Positions 1-64,000 of a stretch of DNA of 64,000 nt are shown one piece after another. The position numbers and the translations under genes were made by a program. Source of the DNA: Pseudomonadota bacterium (lineage in GTDB: Bacteria; Pseudomonadota; Gammaproteobacteria; Burkholderiales; Rhodocyclaceae). The stretch spans positions 1 to 64,000 of the forward strand of contig JAFEFC010000006.1 of the NCBI GenBank assembly GCA_018240785.1, given 5' to 3'. Every line of letters begins with the position of its first letter. The stretch's first letter is position 1. The notes under the pieces were generated by a model. It saw nothing but the letters and a program-made list of their open reading frames with translations. It made no database searches and was not told the DNA's origin.

Positions 1-93
1 GCCCACCATATGATGCCGCTAGCACTCGGCGTATTGCGCAGCATCCAGAAACTCCCTGAACTCGTGCAGTCATTCTTCTCGCAGCCAGAGTGA
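1..93 (+). CDS. C-terminal end of an unidentified protein (partial)
   Basis: The window opens in an open frame that runs 30 codons to a TGA at 91-93; the visible tail reads AHHMMPLALGVLRSIQKLPE and then a short hydrophobic/polar end. Nothing in the tail identifies a family. It could be the end of a gene whose body lies to the left, or chance, since the stretch is short. It would mark the left neighbour of the four-gene cassette that starts at 659. Confidence 0.35.
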   Translation, partial: AHHMMPLALGVLRSIQKLPELVQSFFSQPE

Positions 94-658
94 AGCTCCA
101 TCCTGGAATGACTCTACTTATTGAAAAGTTAGTAACTATGGTTCACGAGATCGCAGGTTGCATGGTTGGCGGGGACTGGTACTCGGCCTGACCGGCCATT
201 AACCAGATCTGCGCCCGACGGCCGGCATGAGCTGTAACCGGCCGCACGAGCCAAATCCCATCGGGTGGGCTGCCTCCGAGATCCGGGGACCCGCTCTGGT
301 CTAGCCGGCCACTGCACCCGCCCGTGCCTGCACGAGTTCAAGGGCGGAAAGCAGTCCAGGTCGGGCATCCAAAGCGACTTCCCCCGAGTAGGAGTTTGGC
401 CGGAGCCGTCATTGACCGGACTCGCGCCCAGCTGCCACGGTGTTCTCCGGCTCTCACTGAAATGCCTCCGATCCTGCTTCCTCCTTCAACCACACACCAA
501 GAGAACCTCGCCGGCATCTCCCCTATCGCATAAAATCAGCACGTGTCAGAACGCGCCAGACTGTCATGTCGGGGAAGTTACTAAACCAGGCCACTTTCAG
601 CGGGCCTTCATGATGGTCGTGGTCAGCCTCAAGCCGACGTTTCGAAATCAGGGGATCT
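94..658. other. Intergenic stretch without a recognisable gene
   Basis: About 565 bases with no reading frame that looks like a protein; frames here have biased, unconserved-looking composition. The stretch is rich in short GGCC/CCGG words similar in style to the sequence on the right of the cassette (4260-4450), and both contain GGCCACTGC. I see no tRNA, integrase or clear terminal repeat. A purine-rich AGGGGAT just before 659 can serve as ribosome binding site for the next gene. Confidence 0.5.
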
Positions 659-1636
659 ATGGCTGAGACAATAAACATTGCCAAAATGGCTGAAAAACTC
701 TCCAAGGGAATCTTCCAAGAGTTTCTTTGGGGGCGCATGGAGCACACAAATCTAAATTGGCCGTGCGAGAACCGAGGGAGGCATGAGGTAAAGACTCATC
801 CTTCTGATGTTGTCTTTTGGTATGACGAGCCCTATTCGCAGTCACGAACATACTTGAACTGCGATCTCAAAAGCTACGCCCAAGGCTCAATCACTGCCGG
901 CGCCATCCGAGAGGCAATCGAGAGCCTTGCGAAGGCCCTGAGTTGCGCAGAAACTAGTCAAGAGTTCAGCGACAAGTTCGTTCATCCCAATGTTTCGCCC
1001 AACATTCATGGAATGCTATTTGTCTACAACCATGATGGAGAGTACGACAAGGACTTCTCCAAGATTCTCGATAAGGTGAATAGTGACAACTTGGATATTC
1101 CAAAAGGTTCCAAGATTGTTGTTTTTGGACCTGAAGAGATCTTCTGGTTGAATAACGTTCACCACGAAATCATTCATCTTCGTGGAGGGGCCGGAGTGCT
1201 TCCCGGGCGAGATCATTGCAAGTTCTTCTATCCTCACCTCGTGCGAAAGAAGAACGTTCAGCTTGAGCACGCGAAGGCGGCAACCTTGGAGATGCTCACC
1301 GCACCTTGGATCGTTCTTTCATACGTGAACCCAAAGAAGAGCAACAAGAAGGGTTTTGTGGTGTTCATGAGGAAACGAGGTCACACCGTGGATGAATTTC
1401 TCTACCTGATCGAATATCTGATGCATTATCAGATAATCACAGGAGAAGCCGAAGTTACCATCCGACTGCTTGACCCCCACCCGAATTCATCCGCCAACTT
1501 TGCGAAGGCGAAGGATCAGTACATTTCCGACTACCAAGGCGGTGAGGAAATCAAGCAGATCCTTGATGCTATTGACTTGGGTAAGCTGGAGCATGTCCGC
1601 ACCAGCTTCTGTGAGTTGGAGTTGTCACGGCAATGA
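659..1636 (+). CDS. Putative PD-(D/E)XK nuclease-like protein, first gene of four-gene cassette
   Basis: A 325-residue soluble protein of unnamed family. Residues 48-50 read PSD and are followed about 19 residues later by CDLK (69-71), a spacing and setting (strand, D, strand, D-x-K, then a helix) typical of the PD-(D/E)XK nuclease core; Glu21 in the preceding predicted helix could complete it. The rest has no motif I recognise. The start ATG follows AGGGGATCT. The stop overlaps the next gene's start in an ATGA, so translation is coupled. Base composition is clearly lower in GC than the F420 genes to the right, pointing to transfer. Architecture recalls nuclease-plus-partner defence systems such as GAPS4, but I could not verify homology. 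The motif call is an inference from spacing. Confidence 0.6.
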   Translation: MAETINIAKMAEKLSKGIFQEFLWGRMEHTNLNWPCENRGRHEVKTHPSDVVFWYDEPYSQSRTYLNCDLKSYAQGSITAGAIREAIESLAKALSCAETSQEFSDKFVHPNVSPNIHGMLFVYNHDGEYDKDFSKILDKVNSDNLDIPKGSKIVVFGPEEIFWLNNVHHEIIHLRGGAGVLPGRDHCKFFYPHLVRKKNVQLEHAKAATLEMLTAPWIVLSYVNPKKSNKKGFVVFMRKRGHTVDEFLYLIEYLMHYQIITGEAEVTIRLLDPHPNSSANFAKAKDQYISDYQGGEEIKQILDAIDLGKLEHVRTSFCELELSRQ

Positions 1637-2775
1637 TCAAGAACACACTCCAATACTGCGCGACCGACAAGGAAATCTTCGATGCCTTGATGTCGGCCAA
1701 ACAGAAAATCAGCGAGAAGGTTCTTTTAGAAATAGCGAAGGATAGAGGCATCTTCTACTCAGCCAAGGACAGCCGAGAAGACGTTATCAGCGCCATCTCG
1801 CTTCTCCCTCACGACTTCCACGACCTTAACACCCTACTTGAACAGCGGGAGCACTCTGGACGGCAGGAAAAGCTGACATCGGTCATTCTTCCTGAAGCCC
1901 TAACGATGGAAGAGATCAAGGAGGTACTGAAGGAGTACACCGCTGAGTCGCCTGCCGATGAACGAGTGACCCACCACTCTAAGGGCAACGACCAGGTCGT
2001 AGCTAACGTGAAGTATTCGGAGATCGACTACGGCAAGACGCGCCTTGTCCAGCGCACTCGCAAAGAAGCAGCGATTGAGTTCCACATCGAGAAGGACAAG
2101 ACTACCATCCGTATGCCAGCCAACGACCGAACCAAAGGGGTCTTTGGCAAACTGAAGGATAAACTCGACATTAAGCGGAAAAAAGAGATCCCAACCATCC
2201 GCATCGAGATTGGTGAGTTCGAATCTCCTGCCTTACGCACTGAGTTCTTCACGACCCTCATCAGCAAGCTCAAGGGCTTCTCTCTGAAGAATGTCACCAG
2301 CGTAAAGGTGGAGCGATTGAAGCAGGGGCCAGAGGAAGGTGAGCTTGATTTTGATGAAGACCAAGACACCGAGGAAGCCAAGCACGAGGCGCTGGCACTG
2401 GTGAAGAACGTTGCACTCAAAGGGGAGACATTGCTTGCCTCAGAGGAGTACCAGAGCCTGAAGAAGAAAGGCTTCTTCATCACATCCATCATCTGGCGTT
2501 CGATGCTGGCGACGCCCCCTCACCCGATGGTCGAGTTTGAAGCAGCCTTCGAAGAACCGTTGGATGGGAAGGGCTTCAAGTACTTCGTCCGAGGGGCCTA
2601 CAACATGGTTGATAAGCAATACACGAAGACTATTCGACCAGTGGAGGCAGAAAAAAAAGAGAACTATTTGAGCATTATCGAAGACACCGCGGCGAACACC
2701 ATTAAGGAGCTTCGCAAGAAAGCACAAGCCGAAGCCGAGGCGAAGGAAGGTCAAGCCCAGGGGGCGCCAGCATGA
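1633..2775 (+). CDS. Hypothetical protein, second gene of the cassette
   Basis: A 380-residue soluble protein with no family I can name. The first 90 residues look like a small all-helical domain (DKEIFDALMSAKQKISEKVL). The middle (about 125-240) looks like an alpha/beta region with many Lys/Arg. An acidic linker sits near 235-250 (EEGELDFDEDQDTEE). The tail is a Lys/Glu/Ala-rich, probably coiled or disordered segment. It overlaps the genes on both sides by ATGA, so it is expected to be made in step with the nuclease-like protein and may be its partner or sensor. GC content is low, like the rest of the cassette. No function is assigned. Confidence 0.6.
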   Translation: MIKNTLQYCATDKEIFDALMSAKQKISEKVLLEIAKDRGIFYSAKDSREDVISAISLLPHDFHDLNTLLEQREHSGRQEKLTSVILPEALTMEEIKEVLKEYTAESPADERVTHHSKGNDQVVANVKYSEIDYGKTRLVQRTRKEAAIEFHIEKDKTTIRMPANDRTKGVFGKLKDKLDIKRKKEIPTIRIEIGEFESPALRTEFFTTLISKLKGFSLKNVTSVKVERLKQGPEEGELDFDEDQDTEEAKHEALALVKNVALKGETLLASEEYQSLKKKGFFITSIIWRSMLATPPHPMVEFEAAFEEPLDGKGFKYFVRGAYNMVDKQYTKTIRPVEAEKKENYLSIIEDTAANTIKELRKKAQAEAEAKEGQAQGAPA

Positions 2776-3452
2776 ACAGGGTCAGATGGCTCAATGCGCA
2801 GTGGCCTTCCTCGATACGAACCATTGGGAATACGCTCAAGGACATGCCCTTCTCCGAAGAGAGCATGGATGGCTTCGCTGTCGAGCGTGTACGAGATGAC
2901 TTCGTCGAAGCGCGGTTTATCGAGAAGTTCATCTACGAGGAAGTCAATGCGGACCCCTTCGGAAAGGAAGAGATGATTGAACGAACTGGCTACCGCTCAA
3001 CAGACTTTACCTTGTTTGCCCAGTTCCCCTACATCGAAGTGAGGAACGGCCAACGAAGCATCAAGGAGTTCGTGAATCGCCTGCTTCAAGCCTGCAATTT
3101 CAACTTGGTTGTCTCCCCCCTTACCGTCAACGTCCACGACTGGGTCACTTCTTTTCAGAATATCCTCGGACAGAAGATCTTGGTGGACTCCCTCCAACTC
3201 TCTGGTGTTGAAGTTGAGGAAGGCATCACGGGAAAAATTCTTCTGAAGGGCAACAGGGATGTGCGCGAAGCCATTGACAATATCGTAGGAGGCAAGCGGT
3301 ACGTCCTAGAGAAGGTTCAGGTCAAGCTCACTGCGTCAAGCAAGATCATGTCTATCCACCTAGCCAACAACGGCACGGCCAAGATCCCGACTGACCATAC
3401 ATCGGACCTTCTTCCCCTGCTTCGCCAGTCCTTCCCCAACGGCAAGAGCTAG
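2772..3452 (+). CDS. Hypothetical protein, third gene of the cassette
   Basis: A 226-residue protein without signal peptide or membrane segment and with no motif I recognise. Predicted mixed alpha/beta content; the N-terminal part is acidic (EESMDGFAVERVRDDFVEAR) and the C-terminal part holds alternating strands (KRYVLEKVQVKLTASSKIM). The start ATG overlaps the previous stop in ATGA and the stop is three bases before the next ATG, so it is part of the same operon. Its presence only makes sense with its neighbours; it may be a structural or recognition subunit. This role is inference. Confidence 0.55.
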   Translation: MNRVRWLNAQWPSSIRTIGNTLKDMPFSEESMDGFAVERVRDDFVEARFIEKFIYEEVNADPFGKEEMIERTGYRSTDFTLFAQFPYIEVRNGQRSIKEFVNRLLQACNFNLVVSPLTVNVHDWVTSFQNILGQKILVDSLQLSGVEVEEGITGKILLKGNRDVREAIDNIVGGKRYVLEKVQVKLTASSKIMSIHLANNGTAKIPTDHTSDLLPLLRQSFPNGKS

Positions 3453-3455
3453 AGC

Positions 3456-4211
3456 ATGCAGCCAGGCTCTTCCATCAACTGGATCGCGGCATACAACCGC
3501 CTCTTCATCCTCTTGGACAGGAGCAGCACCCCGACCTACTACAGCGGGCCGAGCTTCCTCCGGATGGTTCAGCAGATTGACCCCGGTTCTCCCAACTACG
3601 AGCAGTTGATTCCACTCAGGCAGAGCCAAGGCAAGAGCACATCCAGAAAATCCTTCTACTGGGATGTCATCCAGGGCTTGGAGGAGCAACAACGGCTTCA
3701 GCTCTTCCGCCTCTTTATTGAAGAGCTTGAGCCGCATGCCAAGGAAGAGGTTGAGGCCATCAGAGCCATCATTTTTGGTGGAGGCAAGGCCGTTCCGACA
3801 ACCGTCGTCCCACAGGATCTCTGGAACTCCGAGAAACTCAACAACAGCCTCAGCGACATCGACCACGCGGTTAATGCCCAGCAGTTCAACCGCGCGACGA
3901 CCTTGGCCTACACTTGCTTGGAGGGCCTTTACAAGGCGTACGTGCGCCGGCATGTCCCCGACAAGGCCAACCTCACAGACCTCATCCAGCTTTGCAAGGT
4001 GGTGAAGGACGACATCAGCGAGAAACTCAAGGCGCAAGGCCCCTACCCAGAGCAGATCATCAATGCCATTCCTACACTGACAAATGCCGTTGCGAACTCA
4101 CGCAACGGCTTCAGTGAGTCTCACTTTGGCGAAGACTCTCACCGATGGCTTGCCACTTTCGCGCGAGATATGACTAATTCTATGGGCAGACTCCTGCTGC
4201 ATTTCCTTTAA
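3456..4211 (+). CDS. HEPN/Abi_C-like protein, fourth gene of the cassette
   Basis: A 251-residue protein. The N-terminal 110 residues resemble no family I know. The C-terminal half (about 125-251) is all-helical and matches the pattern of the abortive-infection C-terminal (Abi_C/HEPN) domain: a helix with ATTLAYTCLEGLYKAYVRRH, a loop, then RNGFSESH (Arg216 to His223). That is an RX6H motif with the polar Asn after Arg seen in active HEPN ribonucleases, followed by a closing helix. HEPN domains of this kind usually cleave RNA and act in phage defence or toxin systems. It is three bases downstream of its neighbour and closes the operon. The domain call rests on motif and helix order, not on a database search. 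Confidence 0.65.
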   Translation: MQPGSSINWIAAYNRLFILLDRSSTPTYYSGPSFLRMVQQIDPGSPNYEQLIPLRQSQGKSTSRKSFYWDVIQGLEEQQRLQLFRLFIEELEPHAKEEVEAIRAIIFGGGKAVPTTVVPQDLWNSEKLNNSLSDIDHAVNAQQFNRATTLAYTCLEGLYKAYVRRHVPDKANLTDLIQLCKVVKDDISEKLKAQGPYPEQIINAIPTLTNAVANSRNGFSESHFGEDSHRWLATFARDMTNSMGRLLLHFL

Positions 4212-4494
4212 GGCGCGCAGTTGGCCATCCGCTTAACACCTCAAGCGAAATGCGCTCGGGTTGAGATCTGAACTGTAGACGTGGCTGGCCACTGCGGGTC
4301 GCGAGGGTGAGTTCGGGATTGGAAATCCTGTACGTTGGACCGAATCAATGCTTCTCTCGGTGGCCGGTATCGGCTTCCTTACCGGCCGTTGGGTGCGAGC
4401 TGGGTGAATGGCCCCTCCGGCCGACTACCAGCCCCACAGCGGTTCCAGCTCTGCCTTCCCTTCCCCTCGTTTCTCCGTCCGCGCCCCCAATGCG
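4212..4494. other. Intergenic stretch between the cassette and the F420 operon
   Basis: About 280 bases with no convincing gene. It holds GGCC/CCGG-rich words including an inverted repeat at 4362-4387 and resembles, in texture, the stretch left of the cassette. It ends at the 16-bp palindrome that I take as the operator of the F420 operon, so the cassette inserted just upstream of the regulatory region without cutting it. Confidence 0.45.
4362..4387. repeat. Inverted repeat GGCCGGTA / TACCGGCC
   Basis: Two perfect 8-base arms separated by 10 bases. There is no following T tract, so it is not a standard terminator. It may be a remnant of the decayed repeats often found between genes in betaproteobacteria, or the edge of the inserted cassette. 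Function unknown. Confidence 0.4.
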
Positions 4495-4510
4495 TCGTCC
4501 GATCGGACGA
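4495..4510. promoter_or_regulatory. 16-bp palindromic operator, site 1 (F420 operon)
   Basis: TCGTCCGATCGGACGA is a perfect 16-base palindrome, 90 bases before the npdG start codon. Close versions occur at seven other places in this window, all in promoter regions of the catabolic cluster. It is probably bound by a dimeric repressor or activator. The regulator is not identified. Confidence 0.7.
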
Positions 4511-4599
4511 TGCCCATTTGCCATCGACTCTCGTAGCGTGGGCAGTGCAAGGCATGTCCGCGACGCCGGGCATTGCGCTCACTCCATGGAGACATTCGG

Positions 4600-5280
4600 A
4601 TGGTCATCGACAACACAAGAACAATCGGCGTCATCGGCGGGACCGGCAAGCTGGGGGCGGCGCTCGCGCGGCGCTGGGCGAAGGCGGGGTTGCGGGTGGC
4701 GATCGGCTCGCGCGACGCCGACAAAGCCCGCGAAGCGGCCGCTGCGCTGGCGGCGGAGACCGGGGCCGCGGTCGATTCGGGATGCAATGCCGACGTCGCC
4801 GCCCGCGCCGACCTGATCGTGGTCAGCGTGCCCTTCGGGTCGCAGGTCGCGACGCTGGAGGAGATCCGCGCGGCGGCGGCCGGCAAGCTGGTGGTGGATA
4901 CCACGGTGCCGCTGATGCCGCCCAAGGTGATGCGCGTGCAACTGCCTCCCGAGGGCTGCGCCGCGCTGCGCGCGCAGCAGACGCTGGGCGCGGCGGTGCG
5001 CGTGGTGTCGGCCTTCCATAACGTGGCGGCGCACAAGCTGGCGACCGACGAGGACATCGCCTGCGACGTGCTGGTGTTCGGCGACGACAAGGCCGACCGC
5101 GCCCAGGTCGTGGCGCTGGCCGATTCCGCCCGCCTGCGCGGCCTGCACGGCGGCGCCCTGGCGAACTCGGCCGCTGCCGAGGCGATGACCTCGGTGCTGA
5201 TCTTCCTCAACAAGACCTATCGTGTCGACGGCGCCGGCCTGTGCATCACCGGCGAGCTCGACATGAACGCTGACGCCTGA
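4600..5280 (+). CDS. npdG: F420:NADPH oxidoreductase (NADPH-dependent F420 reductase)
   Basis: Catalyses hydride transfer between NADPH and coenzyme F420, supplying reduced F420 to F420-dependent enzymes in the cytoplasm. The 226-residue length fits the family. The N-terminus has the Rossmann loop IGVIGGTGKLG, then IGSRDADKA, whose Ser/Arg fits binding of the NADP 2'-phosphate. The C-terminal part (AFHNVAAHKL, VFGDDKADRAQV) is typical of Fno/NpdG. I chose ATG 4600 because it has GGAG nine bases upstream and starts right before the Rossmann strand; an earlier TTG at 4573 lacks support. It is the first gene of the F420 operon, 10 bases before cofE, and sits behind the palindromic operator at 4495. 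Confidence 0.9.
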   Translation: MVIDNTRTIGVIGGTGKLGAALARRWAKAGLRVAIGSRDADKAREAAAALAAETGAAVDSGCNADVAARADLIVVSVPFGSQVATLEEIRAAAAGKLVVDTTVPLMPPKVMRVQLPPEGCAALRAQQTLGAAVRVVSAFHNVAAHKLATDEDIACDVLVFGDDKADRAQVVALADSARLRGLHGGALANSAAAEAMTSVLIFLNKTYRVDGAGLCITGELDMNADA

Positions 5281-5290
5281 GGAGACGGCC

Positions 5291-6058
5291 ATGGGACGCC
5301 GGCTGTGTTTCGAAGCGCTTGCCGGCATCCCGGAGATCCGGCCCGGTGACGCGCTGGCGCCGTTGATCGTCGCGGCGCTGGCGGCGAACGAATGTGCGCT
5401 CGGCAGCGACAGCATCGTCGTGGTGGCGCAGAAGATCGTGTCGAAGTCGGAAGGCCGCTTCGCCTGGCTCGATGAAGTCACCCCTTCCGACAAGGCGCAG
5501 GAGCTCGCCCGCATCACCGGCAAGGATGCGCGCCTGGTGGAGCTGACGCTGTCCGAATCGACCCGGGTGCTGCGCGCGGTGCCGGGCGTGCTGATCGTGC
5601 GTCACCGCCTGGGCTATGTGATGGCCAACGCCGGCATCGACATGTCCAATGTGCCGGGCGAAGCTGGCCGCGAACGGGCGCTGCTGCTGCCGCTGGACCC
5701 GGACGCCTCGGCCGCGGCGCTGCGCGAGGCCTTGCGCGTGGCCACCGGGCACGCGGTGGGCGTGATCGTCAGCGACAGCTTCGGCCGCCCGTGGCGCAAC
5801 GGCGTGGTGAACGTGGCCCTCGGTTCGGCCGGCATTCCGGCGCTGATCGACCGCCGCGGCGACATCGACCGCCACGGTCGCACGCTGCAGATCACCCAGA
5901 CTGCCTTTGCCGATGCGGTGGCTGCCGGCGCCGCGGTGGTGATGGGCGAAGGCGACGAAGGCATGCCGGTGGTGGTCGCCAGCGGCTTCATGCCGGCCGC
6001 TCCGGAGACGGATTGCCGGGCGCTGGTGCGCCCGATCGACACGGACCTGTTCCAATGA
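5291..6058 (+). CDS. cofE: Coenzyme F420-0:L-glutamate ligase
   Basis: Adds L-glutamate residues to F420-0 with GTP, the last step of F420 synthesis. The 255-residue protein carries the family hallmarks QKIVSKSEGR near residue 50, HRLGYVMANAGIDMSNV near 110 and SDSFGRPWRNG near 160. It is the single-domain form: the nitroreductase-like FMN domain found at the C-terminus of actinobacterial FbiB is absent. The start has a GGAG nearby (GAGGAGACGGCC) and the stop overlaps the cofD start in ATGA, so the two are coupled. The missing reductase domain matters for the pathway variant, because dehydro-F420-0 made from phosphoenolpyruvate would need a separate reductase. Confidence 0.95.
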   Translation: MGRRLCFEALAGIPEIRPGDALAPLIVAALAANECALGSDSIVVVAQKIVSKSEGRFAWLDEVTPSDKAQELARITGKDARLVELTLSESTRVLRAVPGVLIVRHRLGYVMANAGIDMSNVPGEAGRERALLLPLDPDASAAALREALRVATGHAVGVIVSDSFGRPWRNGVVNVALGSAGIPALIDRRGDIDRHGRTLQITQTAFADAVAAGAAVVMGEGDEGMPVVVASGFMPAAPETDCRALVRPIDTDLFQ

Positions 6059-7005
6059 GCGCGCACAACATCCTTGCCCTGAGCGGCGGCGTCGGTGGCG
6101 CCAAGCTCGCCGACGGACTGCTTCACACCACGGGCCGCGGGCGGCTCACCGTGGTGGTCAATACCGGCGACGACTTCACCCACCTGGGCCTGCACATCTC
6201 GCCCGACATCGACACCGCGCTGTACACGCTGGCCGACCTCGCCAACCCCGAGACCGGCTGGGGCCGGCGCGGCGAGACCTGGACCTTCATGGATGCGCTC
6301 GCCCGCCTCGGCGGCGAGACCTGGTTCCGCCTCGGCGACGGCGACCTCGCCACCCATGTCGAGCGCACCCGCCGGCTCGCGGCCGGCGAACCGTTGTCGG
6401 CCATCGTCGCCGACTTCGGACGGCGCTTCGGCATCGACGCCGACATCGTGCCGATGTCCGACCAGCCGCTGCGCACCCGCGTGCGGACGGACGACGGCGT
6501 GTTCGACTTCCAGGACTATTTCGTCCGCCAGCAATGCCGCCCGGTGACGCGCGCGATCGAGTTCGTCTTCGCGCCGGACACGCGCCCCTGCGCCGCAGTG
6601 GAACGGGCGCTCGCCGACGAGGCGCTGAGCGCCATCGTGATCTGCCCGTCCAACCCCTACCTGAGCATCGCCCCCATCCTGGCGGTGCCCGGGCTGCGCG
6701 CGCTGCTGCGCGGGCGCGGCGTGCCCATCGTCGCGGTGTCGCCGCTGGTCGGCGGCGCCGCGGTGAAGGGGCCGACGGCGAAGATCATGACCGAGCTGGG
6801 CGTGCCGGTCAGCGCGGACGAGATCGTCCGCCACTACGGCGACCTGCTCGACGGCTTCGTGCTGGATGCCCGCGACGCCCACCTGCGCGACCGCATCGCG
6901 CTGCCGGTGCATGTGACCGACACGCTGATGCTGACGCCGGCCGACCGCATCCGCGTCGCGCAGGAAACGCTGGCCTTCGCCGCCACCCTTCCCCGCAAGA
7001 TCTGA
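6055..7005 (+). CDS. cofD: 2-phospho-L-lactate transferase (F420-0 synthase step)
   Basis: Transfers the phospholactyl-type moiety from its guanosine diphosphate-linked precursor to the deazaflavin FO, giving F420-0 (or a related form). The protein begins NILALSGGVGGAKLADGL, the family's N-terminal nucleotide-binding loop, and has the conserved NTGDDFTHLGLHISPDIDT. Length 316 residues is normal. The ATG at 6055 overlaps the cofE stop. An upstream in-frame extension inside cofE is possible on paper but has no support, since the conserved loop starts six residues after this ATG. It ends the npdG-cofE-cofD unit; a 302-base gap follows before cofC. Confidence 0.95.
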   Translation: MSAHNILALSGGVGGAKLADGLLHTTGRGRLTVVVNTGDDFTHLGLHISPDIDTALYTLADLANPETGWGRRGETWTFMDALARLGGETWFRLGDGDLATHVERTRRLAAGEPLSAIVADFGRRFGIDADIVPMSDQPLRTRVRTDDGVFDFQDYFVRQQCRPVTRAIEFVFAPDTRPCAAVERALADEALSAIVICPSNPYLSIAPILAVPGLRALLRGRGVPIVAVSPLVGGAAVKGPTAKIMTELGVPVSADEIVRHYGDLLDGFVLDARDAHLRDRIALPVHVTDTLMLTPADRIRVAQETLAFAATLPRKI

Positions 7006-7044
7006 TCCGCCGCATGCCGCGCCATTGGCGCGGTCGCACGCGGC

Positions 7045-7070
7045 AAAAACCGAGCTTTTTCAGCTTTAGC
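7045..7070. promoter_or_regulatory. Shared motif copy 1, upstream of cofC
   Basis: The sequence AAAAACCGAGCTTT followed by TTCAG, TTTA and GC recurs almost unchanged at 14089-14115 ahead of the tetR/sulfotransferase operon. The copies differ only by two single-base gaps and one C/T change. It is AT-rich in a GC-rich setting and lies in the gap before cofC-cofGH, which fits a promoter or regulator site. Which regulator binds is unknown; the TetR protein of 14258 is the obvious candidate. Confidence 0.5.
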
Positions 7071-7212
7071 CGGAAAGCATTCGGGTGACGCCTTCACCGC
7101 CTTGTTTTGGTTAGGTTTTTTCCACCCTGTCAACAAGAGTCGACCCGATCAAAGCGAGTAGCCGACGTCGTATCTGAGGTGTTTCAATTTTGCCAAGGAC
7201 AGCACCCAGACC

Positions 7213-7311
7213 ATGCAGACACGACACCTCGAACCTCTCGCAGCCCACGACGCCACACCCGCCTCGCAGCGCGTGATGGCCGCGGCCGGATCGCCGGGAG
7301 CACGGCCATGA
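7213..7311 (+). CDS. Possible 32-residue leader peptide overlapping cofC
   Basis: ATG at 7213 opens a 32-codon frame (begins MQTRHLEPLAAHD) whose TGA overlaps the cofC ATG in ATGA, the same junction used elsewhere in this locus. An AAGGA lies 13 bases upstream, farther than ideal. The overlap suggests translational coupling to cofC. It could also be chance in GC-rich DNA. No family is recognised. Confidence 0.3.
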   Translation: MQTRHLEPLAAHDATPASQRVMAAAGSPGARP

Positions 7312-7940
7312 GCTGCTGGGCCGTGGTTCCGCTCAAGGCGCGCCGCACGGGCAAGACGCGGCTCGCCGGCCTGCTCGACGAAGCCGCCCGCGCCACGCTG
7401 GTGCAGTCGATGCTCGAGACCGTGCTGTCGGCCCTGTTCGAGGCGCATGAGATCGATCGCGTCGCGGTGGTCAGCAGCGAGCCGGAAAGGGTCCCTCACG
7501 GCGTGCTGGCCCTGCCGGACCCGGGCCAGGGGCTCAACCCCGCACTGACCGCCGCCGCGGACATGCTGCTCGACCACGGTGCGCGTTCGCTGCTGGTCAT
7601 CCACGCCGACCTGCCGCTGGTGCGGGGGAGCGACATCGACCAGTTCGTGCGCGCCGGCCGCCACCAGGGCATGGCGCTGGCGACAGACCGTCACGGTACC
7701 GGCACCAATGCGCTGTTCGTCGCCGACCGACTGGACTTCCCCTTCCGGTTCGGCACCAACAGCCTGTCGCGCCATCTGGCCGAAGCCCGCCTGCGCCACA
7801 TCACGCCCGCCCTGCCGGCGCTCAATGGCCTCGCCATCGACATTGACACGCCTGCCGACCTCGCCTGCCTGTGGCCGGCGGCCGCAGCCCCCTTCACGCC
7901 CACCCGCTGGAGTCCGACGCCATGCACGACCTCACTCTGA
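7308..7940 (+). CDS. cofC: Phospholactate (or phosphoenolpyruvate/3-phosphoglycerate) guanylyltransferase
   Basis: Activates a three-carbon phosphoacid with GTP to give the precursor used by CofD. The 210-residue protein begins MSCWAVVPLKARRTGKTRLA, the nucleotidyltransferase loop of the MobA-like/CofC fold. It continues with VVSSEP, LLVIHADLPLV (the metal-binding Asp) and DRHGTGTNALF. ATG 7308 has GGGAG about six bases upstream, and the glycosyltransferase-like first strand begins right after it. The substrate cannot be read with confidence: the family uses 2-phospholactate in archaea, phosphoenolpyruvate in actinobacteria and 3-phosphoglycerate in some betaproteobacteria. It overlaps the start of cofGH by 19 bases. 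Confidence 0.93.
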   Translation: MSCWAVVPLKARRTGKTRLAGLLDEAARATLVQSMLETVLSALFEAHEIDRVAVVSSEPERVPHGVLALPDPGQGLNPALTAAADMLLDHGARSLLVIHADLPLVRGSDIDQFVRAGRHQGMALATDRHGTGTNALFVADRLDFPFRFGTNSLSRHLAEARLRHITPALPALNGLAIDIDTPADLACLWPAAAAPFTPTRWSPTPCTTSL

Positions 7941-10342
7941 GCCTTCTCCACCGCGCACAGGCAGGACACACGCTGTCGGCCGAGGACATCCACCTGCTGG
8001 CCGAGCACGCGCCGCACGCCGAGCTGCTGCAGGCCGCCGAGGCCCTGACCCTGGCCGGGCACGGGGCGAACGTGGGCTATTCGCCCAAGGTCTTCATCCC
8101 GCTCACCCGGCTGTGCCGCAACACCTGCGGCTACTGCACCTTCGCCACCACGCCGAAGTCGGTGCCGAGCGCCTACCTGAGCGCCGACGAAGTGCTGGCC
8201 ATCGCCCGCGCCGGCGCGGCGGCAGGCTGCCACGAGGCCTTGTTCACCCTCGGCGAGCGCCCGGAGTCGCGCTACCAGGCGGCACGCGACGCCCTCGCCA
8301 CGCTCGGCCACGGCTCGACCATCAAGTACCTGGCGGAGATGGCCGCGCTGGTGCATCGCGAGACCGGGCTGCTGCCGCATGTGAATCCCGGCACCATGAG
8401 CGCCGAAGAGATCGCCCTGCTGCGCCCGCTGTCGGCCTCGATGGGCATCATGCTGGAGTCGTCCTCCACCCGCCTGTGCGAACGCGGCGGCCCGCACTGG
8501 AAGTGCGTGGACAAGCATCCCGACGTCCGCCTCGAGACCCTGCGCCTGGCCGGCGAGCAGGCAGTGCCGATGACCACCGGCATCCTGATCGGCATCGGCG
8601 AGACGCGCCGCGAACGCGTCGATTCCCTGCTCGCCCTGCGCGACCTGCACGCGGCGCATGGCCACCTGCAGGAGATCATCGTGCAGAACTTCCGCGCCAA
8701 GCCCGGCACGGTGATGGCGCTGGCGGACGAGCCCGGCCTGGACGACCACACCTGGACGATCGCGATGGCGCGCCTGATCTTCGGCGCCCGCATGTCGATC
8801 CAGGCGCCGCCCAACCTGCGGCCGGGCGAGCTCGGCCCGCTGCTGCGCGCCGGCGTCAACGACTGGGGCGGCATCTCGCCGGTGACGCTCGACCATGTGA
8901 ACCCGGAAGCGGCCTGGCCGCAGATCGACGCGCTCGCCGCCGAGACGGCCGCGCACGGCCGCCATCTGCGCCCGCGGCTGCCGCTGATCCCGTCCTTCGT
9001 GGGCGAGGCTGCGCGGTGGACGGAGCCTGGAATGGGCACCGCCCTGCTGCGCCGTGCGGACGCCAGCGGCTTCGCCCGTGCCGACGACTGGCTCGCTGGC
9101 ACCGGCCAGGCCCCCTCGCCCGCGGCGCTGCGCGCCTTCGCGCCGCAAGCGGACGGCGCCGCGCCGTCGCCGGCCGTCCGCGCGCTGCTCGACAAGGCCC
9201 TGGCGGGCCGCGAGCTGGCCGAGGACGAGATCGTGCGCCTGTTCGACGCCCAGGGCGCCGACCTGCACGCGGTGATGCAGGCCGCCGACCGGCTGCGGCG
9301 CGACACCGTGGGCGATGCGGTCACCCACGTGCGCAACTGCAACATCAACTACACCAACATCTGCCAGCACCGCTGCGGCTTCTGCGCCTTCGCCAAGAGC
9401 CATGCCGCGTCCACGCTGCGCGGCCCGGCCTACCGCCTCGAAGCCGAGCAGGTTGCCGCCCGCGCGCTCGAGGCCTGGGCGCGCGGCGCCACCGAGGTGT
9501 GCATGCAGGGCGGCATCCACCCGCACTACACCGGCGACACCTACCTCGAGCTGCTGGCGGCGGTGAAGCGCGCGACGCCCGACATGCACATCCACGCCTT
9601 CTCGCCGCTGGAGATCCGCCACGGCGCCGCCACCCTGGGCCTGTCGCTGCGCGACTACCTGCGCCGCCTGCGCGACGCCGGCCTGCGCACGCTGCCGGGC
9701 ACGGCGGCGGAGATCCTCGACGACGAGGTGCGCGCGATCATCTGCCCGGACAAGCTCGACACCGCGCAATGGCTCGAGGTGATGGAGGCCGCGCACGAGG
9801 TCGGCATCCGCAGCACCGCGACCATCATGTTCGGCCATGTGGATGCGCCGCGGCACTGGGCGCGCCACCTGCTGGCCATCCGCCGCCTGCAGGCGAAAAC
9901 CGGCGGCTTCACCGAGTTCGTGCCGCTGCCCTTCGTGCATATGGAATCGCCGCTGTGGCACAAGGGCCGCGCGCGCTCCGGCCCGACGCTGCGCGAATCG
10001 GTGCTGATGCACGCGGTCGCCCGCCTGGTGCTGCATCCGCTGATCGCGAACATCCAGACCTCGTGGGTCAAGATGGGCGCCGAAGGCGCAGCGCTCTGCC
10101 TGCAGGCCGGGGCCAACGACCTCGGCGGCACGCTGATGTACGAATCGATCACCCGCGCGGCGGGCGGCGCCAACGGCCAGTTGATGGAGACCGCCGACCT
10201 GCGCGCGATCGCGGCGCGCTGCGCACGTCCGCTGCGCCAGCGCACCACGCTCTACGAGGCGGTGCCGCCTGCAGCCGATGGGGCCGCCGTCGAACCACCC
10301 CATCGCGCGCAGCAGGTGCACAGGCTGCACGCGACCGCCTGA
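7922..10342 (+). CDS. cofGH: FO synthase, fused CofG-CofH radical SAM protein
   Basis: Makes the deazaflavin FO from tyrosine and the flavin precursor 5-amino-6-ribitylamino-uracil. It is an 806-residue fusion of two radical SAM domains. The CofG half has CRNTCGYC (Cys65, Cys69, Cys72); the CofH half has CQHRCGFC (Cys481, Cys485, Cys488). Both bind a 4Fe-4S cluster. The CofG-first order is that of actinobacterial FbiC; archaea use separate proteins. Start ATG 7922 has GGAG nine bases upstream inside the cofC end; an in-frame GTG at 7871 is less likely. Fusion and gene order suggest acquisition from an FbiC-type source. With npdG, cofC, cofD and cofE, this completes a recognisable F420 pathway in one place. 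Confidence 0.95.
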   Translation: MHDLTLSLLHRAQAGHTLSAEDIHLLAEHAPHAELLQAAEALTLAGHGANVGYSPKVFIPLTRLCRNTCGYCTFATTPKSVPSAYLSADEVLAIARAGAAAGCHEALFTLGERPESRYQAARDALATLGHGSTIKYLAEMAALVHRETGLLPHVNPGTMSAEEIALLRPLSASMGIMLESSSTRLCERGGPHWKCVDKHPDVRLETLRLAGEQAVPMTTGILIGIGETRRERVDSLLALRDLHAAHGHLQEIIVQNFRAKPGTVMALADEPGLDDHTWTIAMARLIFGARMSIQAPPNLRPGELGPLLRAGVNDWGGISPVTLDHVNPEAAWPQIDALAAETAAHGRHLRPRLPLIPSFVGEAARWTEPGMGTALLRRADASGFARADDWLAGTGQAPSPAALRAFAPQADGAAPSPAVRALLDKALAGRELAEDEIVRLFDAQGADLHAVMQAADRLRRDTVGDAVTHVRNCNINYTNICQHRCGFCAFAKSHAASTLRGPAYRLEAEQVAARALEAWARGATEVCMQGGIHPHYTGDTYLELLAAVKRATPDMHIHAFSPLEIRHGAATLGLSLRDYLRRLRDAGLRTLPGTAAEILDDEVRAIICPDKLDTAQWLEVMEAAHEVGIRSTATIMFGHVDAPRHWARHLLAIRRLQAKTGGFTEFVPLPFVHMESPLWHKGRARSGPTLRESVLMHAVARLVLHPLIANIQTSWVKMGAEGAALCLQAGANDLGGTLMYESITRAAGGANGQLMETADLRAIAARCARPLRQRTTLYEAVPPAADGAAVEPPHRAQQVHRLHATA

Positions 10343-10369
10343 ACCCCCACGCTCCACGCAGTACCGAAC

Positions 10370-10389
10370 CGCGCCGCCCCGGCGGCGCG
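10370..10389. terminator. GC hairpin after cofGH
   Basis: CGCGCCGCC and GGCGGCGCG form a perfect 9-bp stem with a two-base gap, placed between cofGH and cysD. There is no T tract, so intrinsic termination is uncertain; it may separate two transcripts or slow polymerase. Confidence 0.3.
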
Positions 10390-10434
10390 GCCGGCCCCCC
10401 ACGTCCCTAGATCCCGCAACCAGCAGGAGAATCC

Positions 10435-11334
10435 ATGACACTCACCCACCTGCAACGGCTCGAAGCCGAGAGCATCCACATCCTGCGCGAAGTCGTCGCC
10501 GAGGCCGACAATCCGGTCATGCTGTATTCCATCGGCAAGGACAGCGCGGTGATGCTGCACCTGGCGATGAAGGCCTTCTACCCGGCGGTGCCGCCGTTCC
10601 CGCTGCTGCACGTCGACACGCGCTGGAAGTTCCAGGAGATGTACCGCTTCCGCGACCGCATGGCGCAGGAGACCGGCATGGACCTGCTGGTGCACATCAA
10701 CCCCGAAGGCGTCGAGAAGAACATCAACCCCTTCACCCACGGCTCGGCGATCCACACCGACATCATGAAGACCGAGGGCCTCAAGCAGGCGCTCGACAAG
10801 TACGGCTTCGACGCGGCCTTTGGCGGCGCACGGCGCGACGAGGAGAAGTCGCGCGCCAAGGAGCGCGTGTTCTCCTTCCGCTCCACGCAGCACCGCTGGG
10901 ACCCGAAGAACCAGCGTCCCGAGCTGTGGAAGCTCTACAACGCACGCAAGCACAAGGGCGAGTCGATCCGCGTGTTCCCGCTGTCGAACTGGACCGAACT
11001 CGACATCTGGCAGTACATCCATCTGGAGAACATCCCGATCGTGCCGCTGTATTACGCGGCCGAGCGGCCGGTGGTCGAGCGCGACGGCACGCTGATCATG
11101 GTCGATGACCACCGCATGCCGCTCAAGCCCGGCGAGGTGCCGATGATGAAGAAGGTGCGCTTCCGCACCCTGGGCTGCTACCCGCTCACCGGCGCGGTCG
11201 AGTCCGAGGCCGACACGCTGCCGGCGATCATCCAGGAGATGCTCCTCACCCGGACCTCCGAACGCCAGGGCCGGGTGATCGACCACGATTCCGCCGCTTC
11301 CATGGAAAAGAAGAAACAAGAGGGGTATTTCTGA
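10435..11334 (+). CDS. cysD: Sulfate adenylyltransferase subunit 2
   Basis: With CysN it makes adenosine phosphosulfate (APS) from sulfate and ATP. The 299-residue protein has the PP-loop-type [13 protein letters not shown] near residue 30 and the conserved [15 protein letters not shown] region near 135, and ends in the usual Lys-rich tail before GYF. AGGAG lies upstream of the ATG. The stop and the CysN start share TGATG, so the subunits are coupled. Its place between F420 genes and a sulfotransferase operon is unusual: here the PAPS produced may serve sulfation as well as cysteine synthesis. No APS/PAPS reductase is present nearby. Confidence 0.96.
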
Positions 11335-13241
11335 TGGCACACGTTTCGGACCTCATCGCCACCGACATCGAGCAGTATCTGAAGGCGCACGAACACAAGA
11401 GCCTGCTGCGCTTCATCACCTGCGGCAGCGTGGATGACGGCAAGAGCACGCTGATCGGCCGCCTGCTGTACGAATCGAAGATGCTGTTCGAGGATCAGCT
11501 CGCCGCGGTCGAGGCCGACTCGAAGAAGTTCGGCACCCAGGGCGACGCCATCGACTTCGCGCTGCTGGTCGATGGCCTGGCCGCCGAGCGCGAGCAGGGC
11601 ATCACGATCGACGTGGCCTACCGCTTCTTCTCCACCGACAAGCGCAAGTTCATCGTCGCCGACACGCCGGGTCACGAGCAGTACACCCGCAACATGGTCA
11701 CCGGCGCCTCGACCGCCGACGTCGCCATCCTGATGGTCGATGCGCGCCGGGGCATCCTGACCCAGACGCGGCGCCACCGCTACCTGGCGTCGCTGCTGGG
11801 CATCCGCCACATCGTGGTGGCGATCAACAAGATGGACCTGGTCGACTACTCCGAGAAGGTCTTCCGCGACATCCGCGAGGACTATTCGGCCTTCGCCGCG
11901 CAGATCGGGCTCGAGGACGTGACTTTCATCCCGCTGTCGGCCTTCCGCGGCGACAACATCATCGAGCCCAGCAACGCGATGCCCTGGTACCACGGCAGCA
12001 CGCTGATGGCCTACCTGGAGACGGTCGAGATCGACGACGCGCGCATGCAGCGCGCGCCTTTCCGCCTGCCGGTGCAGTGGGTGAACCGCCCCAACCTGGA
12101 TTTCCGCGGCTTTGCCGGCCAGGTGGCGAGCGGCGTGATCCGCCCCGGCGACCGCATCCGCGTGCAGCCTTCGGGGCGCGAGAGCACGGTGGCACGCATC
12201 GTCACCCACGGCGGCGACCTGGCGCAGGCCGTCTCCGGCCAGTCGGTGACGCTGACGCTGGCCGACGAGATCGACATCTCGCGCGGCGACGTCATCTCGA
12301 CGGTGGAGGCGCCCGCCGAGATCGCCGACCAGTTCGAATGCACCATCGTCTGGATGCACGACGAGCCGATGCTCGCCGGCCGGCCCTACCTGCTCAAGAT
12401 CGGCGCCAAGAGGGTGACGGCCACGATCACCGACATCAAGTACCAGGTGAACGTGAACACGCTCGAGCACGTCGCGGCCAAGAAGCTCGAGCTCAACGCG
12501 ATCGGCGTGTGCAACCTGAGCCTCGACCGTCCGATCGCCTTCGATCCCTATCGCGACAACCGTGACACCGGCGGCTTCATCCTGGTCGACCGGCTCTCCA
12601 ACAACACCGTCGGTGCCGGCCTGCTGCACTTCGCGCTGCGCCGCGCGCACAACATCCATCTGCAGCACGTGGATGTCGACAAGGCGGCGCGCTCGGTGCA
12701 GAAGCAGCAGAAGAGCTGCGTGCTGTGGTTCACCGGCCTGTCGGGCGCGGGCAAGTCGTCGATCGCCAACCTGGTCGAGAAGAAGCTCCATGCGCTCGGT
12801 CATCACACCTATCTGCTCGACGGCGACAACGTGCGCCACGGGCTGAACAAGGACCTGGGCTTCACCGATGCCGACCGGGTGGAGAACATCCGCCGCGTCG
12901 CCGAAGTGGCCAGGCTGATGGTGGACGCCGGCCTCATCGTGCTCACCGCCTTCATCTCGCCCTTCCGCGCCGAGCGCCAGATGGCCCGTGCGCTGGTCGA
13001 GGACGGCGAGTTCGTCGAGATCCACGTCGATACGCCGCTCGAGGTCGCGGAGCAGCGCGACGTCAAGGGCTTGTACAAGAAGGCGCGGCGCGGCGAGCTG
13101 AAGAACTTCACCGGCATCGACTCGCCCTACGAGGTGCCCGAGGCGCCGGAAATCCGGCTCGCGACGGCCCAGCTATCGCTAGAGGCGGCGGCCGATGCCG
13201 TGATCGACGCCCTGCGTCAGCGCGCCATCATCGCCGACTGA
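11334..13241 (+). CDS. cysNC: Bifunctional sulfate adenylyltransferase subunit 1 / APS kinase
   Basis: The N-terminal part (about 1-440) is the CysN GTPase that drives APS formation: [19 protein letters not shown] (P-loop), [12 protein letters not shown] and NKMD are visible. The C-terminal part (about 455-635) is APS kinase: [12 protein letters not shown] and the region with [13 protein letters not shown] mark it. The fusion delivers PAPS directly. At 635 residues it is the normal size for the fused form. It follows cysD with a one-base overlap and precedes cysQ by 58 bases. A fused CysNC, rather than CysN alone, fits a need for PAPS by the sulfotransferase encoded at 14931. Confidence 0.96.
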
Positions 13242-13246
13242 AGCCC

Positions 13247-13269
13247 GCCGGCCCCGCACCGGGGCCGGC
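13247..13269. terminator. GC hairpin between cysNC and cysQ
   Basis: GCCGGCCCC and GGGGCCGGC form a perfect 9-bp stem with a five-base loop. No T tract follows. It could lower read-through into cysQ or protect the cysDNC transcript. Confidence 0.3.
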
Positions 13270-13299
13270 TCCGCATACCCATTACCGAACGGAAACCTC

Positions 13300-14082
<783 letters not shown>

Positions 14083-14088
14083 CCCGCG

Positions 14089-14115
14089 AAAAACCGAGCT
14101 TTATTCAGTTTATGC
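14089..14115. promoter_or_regulatory. Shared motif copy 2, upstream of tetR operon
   Basis: AAAAACCGAGCTTTATTCAG followed by TTTATGC matches the element at 7045-7070. It lies about 140 bases before the chosen tetR start, in an AT-rich patch between cysQ and tetR, and could be an operator or promoter element for the sulfotransferase/F420-oxidoreductase operon. Confidence 0.5.
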
Positions 14116-14257
14116 AAAAAGGAAGGCGCGGGGATCCGCAGGCAATTGTTTCATAATGCTTTTGTCGCGATACCCCAGCCTTCTTCCGGCGCTGAATGCG
14201 AGTAGCCACCGGCGGGGCGCTTTGCTCCAATCATCCACGTCACCGGTACGAAAAAGC

Positions 14258-14920
14258 ATGGCCTCGAACCATTCCCCTCTTCGCCGCAGCCCCACCCAGT
14301 CGCGCGCAGCCGCCACGCTGAAGGCGATCCGCGAGGCCGCGCTCCGCATCCTGAAGCAGGAAGGCCACGCGCGCCTGACCACCAACCGGATCGCCGAAGT
14401 CGCGGGCATCAGCATCGGCAGCCTGTACCAGTACTACTCGGACAAGCACGCGATCGCGGCCGACATCTGCAACGAGCTGCTGACCTCCGAACTCGACGAG
14501 ATCAAGCGCCTCGACCGCGAGACGATCGCGCTTGCCAAGGATTCGCTGGATGCCACGCTGGCCTTCTTCGTCGAGGAGCAGGTCGCGCGCCATCGCCGGC
14601 TGTACCAGCAACTGCAGGACTTCTACCTCGAGATCCACTGGAAGTACGACTTCGAGTCCTACTCGCTGAAGCGCTATCCCGACAAGCCGACGACCACCGC
14701 CTGGCTGCCATCGGCGCTCAAGCGCCACCACGCGCTGCTGCGCGTCACCGATTACGCGCTGGCCGCGCAGATGGTGGTGAACGCCCTCGAAGGCACGATC
14801 CACGCCACGCTGGACCACAACCCGGAGCTCATCATGACGCGGGAATTCATCGACGAGCTGCACGCCATGCTGGTCCGATACCTCACCAAGGTGCCCGGCG
14901 AAGGCACCGCGAACGATTAA
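14258..14920 (+). CDS. TetR/AcrR family transcriptional regulator
   Basis: A 220-residue regulator. The N-terminal helix-turn-helix is clear at about residues 40-60 (TTNRIAEVAGISIGSLYQYY), followed by SDKHAIAADICNELL; the C-terminal ligand-binding part is helical and unspecific. I chose ATG 14258 because it gives a normal N-terminal arm; an in-frame ATG at 14156 would add 34 residues not typical of the family. It is the first gene of an operon whose next gene starts 10 bases after its stop, so it likely controls that operon in response to a pathway compound. Whether it also binds the shared motif at 14089 and 7045 is inference. Confidence 0.85.
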   Translation: MASNHSPLRRSPTQSRAAATLKAIREAALRILKQEGHARLTTNRIAEVAGISIGSLYQYYSDKHAIAADICNELLTSELDEIKRLDRETIALAKDSLDATLAFFVEEQVARHRRLYQQLQDFYLEIHWKYDFESYSLKRYPDKPTTTAWLPSALKRHHALLRVTDYALAAQMVVNALEGTIHATLDHNPELIMTREFIDELHAMLVRYLTKVPGEGTAND

Positions 14921-14930
14921 GGAGACACCC

Positions 14931-16109
14931 TTGTTCTATTACTTCGACTTCACCGTCTGGTTCAAGCTGCTGCGCCTGGTCGGCCAGGAGCAGAACCCGC
15001 GCCAGCGGCGCGGCCTCTACAAGCTGCTGTTGCTGCACATCCCGCTGCGCGCGGCGGTCACCGCCGTGTGCTTCTTCCTGGACGGCATCCTGTTTCCGGG
15101 GCTCTGGTTCACCCGCGTCAGGACGCCGGTCTTCATCATCGGCCATGCCCGCAGCGGGACCACGCTCGCCCACCGGCTGATGGACGCCGACGCGCGTTTC
15201 TCGACCTTCAAGTACTACGAGCTGCTGCTGCCCTCGCTGCTGCAGAAGAAGCTGGTGCGCCTGGCCGCCTGGATCGACGCCCACCTGCTCGGGCGCGCGC
15301 TCGAACGCAGGCTGCAGGCCTGGGAGAAGCGCAAGTTCGGCCCCATGCAGCACATCCACAAGATGGGCCTGACGATCCCGGAGGAAGACGACCTGCTGTA
15401 CTTCAACTCCTGCGCCTCGGGCTTCTGGCTGACCAAGCTGCCGTACATGAGCGAGCTCGACTTCTTTCACATCGACCAGCGCCCGGCCGCCAGCCGCCGC
15501 CGCATGATGAAGTTCTACAAGGAATGCGTGCGCCGCCAGCTCTACCTGAATGGCAGCGACCGCATCCACCTGAGCAAGAATCCGACCTACTGCGGCCGTG
15601 TCGAGTCGCTGCTCGAGGCGTTTCCCGATGCCCGCTTCGTGGTCCTGTACCGCAACCCCCACGAGACCATTCCGAGCCTGCTCAAGCTCCTCAACGTGGG
15701 CTGGAAGCTGCAGGGCAACCTGTCGCAGGAGCGCATCCGCACGTCCAACGAGGTCATGACCGGGCTCTCCTACGAGTCCTACCTCCATCCGCTCGAGGTT
15801 CTCGCGCGCCACCCCGGGACCCCGCGCGCGGTCATCGACTACCGGCGCCTGACGACCGACCCGAAGGGCACCATCGAGGACGTGTATCGCGACCTTGGCA
15901 TGGAGATCAGCCCGGCCTATGCCGCCTTCCTCGATGCGGAGGCTGCGCGCAGCCGCAAGCACGAGACCGAACACCGCTACAGCCTGGCCGAGTTCGGCCT
16001 GGACGACCGCGAAATCCGCGAGCGGCTCGCCCCCCTCTTCGAACAATTCCAGTGGGACGACGACGTCCCCGCCGCCCCGCACAAGAACAAGGAGCCCGCC
16101 CATGCATGA
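14931..16109 (+). CDS. PAPS-dependent sulfotransferase family protein
   Basis: A 392-residue Sulfotransfer_3-type protein that would move a sulfo group from PAPS to a hydroxyl of a small molecule. The 5'-phosphosulfate loop is FIIGHARSGTT (Gly71 on), and the 3'-phosphate site looks like LSKNPTY followed by VVLYRNPHETIPS near residue 240. The first 60 residues include hydrophobic helices (about 30-60) that may associate with the membrane. It starts at TTG with AAGGAG seven bases upstream. It overlaps the DUF1214 gene and lies downstream of cysDNC-cysQ, which can supply PAPS and remove PAP. The substrate is unknown; a steroid or terpenoid alcohol would fit the neighbouring catabolic genes, but this is a guess. 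Confidence 0.85.
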   Translation: MFYYFDFTVWFKLLRLVGQEQNPRQRRGLYKLLLLHIPLRAAVTAVCFFLDGILFPGLWFTRVRTPVFIIGHARSGTTLAHRLMDADARFSTFKYYELLLPSLLQKKLVRLAAWIDAHLLGRALERRLQAWEKRKFGPMQHIHKMGLTIPEEDDLLYFNSCASGFWLTKLPYMSELDFFHIDQRPAASRRRMMKFYKECVRRQLYLNGSDRIHLSKNPTYCGRVESLLEAFPDARFVVLYRNPHETIPSLLKLLNVGWKLQGNLSQERIRTSNEVMTGLSYESYLHPLEVLARHPGTPRAVIDYRRLTTDPKGTIEDVYRDLGMEISPAYAAFLDAEAARSRKHETEHRYSLAEFGLDDREIRERLAPLFEQFQWDDDVPAAPHKNKEPAHA

Positions 16110-17553
16110 GCCCAACCCCCTGCACGACAAGGTATTCGAGACGGTCCAGGCCCATCTGCGGCCTTCCGACCCTGCCACCGGCGACGCCGCAGTCCAGCTG
16201 CGCCAGGCCTGGGACGGCATGATCGCGCAGCTGGAAGAGGCACGCGACGCGATCGACGACCCGGCGCTGTGGCCGCCGCCGGCCACACCGCGCAACCTCG
16301 CCGAAGGCTACCGCTACGTGCTCGGCTTCCTGTACGGCTCGATCTCGCGCTGCCTCGGCCCGACGCCGGAGTTCCCCTACTTCGTGCGCGCCATCCAGCC
16401 GCTCAACCGCTCGACCATCGACAACTGCGACGCGCTTTACCTGATGGCGCCGATCGACGGCAACTACAGCTACACCATCCGCGGCCGCGCCGCCGACACC
16501 AGCGCCTGGCGCGGCGCCAAGGCGCCGGCCGGGGTGCGCAAGGCGCCGCACTACGTGATCTTCGAGACGCCCAGCGGCTACTCGGGCGAGAGCGGCAGCC
16601 TCAAGGAAATGAGGCCCGGCTCGCGCATCAACTGCGCCGAACTGGACTGCACCGAGCTCAAGGTGGAAGCCGACGGCAGCTTCGAGATCCTTCTCGCCCC
16701 CGAAAAGCCGCCCGGCTACGAGGGCAACTTCATGCTCACCCGCGCCAGCCGCACCCGCAAGCAGAAGGACGGCAGCAGCGTGACGCGCGAGTACGTGAGC
16801 CAGCTCGTGATGCTGCGCGAGCTGTTCTCCGACTGGCAGCACGAGGACCTGCTCGAGCTCTTCATCTACCGCAACGATCTGCTCGGCAAGCCGATGCCGG
16901 CCTACACGCCCGAAGTCGCCGCGAAACAGATCGTCGACATCGGCCGCTTCACCCGCAACCAGGTGCACTTCTGGAACGAGTTCTACGCCGTGGTGTGCGA
17001 GTGCTACGGCGACATGAACGGCGACGGCCAGTGCTTCATGCCGCGCAATGATTTCAACAAGCCCAATGCCGCCTCGCTCGCCACCGCCGGCGGCATGGCC
17101 ACCAACGTGTATTGCGGCGGCATCTTCGAGCTGGCGCCCGACGAAGCGCTGGTGGTCGAGATGCACCAGCCGGTGGAGCCGGTGTACATCGGCTTCAGCC
17201 TGGGCAATATGTGGGGCGAATCGCTCGATTTCGCCAACTACCAGAGCAGCCTCGGCGGCCTGCAGGCGCACCGCGATGCGGACAACGTGTTCCGCCTGGT
17301 GGTCTCGCACCGCGACCCGGGCATCGCCAACTGGCTCGACACCACCGGCCAGCCCGAGGGCTACATGGCGATACGCTGGGCCTACCCGGTCAAGCCGATG
17401 GACAACCTGCCCTGGGCCACGGCGAAGAAGGTGCCGCTCGCCGAGGTGCGCCAGCACCTGCCGGCCGACACGCGCCTGATCTCGCCCGAGGAACGTCGGC
17501 AGCAGATCGCGATCCGCCAGGAACACGTGCAGCGCCGCTACCGCCAGCACTGA
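16102..17553 (+). CDS. DUF1214 domain-containing protein
   Basis: A 483-residue protein without signal peptide. The C-terminal third carries features of DUF1214 (VEPVYIGFSLGNMWGESLDF, PEGYMAIRWAYPV), a domain of unknown biochemical role often found in secondary-metabolite or lipid-related operons. The N-terminal 300 residues have no motif I recognise. Start ATG 16102 has AAGGAG seven bases upstream and overlaps the sulfotransferase stop. A 13-base gap separates it from the SDR downstream. Its conserved place between a sulfotransferase, an SDR and an F420-dependent enzyme suggests action on the same substrate. No function is assigned. Confidence 0.75.
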   Translation: MHEPNPLHDKVFETVQAHLRPSDPATGDAAVQLRQAWDGMIAQLEEARDAIDDPALWPPPATPRNLAEGYRYVLGFLYGSISRCLGPTPEFPYFVRAIQPLNRSTIDNCDALYLMAPIDGNYSYTIRGRAADTSAWRGAKAPAGVRKAPHYVIFETPSGYSGESGSLKEMRPGSRINCAELDCTELKVEADGSFEILLAPEKPPGYEGNFMLTRASRTRKQKDGSSVTREYVSQLVMLRELFSDWQHEDLLELFIYRNDLLGKPMPAYTPEVAAKQIVDIGRFTRNQVHFWNEFYAVVCECYGDMNGDGQCFMPRNDFNKPNAASLATAGGMATNVYCGGIFELAPDEALVVEMHQPVEPVYIGFSLGNMWGESLDFANYQSSLGGLQAHRDADNVFRLVVSHRDPGIANWLDTTGQPEGYMAIRWAYPVKPMDNLPWATAKKVPLAEVRQHLPADTRLISPEERRQQIAIRQEHVQRRYRQH

Positions 17554-17566
17554 GGAGGAGCCCCGC

Positions 17567-18418
17567 ATGCCCCACACCCTGAAGGACAAGGTCGCGATCG
17601 TCACCGGCGCCAGCCGCGGCATCGGCGCGGCGATCGCCGAACGCTTCGCCGCCGAAGGCGCCAAGGTGGTGCTCGTGGCGCGCACCGGCGAGCCCGGCGG
17701 CAAGCTGCCCGGCTCGCTCGACGAGACCGCGGCGCGCATCCGCGCGGCCGGCGCCGACTGCCTGTGCGTGCAGGCCGACCTGGCCAGCGCCGCCGACCGC
17801 GAGCGCATCGTCGGCGCCACGCTCGACCACTACGGCACCGTGGACATCCTGGTGAACAACGCCGCCTGGGCGCGTTTCGGCGCGGGTTACGCACAGTCTC
17901 CGGAGCGGGTGCAACTGGCCTACGCGGTCAACCTGTTCGCGCCCCACCACCTCGCGCAGCTCGCCATCCCGGCGATGAAGGCGCGCGGCGGCGGCTGGAT
18001 CCTCAACCTGTCGAGCGCGACCAGCACCCGCCCCGGCCCGGCGCCCTACGACCCGAAGGACCGTGCCTACCGCTTCCACACCACGCACTCGCCCACGCTC
18101 TACGGCTCGACCAAGGCGGCGCTCGAGCGCCTGAGCACCGGCATGGCGATGGAGCTCGCCGCCGACAACATCGCGGTGAACACCCTGGCCCCGGTGGAGG
18201 CCGTCGCCAGCGAAGGCGCACTGGTCAGCGGCTCGATCGACGACCTCGCCCACATGGAGCCGGTGGAAGCCATGGCCGAGGCGGCGCTGGCGCTGTGCTC
18301 GCGCCCGCAGGCCGCGCTGTCGGGCCGGGTGGCGCTGAGCCTGCCGCTGCTGCGCGAGCTCGGGCTGCCGGTGATGCACCTCGACGGCCGCGCGCCCCTG
18401 CCCGACTTCCACCCCTGA
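17567..18418 (+). CDS. Short-chain dehydrogenase/reductase
   Basis: A 283-residue classical SDR that would oxidise or reduce an alcohol/ketone with NAD(P). The cofactor loop VTGASRGIG is at residues 12-20, NNAAW follows, and the active-site Tyr and Lys are in YGSTK (about 180-184) with the preceding Ser in NLSSAT. An insertion after the active-site Ser (about 150-175, RPGPAPYDPKDRAYRF) is longer than in most SDRs and probably shapes the substrate pocket. GGAG lies just upstream. It is the fourth gene of the tetR-sulfotransferase operon. Confidence 0.9.
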   Translation: MPHTLKDKVAIVTGASRGIGAAIAERFAAEGAKVVLVARTGEPGGKLPGSLDETAARIRAAGADCLCVQADLASAADRERIVGATLDHYGTVDILVNNAAWARFGAGYAQSPERVQLAYAVNLFAPHHLAQLAIPAMKARGGGWILNLSSATSTRPGPAPYDPKDRAYRFHTTHSPTLYGSTKAALERLSTGMAMELAADNIAVNTLAPVEAVASEGALVSGSIDDLAHMEPVEAMAEAALALCSRPQAALSGRVALSLPLLRELGLPVMHLDGRAPLPDFHP

Positions 18419-18460
18419 GCCCTAACCTTCCCCCTCATTGCACTGGACACTGGAGCCCCC

Positions 18461-19489
18461 ATGTTCGAGATCTTCGCTTCCACCCCTGAAAACCTGAACC
18501 TGGCCGACATGGGCGCCTTTGCCCGCCGCGTCGAAGCCATGGGCTACGACGGCCTGTTCGTGTCCGACGCGATCCACGACGGCCTGCTGCTCGCCTGCCA
18601 GGCGCTGTCGGCGACCTCTAAACTCAAGGTCGGCACCTCGGTGCTGATCGTCTTCCCGCGCAGCCCGATGAACGTCGCGCTGGCGAGCTGGGACCTGCAG
18701 AAGATGTCGGGCGGCCGCTTCGAGCTCGGCATGGGCACGCAGATCAAGCAGAACATCGAGGATCGCTACTCGGCGCGCTGGCTGCCGCCGGCCGCCGGCA
18801 TGCGCGAGTACGTCGGCGCGCTGCGCGCCATCTTCCACGCCTTCCGCACCGGCGAACGGCTGGAGTACATCGGCGAGCACTACAAGTTCACCCGCCTGCA
18901 GCCCTTCTTCAACCCGGGCCCGATCGATGCCCCGGACGTGCCGCTGATGCTGGGCGCGGTCGGCCCCAAGATGCTGGAGCTGGTCGGCAAGACCGCGGAC
19001 GGCATCCACACCCATCCGACCAACACCTCGGTGCGCTACCTGAAGGAAGTGATCCTGCCGCAGATCGCCGTCGGCACCGCACAGCGCGACCCCGGGCGCG
19101 CCAAACCCTTCATCAGCGCCAGCCAGTTCGTCGCCACCGGACCGGACGACGCCACCGTCGCCGCCGAACGCGAGCGCTTCCGCGACATGCTCGCCTTCCT
19201 GTTCTCGACCCCCGCCTATTGGGCGAGCCTGGAACTGTTCGGCTGGCAGCACGTCGGCGAACAACTGCTCGCGCTCACCCGCGAGGGGCGCTGGAAGGAC
19301 ATGCCGGGCGTGTTCACCGACGAAGTGCTCGACACCTTCCTGGTCTCGGGACGCTACGACGAACTGCCCGAACGCCTGGGCTCGCGCTTCGGCGGCCTGG
19401 TCGACCGGATCACGCTGACGGTGCCGACCGACCCGGCCAACGATGCGGCGGTGGCGGAAGCGATCAGGCAGATCCGCGCCTATCGCTGA
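18461..19489 (+). CDS. F420-dependent LLM-class oxidoreductase
   Basis: A 342-residue luciferase-like monooxygenase-fold protein of the kind that uses reduced F420 (it resembles the TIGR03617 group). The N-terminal strand-helix FASTPENLNLADMGAFARRV, the GTSVLIVFPRSPMNVA stretch near residue 50 and FELGMGTQIKQNIEDRY near 85 fit the family's TIM barrel. F420H2 would come from the pathway encoded at 4600-10342, so this is the likely local consumer of the cofactor. The reaction is unknown. It closes the operon started by tetR. Flavin use instead of F420 cannot be excluded from the sequence alone. Confidence 0.82.
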   Translation: MFEIFASTPENLNLADMGAFARRVEAMGYDGLFVSDAIHDGLLLACQALSATSKLKVGTSVLIVFPRSPMNVALASWDLQKMSGGRFELGMGTQIKQNIEDRYSARWLPPAAGMREYVGALRAIFHAFRTGERLEYIGEHYKFTRLQPFFNPGPIDAPDVPLMLGAVGPKMLELVGKTADGIHTHPTNTSVRYLKEVILPQIAVGTAQRDPGRAKPFISASQFVATGPDDATVAAERERFRDMLAFLFSTPAYWASLELFGWQHVGEQLLALTREGRWKDMPGVFTDEVLDTFLVSGRYDELPERLGSRFGGLVDRITLTVPTDPANDAAVAEAIRQIRAYR

Positions 19490-19519
19490 CGCCTGCGCGC
19501 CCGCGGCCCGGCGCCCGCA

Positions 19520-20515
19520 TCACTGGCCGCCGAGCCGCTTGCCGAAGGACACGGCGTAGGCGGGAGAGCGGAACCTGAGCACCGGATCGTCGCTCGCCTC
19601 GATGCCGTCCGCCATGACCATCGGATCGAAGTTGATGGGCTCGCACGCGGCGCCCTTCTGCGGCTCCGCCGCGGTGATGGTCAAGGTGCCGGCCTTGATT
19701 CGTTGCCGATCCGCCGGCCACTGGACGGTGGGATCATCTTCGACATCACCTGGCCGACCAAGGCTGACGATCATGTCCCAACGCACCGGCGCGCGCCTGG
19801 TGCGATCGATCAGCGCGTGTTCGAGGAAGTTCGCTCCAGCCGTCTTCAATTCGTCATCGCTCAAGCGTTTTTCGCCATCCTGCGGGACGAACTGCCAGCG
19901 CACCGGGGTGACCCGGTTCTGCCCATCCACGAACTTGAAGGTGTGGATGCCCCAGAACGAACTGTTGGCGTAACTGACCGGCGGATTGTTCGCGGCCAGG
20001 AAATCAGCCTGCGCCAGGCTGTCCGGGTGGCTGGCCTTGAATGCCTTCAGCTTCTCGGGATCGGGCTTGCGAGTCAGCGGATCGAGCCGCAGCGCCTGCA
20101 TCAGGTCGAAGAAGGTGCGCGGGGTGGCGGCGCCGAACATCGGCGTGTTGAGCATCGTGATGTGGTGCAGTTGCCCGTCCGGCAGCCTGAATTCCAGCGC
20201 CATGCCGCGTCCGCTCCTGGCGGTATCGGGTACCTCGGGATTGCCGCCGGAGAGGGAGAAGCGAGCGACGACCGGCACCGGATTGCCCGAAAAAAGCGCC
20301 GAGCGCGAATACTTCGCGGCGTCGCGCGTGCCGACGAATTCACCCACGGCGCAGGTCCCCTTGGTGTGATTTCGCCGGGCGCCGGGCGTCACGCCGAAAG
20401 CGCCTTCGATCGCCTCGACCACCTGAGGCGCCGAAATCTCCTCGCTGGCGTGCACTGCCTGCACGTTCAGCAGCATGCCCGCGGCGATCGCCGGAACCAG
20501 TGTGATTGCCTTCAT
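19520..20515 (-). CDS. srpA: Catalase-like peroxidase (SrpA type), exported
   Basis: A 331-residue haem peroxidase of the small catalase family. It starts with a Sec signal peptide (MKAITLVPAIAAGMLLNVQA, then VHASE) and so is likely periplasmic. Catalase landmarks include RRNHTKGTCAVGEF near residue 45, VARFSLSGGNPEVPD and SFWGIHTFKFV near 180. AAGGA precedes the chosen ATG; a longer frame upstream is not supported. It is the last gene of the lipoprotein-sigma-anti-sigma group, 44 bases after the anti-sigma gene, and is probably a target of that sigma factor, as is common for this arrangement. Confidence 0.85.
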   Translation of the reverse strand: MKAITLVPAIAAGMLLNVQAVHASEEISAPQVVEAIEGAFGVTPGARRNHTKGTCAVGEFVGTRDAAKYSRSALFSGNPVPVVARFSLSGGNPEVPDTARSGRGMALEFRLPDGQLHHITMLNTPMFGAATPRTFFDLMQALRLDPLTRKPDPEKLKAFKASHPDSLAQADFLAANNPPVSYANSSFWGIHTFKFVDGQNRVTPVRWQFVPQDGEKRLSDDELKTAGANFLEHALIDRTRRAPVRWDMIVSLGRPGDVEDDPTVQWPADRQRIKAGTLTITAAEPQKGAACEPINFDPMVMADGIEASDDPVLRFRSPAYAVSFGKRLGGQ

Positions 20516-20559
20516 GTTCGTCCTTCTTGTTGGGTTGTCGTCATGCATTCACCCGGCAG

Positions 20560-21378
20560 TCAATCGCCTCGTGCCAGGTGGTCCTGCAACTGGTCGTAAA
20601 CCGCGGTGGCGATCCGCGCCAGTTCATTCTTCGAGATGCCCGCCGAGAGCGCATAGCCCAACTTGCCATCGATCCAGTAGAAGACGTTGACCGGCCCCTC
20701 CTGGGCGAAGCGGAAGGCGGTATCGCGATTGGTCGTGTTCTCGGTGCTGACGTAGAGGGTGAGCCGCTGGCCGCTGGCGTCGTGATACATGAACTGGGCC
20801 ACGGGCCCGCTGCTCCCCGGCAGCAGGCGGCCACCGATCAACTCGTAGCCGAGCTCGCCCAGCTTCGGCGGCCGGATGGGCGTGCCCAGCCGCTTGGAAA
20901 GCCAGGTCACCAGTTGATCCTCGTGCTCGGCAGTGATTTCAACCGGCCGCTTCACGTCGGGGCTGAAGACGACGTGCGCGATGGCGGCCTGATGCGCAAG
21001 CGGGGACGCGGAGGCCGCAACCATCGGCGGACGGTAGTGATCATGGGCAAGCCAGCCCGCCGCGCCACCGAGCAATCCGATGACGAGGCTGGCCGCGATG
21101 CGCTGCAGCGACCAGCGCGACAGCACCGCCGGTTGCGGCGCCGGTTGCGGCGATGGCGGCGGTTCGGCCAGCGCCCTGAGTCGATCGGGCAGCGGCTCGT
21201 CGAGCACGGCGTCGAACAGCCCGTGCAGGCTCCGTTTCTGATCGCGGTAGGCGTCCGCCCGCAGGGCATCCTCGGGGTGCTCGGCGAGCCATGCTGCAAT
21301 TTCCGCGTGGCGCCCTTCGGAGAGTTCACCGTCGACGAAGGCATGCAGGTCGGAATCGGGGATCGGGGGAAGACTCAT
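20560..21378 (-). CDS. Membrane anti-sigma factor
   Basis: A 272-residue protein. The first 60 residues (DSDLHAFVDGELSEGRHAEI) match the cytoplasmic zinc-free anti-sigma domain. A proline-rich linker follows, then one membrane helix (about 92-112, IAASLVIGLLGGAAGWLA) and a periplasmic domain. Its start overlaps the sigma factor stop in ATGA, so the pair is made together. It would hold the sigma factor at the membrane until a periplasmic signal, perhaps oxidants, releases it. Confidence 0.85.
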   Translation of the reverse strand: MSLPPIPDSDLHAFVDGELSEGRHAEIAAWLAEHPEDALRADAYRDQKRSLHGLFDAVLDEPLPDRLRALAEPPPSPQPAPQPAVLSRWSLQRIAASLVIGLLGGAAGWLAHDHYRPPMVAASASPLAHQAAIAHVVFSPDVKRPVEITAEHEDQLVTWLSKRLGTPIRPPKLGELGYELIGGRLLPGSSGPVAQFMYHDASGQRLTLYVSTENTTNRDTAFRFAQEGPVNVFYWIDGKLGYALSAGISKNELARIATAVYDQLQDHLARGD

Positions 21379-21875
21379 CGCACGACTCGCAGTTGGGCAG
21401 GCTTCGACCGGGCATCGAGAACCCGGCGCAGCCGCTCGCGCCCGCGGGCAAGGCGGGACATCACGGTGCCGGCCGGAATGTTCAGCGTCGCGGCGACTTC
21501 CGCGTAGCTCATGTCCTCGAGCGCGACCAGCAGCACCACCGCGCGCTGCTCCTCGGGCAGGCAGGACAACGCGGCTTCCAGCTCGCGGAGCTCGATACGA
21601 TCCATCTGCGTGGCACGCGTGGGAAGCTCGAGCACCTCGTCGTCAATCGGCGTCACGGCAAGGGTCGGGCGCCGGGTCTGGTCGATCCTGAGGTTGTGCA
21701 TGATGGAAAGCAGCCAGGAACGGAGATCGCTTCCCGGCTGCCATTGGGAAACCCGCGACCAGGCGCGCTCGAGCGTGTCCTGCACCAGGTCGTCGGCCGC
21801 CTCGCGAGAGCCGACGAGCGCCCGCGCGTAGCGACGCAGGCGCGGCAATTCGGCGAGGATCGCGCGGCTGTCCAT
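21375..21875 (-). CDS. ECF-type RNA polymerase sigma factor
   Basis: A 166-residue sigma-70 family protein. Region 2 is seen in ALVGSREAADDLVQDTLERA and DLRSWLLSIMHNLRID; region 4 in LPEEQRAVVLLVALEDMSYA and PAGTVMSRLARGRERL. The start used is the ATG at 21875, six bases beyond the lipoprotein stop. It lies between a lipoprotein gene and its anti-sigma partner and probably drives this whole group. The target promoter was not identified with confidence. Confidence 0.9.
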   Translation of the reverse strand: MDSRAILAELPRLRRYARALVGSREAADDLVQDTLERAWSRVSQWQPGSDLRSWLLSIMHNLRIDQTRRPTLAVTPIDDEVLELPTRATQMDRIELRELEAALSCLPEEQRAVVLLVALEDMSYAEVAATLNIPAGTVMSRLARGRERLRRVLDARSKPAQLRVVR

Positions 21876-21880
21876 CGATT

Positions 21881-22270
21881 TCAGGGACGCGCGACGTGCC
21901 AGACGTTGTTGAACCCATCGCCGGTCCTGTCTCCCGGCTTCTGGTCCTTGGCCCAGAAGTACAGCGGCTTGCCCTTGTACGCCCATTGCTTGCTGCCGTC
22001 GTCGCGCGTCACGATGCTGTAGTCGGCCGCGGCCGTTGCGCCTTCGGTGACCATAAGCGGCGGCCAGTTGGTGGCGCACGGGCCGTTGCACGTGCTCTTG
22101 CCGCTGCCCGCCGCGTCCTTGTCGAAGGTGTAGAGGGTCATGCCGTTGCTGCCGGTGAGGATGCCGTCACTCGTGCGCGCCGGGCCGGAAGCCTGGACGG
22201 TGTAACCGGCACACGCGGCCAGCAGGGCGGTGGAAAGGATCAACGGGGCGGATTTCTTCAGGATGTTCAT
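21881..22270 (-). CDS. Secreted lipoprotein with COG4315-type repeat
   Basis: A 129-residue lipoprotein. The signal ends in the lipobox LLAAC (Cys20). The body has the paired motif of the COG4315/PF03640 family: NGMTLYTFDKDAAGSGKSTC with NGPCATNWPP, then DDGSKQWAYKGKPLYFWAKD. The function of the family is unknown; it is often found with ECF sigma factors and peroxidases, as here. AAGGAG lies upstream of the ATG. It is the first gene of the group, so the promoter lies in 22271-22439. Confidence 0.88.
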   Translation of the reverse strand: MNILKKSAPLILSTALLAACAGYTVQASGPARTSDGILTGSNGMTLYTFDKDAAGSGKSTCNGPCATNWPPLMVTEGATAAADYSIVTRDDGSKQWAYKGKPLYFWAKDQKPGDRTGDGFNNVWHVARP

Positions 22271-22439
22271 GTCTTTCTCCTTGGCGGGGTCTGCAAACGA
22301 ATCGCCTGCACTCTGGTAAACGAGCCGCGCAGGCAGATTATTCCCGCGCCTTGAAAAAAGATTCGACGCCTTGCCCTTCAGGATGCGCCGCGTGGACCGC
22401 GGCCCGGATCACCGTCCGGGGCGCGCCGGCCGGGGCCGC

Positions 22440-23639
22440 TCATTTGCGGTGCACGTCATGCGTGACGAATGGTTCCTCGGCCGTCGGCATGTCCAGCCAG
22501 TCGGGATGCGCCAGACTGCGCCGGATGTCCTCCAGGCCGGATTCCCAGTGATCGCGCATCGTGCGCGCACCGAACTGGAAATCCTTGAAGCTGCCCTCGC
22601 AGCGCTTGTCCCGGTAGATCAGGTGGAACACGTTGAACAGCCGGTCGCAGGCCTCTTCGGCCGCTCGCCGGTACCAGGGGTTGTGCTCGCGCGCATCCTC
22701 CGGCACCAGCTTCATCAGTTCGCCGAGCAGGCGGCGATGTTTCTGCATGGTCGCCACATAGGTGGTGATCATGCGCGTCCGGCTCGAGTACTGGATGTCC
22801 TTCTGGCGCAGCACCACCGCGGGCAGATCGCCCGGCAGCGCGCCACGTGCGCTCCACAGATCGACCTGGAAGACCAGCGAGTTCCTGCGCGGCGTGGTGA
22901 CCAGCACTTCCTGCAGCGGGGTGTTCGACACCACGCCGCCGTCCCAGTAGTACCCGCCGTCGATCTCCACCGCCGGGAAGCCCGGCGGCAGGGCGCCCGA
23001 GGCCATGAAATGCTCGGCGTGCAGGCGCTCCCTGGTGTTGTCGAAGTAGACGAAATTGCCGGTTGCGACGTTCACCGCGCCGACCGATACCCGAAGGTCG
23101 CGGCTGTCATTGAGCCGGTCGAAATCGACCAGGGCCTCGAGCGTCGCCTTCAGCGGCGTGGTGTCGTAGTAGCTCGTCGTGTCGGGAGTGGCGGAGCCAT
23201 CGAGGCCGAAGGGGGCACGGGGCCGGAAGAACCCGTTCTGGCCTTCGGTCAGTGCGCGCCACGCTTCCCAGCGGTTGACCAGCTCGATCAGCGGTTCGGG
23301 CCAGGCGCTGGCATCGAGCTGGCTCATCGGACTGGATGGCAGCAGCGGCGGCCGGCAGATCGTCTCCCAGAATTCCTGCAGACGTGCGACGCGCCGTTCC
23401 GGCGGGTTGCCGGCGATGATCGCCGCATTGAGGGCGCCGATCGAAATCCCGGCCACCCAGTTCGGATGCAACTGCGCCTCGGCCAGGCCCTGATAGACGC
23501 CGGCTTGATAGGCGCCCAGAGCGCCGCCGCCCTGCAGGACCAGCGCCACCACCTGATACCGATGGTCGGCCGGCAGGCTCGGACTCCGGTAGGAGTCATT
23601 GCCCCGGCGCGGGGTGCTCCTTGACCTGCGGGCCGCCAT
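22440..23639 (-). CDS. Patatin-like phospholipase with DUF3734 C-terminus
   Basis: A 399-residue serine acyl hydrolase. LVLQGGGALGAYQAGVY is the oxyanion loop, GISIG (GxSxG) holds the nucleophile Ser, and the dyad Asp is in DGG within YYWDGGVVSN. The C-terminal 150 residues resemble DUF3734, the usual partner of this patatin group. In many betaproteobacteria a 3-hydroxybutyrate dehydrogenase gene lies next to it; here only a shortened remnant of that gene remains directly upstream (23649-23777). Likely role is lipid or polyhydroxyalkanoate-related hydrolysis; this is family knowledge, not shown here. Confidence 0.88.
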   Translation of the reverse strand: MAARRSRSTPRRGNDSYRSPSLPADHRYQVVALVLQGGGALGAYQAGVYQGLAEAQLHPNWVAGISIGALNAAIIAGNPPERRVARLQEFWETICRPPLLPSSPMSQLDASAWPEPLIELVNRWEAWRALTEGQNGFFRPRAPFGLDGSATPDTTSYYDTTPLKATLEALVDFDRLNDSRDLRVSVGAVNVATGNFVYFDNTRERLHAEHFMASGALPPGFPAVEIDGGYYWDGGVVSNTPLQEVLVTTPRRNSLVFQVDLWSARGALPGDLPAVVLRQKDIQYSSRTRMITTYVATMQKHRRLLGELMKLVPEDAREHNPWYRRAAEEACDRLFNVFHLIYRDKRCEGSFKDFQFGARTMRDHWESGLEDIRRSLAHPDWLDMPTAEEPFVTHDVHRK

Positions 23640-23648
23640 GCCGGCACC

Positions 23649-23777
23649 CTACTGCATGTGCCAGCCGTGGCTCACGACGAGCGACTGGCCGGTCAGTGCG
23701 GCGCTCGGGGAGGCGGCCATGGCCCGGCCGCCGCCGGTGACGAGTGCGACTTCTCCATTCAGCATTTCGTTCTCCAT
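23649..23777 (-). pseudogene. Remnant of 3-hydroxybutyrate dehydrogenase-like SDR with internal deletion
   Basis: A 42-codon frame joins a clear SDR start (MENEMLNGEVALVTGGG) straight to a clear SDR end (AALTGQSLVVSHGWHMQ) and a stop. A complete gene of this family is about 260 residues, so roughly 220 codons between the cofactor loop and the C-terminus are missing while the frame is kept. The joint lies at the RAMAASPS residues. It cannot be an active enzyme. It sits at the usual place for the SDR partner of the patatin gene. Confidence 0.75.
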
Positions 23778-23927
23778 CGCCAGGCGGCGTGGCTGCGAAC
23801 CGGGGCACCACCACGCCTGCCCTGCGCACCTTTCTTTGAGCCGCGCTTCGGCCGCGGGTTCGCTCCGCCCGAGAGGGACTGCGCAGCGATCCGTCCGGGC
23901 CGCAGCATCACGGGCCGCTCGCCGCCC

Positions 23928-24120
23928 GCATTCCGCAGGCGAGGCGCTCGCCTGCCGCAGCCAGGCGACCAGGTCGGCCCGTTCCTGGGCATCGGCAATA
24001 CCAGCATAGTCCATCGCCGCACCTGGAATCATGGCGGTGGGATTGGTCAGGAAGCGGTCCAGCGTGTCGGCGTTCCACACGATGGATGGGGCGCGCGGGG
24101 AAAAGCTTGCAGCCGGGTGC
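23928..24120 (-). pseudogene. C-terminal remnant of a class I cytochrome c
   Basis: Read on the minus strand, the segment encodes SIVWNADTLDRFLTNPTAMI, PGAAMDYAGI and AQERADLVAWLRQA, the typical end of a small cytochrome c, with the Met haem ligand in the PGAAM motif. The N-terminal CXXCH haem site and a start codon are missing, and the reading frame runs on past the normal end. It is therefore a truncated, non-functional copy next to the deleted SDR. Together they show a deletion-scarred spot between the patatin and the transporter. Confidence 0.65.
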
Positions 24121-24190
24121 GAGCGGCCGCCGGGCGGCGGCCTCAACCGTGCGCCGGACGCGCACGCGGCGGGAAGCGCGCGCGACAACC

Positions 24191-25615
24191 TCAGCGCTGC
24201 GGCTTCATCCGCAGCGCCGCCACCAGCGCCAGCGCGAACACCAGGGTGAGGAGCGCGAAGGCCTGCGAATAGGCCCAGTGGATGCCCGGCGGCTGGGCGC
24301 CGTAGGCGACGATGCGCCATTCGACGAACACGGCGGCGATCGCCACGCCCAACACACCGCCGAACTGGCGCGTGTAGTTGCTGACCATCGATGCCTGGCC
24401 GACCTGCTGTGGCCGCACCCCTTTCAGCGAGGCGACGGTCAGCGCCGGAATGGTGAGGCCGAGGCCGAGGCGCCCGACCATGCACACCGCAACCACGCCG
24501 GTGTAGCTGATGGACGCGCCGAGCACGGCGAACGGCAGGAAGGAAACGCCGAACACCGCCAGCCCCCACACCATCACCGGCCGCGGCGAGTAGTGGTCGG
24601 TGAGCCAGCCCGCGATCGGAATCACCACCGCCAGCAGAAGCCCGCCGGGCAGCAGTGCGAGGCCCGACAGCGCCGCGTCGTAGCCCAACGCCTGCTGCAG
24701 GAACACCGGGATCAGGTAGGTCGACGCATAGAGCCCGCAGCCATAGACCAGCCCGACCACTGCGCCCATGGCGAAGCTGCGTTCCGCGAACAGGGAAAGG
24801 GAAACGATGGGCGCCGACGCGCGGCGCGCGTGGCGGACGAAGGCGAACACGCACAGCGCCACCAGCACCAGCATGGCCAGCGTCCGCGGCGCCATCAGGC
24901 CGGCCTGGCGCAGGCTGGTGATGAAGTCGATCGCCGCCAGCGAGGCCGCGCACAGAATGCCGACGCCGAGCCAGTCGAAAGGATGCCGCTGGTTCGTCTC
25001 GGAGCGGGCGAGCAGGTACAGCCCGCACACGCCGGCCACGATGCAGAACGGCAGGGTCATCAGGAAGATCGCCTGCCAGCCGAAGCGCTCGAGCAGCACG
25101 CCGGCCAGCGAGGGTGCCGCCGCAGGCGCCAGCACAATGCCGAAGCCAAGCAAGCCGTGCGCCCTGCCCTGGCTCGCCGCGGGAAAGTGCCGTATCACGA
25201 CCATGATGGTGAGCGGCTGCAGCAGCCCGGCGGCGATGCCCTGCAGCACCCGCATCGCCACGATGAAACCGAAGTCGCTCCCCAGCGCCCCTGCCACGCT
25301 GGTCAGCGCGAGCATCAGGTTGGCACCGAGGAAAAGGCGGCGGAAACCCACGCGCTCGAGCAGCCAGGGCGTCGGCAGCATGGCCAGCGTGAGCGCGGCC
25401 AGGAAGCCGGTGATCGCCCACTGCACCTGGTGCTGCCCAAGCCCGAAATGCAGCCCGAGGGCCGGCACCGCGACGTTGAAGCTGGTGGTGGCGAGCACCG
25501 AGGCGATGATGCCGGTTCCGACCACTGCCAGCGCGAGCCACTTATAGGCTTCGCCGTAGCGTGCGAGCAGCGCATCGTGCTCCGGAGCCGGCGGCAGCCA
25601 GTGCTTGGGCATCAT
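24191..25615 (-). CDS. MFS transporter, DHA2/EmrB-like
   Basis: A 474-residue inner-membrane protein with about 14 hydrophobic segments of the drug:proton antiporter type. After the first helix, the sequence VQWAITGFLAALTLAMLPTP and MRVLQGIAAGLLQP match conserved MFS regions. The start ATG at 25615 is five bases after the stop of the SDR upstream, so it belongs to the same operon as the acyl-CoA genes. It may move a pathway substrate or toxic intermediate; direction is not shown. Confidence 0.85.
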   Translation of the reverse strand: MMPKHWLPPAPEHDALLARYGEAYKWLALAVVGTGIIASVLATTSFNVAVPALGLHFGLGQHQVQWAITGFLAALTLAMLPTPWLLERVGFRRLFLGANLMLALTSVAGALGSDFGFIVAMRVLQGIAAGLLQPLTIMVVIRHFPAASQGRAHGLLGFGIVLAPAAAPSLAGVLLERFGWQAIFLMTLPFCIVAGVCGLYLLARSETNQRHPFDWLGVGILCAASLAAIDFITSLRQAGLMAPRTLAMLVLVALCVFAFVRHARRASAPIVSLSLFAERSFAMGAVVGLVYGCGLYASTYLIPVFLQQALGYDAALSGLALLPGGLLLAVVIPIAGWLTDHYSPRPVMVWGLAVFGVSFLPFAVLGASISYTGVVAVCMVGRLGLGLTIPALTVASLKGVRPQQVGQASMVSNYTRQFGGVLGVAIAAVFVEWRIVAYGAQPPGIHWAYSQAFALLTLVFALALVAALRMKPQR

Positions 25616-25620
25616 CCGTG

Positions 25621-26421
25621 TCAGCGCGCCGCTGGCTGCCAGGACACGCCGTTGATGTGCGAGCCGCCATCGAGAAAGACGGTGTTGCCAGTCATGTAAG
25701 CGCCGGCATCGCTGCAGATGAAGGCGAGGATGCTGCCGATGTCCTGCTCGGGCTCGCCCATGCGGCCCATCGGGTTCTGCCTGAGCAGTTGCGCCGCGTT
25801 CTCCGGGGAGGCGGCAGCGAAGCGCTCGTAGGCCGGAGTGCGCGCACCCGGGCACACCGCATTCACGGTGATGCCGTGCGCCGCCCATTCGCGTGCGGCG
25901 CTGCGAGTGAGGCAGCGCAGCGCTTCCTTGCTGACGTTGTAGTCGGCGGTGTACATGTGCGCATTGACGCCGTTGAGCGAGCACATGTTGATGATGCGCC
26001 CCCAGCGCTGCGCCTTCATGTGCGGGAAGGCACGCTGCATCGCCGCCAGCGGGGCGTAGAAGCTGCCCTGCAGCGCACGGGCGAAATCCGTCGCCGGCTT
26101 GGTTTCGATCGGACCGGGCAGATTGCCGAGATACGCGTTGTTGATGAGGATGTGGAGCGCACCGAAACGCTCGACCGCCGCATCGACCAGCGCCTCCATG
26201 CTCGCGCTGTCAGCGATGTCGCAGCCGATCGCCACCGCCTCGCCGCCGCGCGACTGCACGATGGCCACGGTCTCGGCGGCGGTGTCCGCGTTGATGTCGG
26301 ACACCACGACGCGCGCGCCCTGCTGCGCCAGTTGCAAGGCCACGCCGCGGCCGATGCCCTGGCCGGCGCCGGTGACGATGGCAACCCGTTCGCCCAGTAC
26401 GCCCACGCCCGTGGTCGCCAT
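25621..26421 (-). CDS. Short-chain dehydrogenase/reductase
   Basis: A 266-residue classical SDR. The cofactor loop VTGAGQGIG is at residues 16-24; acidic Asp after the second strand (VVSDINAD) favours NAD(H). The active site has the Ser in NMCSLNG and YNVSK. It overlaps nothing but lies three bases after the acyl-CoA dehydrogenase stop, within the long minus-strand operon. A 3-hydroxyacyl-CoA or hydroxysteroid dehydrogenase role is plausible from context only. Confidence 0.88.
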   Translation of the reverse strand: MATTGVGVLGERVAIVTGAGQGIGRGVALQLAQQGARVVVSDINADTAAETVAIVQSRGGEAVAIGCDIADSASMEALVDAAVERFGALHILINNAYLGNLPGPIETKPATDFARALQGSFYAPLAAMQRAFPHMKAQRWGRIINMCSLNGVNAHMYTADYNVSKEALRCLTRSAAREWAAHGITVNAVCPGARTPAYERFAAASPENAAQLLRQNPMGRMGEPEQDIGSILAFICSDAGAYMTGNTVFLDGGSHINGVSWQPAAR

Positions 26422-26424
26422 CGC

Positions 26425-27591
26425 TCAGGTCTCCACCAGGCTCAGGTCGCCGTAGCGCTGCACATGGAAGTCCCCGTCACCCAGGCTGGCTTGCGCGACG
26501 CGGATGCGCTTGAGGTAGAGGCCGACATCGAGCTCGTCGGTGACGCCCATGCCGCCGTGCATCTGCACCGCCTCGCGGCTGATGCGATGGGCGGCATCGC
26601 CGGCTTTCCACTTGGCCAGGCTGGCCATGCGGGCGCGCGCCTCGGCGTCGAGCGCCGGGTCGTCCATCGCCGCCAGGCCGGCCATCACCGCGCTGCGCGC
26701 GAGCTGCAGATGCGCGTAGCACCACGCGGCACGGTGCTGCAGCGCCTGGAAGGACCCGATCGGCACGTCGAACTGCACGCGCGTCTTCAGGTACTCGACG
26801 GTGGTGTCGAAGAGGGCCTGGGTGGCGCCGAGCATCTCCGCCGCCAGGCACACGCGGCCGCGGTCGAGCGCGGCGTCGAGCGCAGCGAAGCCCTCGCCTT
26901 CCGCCCCCAGCCGCGCCGAGGCAGCGACGCGCACGTCCTTCAACGCCAGGCTGGCGTGGTTGCGCGAATCGAAGGTGTTCATCGGCGACACCTGCACCCC
27001 CGCCGCATCCGCGGCGACGATGAACAGGCTGATGCCGCCCGCCTCACCCGGCTGGCCGCCGGTGCGTGCGGCGACGATGAAGGCGTCCGCCCCCACGCCG
27101 TCGGCGACGAAGGCCTTGGTGCCGGTGAGCAGGTAGCCGTCGCCGTCACGCGCGGCGCGCAGCGCAACCGCGGTCGGGTCGTGGCGCGGCGTTTCATCCA
27201 CTGCGAGCGCGATGCGCCGCTCGCCGCCGATCAGCGCCGCCATCCACTCCGCCTGCTGCGTTTCGGAGCCGGCGAGCTCGATCACCGAACCGCCGAGCAC
27301 GATGCTCGACAGCAGCGGCGAGGCCGACAGGTTGCGGCCGATCTGCTCGAACACCGCGCCCAGGCCCTTGCAGCCGAACTCGAGGCCGCCGAGCGCCTCG
27401 GGAAAGGGAATCGCGCTCCAGCCCATGTCGACCATCTCGCGCCACAGCGCGGCGTCGAAGCCCTCGCTGACGCCGCCTTCCGCTGCCTCGTCGCGCAGCT
27501 TGCGCTGGGCGGTGACCGGGCTCTTCGCCATCAGGAACTCGGCGGCAGTGTCGGCCAGCAGTTGCTGCTCTTCGGAATAAACCAGACTCAT
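26425..27591 (-). CDS. Acyl-CoA dehydrogenase, non-catalytic-type subunit (pair A)
   Basis: A 388-residue acyl-CoA dehydrogenase fold protein, FAD-dependent, for alpha-beta desaturation of acyl-CoAs. It lacks the usual base at both known positions: the IVD/LCAD-type Glu is Gly245 in LDRGRVCLA, and the MCAD-type Glu of YEGT is absent in LGDGDFHVQRY. The FAD-binding WxTS stretch is also altered (GTKAFVADG). These are the marks of the partner subunit in heteromeric dehydrogenases such as ChsE1-ChsE2. The gene is 13 bases downstream of a dehydrogenase that keeps the Glu, so the two probably form one enzyme. Confidence 0.85.
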   Translation of the reverse strand: MSLVYSEEQQLLADTAAEFLMAKSPVTAQRKLRDEAAEGGVSEGFDAALWREMVDMGWSAIPFPEALGGLEFGCKGLGAVFEQIGRNLSASPLLSSIVLGGSVIELAGSETQQAEWMAALIGGERRIALAVDETPRHDPTAVALRAARDGDGYLLTGTKAFVADGVGADAFIVAARTGGQPGEAGGISLFIVAADAAGVQVSPMNTFDSRNHASLALKDVRVAASARLGAEGEGFAALDAALDRGRVCLAAEMLGATQALFDTTVEYLKTRVQFDVPIGSFQALQHRAAWCYAHLQLARSAVMAGLAAMDDPALDAEARARMASLAKWKAGDAAHRISREAVQMHGGMGVTDELDVGLYLKRIRVAQASLGDGDFHVQRYGDLSLVET

Positions 27592-27604
27592 GACAGGCTG
27601 CTCC

Positions 27605-28819
27605 TCACTTGCCCTGCTTGCCGGCGTTGCCTTCCGGCAACTCCAGCACGCGCTTGGCGACCACGTTCAACTGCACCTCGGACGAGCCGCCGGCGATGGT
27701 CTGCGCGAAGCTGCCCAGCCAGGCCTTGGCGATCGCCAGCTCCTGCGGCTCGAAGGCCTCGCCTTCCCAGCCGAGCGCGCGGTGGCCGAGCACGTCGAGC
27801 AGCACCTCGAACTTGTCCTTCTCCTGCTCGGAGTGCACCAGCTTCATGATCGACATCAGGCCAGACACGTTCCTGCGCGCACGCGCCTCCTCGCCCATGC
27901 GCTGGGCGGTGAGGCTGTAAGCCATCTCTTCCATCGCCATCGCATACACGCGCTGGCGCAGCGCGACGTCCGCCGGCGAGGACGCGTCCTGCGCCGGCAG
28001 GTACTTGCCGGCAATCGACAGCAGGTCGAAGTGCGTCGGCAGGCTGAACTCGCCGAACTTCGACATCGCCCGCCGCTCGTGCTGCAGCAGCGCCTTGGCC
28101 AGGGTCCAGCCGCCATTCAACGGCCCGATCAGCTGACGCTTGGGCACCTTCACGTTGTCGAAGAAGACCTGGCAGAACGACGACTTGCCGCTGATGAGGT
28201 CGATCGGCCGCGCCTCGATGCCGGGCGACGCCATGTCGACCACGAGCAGGCTGATGCCCTGCTGCTTCGGCACGTCGGGGTTGGTGCGCACCAGCATGTA
28301 CATCCAGTCCGACTTGTCGCCGTAGGACGTCCAGATCTTGGTGCCATTGACCACGAAGTGATCCCCGGCATCGACCGCGCTGGTCTTGAGGCTGGCGAGG
28401 TCGGAACCGGCGTTGGGCTCGGAGAAGCCCTGGCACCAGCGGATCTCGCCGCGCGCCATCGGCGGCAGCAGCTCGCGCTTCTGCTCCTCGGTGCCGAACT
28501 CGAGCACCACCGGGCCCAGCATCCAGATGCCGAGGTTGATCTGCGGCGGGCGGCAGTGCAGGCGGCGCAGCTCGGACTCGAGCACCGCGTTCTGCTCGGG
28601 GCTCAGCCCGCCGCCGCCATACTCGGCCGGCCAGTCGGGGCAGAACCAGCCCTTGTCGCGCATGCGCTCGAACCACAGGCGCTGGTCCTCGTGCTTGAAC
28701 TCGACCGTGCGCCCGCCCCACACCAGCTCGCCGTCGGGCATCGCGGTGCGCATCGAGGGCGGGCAGTTGGCCTCGAGCCAGGCCCGGGTCTCGCGGCGGA
28801 AATCTTCGAGGGTGCTCAT
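27605..28819 (-). CDS. Acyl-CoA dehydrogenase, catalytic-type subunit (pair A)
   Basis: A 404-residue acyl-CoA dehydrogenase. The flavin-site motif NGTKIWTSYG is near residue 158, and Glu248 in LLQHERRAMS sits where IVD/LCAD-type enzymes keep the catalytic base; the MCAD-type YEGT Glu is replaced (AGGSSEVQ). It would pair with the 26425 protein. In the steroid pathway of mycobacteria, ChsE-type pairs desaturate shortened side chains. Overall the protein resembles FadE proteins of steroid and alicyclic acid degradation. The substrate is not known. Confidence 0.88.
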   Translation of the reverse strand: MSTLEDFRRETRAWLEANCPPSMRTAMPDGELVWGGRTVEFKHEDQRLWFERMRDKGWFCPDWPAEYGGGGLSPEQNAVLESELRRLHCRPPQINLGIWMLGPVVLEFGTEEQKRELLPPMARGEIRWCQGFSEPNAGSDLASLKTSAVDAGDHFVVNGTKIWTSYGDKSDWMYMLVRTNPDVPKQQGISLLVVDMASPGIEARPIDLISGKSSFCQVFFDNVKVPKRQLIGPLNGGWTLAKALLQHERRAMSKFGEFSLPTHFDLLSIAGKYLPAQDASSPADVALRQRVYAMAMEEMAYSLTAQRMGEEARARRNVSGLMSIMKLVHSEQEKDKFEVLLDVLGHRALGWEGEAFEPQELAIAKAWLGSFAQTIAGGSSEVQLNVVAKRVLELPEGNAGKQGK

Positions 28820-28839
28820 GTCTTTTTCCTGTGCGGGGT

Positions 28840-30006
28840 TCAGCGCGAACGCGGCATGCCGAGACCGAACTGCGCGATCAGCTCGCGCTGGATCTCGTTG
28901 GTGCCGCCGCCGAAGGTCAGCGTGACCGAGGCGCGCACCTCGTACTCCAGTTCGCCGAGCAGGGCCGCGGCGGCCGAGCCTTCACGCACCAGGCCGCTGG
29001 CGCCGACGATCTCGGACAGCTTGCGCAGGATATCGATCACCGACTCCGAGCCGTAGACCTTGGTCGCCGACGCCAGCGCCACGTCCATGTGGCCGCGCTC
29101 GAGGTCGGCGGCGATGCGGAAGTTGATCAGCCGCATCGCTTCGATCTTGGCGTAGCACTCGGCCAGCAGGCTGCGCACCCAGGGCGCATCGACCGCGCGG
29201 CGGCCGTTCTCGTCCTGGGCCTTGGCCCACAGCAGCACGCGGCGGAACAGGGCGACGACCTTGTCCGACCAGGAGCCCAGGCCCAGGCGCTCGTGGTTGA
29301 GCTGGGCGGTGATCAGCTTCCAGCCGCCGTTGAGCTCGCCGACCAGCATCTCCTTCGGCACCTTGACGTTGTCGTAGTAGGTGGCGGCGGTGGGGTTGCT
29401 GCAGGTCGGGATGACGGTGTGCGAGAAGCCCTCGGCCGTGGTGTCCAGGATCAGGATGGACACGCCCTTGTGGCGCGGCAGGTTGGGATCGGTGCGCGCG
29501 GCCAGCCAGACATAGTCGGCGGCCTCGGCGCCCGAGGTCCACAGCTTGTTGCCGTTGACCACGAAGTGGTCGCCTTCCAGCCGCGCACTGGTCTTCAGCG
29601 TGGCGAGGTCGGAGCCCGCTTCCGGCTCGGAATAGCCGATGGCGAACATGATCTCGCCGGCGGCGATGCCGGGCAGGAACTTCTTCTTCTGCAGCTCGGT
29701 GCCCGCCTCCATCAGCGCCGGACCGACCGTGCTGATGGTGACGAAGGGCAGCGGCGCGCCGGCGATGTTGGCTTCCTCGAAGAAGATCAGCTGCTCGGTG
29801 GCGGCGTAGCCCTGGCCGCCGTGCTCCTTGGGCCAGCCCACCGCCAGCCAGCCGTCCGCGCCCATCTTGCGGATGGTGTTGCGGTACAGCTCGCCGCCTT
29901 CCTTGCCGCGCAGCTCGCTGCGCAGCTCGGGGGTCATCAGGGTCTGGAAGTAGTCGCGCACCTTCAGGCGCAGCGCGTGTTGTTCCGGGGTCAGATCGAC
30001 GAACAT
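28840..30006 (-). CDS. Acyl-CoA dehydrogenase, catalytic-type subunit (pair B)
   Basis: A 388-residue acyl-CoA dehydrogenase with NGNKLWTSGA (flavin site) near residue 151 and Glu239 in QLNHERLGLG as likely catalytic base. The C-terminal FGGGTNEIQR lacks the MCAD-type Glu. It lies 20 bases from the previous gene. Its likely partner is the subunit encoded at 31613, which lacks the Glu; three genes separate the two in the operon, so this pairing is inference. Confidence 0.87.
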   Translation of the reverse strand: MFVDLTPEQHALRLKVRDYFQTLMTPELRSELRGKEGGELYRNTIRKMGADGWLAVGWPKEHGGQGYAATEQLIFFEEANIAGAPLPFVTISTVGPALMEAGTELQKKKFLPGIAAGEIMFAIGYSEPEAGSDLATLKTSARLEGDHFVVNGNKLWTSGAEAADYVWLAARTDPNLPRHKGVSILILDTTAEGFSHTVIPTCSNPTAATYYDNVKVPKEMLVGELNGGWKLITAQLNHERLGLGSWSDKVVALFRRVLLWAKAQDENGRRAVDAPWVRSLLAECYAKIEAMRLINFRIAADLERGHMDVALASATKVYGSESVIDILRKLSEIVGASGLVREGSAAAALLGELEYEVRASVTLTFGGGTNEIQRELIAQFGLGMPRSR

Positions 30007-30023
30007 CGTCCGTTCTCCTTCGC

Positions 30024-31202
30024 TCAGGCGACGCCGAGGATGAGGCCGCTGGTGGGCACGCCGGTACCGGCGGTGACCAGCACGTTCTCGACATCGGCCA
30101 CCTGGTTGGCCGCCGTGCCGCGCACCTGGCGCACCGCCTCGGCCACGCCGTTCATGCCGTGGATGTAGGCCTCGCCCAGTTGCCCGCCGTGGGTGTTGAT
30201 CGGCAGCTTGCCGCCGCGGGCGTGCTCACCGGCGCGGATGAAGTCCTTCGCCTCGCCGCGCTTGCAGAAGCCGAATTCTTCCAGCTGCGGCAGCACGAAG
30301 GGGGTGAAGTGGTCGTAGATCACCGCCGTCTGCATGGCGTCGGGGCCGAGGCCGGACTGGGCATAGAGCTCTTTCGCCACCACGCCCATTTCCGGCAACC
30401 CGGTGATGTCGTCGCGATAGAAGGAGGTCATGCTCTGCTGGCCTTCGGTGATGCCCTGCGAGCCGGCCTTGATGATCACCGGCTTCTGCTTGAGGTCGCG
30501 GGCACGCTCGGCCGAGGTGATGACCATCGCCACCGCGCCGTCGGATTCCTGGCAGCAGTCGAGCAGGCGCAGCGGCTCGGCGATCCACTTCGAAGCCTGG
30601 TGCTCTTCGAGCGTGATCGGCTTGCCGTAGAAGAAGGCGGCCGGGTTGGTGGCGGCGAAGTCGCGCACGGCGACCGAGACGCGGCCGAAGTCTTCGCTGG
30701 TGGCGCCGTAGGCGTGCATGTAGCGGCGCGCGAACATGCCCACCCAGGCGGCCGGGGTATGGAAGCCGTAGGGCATGTACCAGCCGTAGTTCACATTCTC
30801 GAAGATCGGGGTGGAACCGAAACCGTAGGTGCCGGTGCCGAAGCGATACCACGAGCGCTCGTTCATCGCCCGGTACACCACCACCGTCTTGGCCACGCCG
30901 GTCGCCACCGCCATCGCCGCATGCACGATCGGCGCGCAGGCGGCGCCGCCGCCGTGCGGCACGGTGGAGAAGAACTTGACGTTCTTGCAGCCGAGCAGGC
31001 GCGCGATTTCGTACTCGGGCACCTTGTCCATGGTGTAGGACGAGAAGCCCTCGACTTCGGAAGGGTCGATGCCGGCGTCGGCGAGCGCGGCCAGCGTGGA
31101 TTCCATCGCCAGGCGCAGCTCGGTGCGGCCGGAGTTCTTGGAGAATTCGGTCGCGCCCAGGCCAACGATGGCGGCGCGGCCGGAAAGGGACATATCCGTC
31201 AT
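30024..31202 (-). CDS. Thiolase-fold lipid-transfer protein, likely acyl-CoA aldolase (Ltp2-like)
   Basis: A 392-residue thiolase-fold protein of the SCP-x/lipid-transfer type. The position of the thiolase nucleophile Cys appears to be Gly (VPHGGGAAC near residues 81-89), whereas YDHFTPF and THGGQLGEAYIHGMNG are well kept. The same substitution pattern is seen in Ltp2-type retro-aldolases, which split beta-hydroxyacyl-CoA rather than do thiolysis and need a DUF35 partner. Here a MaoC/DUF35 protein (32757) and a MaoC protein (31222) are in the same operon, as in the ChsH1-ChsH2-Ltp2 complex. So aldol cleavage of a side chain is more likely than thiolysis; still inference. Confidence 0.78.
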   Translation of the reverse strand: MTDMSLSGRAAIVGLGATEFSKNSGRTELRLAMESTLAALADAGIDPSEVEGFSSYTMDKVPEYEIARLLGCKNVKFFSTVPHGGGAACAPIVHAAMAVATGVAKTVVVYRAMNERSWYRFGTGTYGFGSTPIFENVNYGWYMPYGFHTPAAWVGMFARRYMHAYGATSEDFGRVSVAVRDFAATNPAAFFYGKPITLEEHQASKWIAEPLRLLDCCQESDGAVAMVITSAERARDLKQKPVIIKAGSQGITEGQQSMTSFYRDDITGLPEMGVVAKELYAQSGLGPDAMQTAVIYDHFTPFVLPQLEEFGFCKRGEAKDFIRAGEHARGGKLPINTHGGQLGEAYIHGMNGVAEAVRQVRGTAANQVADVENVLVTAGTGVPTSGLILGVA

Positions 31203-31221
31203 GTGTTCGGTTCTCCGCGTG

Positions 31222-31641
31222 TCAGGGAAGGACCAGCGTGGCCATACCGGTCACGTGGCTGCCCATCGAGTTCTTGCCCTTGAGCGCGACGTCCACCTCG
31301 CGGGTCGCCGCATCGGTGCGGACCACTTCGCCGCTGAAGGTCATGGTGTCGCCCGGGTAGTTGGGCGCGCCGAGCTTGATCTTGAGATCCTTGAAGCGCG
31401 CCGCCGGACCGGCCCAGCCTTCGATGAAGCGCTGGGTGAGGCCGCTGGTGGTGAGGATGTTCATGAACACGTGCGGCGAGCCGAGCTGCTGGGCGGCTTC
31501 CATGTCGTGGTGGCCGGGGAAGTAGTCGCGGGTGGCGATCGCCGCCGAGGCGATCAGCGTCGTGGTGATCGGGATCGCCAGCTCCGGCAGCGCCTCGCCG
31601 GGGCGCACGTCGTCAAAGCGCTTGCTGTTCTTCGAGGTCAT
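31222..31641 (-). CDS. MaoC-like enoyl-CoA hydratase subunit
   Basis: A 139-residue single hot-dog domain. It lines up with small MaoC proteins of the ChsH1 kind, which form a heteromeric hydratase with a MaoC/DUF35 protein; that partner type is encoded at 32757. The motif region around YFPGHHDMEAA (about residues 40-50) holds the usual His/Asp pair candidates. Its start overlaps the end of the next dehydrogenase gene by 29 bases, an unusually long overlap that argues for coupled expression. Confidence 0.8.
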   Translation of the reverse strand: MTSKNSKRFDDVRPGEALPELAIPITTTLIASAAIATRDYFPGHHDMEAAQQLGSPHVFMNILTTSGLTQRFIEGWAGPAARFKDLKIKLGAPNYPGDTMTFSGEVVRTDAATREVDVALKGKNSMGSHVTGMATLVLP

Positions 31642-32746
31642 ATTTCCATCCCAGCTTGTCGTTGTTGGCGAGCCAGTCGCCGAGTCGTTCGAGCGTGGCG
31701 GCGCTGCCGCCCAGGGTGATGCCGAGCGCGCGGCTCCAGTACAGGTAGCGGTGGATCGGGTAGGTCAGATCGACGCCGATGCCGCCATGCACGTGCTGCG
31801 CCTTGTGGCCGACGAGGTGGCCGCATTCGCTGGCCAGATACTTGACGGCGAGCGCCTCGGACGGCGACGGCAGGCCGGCGTCCAGGCGATATACGAGCTG
31901 CCACAGCGCCGAGCGCAGCGCCTCGATGGCGATGTGGGCGTCGGCCATGCTCATCTGCACCGCCTGGAAGGTGGCGATGGCGCGATCGAACTGGCGGCGC
32001 TCGTTGATGTACTCGACCGTGCGGCGCACCTGCTCGCTGCTCACGCCCAGCTGCAGCGCGGCGATCGCGGCGATCGCGCGCTGCTCCAGCCAGGGCAGCG
32101 CGGCCTCGGGCAGCACCGCGTCGGCGGCCAGGCGATGGGCGCTGAAGCGCAGGTCGGCCACCGCCTCGCGGTGGGTGAACACGCCGGCAACCTTGTCGAT
32201 GCCCGCGTCGCGCAGATTCACCGACACCAGGCGGGGGCCGTCGTCGGTGTCGGCCAGCAGCAGCGCGCGGCACACTTCCGCACCCAGCGCCACGGCGGCG
32301 GCCTTGCCGTCGAGCACCCAGCCATCGCCCTCGCGGCGGGCCTTGAGCGCGATGCCGTGGGCACGCGCGGCCGCGCCGAGCGCCAGCGTGATCATCAGCT
32401 TGCTCTCGGCGGCAGCGGCGGCGATCTCGGCACCGCTCGCGCCACCGAAACGCGCCAGCGTCGCGGCGGCGAGCTGGTGGCGCCACAGCGGCACATGGCC
32501 GAGGCCGCGGCCCTGGGCTTCGAGCACCAGCATCAGCTCGGTCATGCCGAGCCCGGTGCCGCCCGCTTCCTCGGGAATCGCCAGCGCGTGCAGGCCGGTT
32601 TCCACGCATTGCTTCCACAGGTCGGCCATGAAGGGCTCGCCGGCAGTATCGAAGGCGCGCAGGCGATCGTCGGTGCACAAATCGCCGAACAGGCTGCCCG
32701 CCATGTCGGCAATGGCGCGCTGATCGTCAGTCAGTTGAAAATCCAT
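31613..32746 (-). CDS. Acyl-CoA dehydrogenase, non-catalytic-type subunit (pair B)
   Basis: A 377-residue acyl-CoA dehydrogenase fold protein. The IVD-type catalytic Glu position reads Gln222 in WLEQRAIAA, the flavin-site motif is degraded (LDGKAAAVALG), and the C-terminus (ITLGGSAATLERLG) has no YEGT Glu. It is therefore expected to need a catalytic partner, probably the 28840 protein. It is 10 bases from the MaoC/DUF35 gene upstream and overlaps the MaoC gene downstream. Confidence 0.83.
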   Translation of the reverse strand: MDFQLTDDQRAIADMAGSLFGDLCTDDRLRAFDTAGEPFMADLWKQCVETGLHALAIPEEAGGTGLGMTELMLVLEAQGRGLGHVPLWRHQLAAATLARFGGASGAEIAAAAAESKLMITLALGAAARAHGIALKARREGDGWVLDGKAAAVALGAEVCRALLLADTDDGPRLVSVNLRDAGIDKVAGVFTHREAVADLRFSAHRLAADAVLPEAALPWLEQRAIAAIAALQLGVSSEQVRRTVEYINERRQFDRAIATFQAVQMSMADAHIAIEALRSALWQLVYRLDAGLPSPSEALAVKYLASECGHLVGHKAQHVHGGIGVDLTYPIHRYLYWSRALGITLGGSAATLERLGDWLANNDKLGWKYDLEEQQAL

Positions 32747-32756
32747 GCTCGTCTCC

Positions 32757-33746
32757 TCAGGCCGCGACCGGGCGGAACATCGGCAGGGTCAGTTCGCCGT
32801 CGTCGAAGGACTGGAACTCGACCTGCACGCGCTGGCCGATCCGGATCTCGTCGCGCTTGACGCCGACCAGGCCGGCAACCAGCCGGACGCCCTCGTCGAG
32901 TTCGATGAGGCCGATCGGGTTGGGGTGCTCGAAGGGCGGCACTTCGGGGTAGTGCATCACCACGAAGGAATAGAGGCTGCCCTTGCCGGAGGCCTCGACC
33001 GTGTCCCAGTCGAAGGAATGGCACTTGATGCACACCGGCGCCGGCGGATGACGCAGCGTGCTGCAGCAGGTGCAGCGCTGGATCATCAGCTTGCCGGCAT
33101 CGACGCCTTCCCAGAAGAAGCGGGTGTCGTCGCTGACGCCGGGCTTCGGACGCTTGAACTTGGGCACCGCGGGCGCGGCGCTCTTCTCCACCGGCTTGGG
33201 CACGTTGGCGGGGCGGAACTTGAAGACGCGGAACAGCAGCTGGCCGACCCGCTCGTCATCACCCGCGTCACCCGCGGGCTTCTGCGAGAAGAAGCTCATG
33301 ATCAGGGTGACGAAGTAGCCGGTGCCAAGCGCCGTGGTCTTTTCCTCACCGACCGCATCCAGCCGCGTCGTGTAGTAGAGCTTCTCGCCCAGCTTCACGT
33401 AACGGTCGAAGTGCAGGTCGGAGTTCACCGCGACCACCGACGGGAAGCCGTGCGCCTCCATGGTCTTGAGCACTTCGTAGGGGTTCTCGTCGGTCGAGCC
33501 CGGCGCGTAGTTGTTCATGTGCAGGCCTTCGAGACACCAGGCCTGCAGCATCGCCGGCGGCGCCACGATGCCGCCGAATTCGGTGGTCGCGGCATAGTCC
33601 GCGTCGAGGTAGAGCGGGTTGTCCACGCGCATCACCTCGCACCACTGCCGGATCATCGGCGCGTTGACCTCGTCCCAGGCGTAGACGCGACCGTACTCGC
33701 GACCCACCTTGGCACGCACTTCGGACATCCATTCCTGTTCAGCCAA
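32757..33746 (-). CDS. MaoC/DUF35 fusion (ChsH2-like)
   Basis: A 329-residue protein: an N-terminal MaoC-like hot-dog domain (about 1-165) and a C-terminal DUF35 part (about 200-329) with a zinc ribbon (CTCCSTLRHPPAPVCIKC) followed by an OB fold. In mycobacterial ChsH2, the MaoC half hydrates with ChsH1, and the DUF35 half binds the Ltp2 aldolase; the same partners lie downstream here. I place the start at TTG 33746 because GGAG lies six bases upstream, whereas the longer frame has no site. It is the first gene of the operon and is divergent from the MFS gene at 34071, with two palindromic operators in between. Confidence 0.8.
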   Translation of the reverse strand: MAEQEWMSEVRAKVGREYGRVYAWDEVNAPMIRQWCEVMRVDNPLYLDADYAATTEFGGIVAPPAMLQAWCLEGLHMNNYAPGSTDENPYEVLKTMEAHGFPSVVAVNSDLHFDRYVKLGEKLYYTTRLDAVGEEKTTALGTGYFVTLIMSFFSQKPAGDAGDDERVGQLLFRVFKFRPANVPKPVEKSAAPAVPKFKRPKPGVSDDTRFFWEGVDAGKLMIQRCTCCSTLRHPPAPVCIKCHSFDWDTVEASGKGSLYSFVVMHYPEVPPFEHPNPIGLIELDEGVRLVAGLVGVKRDEIRIGQRVQVEFQSFDDGELTLPMFRPVAA

Positions 33747-33891
33747 GTTCGTCTCCTGCGATTGTGTGAGGCGCCGACCCGATGCCGTCGCGCCTGCTGG
33801 ACCCTGCTGCAAGCGGAGCGATCATCCTTGGGATTGATCGTCCTTTCGCAGCGCTTGCAGCGAGTCTAAGAGCAGGACCGTCCGCAGCACT

Positions 33892-33907
33892 TCGTCTGAA
33901 CGGACGA
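33892..33907. promoter_or_regulatory. 16-bp palindromic operator, site 2
   Basis: TCGTCTGAACGGACGA, differing from the perfect palindrome at two central bases. It lies 146 bases from the ChsH2-like start and 164 from the MFS start, in their shared divergent promoter region. Identical to the site at 41546. Confidence 0.65.
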
Positions 33908-33971
33908 TGGACAGGGCAGGCGAAACCCGACATTCGGCGCCAGTTTCGGGCACCAATTACCGAGCCCGCTT

Positions 33972-33987
33972 TAGTCCCATCGGACGA
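33972..33987. promoter_or_regulatory. 16-bp palindromic operator, site 3
   Basis: TAGTCCCATCGGACGA, 80 bases from site 2 and 84 before the MFS start. The right half is fully conserved. The paired arrangement suggests one site per divergent promoter. The rest of 33747-34070 shows no gene. Confidence 0.6.
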
Positions 33988-34070
33988 TGTGCCCCCACCC
34001 CTCGGGAACGACCATCCGCCCGACAGAAAAGGCGGCGCGCATCCGCATGCGCTGCAGACGGAGACAGCAA

Positions 34071-35651
34071 ATGGATTCACGTACCGACACGCGCTCAGCC
34101 TGGGCGGTGTATGCCGCGCTGCTGTTCGGCACCTTCATCACCATCGAGGCTGCCGCCTTCCAGGCCCCGGCGCTGCCGAGCGTGACCCGCCACTTCGGCA
34201 TCCCGGTCAACATGGCGGCGCTGGTGCTGATTCTGTATTCGCTGGCGCTCACCGTGTTCGCCCCCATCATGGGCCGACTGGGGGACCAGCACGGGCGCAA
34301 GAAGGTGATCACCATCGGCATGCTGGTGTTCGCCGCCTCCGAGTTCGCCGCCGCCTGGGCGCCCAGCTTCGGCTTCTTCCTCGGCGCGCGCTTCGTGCAG
34401 GGCCTGGGCGCAGCCTGCATCCTGCCCGGCGTGTTCGCCTACGCGGCCCACCTCTTCCCGGACAACAAGCGCGGCATGGCGCTGGGCATCCTCGCCTTCA
34501 CGATGACCTTCGGCGCCGCCTCGGGCGGCCTGCTCGGCGGCCTGCTGATCGACCGTCTGGGCTGGCCGAGCGTCTACTGGATCAGCGGCGCGCTGACCCT
34601 GGTCGGCCTGGTGCCGGTGCGGCTGCTGGTGCCCGAGATCGCCCCGGCGAAGCAGCAGGCGGCCTTCGACTACACCGGCGCGGTACTGTTGTTCGCGGTG
34701 ATCGCCTCCCTGCTCTCGCTGCCCACCTGGGCGACCAACTTCGGCAAGGAATCGCCGATCACCTGGGCGATCGTCATCGTGGGCGTGGGCGCGCTGGCAA
34801 TGCTGTGGCGGCACAGCAAGCACACGCCGAACCCGGTGATCGACCTCGGCATCCTGGCGCGCGGCGCCTTCGCCACGCCGTCGGCGATCTACTGGCTGCA
34901 CATGATCTTCTCCAGCGGCATCGTCTATTCGCTGGCCTTCTTCATCAACAGCCGCCCGGGCGGAACCGCGGCGCAGTTCGGCTTCGTCACCCTGTTCCTG
35001 TACGGCAGCGGGCTCGTCAGCTCGCCGATCGCGGGCCGGCTGGTCGACCGCATCGAACCGCGCGTGCTGGTCATCGCCGCCATGCTCGCCAGCCTGGGCG
35101 GCACCCTGCTGTTCCTCAACATCGACGTCACCACCCCGCTGTGGATGATCATCGTGGTGGCCTGCATCATGGGCCTGTCGATCGGCTGCAACACGCCGGC
35201 GATCATGAAGCTGGCGCTGGGCGCGGTGCCGGCCAAGAACATGGGCGCCGGCAGCGGCCTCTTCAGCATGTTCCGCGACCTCGGCAGCCCCACCGGCTCG
35301 TCGCTGTCGCTGGCGGTGTTCGGCGCCAGCCTGGCCTACGCGACGCAGACGGCGATCGCCCGCCAGACCGCCGCGCTCGGCCTCGACGCGGCGAGCCTGG
35401 AAGCGCTGGCGCGCGCCGCCGGCAGCCGGGCGCGCGAATTGCCGCCAGAACTAGCCAGCCGCCTCGACGCGGCCGGGCTGTCGGCGCAAACGGTGATGCA
35501 GCAGGCGAGCACCGAAGCGCTCAACGCCGCCCTGGGTAACGTGGGCTACATGCTGCTGGGGCTGATCGCACTGGCGCTGGCGTTGAGTCTGCGGCTCAAG
35601 CGCACGCGTGCGGTGTCGGTCCCGGGTGAGGCGCGGGCGCCGGCGGGCTGA
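34071..35651 (+). CDS. MFS transporter, DHA2 family
   Basis: A 526-residue membrane protein with about 14 hydrophobic helices; motif A appears as GRLGDQHGRKK near residue 68 and motif C-like glycines near 145-160. A hydrophilic loop sits near 425-490 before the last helix. The ATG has GGAG seven bases upstream; a longer frame from 33987 is not needed. It is divergent from the acyl-CoA operon and shares its operators, so substrate uptake or efflux for that pathway is likely. Confidence 0.85.
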   Translation: MDSRTDTRSAWAVYAALLFGTFITIEAAAFQAPALPSVTRHFGIPVNMAALVLILYSLALTVFAPIMGRLGDQHGRKKVITIGMLVFAASEFAAAWAPSFGFFLGARFVQGLGAACILPGVFAYAAHLFPDNKRGMALGILAFTMTFGAASGGLLGGLLIDRLGWPSVYWISGALTLVGLVPVRLLVPEIAPAKQQAAFDYTGAVLLFAVIASLLSLPTWATNFGKESPITWAIVIVGVGALAMLWRHSKHTPNPVIDLGILARGAFATPSAIYWLHMIFSSGIVYSLAFFINSRPGGTAAQFGFVTLFLYGSGLVSSPIAGRLVDRIEPRVLVIAAMLASLGGTLLFLNIDVTTPLWMIIVVACIMGLSIGCNTPAIMKLALGAVPAKNMGAGSGLFSMFRDLGSPTGSSLSLAVFGASLAYATQTAIARQTAALGLDAASLEALARAAGSRARELPPELASRLDAAGLSAQTVMQQASTEALNAALGNVGYMLLGLIALALALSLRLKRTRAVSVPGEARAPAG

Positions 35652-35663
35652 GCCGGTCGCCGA

Positions 35664-37106
35664 TCACTCGGCGCGCAGGGGCTCTGCGCGACGAGTTCCG
35701 ACGGTGGAGCGCACGGCAATCAGCAGCGCGGTCAGCACGAAGCCACCGGCGACGGCGAAGGCTGCCGCGAGGCCGGAGGTGGCCGCTTGCGGAGCGAGCG
35801 AAGTGAAGTCGGAGGCGCCCGCGCCCAAGGAGAAGACCGCGCCCATGAAGGACGCGCCGGTGATCAGCCCGATGTTGCGCGACAGGTTGAGCAGGCCGGA
35901 GACGAGCCCGCGCTGGTCGGCGCTGCTGCGGGTCATCACCGCGGTGTTGTTCGCCGCCTGGAACAGCGCATAGCCGGAGGTGATGACGGCCAGCGCGCCG
36001 ACATAACCCGGCAGCCCTACGCTAGCCGACAGCATGGGCAACGCAAGAGCGCCCAGTGTCATCGCCCCCAGGCCGGCGATGGTCATCCGTTGCGCGCCCA
36101 AGAGATCTACCAGCCGCCCGGCGGGCATGCCCGAGAGCGCAGCCACCAGCGGGCCGCTCGACATCACCAGGCCGACCCGCGCCGCATCCAGGGCGAAGAC
36201 ACTGGCAAGGTAGAACGGGCCCACGACCAGCGTCGCCATGACCACCGCGGTGACCAGGGCGCTCATCGCGAACCCAGCGCCGAGCGCGCCCTGGCGGAAC
36301 AGCCCCGGCCGCACGAGCGGCGCCTGCGCCCGCGCTTCGACCCGGAGGAACAGCGCGCCGCCGACGATGGCCGCGAGCAGCAGCGCGCCATTGACGGCCC
36401 CGAAACGCCCCTTGCCGAGTGTCATTGCCAGCGCATAGGCCGCGAGCGTCATGGCCAGGACAACCACGCCAGCCTTGTCGAACGGCGGCCGCGCGGCCGC
36501 GGCGCAGCGGGCATCAGCCGGCAGGGCGCGCAGCGCCAGGACCAGCGTCGCCACGCCGAGCGGGAGCTTGATCAGGAAGATCGCCTGCCAGCCACCGACG
36601 GCGATGAGCATCCCGCCCAGCGTCGGCCCCAGCGCCGTGCCCACCGCGGACATGGTGCCCAGCAAGCCCATGGCGTGGCCGGTGCTCTCCTTGGGTATGG
36701 CCTCGCCCACCAGCGCCATCGTGAGCGCCATCATGATGGCTGCCCCCGCGCCCTGGAGCGCGCGCGCCGCGATCAGCCACCCCAGGCCGGGTGCTGCGCT
36801 GCACAGCACGGAGGCCGCGGTGAACACGGCGATGCCGACGAGCAGCAGTCGGCGCCGGCCGATGACATCGCCCAGGCGCCCGACGCCGACGATCGTGCTG
36901 GTGATGGCGAGCAGGTAGGCCAGCACCACCCACTGCACCGCCTGGAAGGATGCATCGAAGGACTTCGCCAGCGTCGGCAGCGCCACGTTGGCGATGCTGG
37001 TGCCGAGCGAGGACAGCAACATGGACAGCGACAGGCTGGCCAGCGCCCAGCGCGCGGCGGCGTTCTGCGGCGCCTTCGCGCCAGGCGGATGATCAGAGTT
37101 GCTCAT
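35664..37106 (-). CDS. MFS transporter, EmrB/QacA-like
   Basis: A 480-residue membrane protein of the multidrug efflux type. ANVALPTLAKSFDASFQAVQ and GRLGDVIGRRRLLLVG (motif A) mark it, with around 14 predicted helices. It converges on the other MFS gene and is divergent from a LysR gene at 37384, whose product is the likely regulator. A dedicated role in the catabolic pathway is not evident; no palindromic operator lies in its promoter region. Confidence 0.87.
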   Translation of the reverse strand: MSNSDHPPGAKAPQNAAARWALASLSLSMLLSSLGTSIANVALPTLAKSFDASFQAVQWVVLAYLLAITSTIVGVGRLGDVIGRRRLLLVGIAVFTAASVLCSAAPGLGWLIAARALQGAGAAIMMALTMALVGEAIPKESTGHAMGLLGTMSAVGTALGPTLGGMLIAVGGWQAIFLIKLPLGVATLVLALRALPADARCAAAARPPFDKAGVVVLAMTLAAYALAMTLGKGRFGAVNGALLLAAIVGGALFLRVEARAQAPLVRPGLFRQGALGAGFAMSALVTAVVMATLVVGPFYLASVFALDAARVGLVMSSGPLVAALSGMPAGRLVDLLGAQRMTIAGLGAMTLGALALPMLSASVGLPGYVGALAVITSGYALFQAANNTAVMTRSSADQRGLVSGLLNLSRNIGLITGASFMGAVFSLGAGASDFTSLAPQAATSGLAAAFAVAGGFVLTALLIAVRSTVGTRRAEPLRAE

Positions 37107-37383
37107 GACAAGCTCCTGCCGCGCACGAGGGGCTCGATGGCGGCTCGGGAGCCGTCGGCGCCGGCGTTACGCGCTAAGGTGTGCGCCTTGCCGACGGGCG
37201 CGACGCACCCGCCGACATCCTCTCGATTTGCCCGACCGGGCACGCCTTTCCAATCCATTCTTCGGCTCCTCGAACACGATGTCTGGATGGTAGAAAGGCG
37301 GCCAGCAAGGCGGAAGACGCACGGTTTGCATTGAATTAGTGCATGAAACGCCATGTATTCAGATGCCGTGCTATGGTGCACGC

Positions 37384-38280
37384 ATGTCAAGGCCCGATTT
37401 CAACCTGCTCCTCACGCTGGACGTGCTGCTGACCGAAGGCAACGTGGCACGCGCGGCCGAGCGCCTGCGGCTCAGCCCCTCGGCCATGAGCCGCGCGCTG
37501 GCGCGCCTGCGCGAGACGACCGGCGATCCACTGCTGGTCCGTGCAGGACGCGGGCTCGTGCCCACGCCGCGCGCGCTGGAACTGCGGGAGAAGGTGAGCG
37601 AACTGGTGCAGGACATGGAAGCTGCGCTACGTCCGGCGGAAAAACCCGATCTGGCGACGCTCGAACGCAGCTTCACCCTGCGCGCCAGCGAAGGCTTCGT
37701 CGAGAACTTCGGCCCGTCGCTGCTGGCCCGCGTGGCCGAGGCGGCGCCGGGCATCCGCCTCGGCTTCGTGCCCAAACTCGACCGCGACAGCAGCGCGCTG
37801 CGCGACGGCACGGTCGATCTGGAAACCGGCGTTCTGGGCAGCGGCATGGGTCCCGAGATTCGTGTGCAGGCGCTGTTCCGCGACCGCTTCATCGGCGTGG
37901 TGCGCGCCGGGCACCCGCTATGTCACACGGAGATCACCCCTTCCTCATTCGCCGCGGGGCGGCATATCGGCCTCTCGCGGCGCGGCATGCCGCATGGCCC
38001 GGTCGACGAGGCGCTGGCTGTCCTGAGTCTGCAGCGCAAGGTCGTCACCACCGTCGGCGGCTTTTCGACTGCCGTGGCGCTGGCGCGGGCCTCGGACTTG
38101 ATCGCCAGCGTGCCCGAACGCCACACCGGAAACCTGCGCGACGGCATGTACTCGTTTGTCCTGCCCTTCCCCGCTCCCGAGATTACCGTGTCCTTGTTCT
38201 GGCACCCGAGGCTGCACGGAGACCCGGTGCATCGCTGGCTTCGGGGGGTGATATTGGATGTCTGTGAGCCCCCTCGGTAA
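37384..38280 (+). CDS. LysR-family transcriptional regulator
   Basis: A 298-residue LysR protein. The N-terminal winged helix-turn-helix reads GNVARAAERLRLSPSAMSRA, close to NodD/LinR-like regulators with an N-terminal DFNLLLTLDVLL; the rest is the substrate-binding domain. Start ATG 37384 matches the family N-terminus; an upstream ATG at 37339 would add 15 unlikely residues. It is divergent from the MFS exporter gene at 37106 and most likely controls it. Confidence 0.88.
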   Translation: MSRPDFNLLLTLDVLLTEGNVARAAERLRLSPSAMSRALARLRETTGDPLLVRAGRGLVPTPRALELREKVSELVQDMEAALRPAEKPDLATLERSFTLRASEGFVENFGPSLLARVAEAAPGIRLGFVPKLDRDSSALRDGTVDLETGVLGSGMGPEIRVQALFRDRFIGVVRAGHPLCHTEITPSSFAAGRHIGLSRRGMPHGPVDEALAVLSLQRKVVTTVGGFSTAVALARASDLIASVPERHTGNLRDGMYSFVLPFPAPEITVSLFWHPRLHGDPVHRWLRGVILDVCEPPR

Positions 38281-38664
38281 CTCCGGCGGAACACACACGC
38301 CTCAACGGCGACTGGCGCCAGATCGACCCGGGACCGGTGACCTGGAAAACAGAAGAGCCGCCTGCCGTCTGTTGCTGATTACCTGAACGCCGGTCGCCCT
38401 TCCGCCTCGATCCAGAAATCTGGTGCGTCGCCCGGTTCAGATGAACGGCAGCCTACAATTCGTCGGCTCCTGAAGAGCAGCAGCGGTCTGCTTCGGGCCG
38501 GCTCCTCCCATTGGAACCCGCATCCCCATAGCTGCCGTTGACCGCAGCCAAGGCCGGTCCATGACCTGTGGATCCGCCCGAACCGGCGCACCTGCCGATC
38601 CGCCAACTTGTCACCACGATCGCATTGCATTCGTCCACTTCACCGGCATCACGCTACACCGGCA
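38281..38664. other. Intergenic stretch without a recognisable gene
   Basis: About 380 bases between the LysR stop and the AraC stop. Neither strand has a convincing protein frame, and I see no T-tract hairpin, RNA gene or operator copy. A TGAACGG word near 38440 is only part of the palindrome and is not counted. Confidence 0.5.
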
Positions 38665-39453
38665 TCACTCATCCCCGCGCAGCCCCGCAAACTCCCCCGG
38701 CGTCGCGCCGAAATGCTCGCGGAAGCTGGCGATGAAGGCCGACACCGAGTCGTAGCCGCAGGCGATGGCGACGTCGGTGACGCGCTCGCCGGCCTCGAGC
38801 AGGGGCAAGGCGCTGATCAGGCGCAGGCGCTGGCGCCAGAGCCGGAAGTTGAGGCCGGTGTGCTCGCGGAAAAGGCGCGCCAGCGTGCGCTCCGAACACC
38901 CCAGGCGCGCACCCCAGGCGGCCAGCCCGTCGCGCGAACCGGGCTCGGCCTCGAGCGCCTCGCACACCCGGCGCAGGCGCGGCTCCTGCGGCAGTGGCAG
39001 CATCAGCCCGAGCGTGGGTGCGGCGGCGACCTGGTCGAGCAGCACGGCGGCAAGCCGGCCGCCCGCCCCGTGCTCGTCGTACTCGGCGGGCAAGGCGCCG
39101 AAGGCGCGGATCAACTCACGCAGCAGGGGACTCACCGCGAGCACGCGGCAGCCGCCCTGCGCGCCGGGCAGGGCGGCGGGCTCGATGTACAGGCTGCGGA
39201 TCTCGGTGTCGGCGGAGCAGCGCACCTGATGCGCGACGCCCGCGGGAATCCACACCGCGCGCTGCGGTGGCGCGATGAAGCGCCCGCTGTCGGTGCGCAC
39301 GTCGAGGACGCCCGCGACCGCATACGCGAACTGGACCCAGGGATGGGCATGACGATAGCCGAGCGCGCGATTGGCCACCGACTCCGCGTGGCCGAAGACC
39401 GCTCGCGGCAGGGCGGCGAGCCCGGCAAGGTCATCGTGCGGATTGGGCCTCAT
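38665..39453 (-). CDS. AraC-family transcriptional regulator
   Basis: A 262-residue regulator. The N-terminal cupin-like sensor has HAHPWVQFAYAVAGVLDVRT and RAVWIPAGVAHQVR. The C-terminal AraC DNA-binding domain has LGCSERTLARLFREHTGLNF and VTDVAIACGYDSVSAFIASF. It is divergent from the BASS-type transporter gene 187 bases away and so is its probable regulator. Confidence 0.92.
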   Translation of the reverse strand: MRPNPHDDLAGLAALPRAVFGHAESVANRALGYRHAHPWVQFAYAVAGVLDVRTDSGRFIAPPQRAVWIPAGVAHQVRCSADTEIRSLYIEPAALPGAQGGCRVLAVSPLLRELIRAFGALPAEYDEHGAGGRLAAVLLDQVAAAPTLGLMLPLPQEPRLRRVCEALEAEPGSRDGLAAWGARLGCSERTLARLFREHTGLNFRLWRQRLRLISALPLLEAGERVTDVAIACGYDSVSAFIASFREHFGATPGEFAGLRGDE

Positions 39454-39557
39454 GTCTGGTTGGCGATATTGACTGTGTGTTTGGCGCTAGTCGGAAGTAT
39501 CGCCCTCCGTTAGGCTTCTTCACAAGCGCGCAGGCTTCGCAGCCTGGCCGCCCTGCC

Positions 39558-39618
39558 CGTCACCCCTTCCCGCTCTCCATCGCCCCTTCCCGCTCTTCTC
39601 CACCCTCTCCCGCTCATT
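39558..39618. repeat. Three short direct repeats of CCCTTCCCGCTC type
   Basis: Three imperfect copies (two CCCTTCCCGCTCT and one CCCTCTCCCGCTC) occur every 18-20 bases just before the transporter start. They are pyrimidine-rich and could be regulator half-sites or simple slippage products. Confidence 0.4.
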
Positions 39619-39640
39619 CCCTACCCAGCCCCGGATCGAC

Positions 39641-40636
39641 ATGAACCTCCTGACACTCCTCTTCGATCGCTTCACGATGATGCTCACCGCCGTCGTGGTG
39701 CTCGCCACCGTCCTGCCCGCACAGGGCGCGTTCGCCGTGTTCTTCGACGGCCTCACCTACGCGGGCATCGCGCTGCTGTTCTTCCTGCACGGCGCCCGCC
39801 TGTCGCGCCGTGCGATCATCGACGGGGCGATGCACTGGCGGCTCCACCTGCTGGTGTTCCTGTGCACCTTCGCGCTGTTTCCGCTGCTCGGCCTCGCCCT
39901 CGGGCCGGTGCTACGTCCGCTGCTGGGCGACGGGCTCTGGCTGGGCATGCTCTACCTGTGCCTGCTGCCGGGCACGGTGCAGTCGGCCATCGCCTTCACC
40001 TCGATCGCGCGCGGCAACCTTCCGGCGGCGGTGTGCGCGGCATCGGCATCGAGCCTGGTCGGCATCGTGCTCACGCCGCTGCTCGCCGGCCTGGTACTGG
40101 GCAGTACTGGGGCGGGCGTGCCGCTCGGGGAAGCCGTCCTGAAGATCGGCGTGCAGTTGCTGCTGCCCTTCGCCGCCGGCCATGCGCTGCGGCCGTGGAT
40201 CGGCGACTGGGTGGCGCGCCGGCAGCGCTGGCTGCGGGTGGTCGACCAGGGGTCGATCCTGCTCGTGGTCTATACCGCCTTCGGTGCGGCGGTGCTCGAC
40301 GGGCTGTGGCGCGTCGTTCCGCCGTCGGCGCTGGCGCAGCTGGTGGTGTGCTGCGTGGTGCTGCTCGCGCTGGTGCTGCTCGCCACCACCTCGCTCGCCC
40401 GCCTGTTCGGCTTCGATGTCGAGGACGAGATCACGATCGTGTTCTGCGGCTCGAAGAAGAGCATGGCGACCGGCGTGCCGATGGCGCAGATCATCTTCAG
40501 CGGCGGCGCGGCGGGCCTCGCCATCCTGCCGCTGATGGTGTTCCACCAGATCCAGTTGATGGTGTGCGCCGTGATGGCGCGGCGGTACGCCGAGCGCGAC
40601 CAGCCGGCCTTCGCCGGGCAGCGCGCCGCACGATGA
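39641..40636 (+). CDS. BASS/SBF-like transporter (YfeH type)
   Basis: A 331-residue inner-membrane protein with about 10 hydrophobic helices of the bile acid:sodium symporter-like superfamily. LPGTVQSAIAFTSIARGNLP and FCGSKKSMATGVPMAQIIF are characteristic of the SBF-like group that includes YfeH. The family name does not prove bile acid transport; many members move other organic anions. Its regulator is probably the divergent AraC protein. Confidence 0.88.
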   Translation: MNLLTLLFDRFTMMLTAVVVLATVLPAQGAFAVFFDGLTYAGIALLFFLHGARLSRRAIIDGAMHWRLHLLVFLCTFALFPLLGLALGPVLRPLLGDGLWLGMLYLCLLPGTVQSAIAFTSIARGNLPAAVCAASASSLVGIVLTPLLAGLVLGSTGAGVPLGEAVLKIGVQLLLPFAAGHALRPWIGDWVARRQRWLRVVDQGSILLVVYTAFGAAVLDGLWRVVPPSALAQLVVCCVVLLALVLLATTSLARLFGFDVEDEITIVFCGSKKSMATGVPMAQIIFSGGAAGLAILPLMVFHQIQLMVCAVMARRYAERDQPAFAGQRAAR

Positions 40637-40643
40637 GGGCGAA

Positions 40644-40680
40644 GGCGGCGCCGCGCGCCCGAGTCGGGCGCGGCGCCGCC
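40644..40680. terminator. Strong GC hairpin between convergent genes
   Basis: GGCGGCGCCGCG plus CCCGA pairs with TCGGGCGCGGCGCCGCC, about 17 bp with a two-base bulge. It fills the gap between the convergent transporter and SDR genes. No T tract on either side, so it may act as a two-way transcript barrier. Confidence 0.4.
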
Positions 40681-40683
40681 TGG

Positions 40684-41487
40684 TCAGTGCTGCTCGCCGC
40701 TATTGGCCGCAGCGAGGAAGGCCGGCCGCTCGCCGCCGCCATGCAGCAGCAGGTTGGTGCCGGCGAAGTAGGCCGCCATCGGCGAGCCGGCATACAGGCA
40801 GGCGTTGGCGATGTCGTCCGGCGTGGCCATGCGGCCGGCGGGGATGGTGGCGCCGACGGCGGCAATGCCGGCCTCGTCGCCATAGTGCAGGTGGGCCTGC
40901 TCGGTCTGCACCAGCCCCGGGCTGATCGCGAGCACGCGCACCCTGGGCGCCCACTCCACCGCGAGCGAGGACGCCAGCGACAGCACGCCGGCCTTGGCCG
41001 CGCCATAGGCGGCGGTGCCCGGCGAGGGGCGCGAGGCGGCGACGCTGCCCACGAAGATGATCACGCCGCCTTCGGCCTGCTCCTGCATCAGCGCATTGGC
41101 CTGCTGGGCGACGTTGAGAGGGGCGATCAGGTTGAGGCGGATGATGCCTTCGTGGAAGCGCGGCGAGGCCTTGTCGGCGAGCGCGAAGGGCGCGCCGCCG
41201 GCGTTGTTGACCAGCACGTCGAGGCGGCCGAAGCGCTCGCGGATGGCCGCGAACAGGGCCTGCAGCGACTCGATGTCGCGCACGTCGGCGGGGATGAAGT
41301 CGGCCGCTCTGCCGCCGGCCTCGGGCAGCACTTCGGGCGCGTTGCGGCCGCAGACGACCACCGTCGCGCCCGCGGCGAGGAAGCCGCGCGCGATGCCGGC
41401 GCCGATACCCTTGGTGCCGCCGGTCACGAGCACGACCTTGCCGCGGTAATCGAGCGCCGCGGCGCCCGTCGAAGCCTGATTGTTCAT
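40684..41487 (-). CDS. Short-chain dehydrogenase/reductase
   Basis: A 267-residue classical SDR: VTGGTKGIGAGIA cofactor loop, NNAGG, Ser in IFVGSVAAS and YGAAK active-site pair. I use ATG 41487, which has GGAG six bases upstream; a GTG 12 bases earlier is the other option. Divergent from the enoyl-CoA hydratase gene, with a palindromic operator between them, so it belongs to the same regulon as the F420 genes. Confidence 0.88.
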   Translation of the reverse strand: MNNQASTGAAALDYRGKVVLVTGGTKGIGAGIARGFLAAGATVVVCGRNAPEVLPEAGGRAADFIPADVRDIESLQALFAAIRERFGRLDVLVNNAGGAPFALADKASPRFHEGIIRLNLIAPLNVAQQANALMQEQAEGGVIIFVGSVAASRPSPGTAAYGAAKAGVLSLASSLAVEWAPRVRVLAISPGLVQTEQAHLHYGDEAGIAAVGATIPAGRMATPDDIANACLYAGSPMAAYFAGTNLLLHGGGERPAFLAAANSGEQH

Positions 41488-41545
41488 GCACTGCTCCACG
41501 ATGTTCGGATGCCTGCGAGTCTAGGGGCGCCACCGGCGCCATTCT

Positions 41546-41561
41546 TCGTCTGAACGGACGA
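41546..41561. promoter_or_regulatory. 16-bp palindromic operator, site 4
   Basis: TCGTCTGAACGGACGA, identical over 16 bases to site 2 at 33892, in the promoter gap between the SDR (41487, minus) and the enoyl-CoA hydratase (41661, plus). Confidence 0.68.
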
Positions 41562-41660
41562 TGAGCGGCTTGCGTGTACGACCGAACATGCATCCCATCC
41601 CCTTCCCCGGTTGCCGCGCCCGCACGGGCCGTCGCACGCCGGGGCGTTCCTGGAGGCTCC

Positions 41661-42464
41661 ATGACCACAGACCCGACATCGCCGTCCGCAATCGCTTCGC
41701 CCCTGCTGCTCGAACGCCTCGATGGCGGCGTCGCGCTGCTGCGCCTGAACCGCCCGCAGGCCACCAACGCCCTGTCGCTCGAGCTGCAGGCCCTGCTGTC
41801 GCAGCGCTTCACCGAACTGGCGGCCGACGACACGGTGCGCTGCATCGTGCTCACCGGCGGCGAGAAGGTGTTCGCGGCCGGTGGCGACATCACCAGCATG
41901 GCCGGCGTCGGCCCGATCGAGATCACCCAGCGCCACACCGAGCGCGTGTGGGGCCCGATCCAGCACTGCCCCAAGCCGGTGATCGCCGCGGTATGCGGCT
42001 ACGCCTACGGCGGCGGCTGCGAGCTGGCGATGCTGGCCGACATCATCGTCGCCGGCGAGGGCGCGCGCTTCTGCCAGCCGGAGATCCGTATCGGCATCAT
42101 GCCCGGCATCGGCGGCACCCAGCGCCTGGTGCGCGCGGTGGGCAAGGTCAAGGCGATGCGCATGGCGCTCACCGGCAAGCCGATCACCGCGCACGAGGCG
42201 TGGACCGCCGGCCTGGTGAGCGACCTGGTGCCCGACGACCAGGTGATCCCGACCGCGATCGAACTGGCGCGCACCGTTGCCGCGATGCCGCCGCTCGCCG
42301 CCGAGCAGATCAAGGAATGCATCCTGCTGGGCATGGATGCCCCGCTCGAGACCGCGCTGGCGATGGAGCGCCGCGCAAACGCCCTCCTCTTCGCCTCGCG
42401 CGACCAGAAGGAAGGCATGCAGGCCTTCATCGAGAAGAGGCCGCCGCAGTTCGAGGGGCGCTGA
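41661..42464 (+). CDS. Enoyl-CoA hydratase/isomerase family protein
   Basis: A 267-residue crotonase. The oxyanion-hole region is AAGGDI near residue 72 and GYAYGGGCELAMLAD near residue 115. The acidic residues of the hydratase site show as CQPEIRIG (Glu) near 143. The ATG has GGAGG four bases upstream. It is followed after 109 bases by an SDR on the same strand, which would suit hydration followed by oxidation of a 3-hydroxyacyl-CoA. Confidence 0.9.
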   Translation: MTTDPTSPSAIASPLLLERLDGGVALLRLNRPQATNALSLELQALLSQRFTELAADDTVRCIVLTGGEKVFAAGGDITSMAGVGPIEITQRHTERVWGPIQHCPKPVIAAVCGYAYGGGCELAMLADIIVAGEGARFCQPEIRIGIMPGIGGTQRLVRAVGKVKAMRMALTGKPITAHEAWTAGLVSDLVPDDQVIPTAIELARTVAAMPPLAAEQIKECILLGMDAPLETALAMERRANALLFASRDQKEGMQAFIEKRPPQFEGR

Positions 42465-42573
42465 AGCTCGGCAGGCGCTAGCCGATGCCGCCCGGCACCG
42501 GCTGCGCCCGCCCGATTCCGCCTCCGCCACTCCGCCCACCCCCGTTTTCCACACCTGACAGGAACACCGCGCC

Positions 42574-43365
42574 ATGTCCGATTCGCCCCTGACCCAAGCC
42601 TCCCCCGCCCCCAATGCCCCCCTGTTCCGCCTCGACGGCTGCGTCGCCATCGTCACCGGCGCCGGCCGCGGCATGGGCCGCGGCGTGGCCGAGACCCTGG
42701 CCCGCCAGGGCGCCACGGTCGCGATCAACGACTTCTTCCCCGAGCGCGCCGAGGCCGCCGCTGCCGAGCTGCGCGCGGCCGGCCTCAAGGCCCTCGCCGC
42801 GCCTGCCGACGTGACCGACTACGAGGCGGTGCAGAAGATGGTGGCCGCCGTGCGCGAACAGGCCGGGATCGTGGACGTGTATGTGTCGAATGCCGGCGTG
42901 CCCACCTCGGGCATGGGCTACGGCAAGTTCATCGAGTCGAAGCCGGAGGACTGGGAGCGCTTCGTGAAGCTCAACATGTACGGGCTGATGAACGGCTGCC
43001 ACGCCGTGCTGCCGGGCATGATCGAGAAGAAGTGGGGCCGCATCGTGGCGATCACCTCCGAATCCTGGCGCGCCGCGGTGCCGATGGGCATCGCCGCCTA
43101 CGCCGCCTCGAAGGCGGGCGTGGTCGGTTTCGTGCGCCAGCTCGCCGCCGAGGTCGGGCGCAAGGGCGTGAATGTGAATGCGCTGTCGCTCGGCACGATG
43201 AACAACTGGGAAGGCTCGGAGGAGCTGGCGCGCAAGAACTGCATCATCCCGCGTGCCGGCTCGCCCGCCGACGTCGGCGCCGGCGTGGCCTACCTGGCCT
43301 CGCGCGAAGCCGAGTGGGTGACCGGCCAGATCGTGCCGCTGAACGGGGGCGGTATCACCGCCTGA
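42574..43365 (+). CDS. Short-chain dehydrogenase/reductase
   Basis: A 263-residue classical SDR with VTGAGRGMGRG, NAGVPTSG, Ser in ITSESW and YAASK. GGA upstream of ATG. It follows the enoyl-CoA hydratase and probably acts on the next step of the same chain, although the substrate is unknown. A hairpin (43378-43408) follows the stop. Confidence 0.88.
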   Translation: MSDSPLTQASPAPNAPLFRLDGCVAIVTGAGRGMGRGVAETLARQGATVAINDFFPERAEAAAAELRAAGLKALAAPADVTDYEAVQKMVAAVREQAGIVDVYVSNAGVPTSGMGYGKFIESKPEDWERFVKLNMYGLMNGCHAVLPGMIEKKWGRIVAITSESWRAAVPMGIAAYAASKAGVVGFVRQLAAEVGRKGVNVNALSLGTMNNWEGSEELARKNCIIPRAGSPADVGAGVAYLASREAEWVTGQIVPLNGGGITA

Positions 43366-43377
43366 TGCAATCGGACG

Positions 43378-43408
43378 GCGCCCGCGGCCCACATTGGGCG
43401 GCGGGCGC
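43378..43408. terminator. GC hairpin between convergent genes
   Basis: A 13-bp stem with one mismatch and a five-base loop (ACATT) sits between the SDR end and the NADH:flavin oxidoreductase end. No T tract. A two-way terminator or transcript stabiliser is possible. Confidence 0.4.
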
Positions 43409-43470
43409 GCGGAACGCGAGCGGGAATAAGCACGGAGACAGGGCCCGAAGACAGGGCCCGGAGACGGTGC

Positions 43471-44697
43471 TCAGGAGGAGGCCCGCACCTGGTTCAAGGC
43501 AACATCGTTCGGCGGGTTCAGCACGCACATCGTGCCCGCCGGGTGATAGATGTAGGGCACGCAGCGGTTGCAGTTGATGCAGCCGGAAGCCTTGAGCTCG
43601 CCGCTCTGGAACTTGTTGATGAGCTGCGAATCGTGGATCAGCGGCCGCGCCATCACCACCGCATCGAAGCCCTCGGCCATGGCCTGTTCGGCGTTGGCGA
43701 GCGAGCGCGCACCGCCCAGGTAGCCCAGCGGAATGTCGACCGCGGCGCGGATGCGGCGCGAGTGCTCAAGGAAATACATCTCGCGGAACTGCACCCTGGG
43801 CGTGCCGAATTGCGACAGCTTCATCATCAGCCCAGTGAGCCAGCTGCCCTTGAGCACCTTCTTCATCTCGTCCATGTCGAAGTTGCTGCCGAACATGAAC
43901 CAGCCCGACTCGATGTTGCGCCCGCCCGACAGCACCAGCAGGTCGGCGCCGGCCTCCTGCAGCAGGCGTGCGGTGACGATGGCGTCGTCGACCGTGGCGC
44001 CGCCCGGCACGCCGTCGGCGACGTTGATCTTGGCCAGCACCGCCATCTGCTTTCCGACCTTCTCCTTGACCCGGCGCAGAACCTCGACCGGAAAACGGGC
44101 ACGATTCTCCGCGCTGCCGCCGTACTCGTCCTTGCGCTTGTTGGAGAGCGGCGAGATGAACTGGTTGAGCAGGTAGCCATGGCCCATGTGGATCTCGACC
44201 GCGTCGAAGCCGGCCTGGCGGCACAGCTCGGCGGCGTCGACGAACTGCTGGATGACCAGATCCATGTCGGCGCGGGTCATCGCGCGCTGGAAGAAGTTGC
44301 CGCGCATCAGGCCGGCCTTGTTGAGGCCGCCCGAGGCGCTCATCGTCGGCCCGTCGACCTTCACCGAGGTGACGAAGGAGCCGCCGTGGGTGAGCTGGTA
44401 GGAGATCGCGCCGCCTTCGGCATGCACCGCGTCTGCGAGCACACGCAGGTCGGGCAGGATCTCCGGCCGCATCCACACCTGGTTGGGCAGGGTGCGCCCC
44501 ACCTTGGCGACGGCGCCGTAGGCGACGGTCGTGAGACCGACGCCACCCGCAGCCATGTCGCGGTGATGCTTGACCAGCGCCTTGGTCGGCGCGCCGTCGA
44601 GCACCATGCCTTCGTTGGCCCCGGCGCGGATGAAGCGGTTGCGCAGGGTGAGCCGTCCCAGCCGCAAGGGCGTGAAGACCGCAGTGGATTCGTTCAT
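43471..44697 (-). CDS. NADH:flavin oxidoreductase, old yellow enzyme family with Fe-S motif
   Basis: A 408-residue TIM-barrel flavoprotein. AVEIHMGHGYLLNQFISPLS and RKDEYGGSAENRARF are typical of the 2,4-dienoyl-CoA reductase/OYE-like group. Near the C-terminus GCINCNRC with a further Cys in HPAGTMC is the 4Fe-4S motif of FadH- and BaiCD-type enzymes. The C-terminal FAD/NAD(P) domain found in FadH is absent, so electrons must come from another protein, or the Cys set is vestigial. The start follows GGAG by 10 bases. The gene is 46 bases downstream of the acyl-CoA synthetase. It could reduce a dienoyl- or enone-type ring intermediate. Confidence 0.85.
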   Translation of the reverse strand: MNESTAVFTPLRLGRLTLRNRFIRAGANEGMVLDGAPTKALVKHHRDMAAGGVGLTTVAYGAVAKVGRTLPNQVWMRPEILPDLRVLADAVHAEGGAISYQLTHGGSFVTSVKVDGPTMSASGGLNKAGLMRGNFFQRAMTRADMDLVIQQFVDAAELCRQAGFDAVEIHMGHGYLLNQFISPLSNKRKDEYGGSAENRARFPVEVLRRVKEKVGKQMAVLAKINVADGVPGGATVDDAIVTARLLQEAGADLLVLSGGRNIESGWFMFGSNFDMDEMKKVLKGSWLTGLMMKLSQFGTPRVQFREMYFLEHSRRIRAAVDIPLGYLGGARSLANAEQAMAEGFDAVVMARPLIHDSQLINKFQSGELKASGCINCNRCVPYIYHPAGTMCVLNPPNDVALNQVRASS

Positions 44698-44743
44698 GGG
44701 CGTCTCGCTCCAGTTCTTCTGTCTGTGCAGCGACGGGCGACCG

Positions 44744-46333
44744 TCACGCAGGAACACGGATCAGCGCGCGCAGTTCGTTCTTGGCCACCTTGTTCGACGC
44801 ATTGACCGGCAGCGCGTCGTAGAAGCGCACCATGCGCGGCACCTTGTAGTTGGCCATGTGCTCGCGCGACCAGGCGATCAGGCCCGCTTCGTCCAGCGCG
44901 GCGCCCGGGCGCAGCACGACGCAGGCGCAGCCCACTTCACCCATGCGCTCGTCCGGCACGCCGATGACCGCGACCTGGGCGATTGCGGGGTGCGAGGTCA
45001 GCGCGGCCTCGATCTCGGCCGGATAGCAGTTGAAGCCGCCGACGATGAACATGTCCTTGAGCCGGTCGGTGATGCGCAGGTAGCCGCGCGCATCCAGCGT
45101 GCCGATGTCGCCGGTGTGCAGCCAGCCTTCCTCGTCGATGGTCTCGGCAGTGGCTTTCGCGTCCTCGAAGTAGCCCTTCATGACATGGAAGCCGCGCAGG
45201 CAGATCTCGCCGGCCTCGCCCGCCTGCAAGGGTTGATTGTCGGCATCGACGATACGCACCTCGGTGCCGGGAATGGCGTGCCCACTGGTGAGCGCGACCG
45301 TCTCGGCGTCGTCGTCCGCGGCGCAGATCGTGGCCAGGCCGCCGCATTCGGTGAGGCCGTATGCGGTCAGCACCACCTTGAAGCCGAGTTCGCGCCGCAT
45401 GCGCTCGATCAGCACCGGCGGAATGGTGGAGGCGCCGGTCACCGCCACGCGCAGGCTGGACAGATCGGTCTGCGCCAGCCGCGGATGCGCCAGCATCGAC
45501 AGGTAGAGCGTCGGCGGCCCGGGCAGCACGCTGATACGGTCGGCCTCGATGCGGCGGAACACCGCCTCGGCGTCGAACACCGGATGCGGCAGCACCGTGG
45601 CGCCGGCGATCAGGCAGGTGACCCAGCCGGCCTTGTAGCCGAAAGCGTGGAAGAAGGGATTGACGATCAGGTAGCGGTCGCCGGGCTGGATGCCGGCGAT
45701 GTTCACGTACTCGATGAAAGCCTGGATGATCTGCCGGTGCGCACTCATGACGCCCTTGGGGCGACCGGTGGTGCCGGAAGTGAACATCAGGTCGGAAACG
45801 TCGTCCGGCCTTACCGCCTCAGCGCGCGCGCGCGCCTCCCATTCCGCCACGTCGGCGCCGGCCGCCAGGAAGGCGGCCCAGTCCAGATCGGCATGGTCTC
45901 CGCAGGCGCCGATGGCGACGACCTTTTCCAGCGTCGCCGGGCGGCAGCCGGCTAGCATCGCCGGGTAGTCGACATCGAGGAAGCGATCGACCACGAACAG
46001 CACCCGGCTGCGGCTGCGTTCGAGAATGTCGGCCGCCTCGGCTCCCTTCATGCGGGTGTTGATCGGCACCATCACGGCACCGGCGCAATGGATGCCCAGC
46101 GCGGCCAGGATCCACTCCGCGCGGTTGGGTGCCCAGATGGCGACGCGGTCGCCCGGAGCGATCCCGTGAGCGATCAGTCCGCGGCTGACGGCAAGCACCC
46201 GCGCAGGCAGATCGGCATAGTCGATGAGGGTGTCGCCATCCTCGATGAAGGTGCGCCCGGCGTGGCGCTGCGCAGCCTCGAGAACCAGTGCGGGCAGCGT
46301 GCGGGCGAGGGGCGGAACGAAATGTGCGGTCAT
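44744..46333 (-). CDS. Acyl-CoA synthetase (AMP-forming), FadD3-like
   Basis: A 529-residue ATP-dependent CoA ligase. The P-loop-like motif [15 protein letters not shown] is near residue 180, [18 protein letters not shown] follows, then [10 protein letters not shown] and the C-terminal catalytic Lys in NKVAKNELR. It would activate a carboxylic acid substrate or a ring-opened intermediate before the dehydrogenases act. In steroid degraders, FadD3 handles a ring-remnant acid; similarity is general and the substrate cannot be read. Confidence 0.9.
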
Positions 46334-46354
46334 TGGGTTTCCGGAACGACGGGA

Positions 46355-47113
46355 TCAGATGCTCATGACGAACTGGCCGCTGTCGACGCGCAGTTCGATG
46401 CCATTCACTGCGCGCGCGCCATCCTCGGCCAGGAAGAGGATGGCGGCGGCAACGTCTTCGGGCTGGCAGGCACGGTTCATCGGATCGGCGTCGATGGTGA
46501 AGCGCGCCGGGTCGACGCCCTTCGGGTACGAACCGGCCGTCATCGGCGTCATCACCCCGTCGGGATGGATGGAATTGCAGCGGATGCGGTACCTGGCCTT
46601 GCGACAGTGCGCGGCCACCGCGCGGGTGAGGCCGGAGATGGCGGCCTTCGAGGCGCCGTAGGCGGCGTAGTCGTCCTTGGCGGCGATGCCCGCGATCGAG
46701 GACATGTTGATGATCGAGCCGCCGCTCGTCTTCATCATCTCGACGCCGGCCTTGCAGCCGAGGAACACGCTGTCGGCATTGACCCGCATCAGGCGCTGCC
46801 AGTCATCGAGCGTGGCGTCCTCGATCGAGCCCTTGAGCAGGATTCCGGCATTGTTCACCAGCACGTCGAGGCGGCCGAAACGCTCGCGCACCATCGCCAT
46901 CACCGCATCCCAGTCGTCGGCCGAGGTCGCGTCGTGGCGCATGAACAGCGCCTTGCCCCCGAGCGCGGCAGCGAGCGCCTCGCCCGCCTCGACATTGAGG
47001 TCCGTGAGCACGACCCGGGCGCCCTCCTTCACGAACGATTCCACCGTCGCGCGGCCAACGCCGCTCGCGCCGCCGGTCACCAGCGCAATCTTGCCTTCCA
47101 TCCGTCCTGCCAT
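46355..47113 (-). CDS. Short-chain dehydrogenase/reductase
   Basis: A 252-residue classical SDR: VTGGASGVGR cofactor loop, NNAGIL, INMSSIAG and YGASK. Asp in VVLTDLNVE favours NAD. GGAG before the ATG. Part of a four-gene minus-strand operon with the KstD-like flavoprotein upstream and the CoA ligase downstream. Possible hydroxysteroid or hydroxyacyl dehydrogenase. Confidence 0.88.
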   Translation of the reverse strand: MAGRMEGKIALVTGGASGVGRATVESFVKEGARVVLTDLNVEAGEALAAALGGKALFMRHDATSADDWDAVMAMVRERFGRLDVLVNNAGILLKGSIEDATLDDWQRLMRVNADSVFLGCKAGVEMMKTSGGSIINMSSIAGIAAKDDYAAYGASKAAISGLTRAVAAHCRKARYRIRCNSIHPDGVMTPMTAGSYPKGVDPARFTIDADPMNRACQPEDVAAAILFLAEDGARAVNGIELRVDSGQFVMSI

Positions 47114-47134
47114 GTCCCGTCTCCAGAGTGCGTT

Positions 47135-48856
47135 TCAGCCGCGATCGCTTGTGTGCTGGGCGATGTGGTGGGCGGCGATGTAACCGAAGGTCATCGCCGG
47201 CCCGATGGTGGCGCCCGCGCCCGGATAACCGGTCCCCATGACCGAGGCCGAGGTGTTGCCGATGGCGTACAGCCCCTCGATGGGCGAACCGTCGGGACGA
47301 ACGACACGGCCGTGAACATCGGTCAGCAGGCCGCCCTTGGTGCCGATGTCTCCCGCATCCATCCGGATCGCATAGAAGGGCCCTTTGGCGATGGGCGCCA
47401 GGCAGGGGTTGGGCTTGACATTGACGTCGCCGTAGTAGCGGTCGAACACGTTGCCGCCGCGACCGAAATCCTCGTCCTTGCCGCTGCGCGAGTACTCGTT
47501 CACCTTCGCCACGGTCTGGGCAAGGCCTGCCGGTTCGACGCCGATCTGGCGCGCCAGATCGTCGAGCGTGTCCGCCTTCCAGTACATGGACCCCAGCCAC
47601 TCCTTGCGCAGGCGGCCATCGGGCATGATCTGGCCCGGCATCAGCGGCCCCATCGCGTAGTTGAAGCGGAAGTGGGCGTCGAAGATGCACCAGGCGGGCA
47701 CGTTGTTGCCGCCGGTGGCTTCCCGGTCCTTGTACATCGCGGCACCGAACTCGAGATAGCCCTGCGCCTCGTTGCAGAAACGCCGTCCCAGGCTGTTGAC
47801 CACGATCGCCCCAGGGAAGGCGCGCTCGGCGAACACCCCGCGCGGCTTCTCCTCACCCGGCACCGGAATCGTCGGCGCCCACCACGCCCACTCGAGCAGG
47901 TCGGTCGCCGCGCCGGCAGCCATGCCGGCTTCGAGCGGCGCGCCGGTGTTGTTGCCGGGAGGCGTCGCGCTCCACGCCGTCTTCGTCGGCTGCGGCAGGT
48001 ATTTCTCGCGCAGCGCCTGGTTCTGCTCGAAACCGCCGGCCCCCAGGATCACGCCGCGCCGCGCGCTCAGCGTCATCGGGCGACCCTCGCGCACGACCTT
48101 GATGCCGGTCACGCGGCCATTGTCGAGCACCAGTTCGCGGAAATCCGTCTTCAGCCACAGCGGCACCTTGCGATCGAGCAGCGAGGCGCGCAATGCGCAC
48201 ACCAGCGAACTGCCCAGGCCGGCGCGGCGGTCGTGCTTCGTGCGTTTGCGCCACTTGAAATCGAGCTTGTAGCGCAGCATCAGTCCCAGGATCTTGAAGC
48301 GCCAGCCGGTTTCGCGCGCCATGGCAACGTGGGCGTCGCGCGCCGTCCAGGCGATACGCCCCATCAGCAGCGTCGACGCCGAGGGGCGGCGCAGGTTGTC
48401 CAGTTCATCGCCGAGCACGCTGGTGTCGAACAGCTCGGGGTCGAGCGAACGCCCCCCGGGCAATGCGCCGGGCAGGTGCTGGTAGTAGTCGGGGTACTTC
48501 TCGGCCACCGCGTAGCGCACCCGGGATTTCTCCTCCAGGTACTTGATCATTTTCGGCGCGTGGTCGAGGTAGGCGCGCACCTTGGCTTCATCCGCCCGGC
48601 CACCGGACGCACTCAGGATGTACTGCAGCGCCTTGTCGTAGCCGTCCTTGCCACCCTTCGCGACGAAGTAATGATTGCAGGGAATCCAGATGCCGCCGCC
48701 GGAAATCGCCGTCGTGCCACCGAACTTGTCGCTCTTCTCGACGACGAGCACCGAAAGCCCCTGGTCGGCGGCAATGACAGCCGACGTCATCGCACCTCCA
48801 CCCGAGCCGACGACGATGACGTCCCATTCCGTCTGAGTCTGGTTCTGCAAGCTCAC
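47135..48856 (-). CDS. FAD-dependent 3-ketosteroid dehydrogenase-like flavoprotein (KstD family)
   Basis: About 573 residues. The N-terminus has the FAD loop DVIVVGSGGGAMTSAVIAA, and the C-terminus carries SASVMGTGYPGAGATIGPAM, where the Tyr and Gly match the catalytic Tyr/Gly pair of KstD enzymes that put a double bond next to a ring ketone. The start is uncertain: GTG 48856 gives the usual short lead to the FAD loop; GTG 48886 adds 10 residues. It is first in its operon and divergent from another FAD flavoprotein, with two weaker operator copies between them. Confidence 0.82.
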   Translation of the reverse strand: MSLQNQTQTEWDVIVVGSGGGAMTSAVIAADQGLSVLVVEKSDKFGGTTAISGGGIWIPCNHYFVAKGGKDGYDKALQYILSASGGRADEAKVRAYLDHAPKMIKYLEEKSRVRYAVAEKYPDYYQHLPGALPGGRSLDPELFDTSVLGDELDNLRRPSASTLLMGRIAWTARDAHVAMARETGWRFKILGLMLRYKLDFKWRKRTKHDRRAGLGSSLVCALRASLLDRKVPLWLKTDFRELVLDNGRVTGIKVVREGRPMTLSARRGVILGAGGFEQNQALREKYLPQPTKTAWSATPPGNNTGAPLEAGMAAGAATDLLEWAWWAPTIPVPGEEKPRGVFAERAFPGAIVVNSLGRRFCNEAQGYLEFGAAMYKDREATGGNNVPAWCIFDAHFRFNYAMGPLMPGQIMPDGRLRKEWLGSMYWKADTLDDLARQIGVEPAGLAQTVAKVNEYSRSGKDEDFGRGGNVFDRYYGDVNVKPNPCLAPIAKGPFYAIRMDAGDIGTKGGLLTDVHGRVVRPDGSPIEGLYAIGNTSASVMGTGYPGAGATIGPAMTFGYIAAHHIAQHTSDRG

Positions 48857-48917
48857 GACCCACCCCTGATTGCTGTTTCGATGCACGGGATATTCGCTTC
48901 AGCAATCCGCCGCTTCA

Positions 48918-48933
48918 TCGTCAATGCGGACTA
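48918..48933. promoter_or_regulatory. 16-bp operator-like site 5 (degenerate)
   Basis: TCGTCAATGCGGACTA. In the reverse direction it reads TAGTCCGCATTGACGA, matching 12 of 16 positions of the consensus including both outer half-sites. It lies in the gap between the two flavoprotein genes. Confidence 0.45.
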
Positions 48934-48977
48934 GAGACGCCCTGCGGCGCGGCCGCGCCCGCAGCCTGCGGGCGACA

Positions 48978-48993
48978 TCGTTCAATCGAAGGA
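48978..48993. promoter_or_regulatory. 16-bp operator-like site 6 (degenerate)
   Basis: TCGTTCAATCGAAGGA matches the consensus at 12 of 16 positions and is flanked by CA and TG as at several other sites. It starts 60 bases from site 5 and 74 before the plus-strand flavoprotein start. Confidence 0.4.
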
Positions 48994-49051
48994 TGTGCGG
49001 GATGCCGGCGGTGACCAACATCGCGCGGAACTGCAACCAACGGAGCCAGGC

Positions 49052-50533
49052 ATGACGCAGACACAGAACAGGACCCCCTCCCCCGCCCGCCCCTGCCGAC
49101 TTGCGGACGTGCCACGATGGGACATCGACACCGATGTGGCGGTGATCGGTTTTGGCGCGGCCGGAAGCTGCGCCGCGATCGAAGCGCGTGCGGCCGGCGC
49201 CGGCGTGCATGTGTTCGAGGTTGCCGCAGCACCCGGCGGCAGCGCCTCGTGGTCGGGCGGCGAAGTCTATGTCGGCGGCAGCGGCGGCACCCGCGTGCAG
49301 CGGGCACATGGCTTCGAGGACAGCACCGAGGACCTTTACACCTACCTGATGATGGCCGGCGGCCCCGGTGCGGACGCCGAGCGCGTGCGCATCTATGCCG
49401 AGGGCGCAGCGGGTCATTTCGACTGGCTGGAAGCGCAGGGCGTACCGTTCAAGGGCACCTACCTGCCGGGCAAGTGGATCGAGCCCACGACCGACGACAC
49501 CCTGCTGTGGTCGGGGAGCGAGGCGGCATGGCCATTCAGCGCCAGGGCGAAACCCGCGCCGCGCGGCCACACCGCCCAGTTCAAGGGCTGGGGCGGCGGC
49601 AAGATCCTGATGGAGAAGCTGTGCGCGCGCGCCGAAGCGGTCGGCGCCGTCGTGCATTGCAACAGCCGGGCCCTGAGCCTGATCGTCGATGATGATCGCA
49701 GCGTGGTCGGCGTCGTCGTGCGTATCGAGGGCAAGGAACAGCATGTCCGCGCACGCAAGGGCGTGATCCTGTGCGCCGGCGGATTCATCGTCAATCGCGA
49801 GATGGTCGCGCGCTTCGCTCCGGCCGCGCTGGCCTGCAGCGAGGTGGTGTCGGGCGGCAACGACGACGGCTCGGGCATCCGCATGGGCATGAGCGTCGGC
49901 GGCGCCACCATCCACATGGACCAGTTCTTCGCCACCATTCCCTTCTTCCCGCCTGCGTCGCTGGTCAAGGGCATCTTCGTCAATGCGCGCGGCGAGCGCT
50001 TCATCAATGAGGATGCCTACCACGGCCGCGTCGGCCACTACGTGCTGCGCCAGCCCGAGGGCAAGGCCTGGCTGCTGGTGGACAACGAGATCTTCGGCCG
50101 GCCGGTGATCGAGCCCGACATCCGGGTGGCGGCGGTGGGCGAAACCTGGGAGGAAGTCGAACAGGAACTGGCCCTGCCGGCGGGCACCCTGGTGCACACG
50201 GTGGAGGAATTCAACCGCAACGCTGCGGCCGGACAGGACCCGCTGTTCCACAAGGCCGCGGACTGGCTGCGCCCGCTCACCGAGCCGCCGTTCGCAGCGC
50301 TGAGCTACTGCGCCGGCGACCTGAAGGCCCACGCCTTCACCATGGGCGGCCTGCACACCCGGCCCGGCGGCGAGGTGCTCGACGCCGATGGCGCACCGAT
50401 CACCGGCCTGTACGCCGCCGGTCGCAGCGCCTGCGGCCTGCCGCGCTGGGGCGAAGGCTACAGCTCGGGCATGTCGCTGGGCGACTCGACTTTCTTCGGC
50501 CGCCAGGCCGGTCGCGCCGCGGCCGCGCGCTGA
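49052..50533 (+). CDS. FAD-dependent oxidoreductase, KstD/fumarate reductase-like
   Basis: A 493-residue flavoprotein with VAVIGFGAAGSCAAIEAR (FAD loop), GGSASWSGGEVYVGG and a C-terminal YAAGRSACGLPRWGEGYSSG. The C-terminal Gly-rich region differs from the typical KstD GYPGAGATIG, so a fumarate-reductase-like or other ring desaturase/reductase activity is possible. ATG 49052 has GGAG seven bases upstream. It is divergent from the 48856 gene and ends at a strong terminator. Confidence 0.82.
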   Translation: MTQTQNRTPSPARPCRLADVPRWDIDTDVAVIGFGAAGSCAAIEARAAGAGVHVFEVAAAPGGSASWSGGEVYVGGSGGTRVQRAHGFEDSTEDLYTYLMMAGGPGADAERVRIYAEGAAGHFDWLEAQGVPFKGTYLPGKWIEPTTDDTLLWSGSEAAWPFSARAKPAPRGHTAQFKGWGGGKILMEKLCARAEAVGAVVHCNSRALSLIVDDDRSVVGVVVRIEGKEQHVRARKGVILCAGGFIVNREMVARFAPAALACSEVVSGGNDDGSGIRMGMSVGGATIHMDQFFATIPFFPPASLVKGIFVNARGERFINEDAYHGRVGHYVLRQPEGKAWLLVDNEIFGRPVIEPDIRVAAVGETWEEVEQELALPAGTLVHTVEEFNRNAAAGQDPLFHKAADWLRPLTEPPFAALSYCAGDLKAHAFTMGGLHTRPGGEVLDADGAPITGLYAAGRSACGLPRWGEGYSSGMSLGDSTFFGRQAGRAAAAR

Positions 50534-50551
50534 CGCGCGGCCGACGAAACG

Positions 50552-50587
50552 AAGCCGCGTCGCCCGAGAGGCCGACGCGGCTTTTTT
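50552..50587 (+). terminator. Rho-independent terminator
   Basis: AAGCCGCGTCG and CGACGCGGCTT form an 11-bp perfect stem with a ten-base loop, followed on the plus strand by a run of T (six in a row from 50582). It ends the transcript of the flavoprotein gene and is the clearest intrinsic terminator in the window. Confidence 0.85.
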
Positions 50588-50629
50588 CATTCCGGCGCGG
50601 GCCGCGGCATGCCGCGGCCCCGGGGAGCA

Positions 50630-52066
50630 TCAGGGCGTGACCTGCGCCTCCATCATCGCCAGGAACTGCTCCGAGTAGGGCGGCAGCAGGCCCCATTCGC
50701 GCCGCGGATCATAGGCCGGCGCCTTGAACACGGTACGTGCGTGGCTGAACTCGAGGAAACCCTCGCGGCCATGGTAATGGCCCATGCCGGAAGCGCCGAC
50801 GCCGCCGAACGGGGCGTCTTCCATCGCCGCATGGAACATCGCCTCGTTGATGCAGACGCCGCCCGACAGGGTGTGTTCGAGCACGCGCTGCTGCTCGCCG
50901 GCGTCCTCGCCGAAGTAGTAGAGCGCCAGCGGACGCGGGCGGCTGTTGATGTCGGCGATCACTTCGTCGATCGTGTCGTAGGGCTTGACCACTACCGCCG
51001 GACCGAAGATCTCCTCGTGCATGATCTTCGCGGTGGAGGGCGGATCGATGACGATGGAGAGCGGTCGGCGGCGTTCGGCCGTGTCGGCCGCCAGCGGCGC
51101 TGGCGCGCATTCGACGCGGGCGCCGGCCTGTGCGGCGTCGCTGACATATGACTCGACGCGCGCGAGATGGCGCGGATTGACCACCGCGACCATGTCCGGG
51201 TTGCCCGGCACGCTCGGGAACAACTCGCCGAAGGTGCGCTTGAGCGCCGCCACGAAATCCTCGAGCTGCTCGCGCGCCACATAGACGACGTCTGGATTCA
51301 CGCACAACTGGCCGGCATTGCTCGCCTTGGCGACACCGATGCGGAACGCCGCTGTCGCGAGGTCGGCGCTACGGGCGACGATGGTGGGCGACTTCCCGCC
51401 CAGTTCCAGCGTCACCGGCACCAGGTTATCCGCCGCGTTGCGCATGACCGCCTTGCCGACCTGAGTACTGCCGGTGAACACGATGTGGTCGAACGGCTGG
51501 GAAGTGAATGCCTCGCCCATGTCGGGGCCGCCGGTGACCACGCCCGCCTCGAGCGGGTCGAACATGTCGACCACCGCCTCGGCCACCACCTGGGCCGTGC
51601 GCGGGACCACCTCGGAGGGTTTGACGATGGCGCGATTCCCCGCTGCGAGCGCGCTGGCCAGCGGGCTGAACAGCGTGAACAGCGGCGCATTCCAGGTGCC
51701 GATGATGCCGACCGAGCCCTTGGGCTGGTACATCACCCACGCCTGTGCGCCGAGCTGGTCATAGGGCGGGAACGGCGCACGCGGCTCGCTTGCCATCCAG
51801 GGTTCGAAATGGTCGCGCGCGTACTTGAGCGAGGTGAGCGAGCCGATGACGTCGTTCATCAGCGAGTAGCCTCGCGGGCGTCCGCCAAAGTCGGCGTCCA
51901 TCGCCTCGACCAGCGGCTTGTGGTATTTCACAAGCAGATCCACCGCCGTCTGGATGCGCCTGCGGCGATCGGCCACGCCGACCGCGCCGGCACGATCGAA
52001 CGCCTGCTTCTGTTGCTGGAGCAGGCCGGCAAGGCCTGCCACAGTGCTGATGATCTGTTTCGTCAC
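50630..52066 (-). CDS. Aldehyde dehydrogenase (coniferyl-aldehyde dehydrogenase-like)
   Basis: A 478-residue NAD(P)-dependent aldehyde dehydrogenase. The catalytic Cys is Cys255 in NAGQLCVNPDVV, the general base Glu is Glu221 in LELGGKSP, and TWNAPLF near 125 matches the cofactor region. The C-terminal FGGVGASGMGHYHGREGF is typical of the coniferyl/long-chain class. It starts at GTG 52066, with GGAG eight bases upstream; the longer open frame upstream has no site. Divergent from the flavin reductase, with two operators in between. An aldehyde from side-chain aldol cleavage would be a fitting substrate, but this is a guess. Confidence 0.88.
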   Translation of the reverse strand: MTKQIISTVAGLAGLLQQQKQAFDRAGAVGVADRRRRIQTAVDLLVKYHKPLVEAMDADFGGRPRGYSLMNDVIGSLTSLKYARDHFEPWMASEPRAPFPPYDQLGAQAWVMYQPKGSVGIIGTWNAPLFTLFSPLASALAAGNRAIVKPSEVVPRTAQVVAEAVVDMFDPLEAGVVTGGPDMGEAFTSQPFDHIVFTGSTQVGKAVMRNAADNLVPVTLELGGKSPTIVARSADLATAAFRIGVAKASNAGQLCVNPDVVYVAREQLEDFVAALKRTFGELFPSVPGNPDMVAVVNPRHLARVESYVSDAAQAGARVECAPAPLAADTAERRRPLSIVIDPPSTAKIMHEEIFGPAVVVKPYDTIDEVIADINSRPRPLALYYFGEDAGEQQRVLEHTLSGGVCINEAMFHAAMEDAPFGGVGASGMGHYHGREGFLEFSHARTVFKAPAYDPRREWGLLPPYSEQFLAMMEAQVTP

Positions 52067-52150
52067 GACAATCGCTCCGGTCAGGAAAATGGGTGGGCAG
52101 TGCGCCTCGGCGCCTCGGGCGCAACTTAACCCGTGGCTGCCGAAACCGCG

Positions 52151-52166
52151 TAGTCCGATCGGACGA
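52151..52166. promoter_or_regulatory. 16-bp palindromic operator, site 7
   Basis: TAGTCCGATCGGACGA, one base from the perfect palindrome. It lies 85 bases from the aldehyde dehydrogenase start. Confidence 0.66.
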
Positions 52167-52206
52167 TCGCCGACCGGCCGCCACATGACCATGGCGCCCG
52201 CACCGG

Positions 52207-52222
52207 TAGTCCGTTGGGACGA
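52207..52222. promoter_or_regulatory. 16-bp palindromic operator, site 8
   Basis: TAGTCCGTTGGGACGA, starting 56 bases from site 7 and 64 bases before the flavin reductase start. Confidence 0.6.
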
Positions 52223-52285
52223 TGCTCCGGCCAGGGTCGCCTTCCATACTCGATGCAAATTTCCCCCGCTCCTGCGAGACACGAC

Positions 52286-53263
52286 ATGACGACGCAAAAG
52301 GGCTTCGACCCACAGGACTTTCGTGCGGCGCTCGGCACCTTCACCACCGGCGTCACCATCATCACCACGCGCACTGCCGGCGGCGAGGCGATCGGCATCA
52401 CCGCCAACAGCTTCAACTCCGTGTCGCTCGATCCGCCGCTGGTGCTGTGGAGTCTGGCGAAGAACGCGCGCAGCCTCGAAGCCTTCGCCAGCTCCAAGCA
52501 CTGGAACGTGCACGTGCTGTCGGCGGATCAGGAGGCCCTGTCTGGCCGCTTCGCGCGCCAGGGCGAGGACAAGTTCGCCGGGCTGGAGCTGGAGGAAGGC
52601 ATCAGCAAGGCGCCGCTGCTCACCGACTGCACCGCGCGCTTCCAGTGCCGGACCGCATTCAGCTACGAGGGCGGGGACCATGTGATCTTCGTCGGCGAAG
52701 TGCTGGCCTATGATCGCAGCACGCGCCCGCCGCTGGTGTACCAGGCTGGCCAGTATGCGCTGGCCGCGCGCAAGCCGCGCGACGAAGTGCGCCTGGGATC
52801 CAACCCGCCGCCGGATTGCAGCTACACCGAGGATCTGCTCGGCTATCTGCTCGGCCGCAGCCACTATCAGATGCTGCACGCCTTGCGACAGTTGCTCAGC
52901 ACGCAGGCGCTGGACGAGCGGTCGTTTTTCGTGCTGTCGGTGCTGTCGATCCGCGACAGCCTGACGCTGGATGAAATCAACGCCTTCATCGGCTACACCG
53001 GGATGCTGGCGACGATCGAGTCGATGAACACACTCGAGGCGCAGCGCCTTGTCGCCATCGAGCACGAGCCCGGCAAGGTGCGCTACGTGCTCACCGCCGA
53101 CGGGCGCGAGGCCTCGCTGCGCCAGATCGCACTGGCGAAGGCCGTCGAGGAGGACATTGCGACCCGCCTCGGCCCGGGCGACGCCATGGCGCTGAAGCTG
53201 CTGCTCAAGCGGCTGATCGCCAGCAGCGATCCGGGCATGCCCGACCTATGGGCACCGCGCTGA
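52286..53263 (+). CDS. Flavin reductase with MarR-like C-terminal domain (C1 type)
   Basis: A 325-residue protein. The N-terminal 165 residues are a flavin reductase domain (FRAALGTFTTGVTIITTRTA and GITANSFNSVSLDPPLVLW). The C-terminal 150 residues look like a MarR winged-helix domain (SFFVLSVLSIRDSLTLDEIN, GYTGMLATIESMNTLEAQRL). This fusion is known from the C1 reductase of 4-hydroxyphenylacetate hydroxylase, where the MarR part senses the aromatic substrate and restrains the reductase. Such reductases normally serve a separate flavin-using monooxygenase; none is encoded within the window. The gene is divergent from the aldehyde dehydrogenase and behind operators. Confidence 0.83.
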   Translation: MTTQKGFDPQDFRAALGTFTTGVTIITTRTAGGEAIGITANSFNSVSLDPPLVLWSLAKNARSLEAFASSKHWNVHVLSADQEALSGRFARQGEDKFAGLELEEGISKAPLLTDCTARFQCRTAFSYEGGDHVIFVGEVLAYDRSTRPPLVYQAGQYALAARKPRDEVRLGSNPPPDCSYTEDLLGYLLGRSHYQMLHALRQLLSTQALDERSFFVLSVLSIRDSLTLDEINAFIGYTGMLATIESMNTLEAQRLVAIEHEPGKVRYVLTADGREASLRQIALAKAVEEDIATRLGPGDAMALKLLLKRLIASSDPGMPDLWAPR

Positions 53264-53324
53264 CAACCCGCGCAAATCACCTATTCCGAACACCGACTCT
53301 GCGCACACGCGCACAGGAGACTGC

Positions 53325-54098
53325 ATGAACATCATCGACCGCTTCACGCTGCACAATCAGGTTGCCATCGTCACCGGCGGGGGCCGCGGCATCGGCCGCG
53401 CCATCGCGCTGACCTACGCTCAGGCTGGCGCCGATGTGGTGTGTGCAGCGCGTACGCTGGCCGACGTCGAGGCCGTGGCCGAGGAAATCCGCTCGATGGG
53501 CCGGCGTGCGATCGCGGTGAGCTGCGACGTCACCGACCTGCCCCAGCTCGGCGGCGTGGTGGACGCGGCGCTGAAGGCCTTCGGCCGCATCACCCACCTG
53601 GTGAATAACGCCGGCGGCTCCGGCCCCAACGATCCGCTGAAGATGTCCGCCGACAAGTTCGAGGGTGTCTTCCGTTTCAACGTCAGCTCGGCCTACGAAC
53701 TCACCCGCCTGTGCGTTCCGCACATGCGCGAGAGCGGTGGCGGCAATGTGGTGAACATCACCTCGGGCGCCGCACGCTACGCCCAGCCCTACTTCAGCGC
53801 CTATGGCACGGCCAAGGCTGCGCTCACCCAGCTCACCCGCCTGCTGGCGCAGGACTTCGCGCCCGCGGTGCGTGTCAACGCCATCGCCCCCGGCCCGATC
53901 ATGACGGCAGCGCTCGATCGCGCGCTGCCCGCCAACATGCGCGAAGGCATGATCAACAACACGCCGCTCAAGCGGCTGGGCGAAGTCGAGGACATCGCCG
54001 CCGCCGCGCTCTATCTCGCCACGCCGGCCTCGGCGTGGGTCACCGGCAAGGTGATCGAGGTCGACGGCGGCGCCGAATCGAGCGTCTGGCCGGGCTGA
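53325..54098 (+). CDS. Short-chain dehydrogenase/reductase
   Basis: A 257-residue classical SDR: VTGGGRGIGRA, NNAGGSG, ITSGAAR and YGTAK; the end VTGKVIEVDGGAESS is typical of the FabG-like group, and FINDs include 7-alpha-hydroxysteroid dehydrogenase relatives. AGGAG upstream. It is 61 bases after the flavin reductase stop on the same strand and likely co-transcribed. It is the last gene of the catabolic region. Confidence 0.88.
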   Translation: MNIIDRFTLHNQVAIVTGGGRGIGRAIALTYAQAGADVVCAARTLADVEAVAEEIRSMGRRAIAVSCDVTDLPQLGGVVDAALKAFGRITHLVNNAGGSGPNDPLKMSADKFEGVFRFNVSSAYELTRLCVPHMRESGGGNVVNITSGAARYAQPYFSAYGTAKAALTQLTRLLAQDFAPAVRVNAIAPGPIMTAALDRALPANMREGMINNTPLKRLGEVEDIAAAALYLATPASAWVTGKVIEVDGGAESSVWPG

Positions 54099-54120
54099 CC
54101 CGCTCCCGTCGCGCCGGATC

Positions 54121-55251
54121 TCAGCCGCGGTGGTAGCGCTGCGGGACGAAAGGCGTGCTGGCGACTTCGATGGGCACCGGCTTGCCGCGCACGATCGCCG
54201 ACAGTTGCGTGCCCAGCTTGGCGAAGGCGGTTTCGACGTAGCCCATTGCCACCGGCGCTTCCAGCGTCGGGCCGAAGCCGCCGCTGGTGACGATGCCGAC
54301 CTTCCGCCCTTCCCCGTCAACGATCTCAGCGCCTTCGCGCACCGGCACCCGGGCGTTGGGACGCAGGCCGACGCGCTTGCGCGACACGCCGCTGGCGATC
54401 TGGCCGAGGATCACGTCGGCGCCAGGGTAGCCGCCCGGGCGCGCGCCGTCGGCGCGGCGCGGCTTGGACAGTGCCCACAGCAGGCTGCTCTCCACCGGCG
54501 TGGTGTTCTGGTCGAGATCGTGGCCATACAGGCACAGGCCCGCCTCGAGCCGCAGCGAGTCGCGCGCACCCAGGCCGATCGGCGCGACTTCAGGCTGGCT
54601 CAGCAGCGCCCGCGCAAGCGCGTCGACCTTGTCGGCCGGCACCGAGATCTCGAAACCATCCTCGCCCGTGTAGCCGGAGCGGCTGATGTAGCATTCCGCG
54701 CCGGCGAGGCTGACGGTCGCGATGTTCATGAACACCATCTCTGCCGTTTCCGGGGCAAGACGCGCCATCACCGCGCCAGCGGCCGGGCCCTGCAGCGCGA
54801 GCAGCGCGCGGTCGGCCAGTACCTCGACCCGGCAGCGGCCGGCAAGGTGCTTCTGCATGTGCGCGAAGTCCTGCTCCTTGCACGCCGCATTCACCACGAC
54901 GAACAGCCGGTCGCCGAAATTGGCCACCATCAGGTCGTCCATGACGCCGCCGGTTTCGTTGGTGAAAACGGCGTAGCGCTGCATGCCTTGCGGAAGATCG
55001 ATGATATCCACCGGCACCAGCGTCTCGAGCGCCGCGGCGGCGTCGGGACCATGCAGACAGACCTGGCCCATGTGCGACACGTCGAACAGGCCGGCCTGAG
55101 TGCGGGTGTGGATGTGCTCCTTGAGGATGCCCGTGGGGTACTGGACGGGCATCTCGTAACCGGCGAAGGGCACCATCTTGGCGCCGAGCGAAACGTGCAG
55201 GTCGTAAAGGGGGGTGCGCAGCAGCGGCGCGTCAGAGTGAGTGTCGCTCAT
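54121..55251 (-). CDS. gcvT: Aminomethyltransferase (glycine cleavage T protein)
   Basis: Releases ammonia from the aminomethyl-lipoyl H protein and passes the one-carbon unit to tetrahydrofolate. 376 residues. [17 protein letters not shown], the FDVSHMGQ stretch, [10 protein letters not shown] and [20 protein letters not shown] are the family marks. The start is ATG 55251 with GAAGGAAAG upstream; 16 further upstream codons are unlikely. It is the last gene of a minus-strand operon that starts at gcvH. Confidence 0.96.
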
Positions 55252-55282
55252 CTTCTTTCCTTCGGTACATGACAATGGATCA

Positions 55283-56662
55283 TCAACATTCGATGACATT
55301 CACGGCGAGACCGCCGCGGGCGGTTTCCTTGTACTTCATCTTCATATCCGCACCGGTATCGCGCATGGTCTTGATGACCTTGTCGAGCGACACGAAGTGC
55401 TTGCCGTCACCCCGCAGCGCCATGCGCGCGGCGTTGATCGCCTTGATCGAGCCCATCGCGTTGCGCTCGATGCAGGGCACCTGCACCAGGCCGCCGACCG
55501 GGTCGCAGGTGAGGCCCAGATTGTGCTCCATGCCGATCTCGGCGGCATTCTCGACCTGCTCCGGTGTTCCGCCCATCACCTCGGTGAGGGCGCCGGCCGC
55601 CATCGAGCAGGCCACGCCCACTTCGCCCTGGCAACCGACCTCCGCGCCCGAGATCGACGCATTCTCCTTGTACAGGATGCCGATCGCGGCAGCGGTGAGC
55701 AGGAAGCGGATCACGCCCTCCTCGCTGGCACCGGGGATGAAACGGCTGTAATAGTGCAGCACCGCGGGCACGATGCCGGCCGCGCCGTTGGTCGGCGCGG
55801 TGACGACGCGACCGCCCGCGGCATTTTCCTCGTTGACGGCCAGCGCGTACAGGTTGACCCAGTCCATCGTCGTCAGAGGGTCCCGCAGGCTCGCCTCGGG
55901 TGCGCTGGAGAGCTTGCGGTACATCTCCGCGGCACGCCGCCTGACCTTCAGGCCGCCGGGCATGATGCCCTCCCTCTCGCAGCCGCGACGCACGCACAAC
56001 TGCATCACGTCCCAGATCCGCAGCAAGCCCGCGCGCGTTTCCGCATCGCTGCGCCAGGCGCGCTCGTTCTCGAGCATCAACTGGCTGATCGACGCATTGC
56101 TCTCGCGGCAGCGCGCGAGCAGTTCGGCTGCGCTGTGGAAGGGGTGTGTCAGCGGCGTGGTGTCTTCGACGATACGGTCAGCCCCGGCGGCGCTCTCGTC
56201 GACCACGAACCCGCCGCCCACCGAGTAATACACCTTGCTGCGCAGCGTTTCGCCGGCGGCGTCGAAGGCGGTGATCCGCATGCCGTTCGGATGAAAGGGA
56301 AGCGACTGGCGGCGATGCATCACCAGATGATCGCGCTCGACGAAGGCGATCGGATGCTCGCCGGCAAGCAGCAGCCGCTGCTCTCCGCGGATGCGCGCCA
56401 GCTTGCTGTCGACCTGTTCCGGATCGACCAGGTCGGGCGCCTCCCCTTCCAGACCGAGAAGCACGGCCTTGTCACTGCCGTGCCCCTTGCCGGTTGCGCC
56501 GAGGGAACCGAAAAGCTCGGCCTTCACGCTTGCGACGGCACCCAGCAGGCCGGCGTCCTTCAGGCCGTTCACGAACACCTGCGCGGCGCGCATCGGTCCC
56601 ACCGTATGCGAGGACGAGGGACCGATGCCGATCTTGAACAGGTCGAAAACGCTGATCGCCAT
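55283..56662 (-). CDS. sdaA: L-serine ammonia-lyase, single-chain
   Basis: A 459-residue iron-sulfur enzyme that turns serine into pyruvate and ammonia. [20 protein letters not shown] opens the protein, and [18 protein letters not shown]-like and [18 protein letters not shown] stretches carry the conserved Cys and substrate-site residues of the Fe-S type. It lies 16 bases from glyA and 31 from gcvT. With GlyA and the glycine cleavage system, it makes a complete glycine to serine to pyruvate route. Confidence 0.96.
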
Positions 56663-56678
56663 GGTCGCGGGCCCCCGC

Positions 56679-57932
<1,254 letters not shown>

Positions 57933-57999
57933 GGGTGTCTCCTGAAGTACGTTGGGTGCGGCGGGCGGGGCACGCGGCGCGCCGCCCGTCAGGCGAAGA

Positions 58000-59391
58000 T
58001 CAGTGGGTCGAGCGCGCCGGCGCAGTGGAGGCGTCTGCGGCGTCGGCGCCACCGCTGGCGAAGTACTCGCGGGACAGGCTGACGATGACCGGCGACAGCA
58101 GCAGCAGTGAGATCAGGTTGGGAATGGCCATCAGCGCGTTGAGCGTGTCCGCCACCAGCCAGGCGAAGTCCAGGCTGAGGGTGGCACCGAAGAACACGGC
58201 GATGGTCCAGAGGATGCGGAAGGGTTTTTCGCTGACCGTGCCGACCAGGTATTCCCAGCACTTCTCGCCGTAGTAGGCCCAGCCGAGGATGGTGGTGAAG
58301 GCGAACACCGCCAGCGAAGCTGCCAGCAGGTACTTGCCCACGCCCGGCATCGCGGCTTCGAAGGCCTGCGAGCTCAGCACCGCACCGGTCGCGCCCGAGG
58401 TCCATACGCCGCTGACCATGATCGCCAGGCCGGTCATCGTGCACACGATGATGGTGTCGATGAAGGTGCCCATCATGCCGATCAGACTCGAGAACACCGG
58501 GTTGCTGGTGGCGCCGGCGGCCTGCGCGATGCCGGCGGTGCCGAGGCCCGCCTCGTTGGAGAAGATGCCGCGGGCAACGCCCTTCTGGATCGCCATCATC
58601 ACCGTCGAGCCGACGAAGCCGCCGGTTGCCGCGGTGGGGCTGAAGGCCTGGGTGAAGATGGTGGCGAAGGCTTCGGGAATGCGATCGGCGAACACGAACA
58701 GGATGATGGCCACGCACGCGATGTAGCCGATGCACATGAACGGCACCAGCCACTCCGCGACCGCGCCGATGCGCTTGATGCCGCCCAGCACCACCGCACC
58801 GGTGAGGATGACCAGCACGACGCCGGTGATCCAGGTGTCGACGCCGAAGGCGTTATGCACCGCGCTGGCGATGCCGTTGGCCTGCACCATGTTGCCGATG
58901 CCGAAGCCCGCCAGGCCGCCGAAGATGGCGAACGCCGTCCCGAGCCAGCGCCAGTGCTTGCCGAGGCCGTTCTTGATCGCATACATCGGACCGCCGGCAT
59001 GCTCACCCTTGTCGTCAACTTCCCGGTACTTCACCGCCAGCAAGACTTCGCTGTATTTCGTGGCCATGCCCACCAGCGCGGTCATCCACATCCAGAACAG
59101 CGCGCCAGGGCCGCCGACCGCGATCGCCGACGCGACACCGGCGATGTTGCCGGTGCCGACGGTGGCCGACAGCGCCGTCATCAGCGCGGCGAAGGGTGAG
59201 ATCTCGCCTTCGGCCGCAGCGCCGGGCTTGCGGCTCTTCCAGATCATGCGGAAGCCGTAGGGAATCTTGAAGATGGGCATGAAGCCCAGGCGAAACTGCA
59301 GGAACAGACCCGTCCCGAGGATCAGGACGATCATGGGAATGCCCCAGACGAGATCGTTCAGCGTGGTGAAGAACTGATTGAGGAACTGCAT
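58000..59391 (-). CDS. Sodium:amino acid (alanine/glycine) symporter, AGCS family
   Basis: A 463-residue inner-membrane protein with about 11 helices. [20 protein letters not shown] near residue 95 and [20 protein letters not shown] near 275 are AGCS signatures. It probably brings in glycine or alanine with sodium. It lies between the GcvR-like gene and glyA, so glycine is the likely substrate by context. AAGGAGGAGA precedes the ATG. Confidence 0.93.
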
Positions 59392-59478
59392 GGTGTGTCT
59401 CCTCCTTGTCGTTTTGGAGGGAGCCGCCCCTCGCGATTGTTGTCCTCGCGATTGAACGTGGTACGGCTCTCTTGATGC

Positions 59479-59498
59479 GTGCCCGCAGGCGCGGGCAC
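59479..59498. other. Hairpin between gcvR-like gene and symporter
   Basis: GTGCCCGC and GCGGGCAC form a perfect 8-bp stem with a four-base loop, in the 119-base gap before the symporter. Two CCTCGCGATTG copies follow. I find no glycine riboswitch core here. Possible partial terminator or processing site. Confidence 0.35.
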
Positions 59499-59510
59499 GG
59501 GTGAATTGCT

Positions 59511-60041
59511 TCAGCCCTGCGCAGCGGCTTCCAGCTTGAGATCGACCATCAGCTCGTTCGCCAGCGCCTCCAGTGCGGCCTGCAGGTCGGCGGGGGCCGC
59601 CGACGCGGGCAGGTGCGCCTCGATGCTGGCACGGAACAGCGGTTCGCCGCTGAACGAGGCGCTTTCACACGCGGTTTCCATACGCTCGATGCTGGCACCG
59701 TGGCGCGCGAGCACTGACGAGATCTCGCGCACGATCCCCGGCCGGTCGTGGCCGAGGAGTTCGAGCTTCAGGCTGCGCAGGCTGGCGCCGGCAGCCTGGG
59801 CGACACCGCGCTCGATGGTGAGGCGCAGGCCCTGCACCTCGAGTTCGCGCAGCGAAGTCTCGAGCTTGCCGGCCTCCGACTCGGCGATCTCGAGCCGCAC
59901 GATGCCGGCAAAGCGACCGGCAAGCTGCGCCATGCTGCTCTCGAGCCAGTTTGCCCCGGCCGCCGCGGCGCGGTCGGCGATGGCATTGACGAGCCCCGGA
60001 CGGTCGGCGCCGATCAGGGTGATGACGAGAAATGCATTCAT
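59511..60041 (-). CDS. gcvR: ACT-domain protein, GcvR-like
   Basis: A 176-residue protein made of two ACT domains (VITLIGADRPGLVNAIADRA and LELLGHDRPGIVREISSVLA), the layout of GcvR, which senses glycine and restrains the activator GcvA in enterics. It has no DNA-binding domain of its own. It sits inside the gcv operon after gcvP; its partner could be a LysR protein such as the one divergent from gcvH. Function by family; unproven here. Confidence 0.82.
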   Translation of the reverse strand: MNAFLVITLIGADRPGLVNAIADRAAAAGANWLESSMAQLAGRFAGIVRLEIAESEAGKLETSLRELEVQGLRLTIERGVAQAAGASLRSLKLELLGHDRPGIVREISSVLARHGASIERMETACESASFSGEPLFRASIEAHLPASAAPADLQAALEALANELMVDLKLEAAAQG

Positions 60042-60053
60042 AAGTGCTCCTCC

Positions 60054-62936
<2,883 letters not shown>

Positions 62937-62965
62937 GGCGTGGGCGGCGGGCGGAAGAAGGACGA

Positions 62966-63334
62966 TCAGGCAGTCAGCTTGTCGTAGGCAGCCTGCTCGA
63001 GGAGCCCGGTGACCGCGGCCGGATCATCGAGGCGGATGCGGATGAACCAGCCGGCGCCGAGCGGATCCTCATTCACGGTGGCGGGGGCCTCGGCGAGCGC
63101 GGTGTTGACTTCGACGACGGTGCCGCCCAGCGGCATCTTCAGTTCGCCGGCGGCCTTCACCGACTCGATCACCGCGGCCTCGTCACCGGCCGCGAAATGC
63201 GCATCGACTTCCGGCAGTTGCACGAAGACAATGTCGCCCAGTGCATTCTGCGCGTAGTCGGTGATGCCGACCGTTGCGACGTCGCCCTCGACGCGCAGCC
63301 ATTCGTGGTCTTCGGTGAATTTCAGGGTGCTCAT
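62966..63334 (-). CDS. gcvH: Glycine cleavage H protein
   Basis: A 122-residue lipoyl carrier. The lipoylated Lys is in [12 protein letters not shown], and [20 protein letters not shown] is the usual N-terminus. ATG 63334 has AAGGAGAG upstream; the open frame extends 19 codons further without support. First gene of the glycine operon, divergent from a LysR gene, so the operon's promoter is within 63335-63464. Confidence 0.97.
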
Positions 63335-63416
63335 GCTCTCTCCTTGGGGCTCTACGGTTGACGGGGCTGACGTTCGATGTTGCGCGAGCATCCTAAGGCG
63401 ATCATTCCATTTCTAG

Positions 63417-63437
63417 ATTTGATAACTGAAATCAAAT
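63417..63437. promoter_or_regulatory. LysR-type box between gcvH and lysR
   Basis: ATTTGAT, seven bases, then ATCAAAT: a perfect 7-bp inverted repeat that fits the T-N11-A pattern of LysR binding sites. It lies in the AT-rich part of the divergent promoter region, 28 bases before the LysR start and 83 before gcvH. A further TATTTGAAAT follows. Confidence 0.6.
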
Positions 63438-63464
63438 CATTAATATTTGAAATGTCACGAAGCC

Positions 63465-64000
63465 ATGGCCAACATCCCGACCGATCTGCTGAGAACCTTC
63501 GTCAAGGCGGTGGACCTGGGCAGCTTCACCCGTGCCGCCGACGCGGTGGGGCGGACGCAGTCGGCGATCAGCCTGCAGGTGCGGCGCCTGGAGGAACTGC
63601 TCGACGTACAGCTTTTCGTGCGCGGCACGCATCGGGTGAAGCTCACCGATGAAGGCGAGGTTCTCGCCGGCTATGCACGACGCATCCTGACCCTCAACGA
63701 CGAGGCGGTGAGCAGCCTGCAGCGGCCCAAGGTGGCCGGCATCGTGCGACTGGGCGCGCCGCACGAGTACACCGCGTCGTTGTTGCCGGTGATTCTCGGC
63801 AAATTCGCCCAGTCCCACCCTGGGGTCATGCTCGAAGTGACGTGCGACCTGAGCAAGAACCTCCTCGCGAGGCAGCAGAAGGGCGAGTTCGATCTCGTCA
63901 TCGCGTTGCACGACGACCCCGGTGAAACCCGGGGGATCAAGGTCCTCACCGAGCCGCTGGTGTGGATCAGCGATCTCGACCACACCCGCCACACGCAACG
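63465..64000 (+). CDS. LysR-family transcriptional regulator (cut by window end)
   Basis: The first 178 residues of a LysR protein. The winged helix-turn-helix is clear (GSFTRAADAVGRTQSAISLQ), followed by the start of the effector domain (VRLGAPHEYTASLLPVILGK). The helix-turn-helix is closer to the LrhA/ArgP kind than to classic GcvA. The ATG at 63465 is the only start that matches the family. As a divergent neighbour of gcvH it probably regulates the glycine operon; the missing C-terminus prevents a finer call. Confidence 0.85.
   Translation, partial: MANIPTDLLRTFVKAVDLGSFTRAADAVGRTQSAISLQVRRLEELLDVQLFVRGTHRVKLTDEGEVLAGYARRILTLNDEAVSSLQRPKVAGIVRLGAPHEYTASLLPVILGKFAQSHPGVMLEVTCDLSKNLLARQQKGEFDLVIALHDDPGETRGIKVLTEPLVWISDLDHTRHTQ

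What the first reader, a model, noticed from the sequence alone, without database searches (positions are those of the whole stretch)
4495..52222. One 16-bp palindrome repeated at eight promoter sites links F420 synthesis to the catabolic cluster
The sites at 4495, 33892, 33972, 41546, 52151 and 52207 all match T(C/A)GTCCGATCGGACGA with at most four changes, and two weaker copies lie at 48918 and 48978. Each lies upstream of npdG or in a divergent promoter gap of the acyl-CoA/SDR/KstD-like/ALDH genes. I saw none in the promoter gaps of cysD, the LysR and AraC genes, the ECF group or the glycine operon. This points to one regulator controlling F420 cofactor synthesis together with a steroid- or terpenoid-like degradation pathway, a link I do not know to be described in betaproteobacteria.
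Basis: partly seen in the sequence, partly recalled or inferred. Interest (0 to 1): 0.85.

Follow-up and report, generated by a model that had tools for sequence, protein, structure and literature searches.

The report
LuxR-type steroid regulon includes F420 genes
A repeated 16-base DNA switch in this Thauera-like bacterium very probably turns on a large steroid-degradation gene set, and it also sits in front of the genes that make the unusual redox cofactor F420, which suggests a concrete reason why such bacteria make F420.

Summary
Six strong palindromes lie in promoter gaps (6 found, 0.85 expected). Of the two weak copies, 48918 is identical in three relatives. Genome-wide, 12 of 12 exact matches to a pattern written from the sites lie on two contigs: the window's, and C18, which carries KshA and other steroid genes.

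The palindrome is one half of a promoter. In 31 of 41 oriented sites an A...T -10 element starts exactly 22 bases after the box; other spacings average 1.6. This centres the box at -42.5, as for a LuxR-type class II activator. The best regulator candidate is a LuxR-type protein on C18 (TeiR/TesR-like by description). Close orthologues occur in 6 of 199 family genomes, all box-rich. The same box-plus-promoter recurs beside distant homologues (42-53%) in Vibrio, Burkholderia, Caballeronia and Cupriavidus.

A model trained without npdG promoters scores 11 of 80 npdG loci at 13.1 or more: nine Thauera/Azoarcus/Aromatoleum, two Pseudomonas. So F420 synthesis is very probably a regulon member there. 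Binding, induction and the F420-dependent step are untested. F420 is not universal: G180 has the regulon but no cofE match.

The parts
4495..4510 (+). Regulator box upstream of the F420 operon (TCGTCCGATCGGACGA)
   Evidence: in the alignment of 8 npdG upstream regions the box varies at one column
4534..4539 (+). Predicted -10 element TAGCGT of the F420 operon, spacer 23, predicted start of transcription near 4546
   Evidence: invariant in 8 of 8 aligned upstream regions
4600..5280 (+). npdG, NADPH-dependent F420 reductase
   Evidence: TIGR01915 above cut-off, PF03807
5291..6058 (+). cofE, F420-0:glutamate ligase
   Evidence: PF01996, TIGR01916 above cut-off
6055..7005 (+). cofD
   Evidence: PF01933, TIGR01819 above cut-off
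7308..7940 (+). cofC
   Evidence: PF01983, TIGR03552 above cut-off
7922..10342 (+). fbiC (CofGH fusion), FO synthase
   Evidence: NF006687 above cut-off
33892..33907 (.). Box serving the ChsH2-like/acyl-CoA dehydrogenase/thiolase operon (leftward); -10 TAGACT at 33863-33868 on the - strand, spacer 23
33972..33987 (.). Box serving an MFS transporter gene (rightward); -10 GACCAT at 34010-34015
32757..33728 (-). ChsH2-like/MaoC-type fusion, first gene of the leftward run (next genes: acyl-CoA dehydrogenase, thiolase-like, SDR)
   Evidence: PF01796, PF12172, PF13452; neighbours
34107..35651 (+). MFS transporter
   Evidence: PF07690
41546..41561 (.). Single box serving both directions; -10 TAGACT at 41518-41523 (-) and GAACAT at 41584-41589 (+), both with spacer 22
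40684..41487 (-). SDR oxidoreductase
   Evidence: PF13561
41661..42464 (+). Enoyl-CoA hydratase
   Evidence: PF00378
48918..48933 (.). Weak box serving the KstD-like/SDR/ligase/OYE run (leftward); -10 GAATAT at 48890-48895 on the - strand
   Evidence: same letters in G139, G193, G180; composite score 29.5, in training set
48978..48993 (.). Weak box serving the second FAD-dependent gene (rightward); -10 CAACAT at 49016-49021
   Evidence: G139 copy differs by 1 base, no copy seen in G193 or G180; composite score 19.9, in training set
47135..48790 (-). KstD-like FAD dehydrogenase
   Evidence: best NCBIfam match 3-oxosteroid 1-dehydrogenase, 561 bits, below its cut-off of 788
49136..50533 (+). FAD-binding protein of the PRK07121 group
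   Evidence: NF005510 above cut-off
52151..52166 (.). Box serving aldehyde dehydrogenase (leftward); -10 TAAGTT at 52123-52128 on the - strand
52207..52222 (.). Box serving flavin reductase/SDR (rightward); -10 CATACT at 52245-52250
50630..52066 (-). Aldehyde dehydrogenase
   Evidence: PF00171
52286..53263 (+). Flavin reductase (resembles HsaB and HPA-hydroxylase reductase families)
   Evidence: PF01613; NCBIfam matches below cut-offs
18461..19489 (+). F420-dependent LLM oxidoreductase, candidate user of the cofactor; no box found in front of it
   Evidence: TIGR03617 above cut-off; no site above 9 bits nearby

Best explanation
The palindrome is the operator of a LuxR-type, TeiR/TesR-like transcriptional activator. 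It is encoded outside the window on contig C18 (C18:2965-4104, minus strand), downstream of the two electron-transfer-flavoprotein genes of the steroid cluster. As a dimer it binds T(A/C)GTCY-NNNN-RGACGATG centred about 42.5 bases before the start of transcription, in place of a -35 element, and recruits RNA polymerase to a weak -10 (xAxxxT) that begins 22, or less often 23, bases after the box. One box can serve two divergent promoters. The regulon covers transport, ring degradation (KstD-like, KshA, HsaC-like), side-chain and C/D-ring type genes and, through the ETF operon, the regulator itself. In Thauera, Azoarcus and Aromatoleum, and in two Pseudomonas, it also covers npdG and the F420 synthesis genes, so the cofactor is made when steroids are degraded. 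Shown by computation: the site, its confinement, the fixed promoter spacing, its conservation, the held-out match at npdG, and the co-occurrence of regulator and site. Inferred: binding by this protein, activation, a steroid-derived signal, operon membership, and use of F420 in the pathway.
For: 1) Enrichment and confinement; 12 of 12 exact pattern matches in G000 on C18 and C55, and 12 of 13 in G193 between 2463736 and 2604147. 2) Promoter geometry: 31 of 41 oriented sites have A at -10 position 2 and T at position 6 with spacer 22, against a mean of 1.6 and a maximum of 6 (spacer 23) at the other 64 spacings; it holds in each set (7 of 9, 8 of 10, 3 of 5, 8 of 11, 5 of 6). 3) Regulator: orthologues of 74% or more in 6 of 199 family genomes; all 6 have at least 6 forward pattern matches, against 2 of the other 193 (Fisher p = 3.5e-10). 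GerE domain above cut-off. 4) Distant test: Vibrio alfacsensis plasmid (homologue 53.5%): with the matrix built from G000 sites only, 9 hits above 16 bits, 0.38 expected, all 9 intergenic beside steroid-type genes including its ETF-ETF-regulator run. G422 (49%): 6 matrix hits above 13 in its 80-kb steroid region, 1 in 160 kb of control. Burkholderia, Caballeronia and Cupriavidus loci (42-46%), not used in training: 3, 6 and 2 composite hits above 20, 0.0 expected. 5) The C-terminal HTH is the one highly conserved part (15 of 20 residues at 341-360 invariant in 12 homologues). 6) F420: box and -10 are the longest conserved blocks upstream of npdG; the model trained without npdG promoters scores 11 of 80 npdG loci at 13.1 or more, null maximum 13.45 in 710 segments.
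Against: No binding or expression data exist. The 12-of-12 and profile results are partly circular, because pattern and model were written from these sites. Looser patterns do not beat the reversed control: 40 against 66 in G000; G139 has 17 against 17, G180 16 against 25, G044 10 against 11 forward; at one mismatch it is 19 against 8 (G000) and 17 against 11 (G193). The threshold of 6 matches was chosen after seeing the counts, the pattern was made from G000, and the reversed control itself reaches 6 or more in some genomes (G011 and G078 have 8). G065 (23 forward matches) and G172 (6) have matches without a close orthologue. Of 26 loci around homologues of the regulator, 12 have a composite site above 13 and 14 do not; among the more distant homologues (37-46%) of genomes without a close orthologue, L224, L226 and L234 do and the rest do not. 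In one search, 8 of the 11 npdG loci exceed the null maximum and 3 sit at 13.1, about the 99.9th percentile; the null segments were random places, not promoter gaps. T. butanivorans has a second npdG locus without the box (L131: 1.8 bits, composite 7.6). In G044 the strong shared site next to npdG has its -10 on the acyl-CoA dehydrogenase side; npdG in these Aromatoleum/Azoarcus loci has only a degenerate second box. G180 has the regulon but no cofE at E 1e-10. G000 C14 holds a 40% paralogue of the regulator that could share the site. Direction was assigned to each site from the nearer or only fitting gene.
Confidence: 0.8

Rival explanations
1. The palindrome is the operator of a TetR-family repressor of the KstR/KstR2 kind.
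For: TetR repressors control steroid degradation in actinobacteria (PMC6678751 passages; PMC8399759 section 28). Three TetR genes lie on C18 and C55, and the site is an even palindrome.
Against: The C18_14 TetR has close orthologues (80% or more) in G139, G193 and G180 but no match at E 1e-10 in box-rich G044 and G192. The other two TetR genes near the clusters also have no match in the fetched regions of G044 and G192. No TetR was seen shared by all six box-rich genomes, but only 30 of the 96 TetR matches were compared, so an unfetched TetR is not excluded. A fixed -10 with the box at -42.5 fits an activator.
Confidence: 0.08
2. A paralogous LuxR-type regulator (for example the one on G000 C14), or several paralogues together, binds the boxes.
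For: G000, G139, G193, G044 and G192 have a second or third homologue at 39-58%. G139's 58% paralogue lies beside its own box. T. butanivorans has a 41% homologue divergent from its second npdG.
Against: Only the C18 gene has close orthologues in all six box-rich genomes. G180 has a single match at E 1e-60 and still has many boxes.
Confidence: 0.1
3. The npdG site is inherited from the neighbourhood and F420 synthesis is not functionally tied to steroid degradation.
For: F420 genes sit about 100-130 kb from the regulator in G139 and G193; G180 has no cofE match but keeps the regulon.
Against: The box and -10 are conserved while most of the upstream region is not. The architecture recurs at separate npdG operons, including P. 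saliphila and P. sagittaria. In Aromatoleum and Azoarcus npdG is divergent from an acyl-CoA dehydrogenase and F420-LLM genes across a shared box.
Confidence: 0.15
4. The palindrome is a repeat element or chance feature of GC-rich intergenic DNA.
For: A similar palindrome TAGTCCGAACGGACTA is scattered over many contigs of G065; loose patterns do not beat reversed controls.
Against: Confinement of close matches to two clusters, fixed -10 spacing, and conservation at orthologous promoters and on a 43% GC Vibrio plasmid.
Confidence: 0.01

Closest known systems
TeiR/TesR of Comamonas testosteroni (LuxR-type activator of testosterone degradation)
   Same: LuxR-type HTH regulator encoded in a steroid cluster; positive regulation is proposed here and reported there (PMC6895838 and PMC6678751 passages; PMC8399759 section 28)
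   Different: A defined operator, promoter geometry and regulon reaching F420 synthesis; I found no operator for TeiR in the passages seen and could not read the 2004 TeiR paper.
KstR and KstR2 regulons of actinobacteria
   Same: One regulator over many dispersed steroid genes
   Different: TetR repressors; PMC8399759 section 28 says homologues are absent from bile acid-degrading Proteobacteria
EdcR of Caenibius tardaugens
   Same: Palindromic operator in a proteobacterial steroid cluster
   Different: TetR repressor; operator TnnCnnTACnAnTnGTAnnGnnA (PMC8700777 passages) does not resemble this box
LuxR-type class II promoters (lux box at -42.5, recalled)
   Same: Dyad box at -42.5 replacing the -35, weak -10
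   Different: In the regulator only the GerE domain passed its Pfam cut-off; I did not look for a quorum-sensing synthase
F420 operons of Proteobacteria (PMC8498797, passages)
   Same: Fusion fbiC and the usual F420 synthesis genes
   Different: Placed under a steroid-pathway promoter; that review's main text has no occurrence of steroid, cholesterol, Thauera or regulon

Membership tests
LuxR/GerE family regulators | C-terminal GerE helix-turn-helix | tested here: met
   PF00196 28.2 bits, cut-off 23.5
TeiR/TesR-type steroid activators | LuxR-type gene inside a steroid degradation cluster | tested here: met
   On C18 with KshA, ETF and acyl-CoA genes in G000 and next to ETF genes on the Vibrio plasmid
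TeiR/TesR-type steroid activators | Orthology to the C. testosteroni protein | not testable with these tools
   No C. testosteroni TeiR sequence obtained; no Comamonas record among the 20 plasmid hits listed of 243
TeiR/TesR-type steroid activators | Needed for steroid induction | not testable with these tools
   Needs a mutant
Class II activator promoters | Box at a fixed -42.5 position with a -10 | tested here: met
   31 of 41 sites at spacer 22; 6 of 41 fit at spacer 23, overlap between the two not counted; transcription starts not mapped
KstR/KstR2 (TetR) | TetR_N domain in the regulator | tested here: not met
   Candidate has GerE, not TetR_N; C18_14 TetR has no match in G044 and G192
F420 biosynthesis operon | npdG, cofE, cofD, cofC and fbiC present | tested here: met
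   TIGR01915, TIGR01916, TIGR01819, TIGR03552, NF006687 all above cut-off
9,10-seco steroid pathway | KshA, KstD and HsaC-type enzymes | tested here: met
   KshA_C 195.2 bits, cut-off 23.3; KstD-like and HsaC-like are best matches but below NCBIfam cut-offs
9,10-seco steroid pathway | Growth on a steroid | not testable with these tools
   Azoarcus Aa7, which has the same kind of npdG promoter, degrades bile acids (PMC8399759 passages)

The most novel reading that the evidence does not exclude
Some beta- and gammaproteobacteria make F420 specifically as part of steroid degradation. A steroid-responsive LuxR-type master activator, with an operator and promoter geometry kept across Proteobacteria, switches on F420 synthesis together with the pathway, and F420-dependent LLM oxidoreductases (one in the same promoter pair as npdG in Aromatoleum and Azoarcus) carry out a step not yet assigned.
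Probability: 0.45. Interest if true: 0.85.

Novelty: new variant of a known kind. Interest (0 to 1): 0.74.

Why it matters
A 2021 review of F420 lists why newly found producers such as Proteobacteria make the cofactor as an unanswered question (PMC8498797, outlook passage), and a 2021 review calls regulatory mechanisms in bile acid-degrading Proteobacteria still largely unknown (PMC8399759 section 28). This finding makes part of both testable: a named candidate regulator, its DNA site to the base, predicted transcription starts, a list of regulated promoters in named bacteria, and two F420-dependent enzyme families to knock out. The box-plus-(-10) model can be used to look for further members of such regulons in other genomes.

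Tried and rejected
TetR regulators: C18_14 looked best at first and was dropped because G044 and G192 have no match. The TetR survey gave no shared TetR, but only 30 of its 96 matches were given as loci and compared. The AraC-type gene of G192 and G044 next to a site has no close relative in the fetched G000 regions. G065, the genome with most matches, was dropped as evidence: of its three loci that I translated, one has the palindrome beside a gene whose product ends like a PEP-CTERM protein, and it has no regulator match at E 1e-60. The class-wide survey returned one further genome with a strong regulator match (2 of 369, G000 included). Three cofE loci in the family (L041, L042, L043, from G048, G114 and G116) show no composite site above 9; the place of npdG in them was not checked, and G114 has a 41% homologue of the regulator. 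Of 243 plasmid records with a regulator homologue I read four; the weaker ones (30-38%) were not examined. Library searches; none of the listings showed this operator or an F420-steroid regulon, but the library holds only openly licensed papers. The single occurrence of F420 in PMC6678751 was not among the passages shown, so I did not see it.


Full report
OBSERVATION. The six strong palindromes are present with 0 to 3 mismatches to TCGTCCGATCGGACGA; 0.85 such matches are expected in the window and the largest of 100 shuffles had 4. With a position matrix the window has 6 hits above 16 bits, 0.07 expected (the matrix includes these sites). The weak copies at 48918 and 48978 are 5 and 4 changes away and would not stand out alone; 48918 is identical in G139, G193 and G180, 48978 was seen again only in G139, one base different.

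WHERE IT IS. The window is G000:C55:1-64000 of a 4.7-Mb draft genome. By its closest named relatives (NpdG 95% in Thauera sp. 2A1, 94% in Thauera sp. 28) it is a Thauera or close kin (inference). Contig C18 carries eight more sites above 14 bits: 1928, 8272, 10773, 27546, 76011, 82682, 86147 and 86217. The degenerate pattern TMGTCYVWWBRGACKA with no mismatch occurs 12 times in G000, all on C18 and C55, and 13 times in G193, 12 of them between 2463736 and 2604147. A 44-base profile of box plus promoter, searched over the whole genome (150 of 3199 first-look candidates scored), puts its 22 best matches (18 distinct sites, 17 of them in training) on these two contigs. The 23rd is elsewhere on C55, inside a called gene; every match on another contig has E of 0.43 or more. 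Looser patterns lose this contrast: up to 3 mismatches gives 40 matches against 66 for the reversed control, and only G193, G192 and G065 of eight genomes clearly exceed their control. In complete genomes G139 and G193 regulator and npdG lie on one chromosome, about 129 and 103 kb apart.

WHAT THE GENES ARE. Window 4600-10342 is a full F420 operon: npdG, cofE, cofD, cofC and fbiC, each above an NCBIfam cut-off. The other boxes flank ChsH2-like, acyl-CoA dehydrogenase, MFS, SDR, enoyl-CoA hydratase, KstD-like, aldehyde dehydrogenase and flavin reductase genes. C18 has KshA (PF19298 195 bits), an HsaC-like dioxygenase, a CoA-transferase, DUF1329, BNR and MMPL proteins, ETF subunits and a SnoaL-type protein. 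This looks like a 9,10-seco-type steroid pathway; the substrate is not settled, and the KstD-like and HsaC-like matches are below their NCBIfam cut-offs.

THE PROMOTER. I aligned 41 sites, oriented towards the gene each probably serves (19 from G000, 5 from G044, 11 from a Vibrio plasmid, 6 from G422; one opposite orientation listed was left out). The box extends to T(A/C)GTCY...RGACGATG. An A and a T at positions 2 and 6 of a -10 hexamer occur together at spacer 22 in 31 of 41, against a mean of 1.6 over the other 64 spacings. The next spacing, 23, has 6; the npdG promoter fits there by reading. This centres the box at -42.5. That lux-type class II activators bind there is recalled. Upstream of npdG in 8 relatives (window included) the box with its following bases and the -10 TAGCGT are the longest conserved blocks, while most of the rest varies.

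THE REGULATOR. C18:2965-4104 (minus) encodes a 379-residue protein with a C-terminal GerE domain. Of 199 family genomes searched, 13 match at E 1e-60 and six have an orthologue of 74% or more: G000, G139, G193, G180, G044, G192. These six all have at least 6 forward matches of the pattern (11, 11, 12, 10, 6, 10; reversed control 2, 3, 4, 6, 4, 2); of the other 193 only G065 and G172 do (Fisher p = 3.5e-10; threshold chosen after seeing the data, and the reversed control also reaches 6 or more in some genomes). Three further genomes of the same genus (G048, G103, G169) have no regulator match and no forward motif match (0, 0 and 2 reverse). Of 26 loci around homologues, 12 hold a composite site above 13, among them all six orthologues' loci; 14 do not. 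The HTH is nearly invariant among 12 homologues while the rest is not.

DISTANT TESTS. A Vibrio alfacsensis plasmid with a steroid-type cluster has a 53.5% homologue directly after ETF beta and an FAD-binding ETF-alpha-like gene, the same order as on C18. The matrix built from G000 finds 11 hits above 13 bits on that plasmid (2.1 expected, maximum 7 in 60 simulations), 10 of them intergenic, and 9 above 16 bits (0.38 expected), all intergenic beside steroid-type genes, including the ETF-regulator run. In the class-wide survey 2 of 369 genomes matched at E 1e-80, G000 and G422. G422's steroid region has 6 matrix hits above 13 in 80 kb, against 1 in 160 kb taken elsewhere in that genome; a second region with a 44% homologue has 2. 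With the composite model the counts above 20 are 8 and 0, but G422 sites were in its training set. Loci from Burkholderia arboris, Caballeronia SBC2 and Cupriavidus necator, with 42-46% homologues and not used in training, have 3, 6 and 2 composite hits above 20, with 0.0 expected.

THE F420 LINK. Among 80 named npdG loci (the best 80 of 218), the composite model trained on 39 sites without any npdG promoter scores 11 loci at 13.1 or more: Thauera sp. 2A1, Thauera sp. 28, T. butanivorans, Azoarcus Aa7 (both loci), Aromatoleum toluolicum, A. anaerobium, A. diolicum, A. toluclasticum, Pseudomonas saliphila and P. sagittaria. Eight exceed the highest of 710 null segments (13.45); three are at 13.1. 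Of 12 Thauera/Azoarcus/Aromatoleum loci, 9 score and 3 do not (L131, L136, L149); L136 and L149 hold fewer than 100 bases before the gene. Of 68 other loci, 2 score. In P. saliphila npdG lies about 5 kb from an HsaC homologue (76%) with its own box. In G044 and G192 the -10 of that box faces the LLM side; npdG there has only a degenerate second box.

AGAINST. G180 has the regulon but no cofE at E 1e-10, so F420 is an addition in some lineages, not a requirement. The window's own F420-LLM gene (18461-19489) has no box. G044's npdG looks frame-broken and no cofE was found in its genome. Nothing here shows binding, activation, a ligand or an F420-dependent step.

KNOWN OR NEW. LuxR-type steroid activators are known from C. 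testosteroni (TeiR/TesR) and TeiR-like genes are mentioned for P. stutzeri Chol1 (PMC8399759 section 28 read whole; PMC6895838 and PMC6678751 passages). PMC6895838 repeats a report that tesR-like genes are only in C. testosteroni, which these data would qualify if orthology holds. I found no operator for them and no F420 link in the listings of searches, nor in the passages read. The 2004 TeiR paper is not held. I therefore call it a new variant of a known kind: a LuxR-type steroid regulon with a defined operator and promoter that has taken in cofactor F420 synthesis.

Noticed in passing
window:659-4211: A tight run of four atypical ORFs just upstream of the F420 operon matches PADLOC Hp1, Hp2 and Hp3 (E 6.5e-65, 2.4e-40, 7.1e-20) followed by a weak AbiJ-like match (E 0.0013); a possible defence island. 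No Pfam or NCBIfam match at E 0.001.
   Followed up: partly
L020:2268-2682 (C18:82268-82682, minus strand): A small ORF of about 66 codons, MFTK/MITK start and hydrophobic N-terminus, follows a strong box in G000, G139, G193 and G180; perhaps an unannotated small protein of the steroid regulon.
   Followed up: partly
G065 and G112 (L066, L067): A similar palindrome TAGTCCGAACGGACTA / TAGTCCGATCGGACTA is scattered over many G065 contigs; of five loci translated, one of G112 and one of G065 lie beside proteins ending like PEP-CTERM proteins. Perhaps another regulon with a related operator.
   Followed up: no
L131:1403-3781: T. butanivorans has a second npdG-cofC-fbiC set divergent from a 41% homologue of the candidate regulator, with a variant box-like sequence.
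   Followed up: no
G193:C1:2610367-2614311 (L210): A second partial F420 set (npdG-, cofC- and fbiC-like by eye) with a weak box TAATCCAATCAGGCGA and TAAAGT 22 bases later, counted by eye.
   Followed up: partly
G044:C1:1687464-1688280: npdG appears frame-broken and no cofE was found in the genome at E 1e-10: perhaps decaying F420 genes in a strain that keeps the steroid regulon.
   Followed up: partly
NZ_CP140104.1 (Vibrio alfacsensis plasmid): A 174-kb plasmid carries many steroid-degradation-type genes plus an XrtA/PEP-CTERM polysaccharide island.
   Followed up: partly
L122, L124, L137, L144, L148, L150: In several Sphingobium npdG loci, KstD-like and LLM-like matches lie within 10 kb of npdG without this box, hinting at a wider F420-steroid or terpenoid link.
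   Followed up: no
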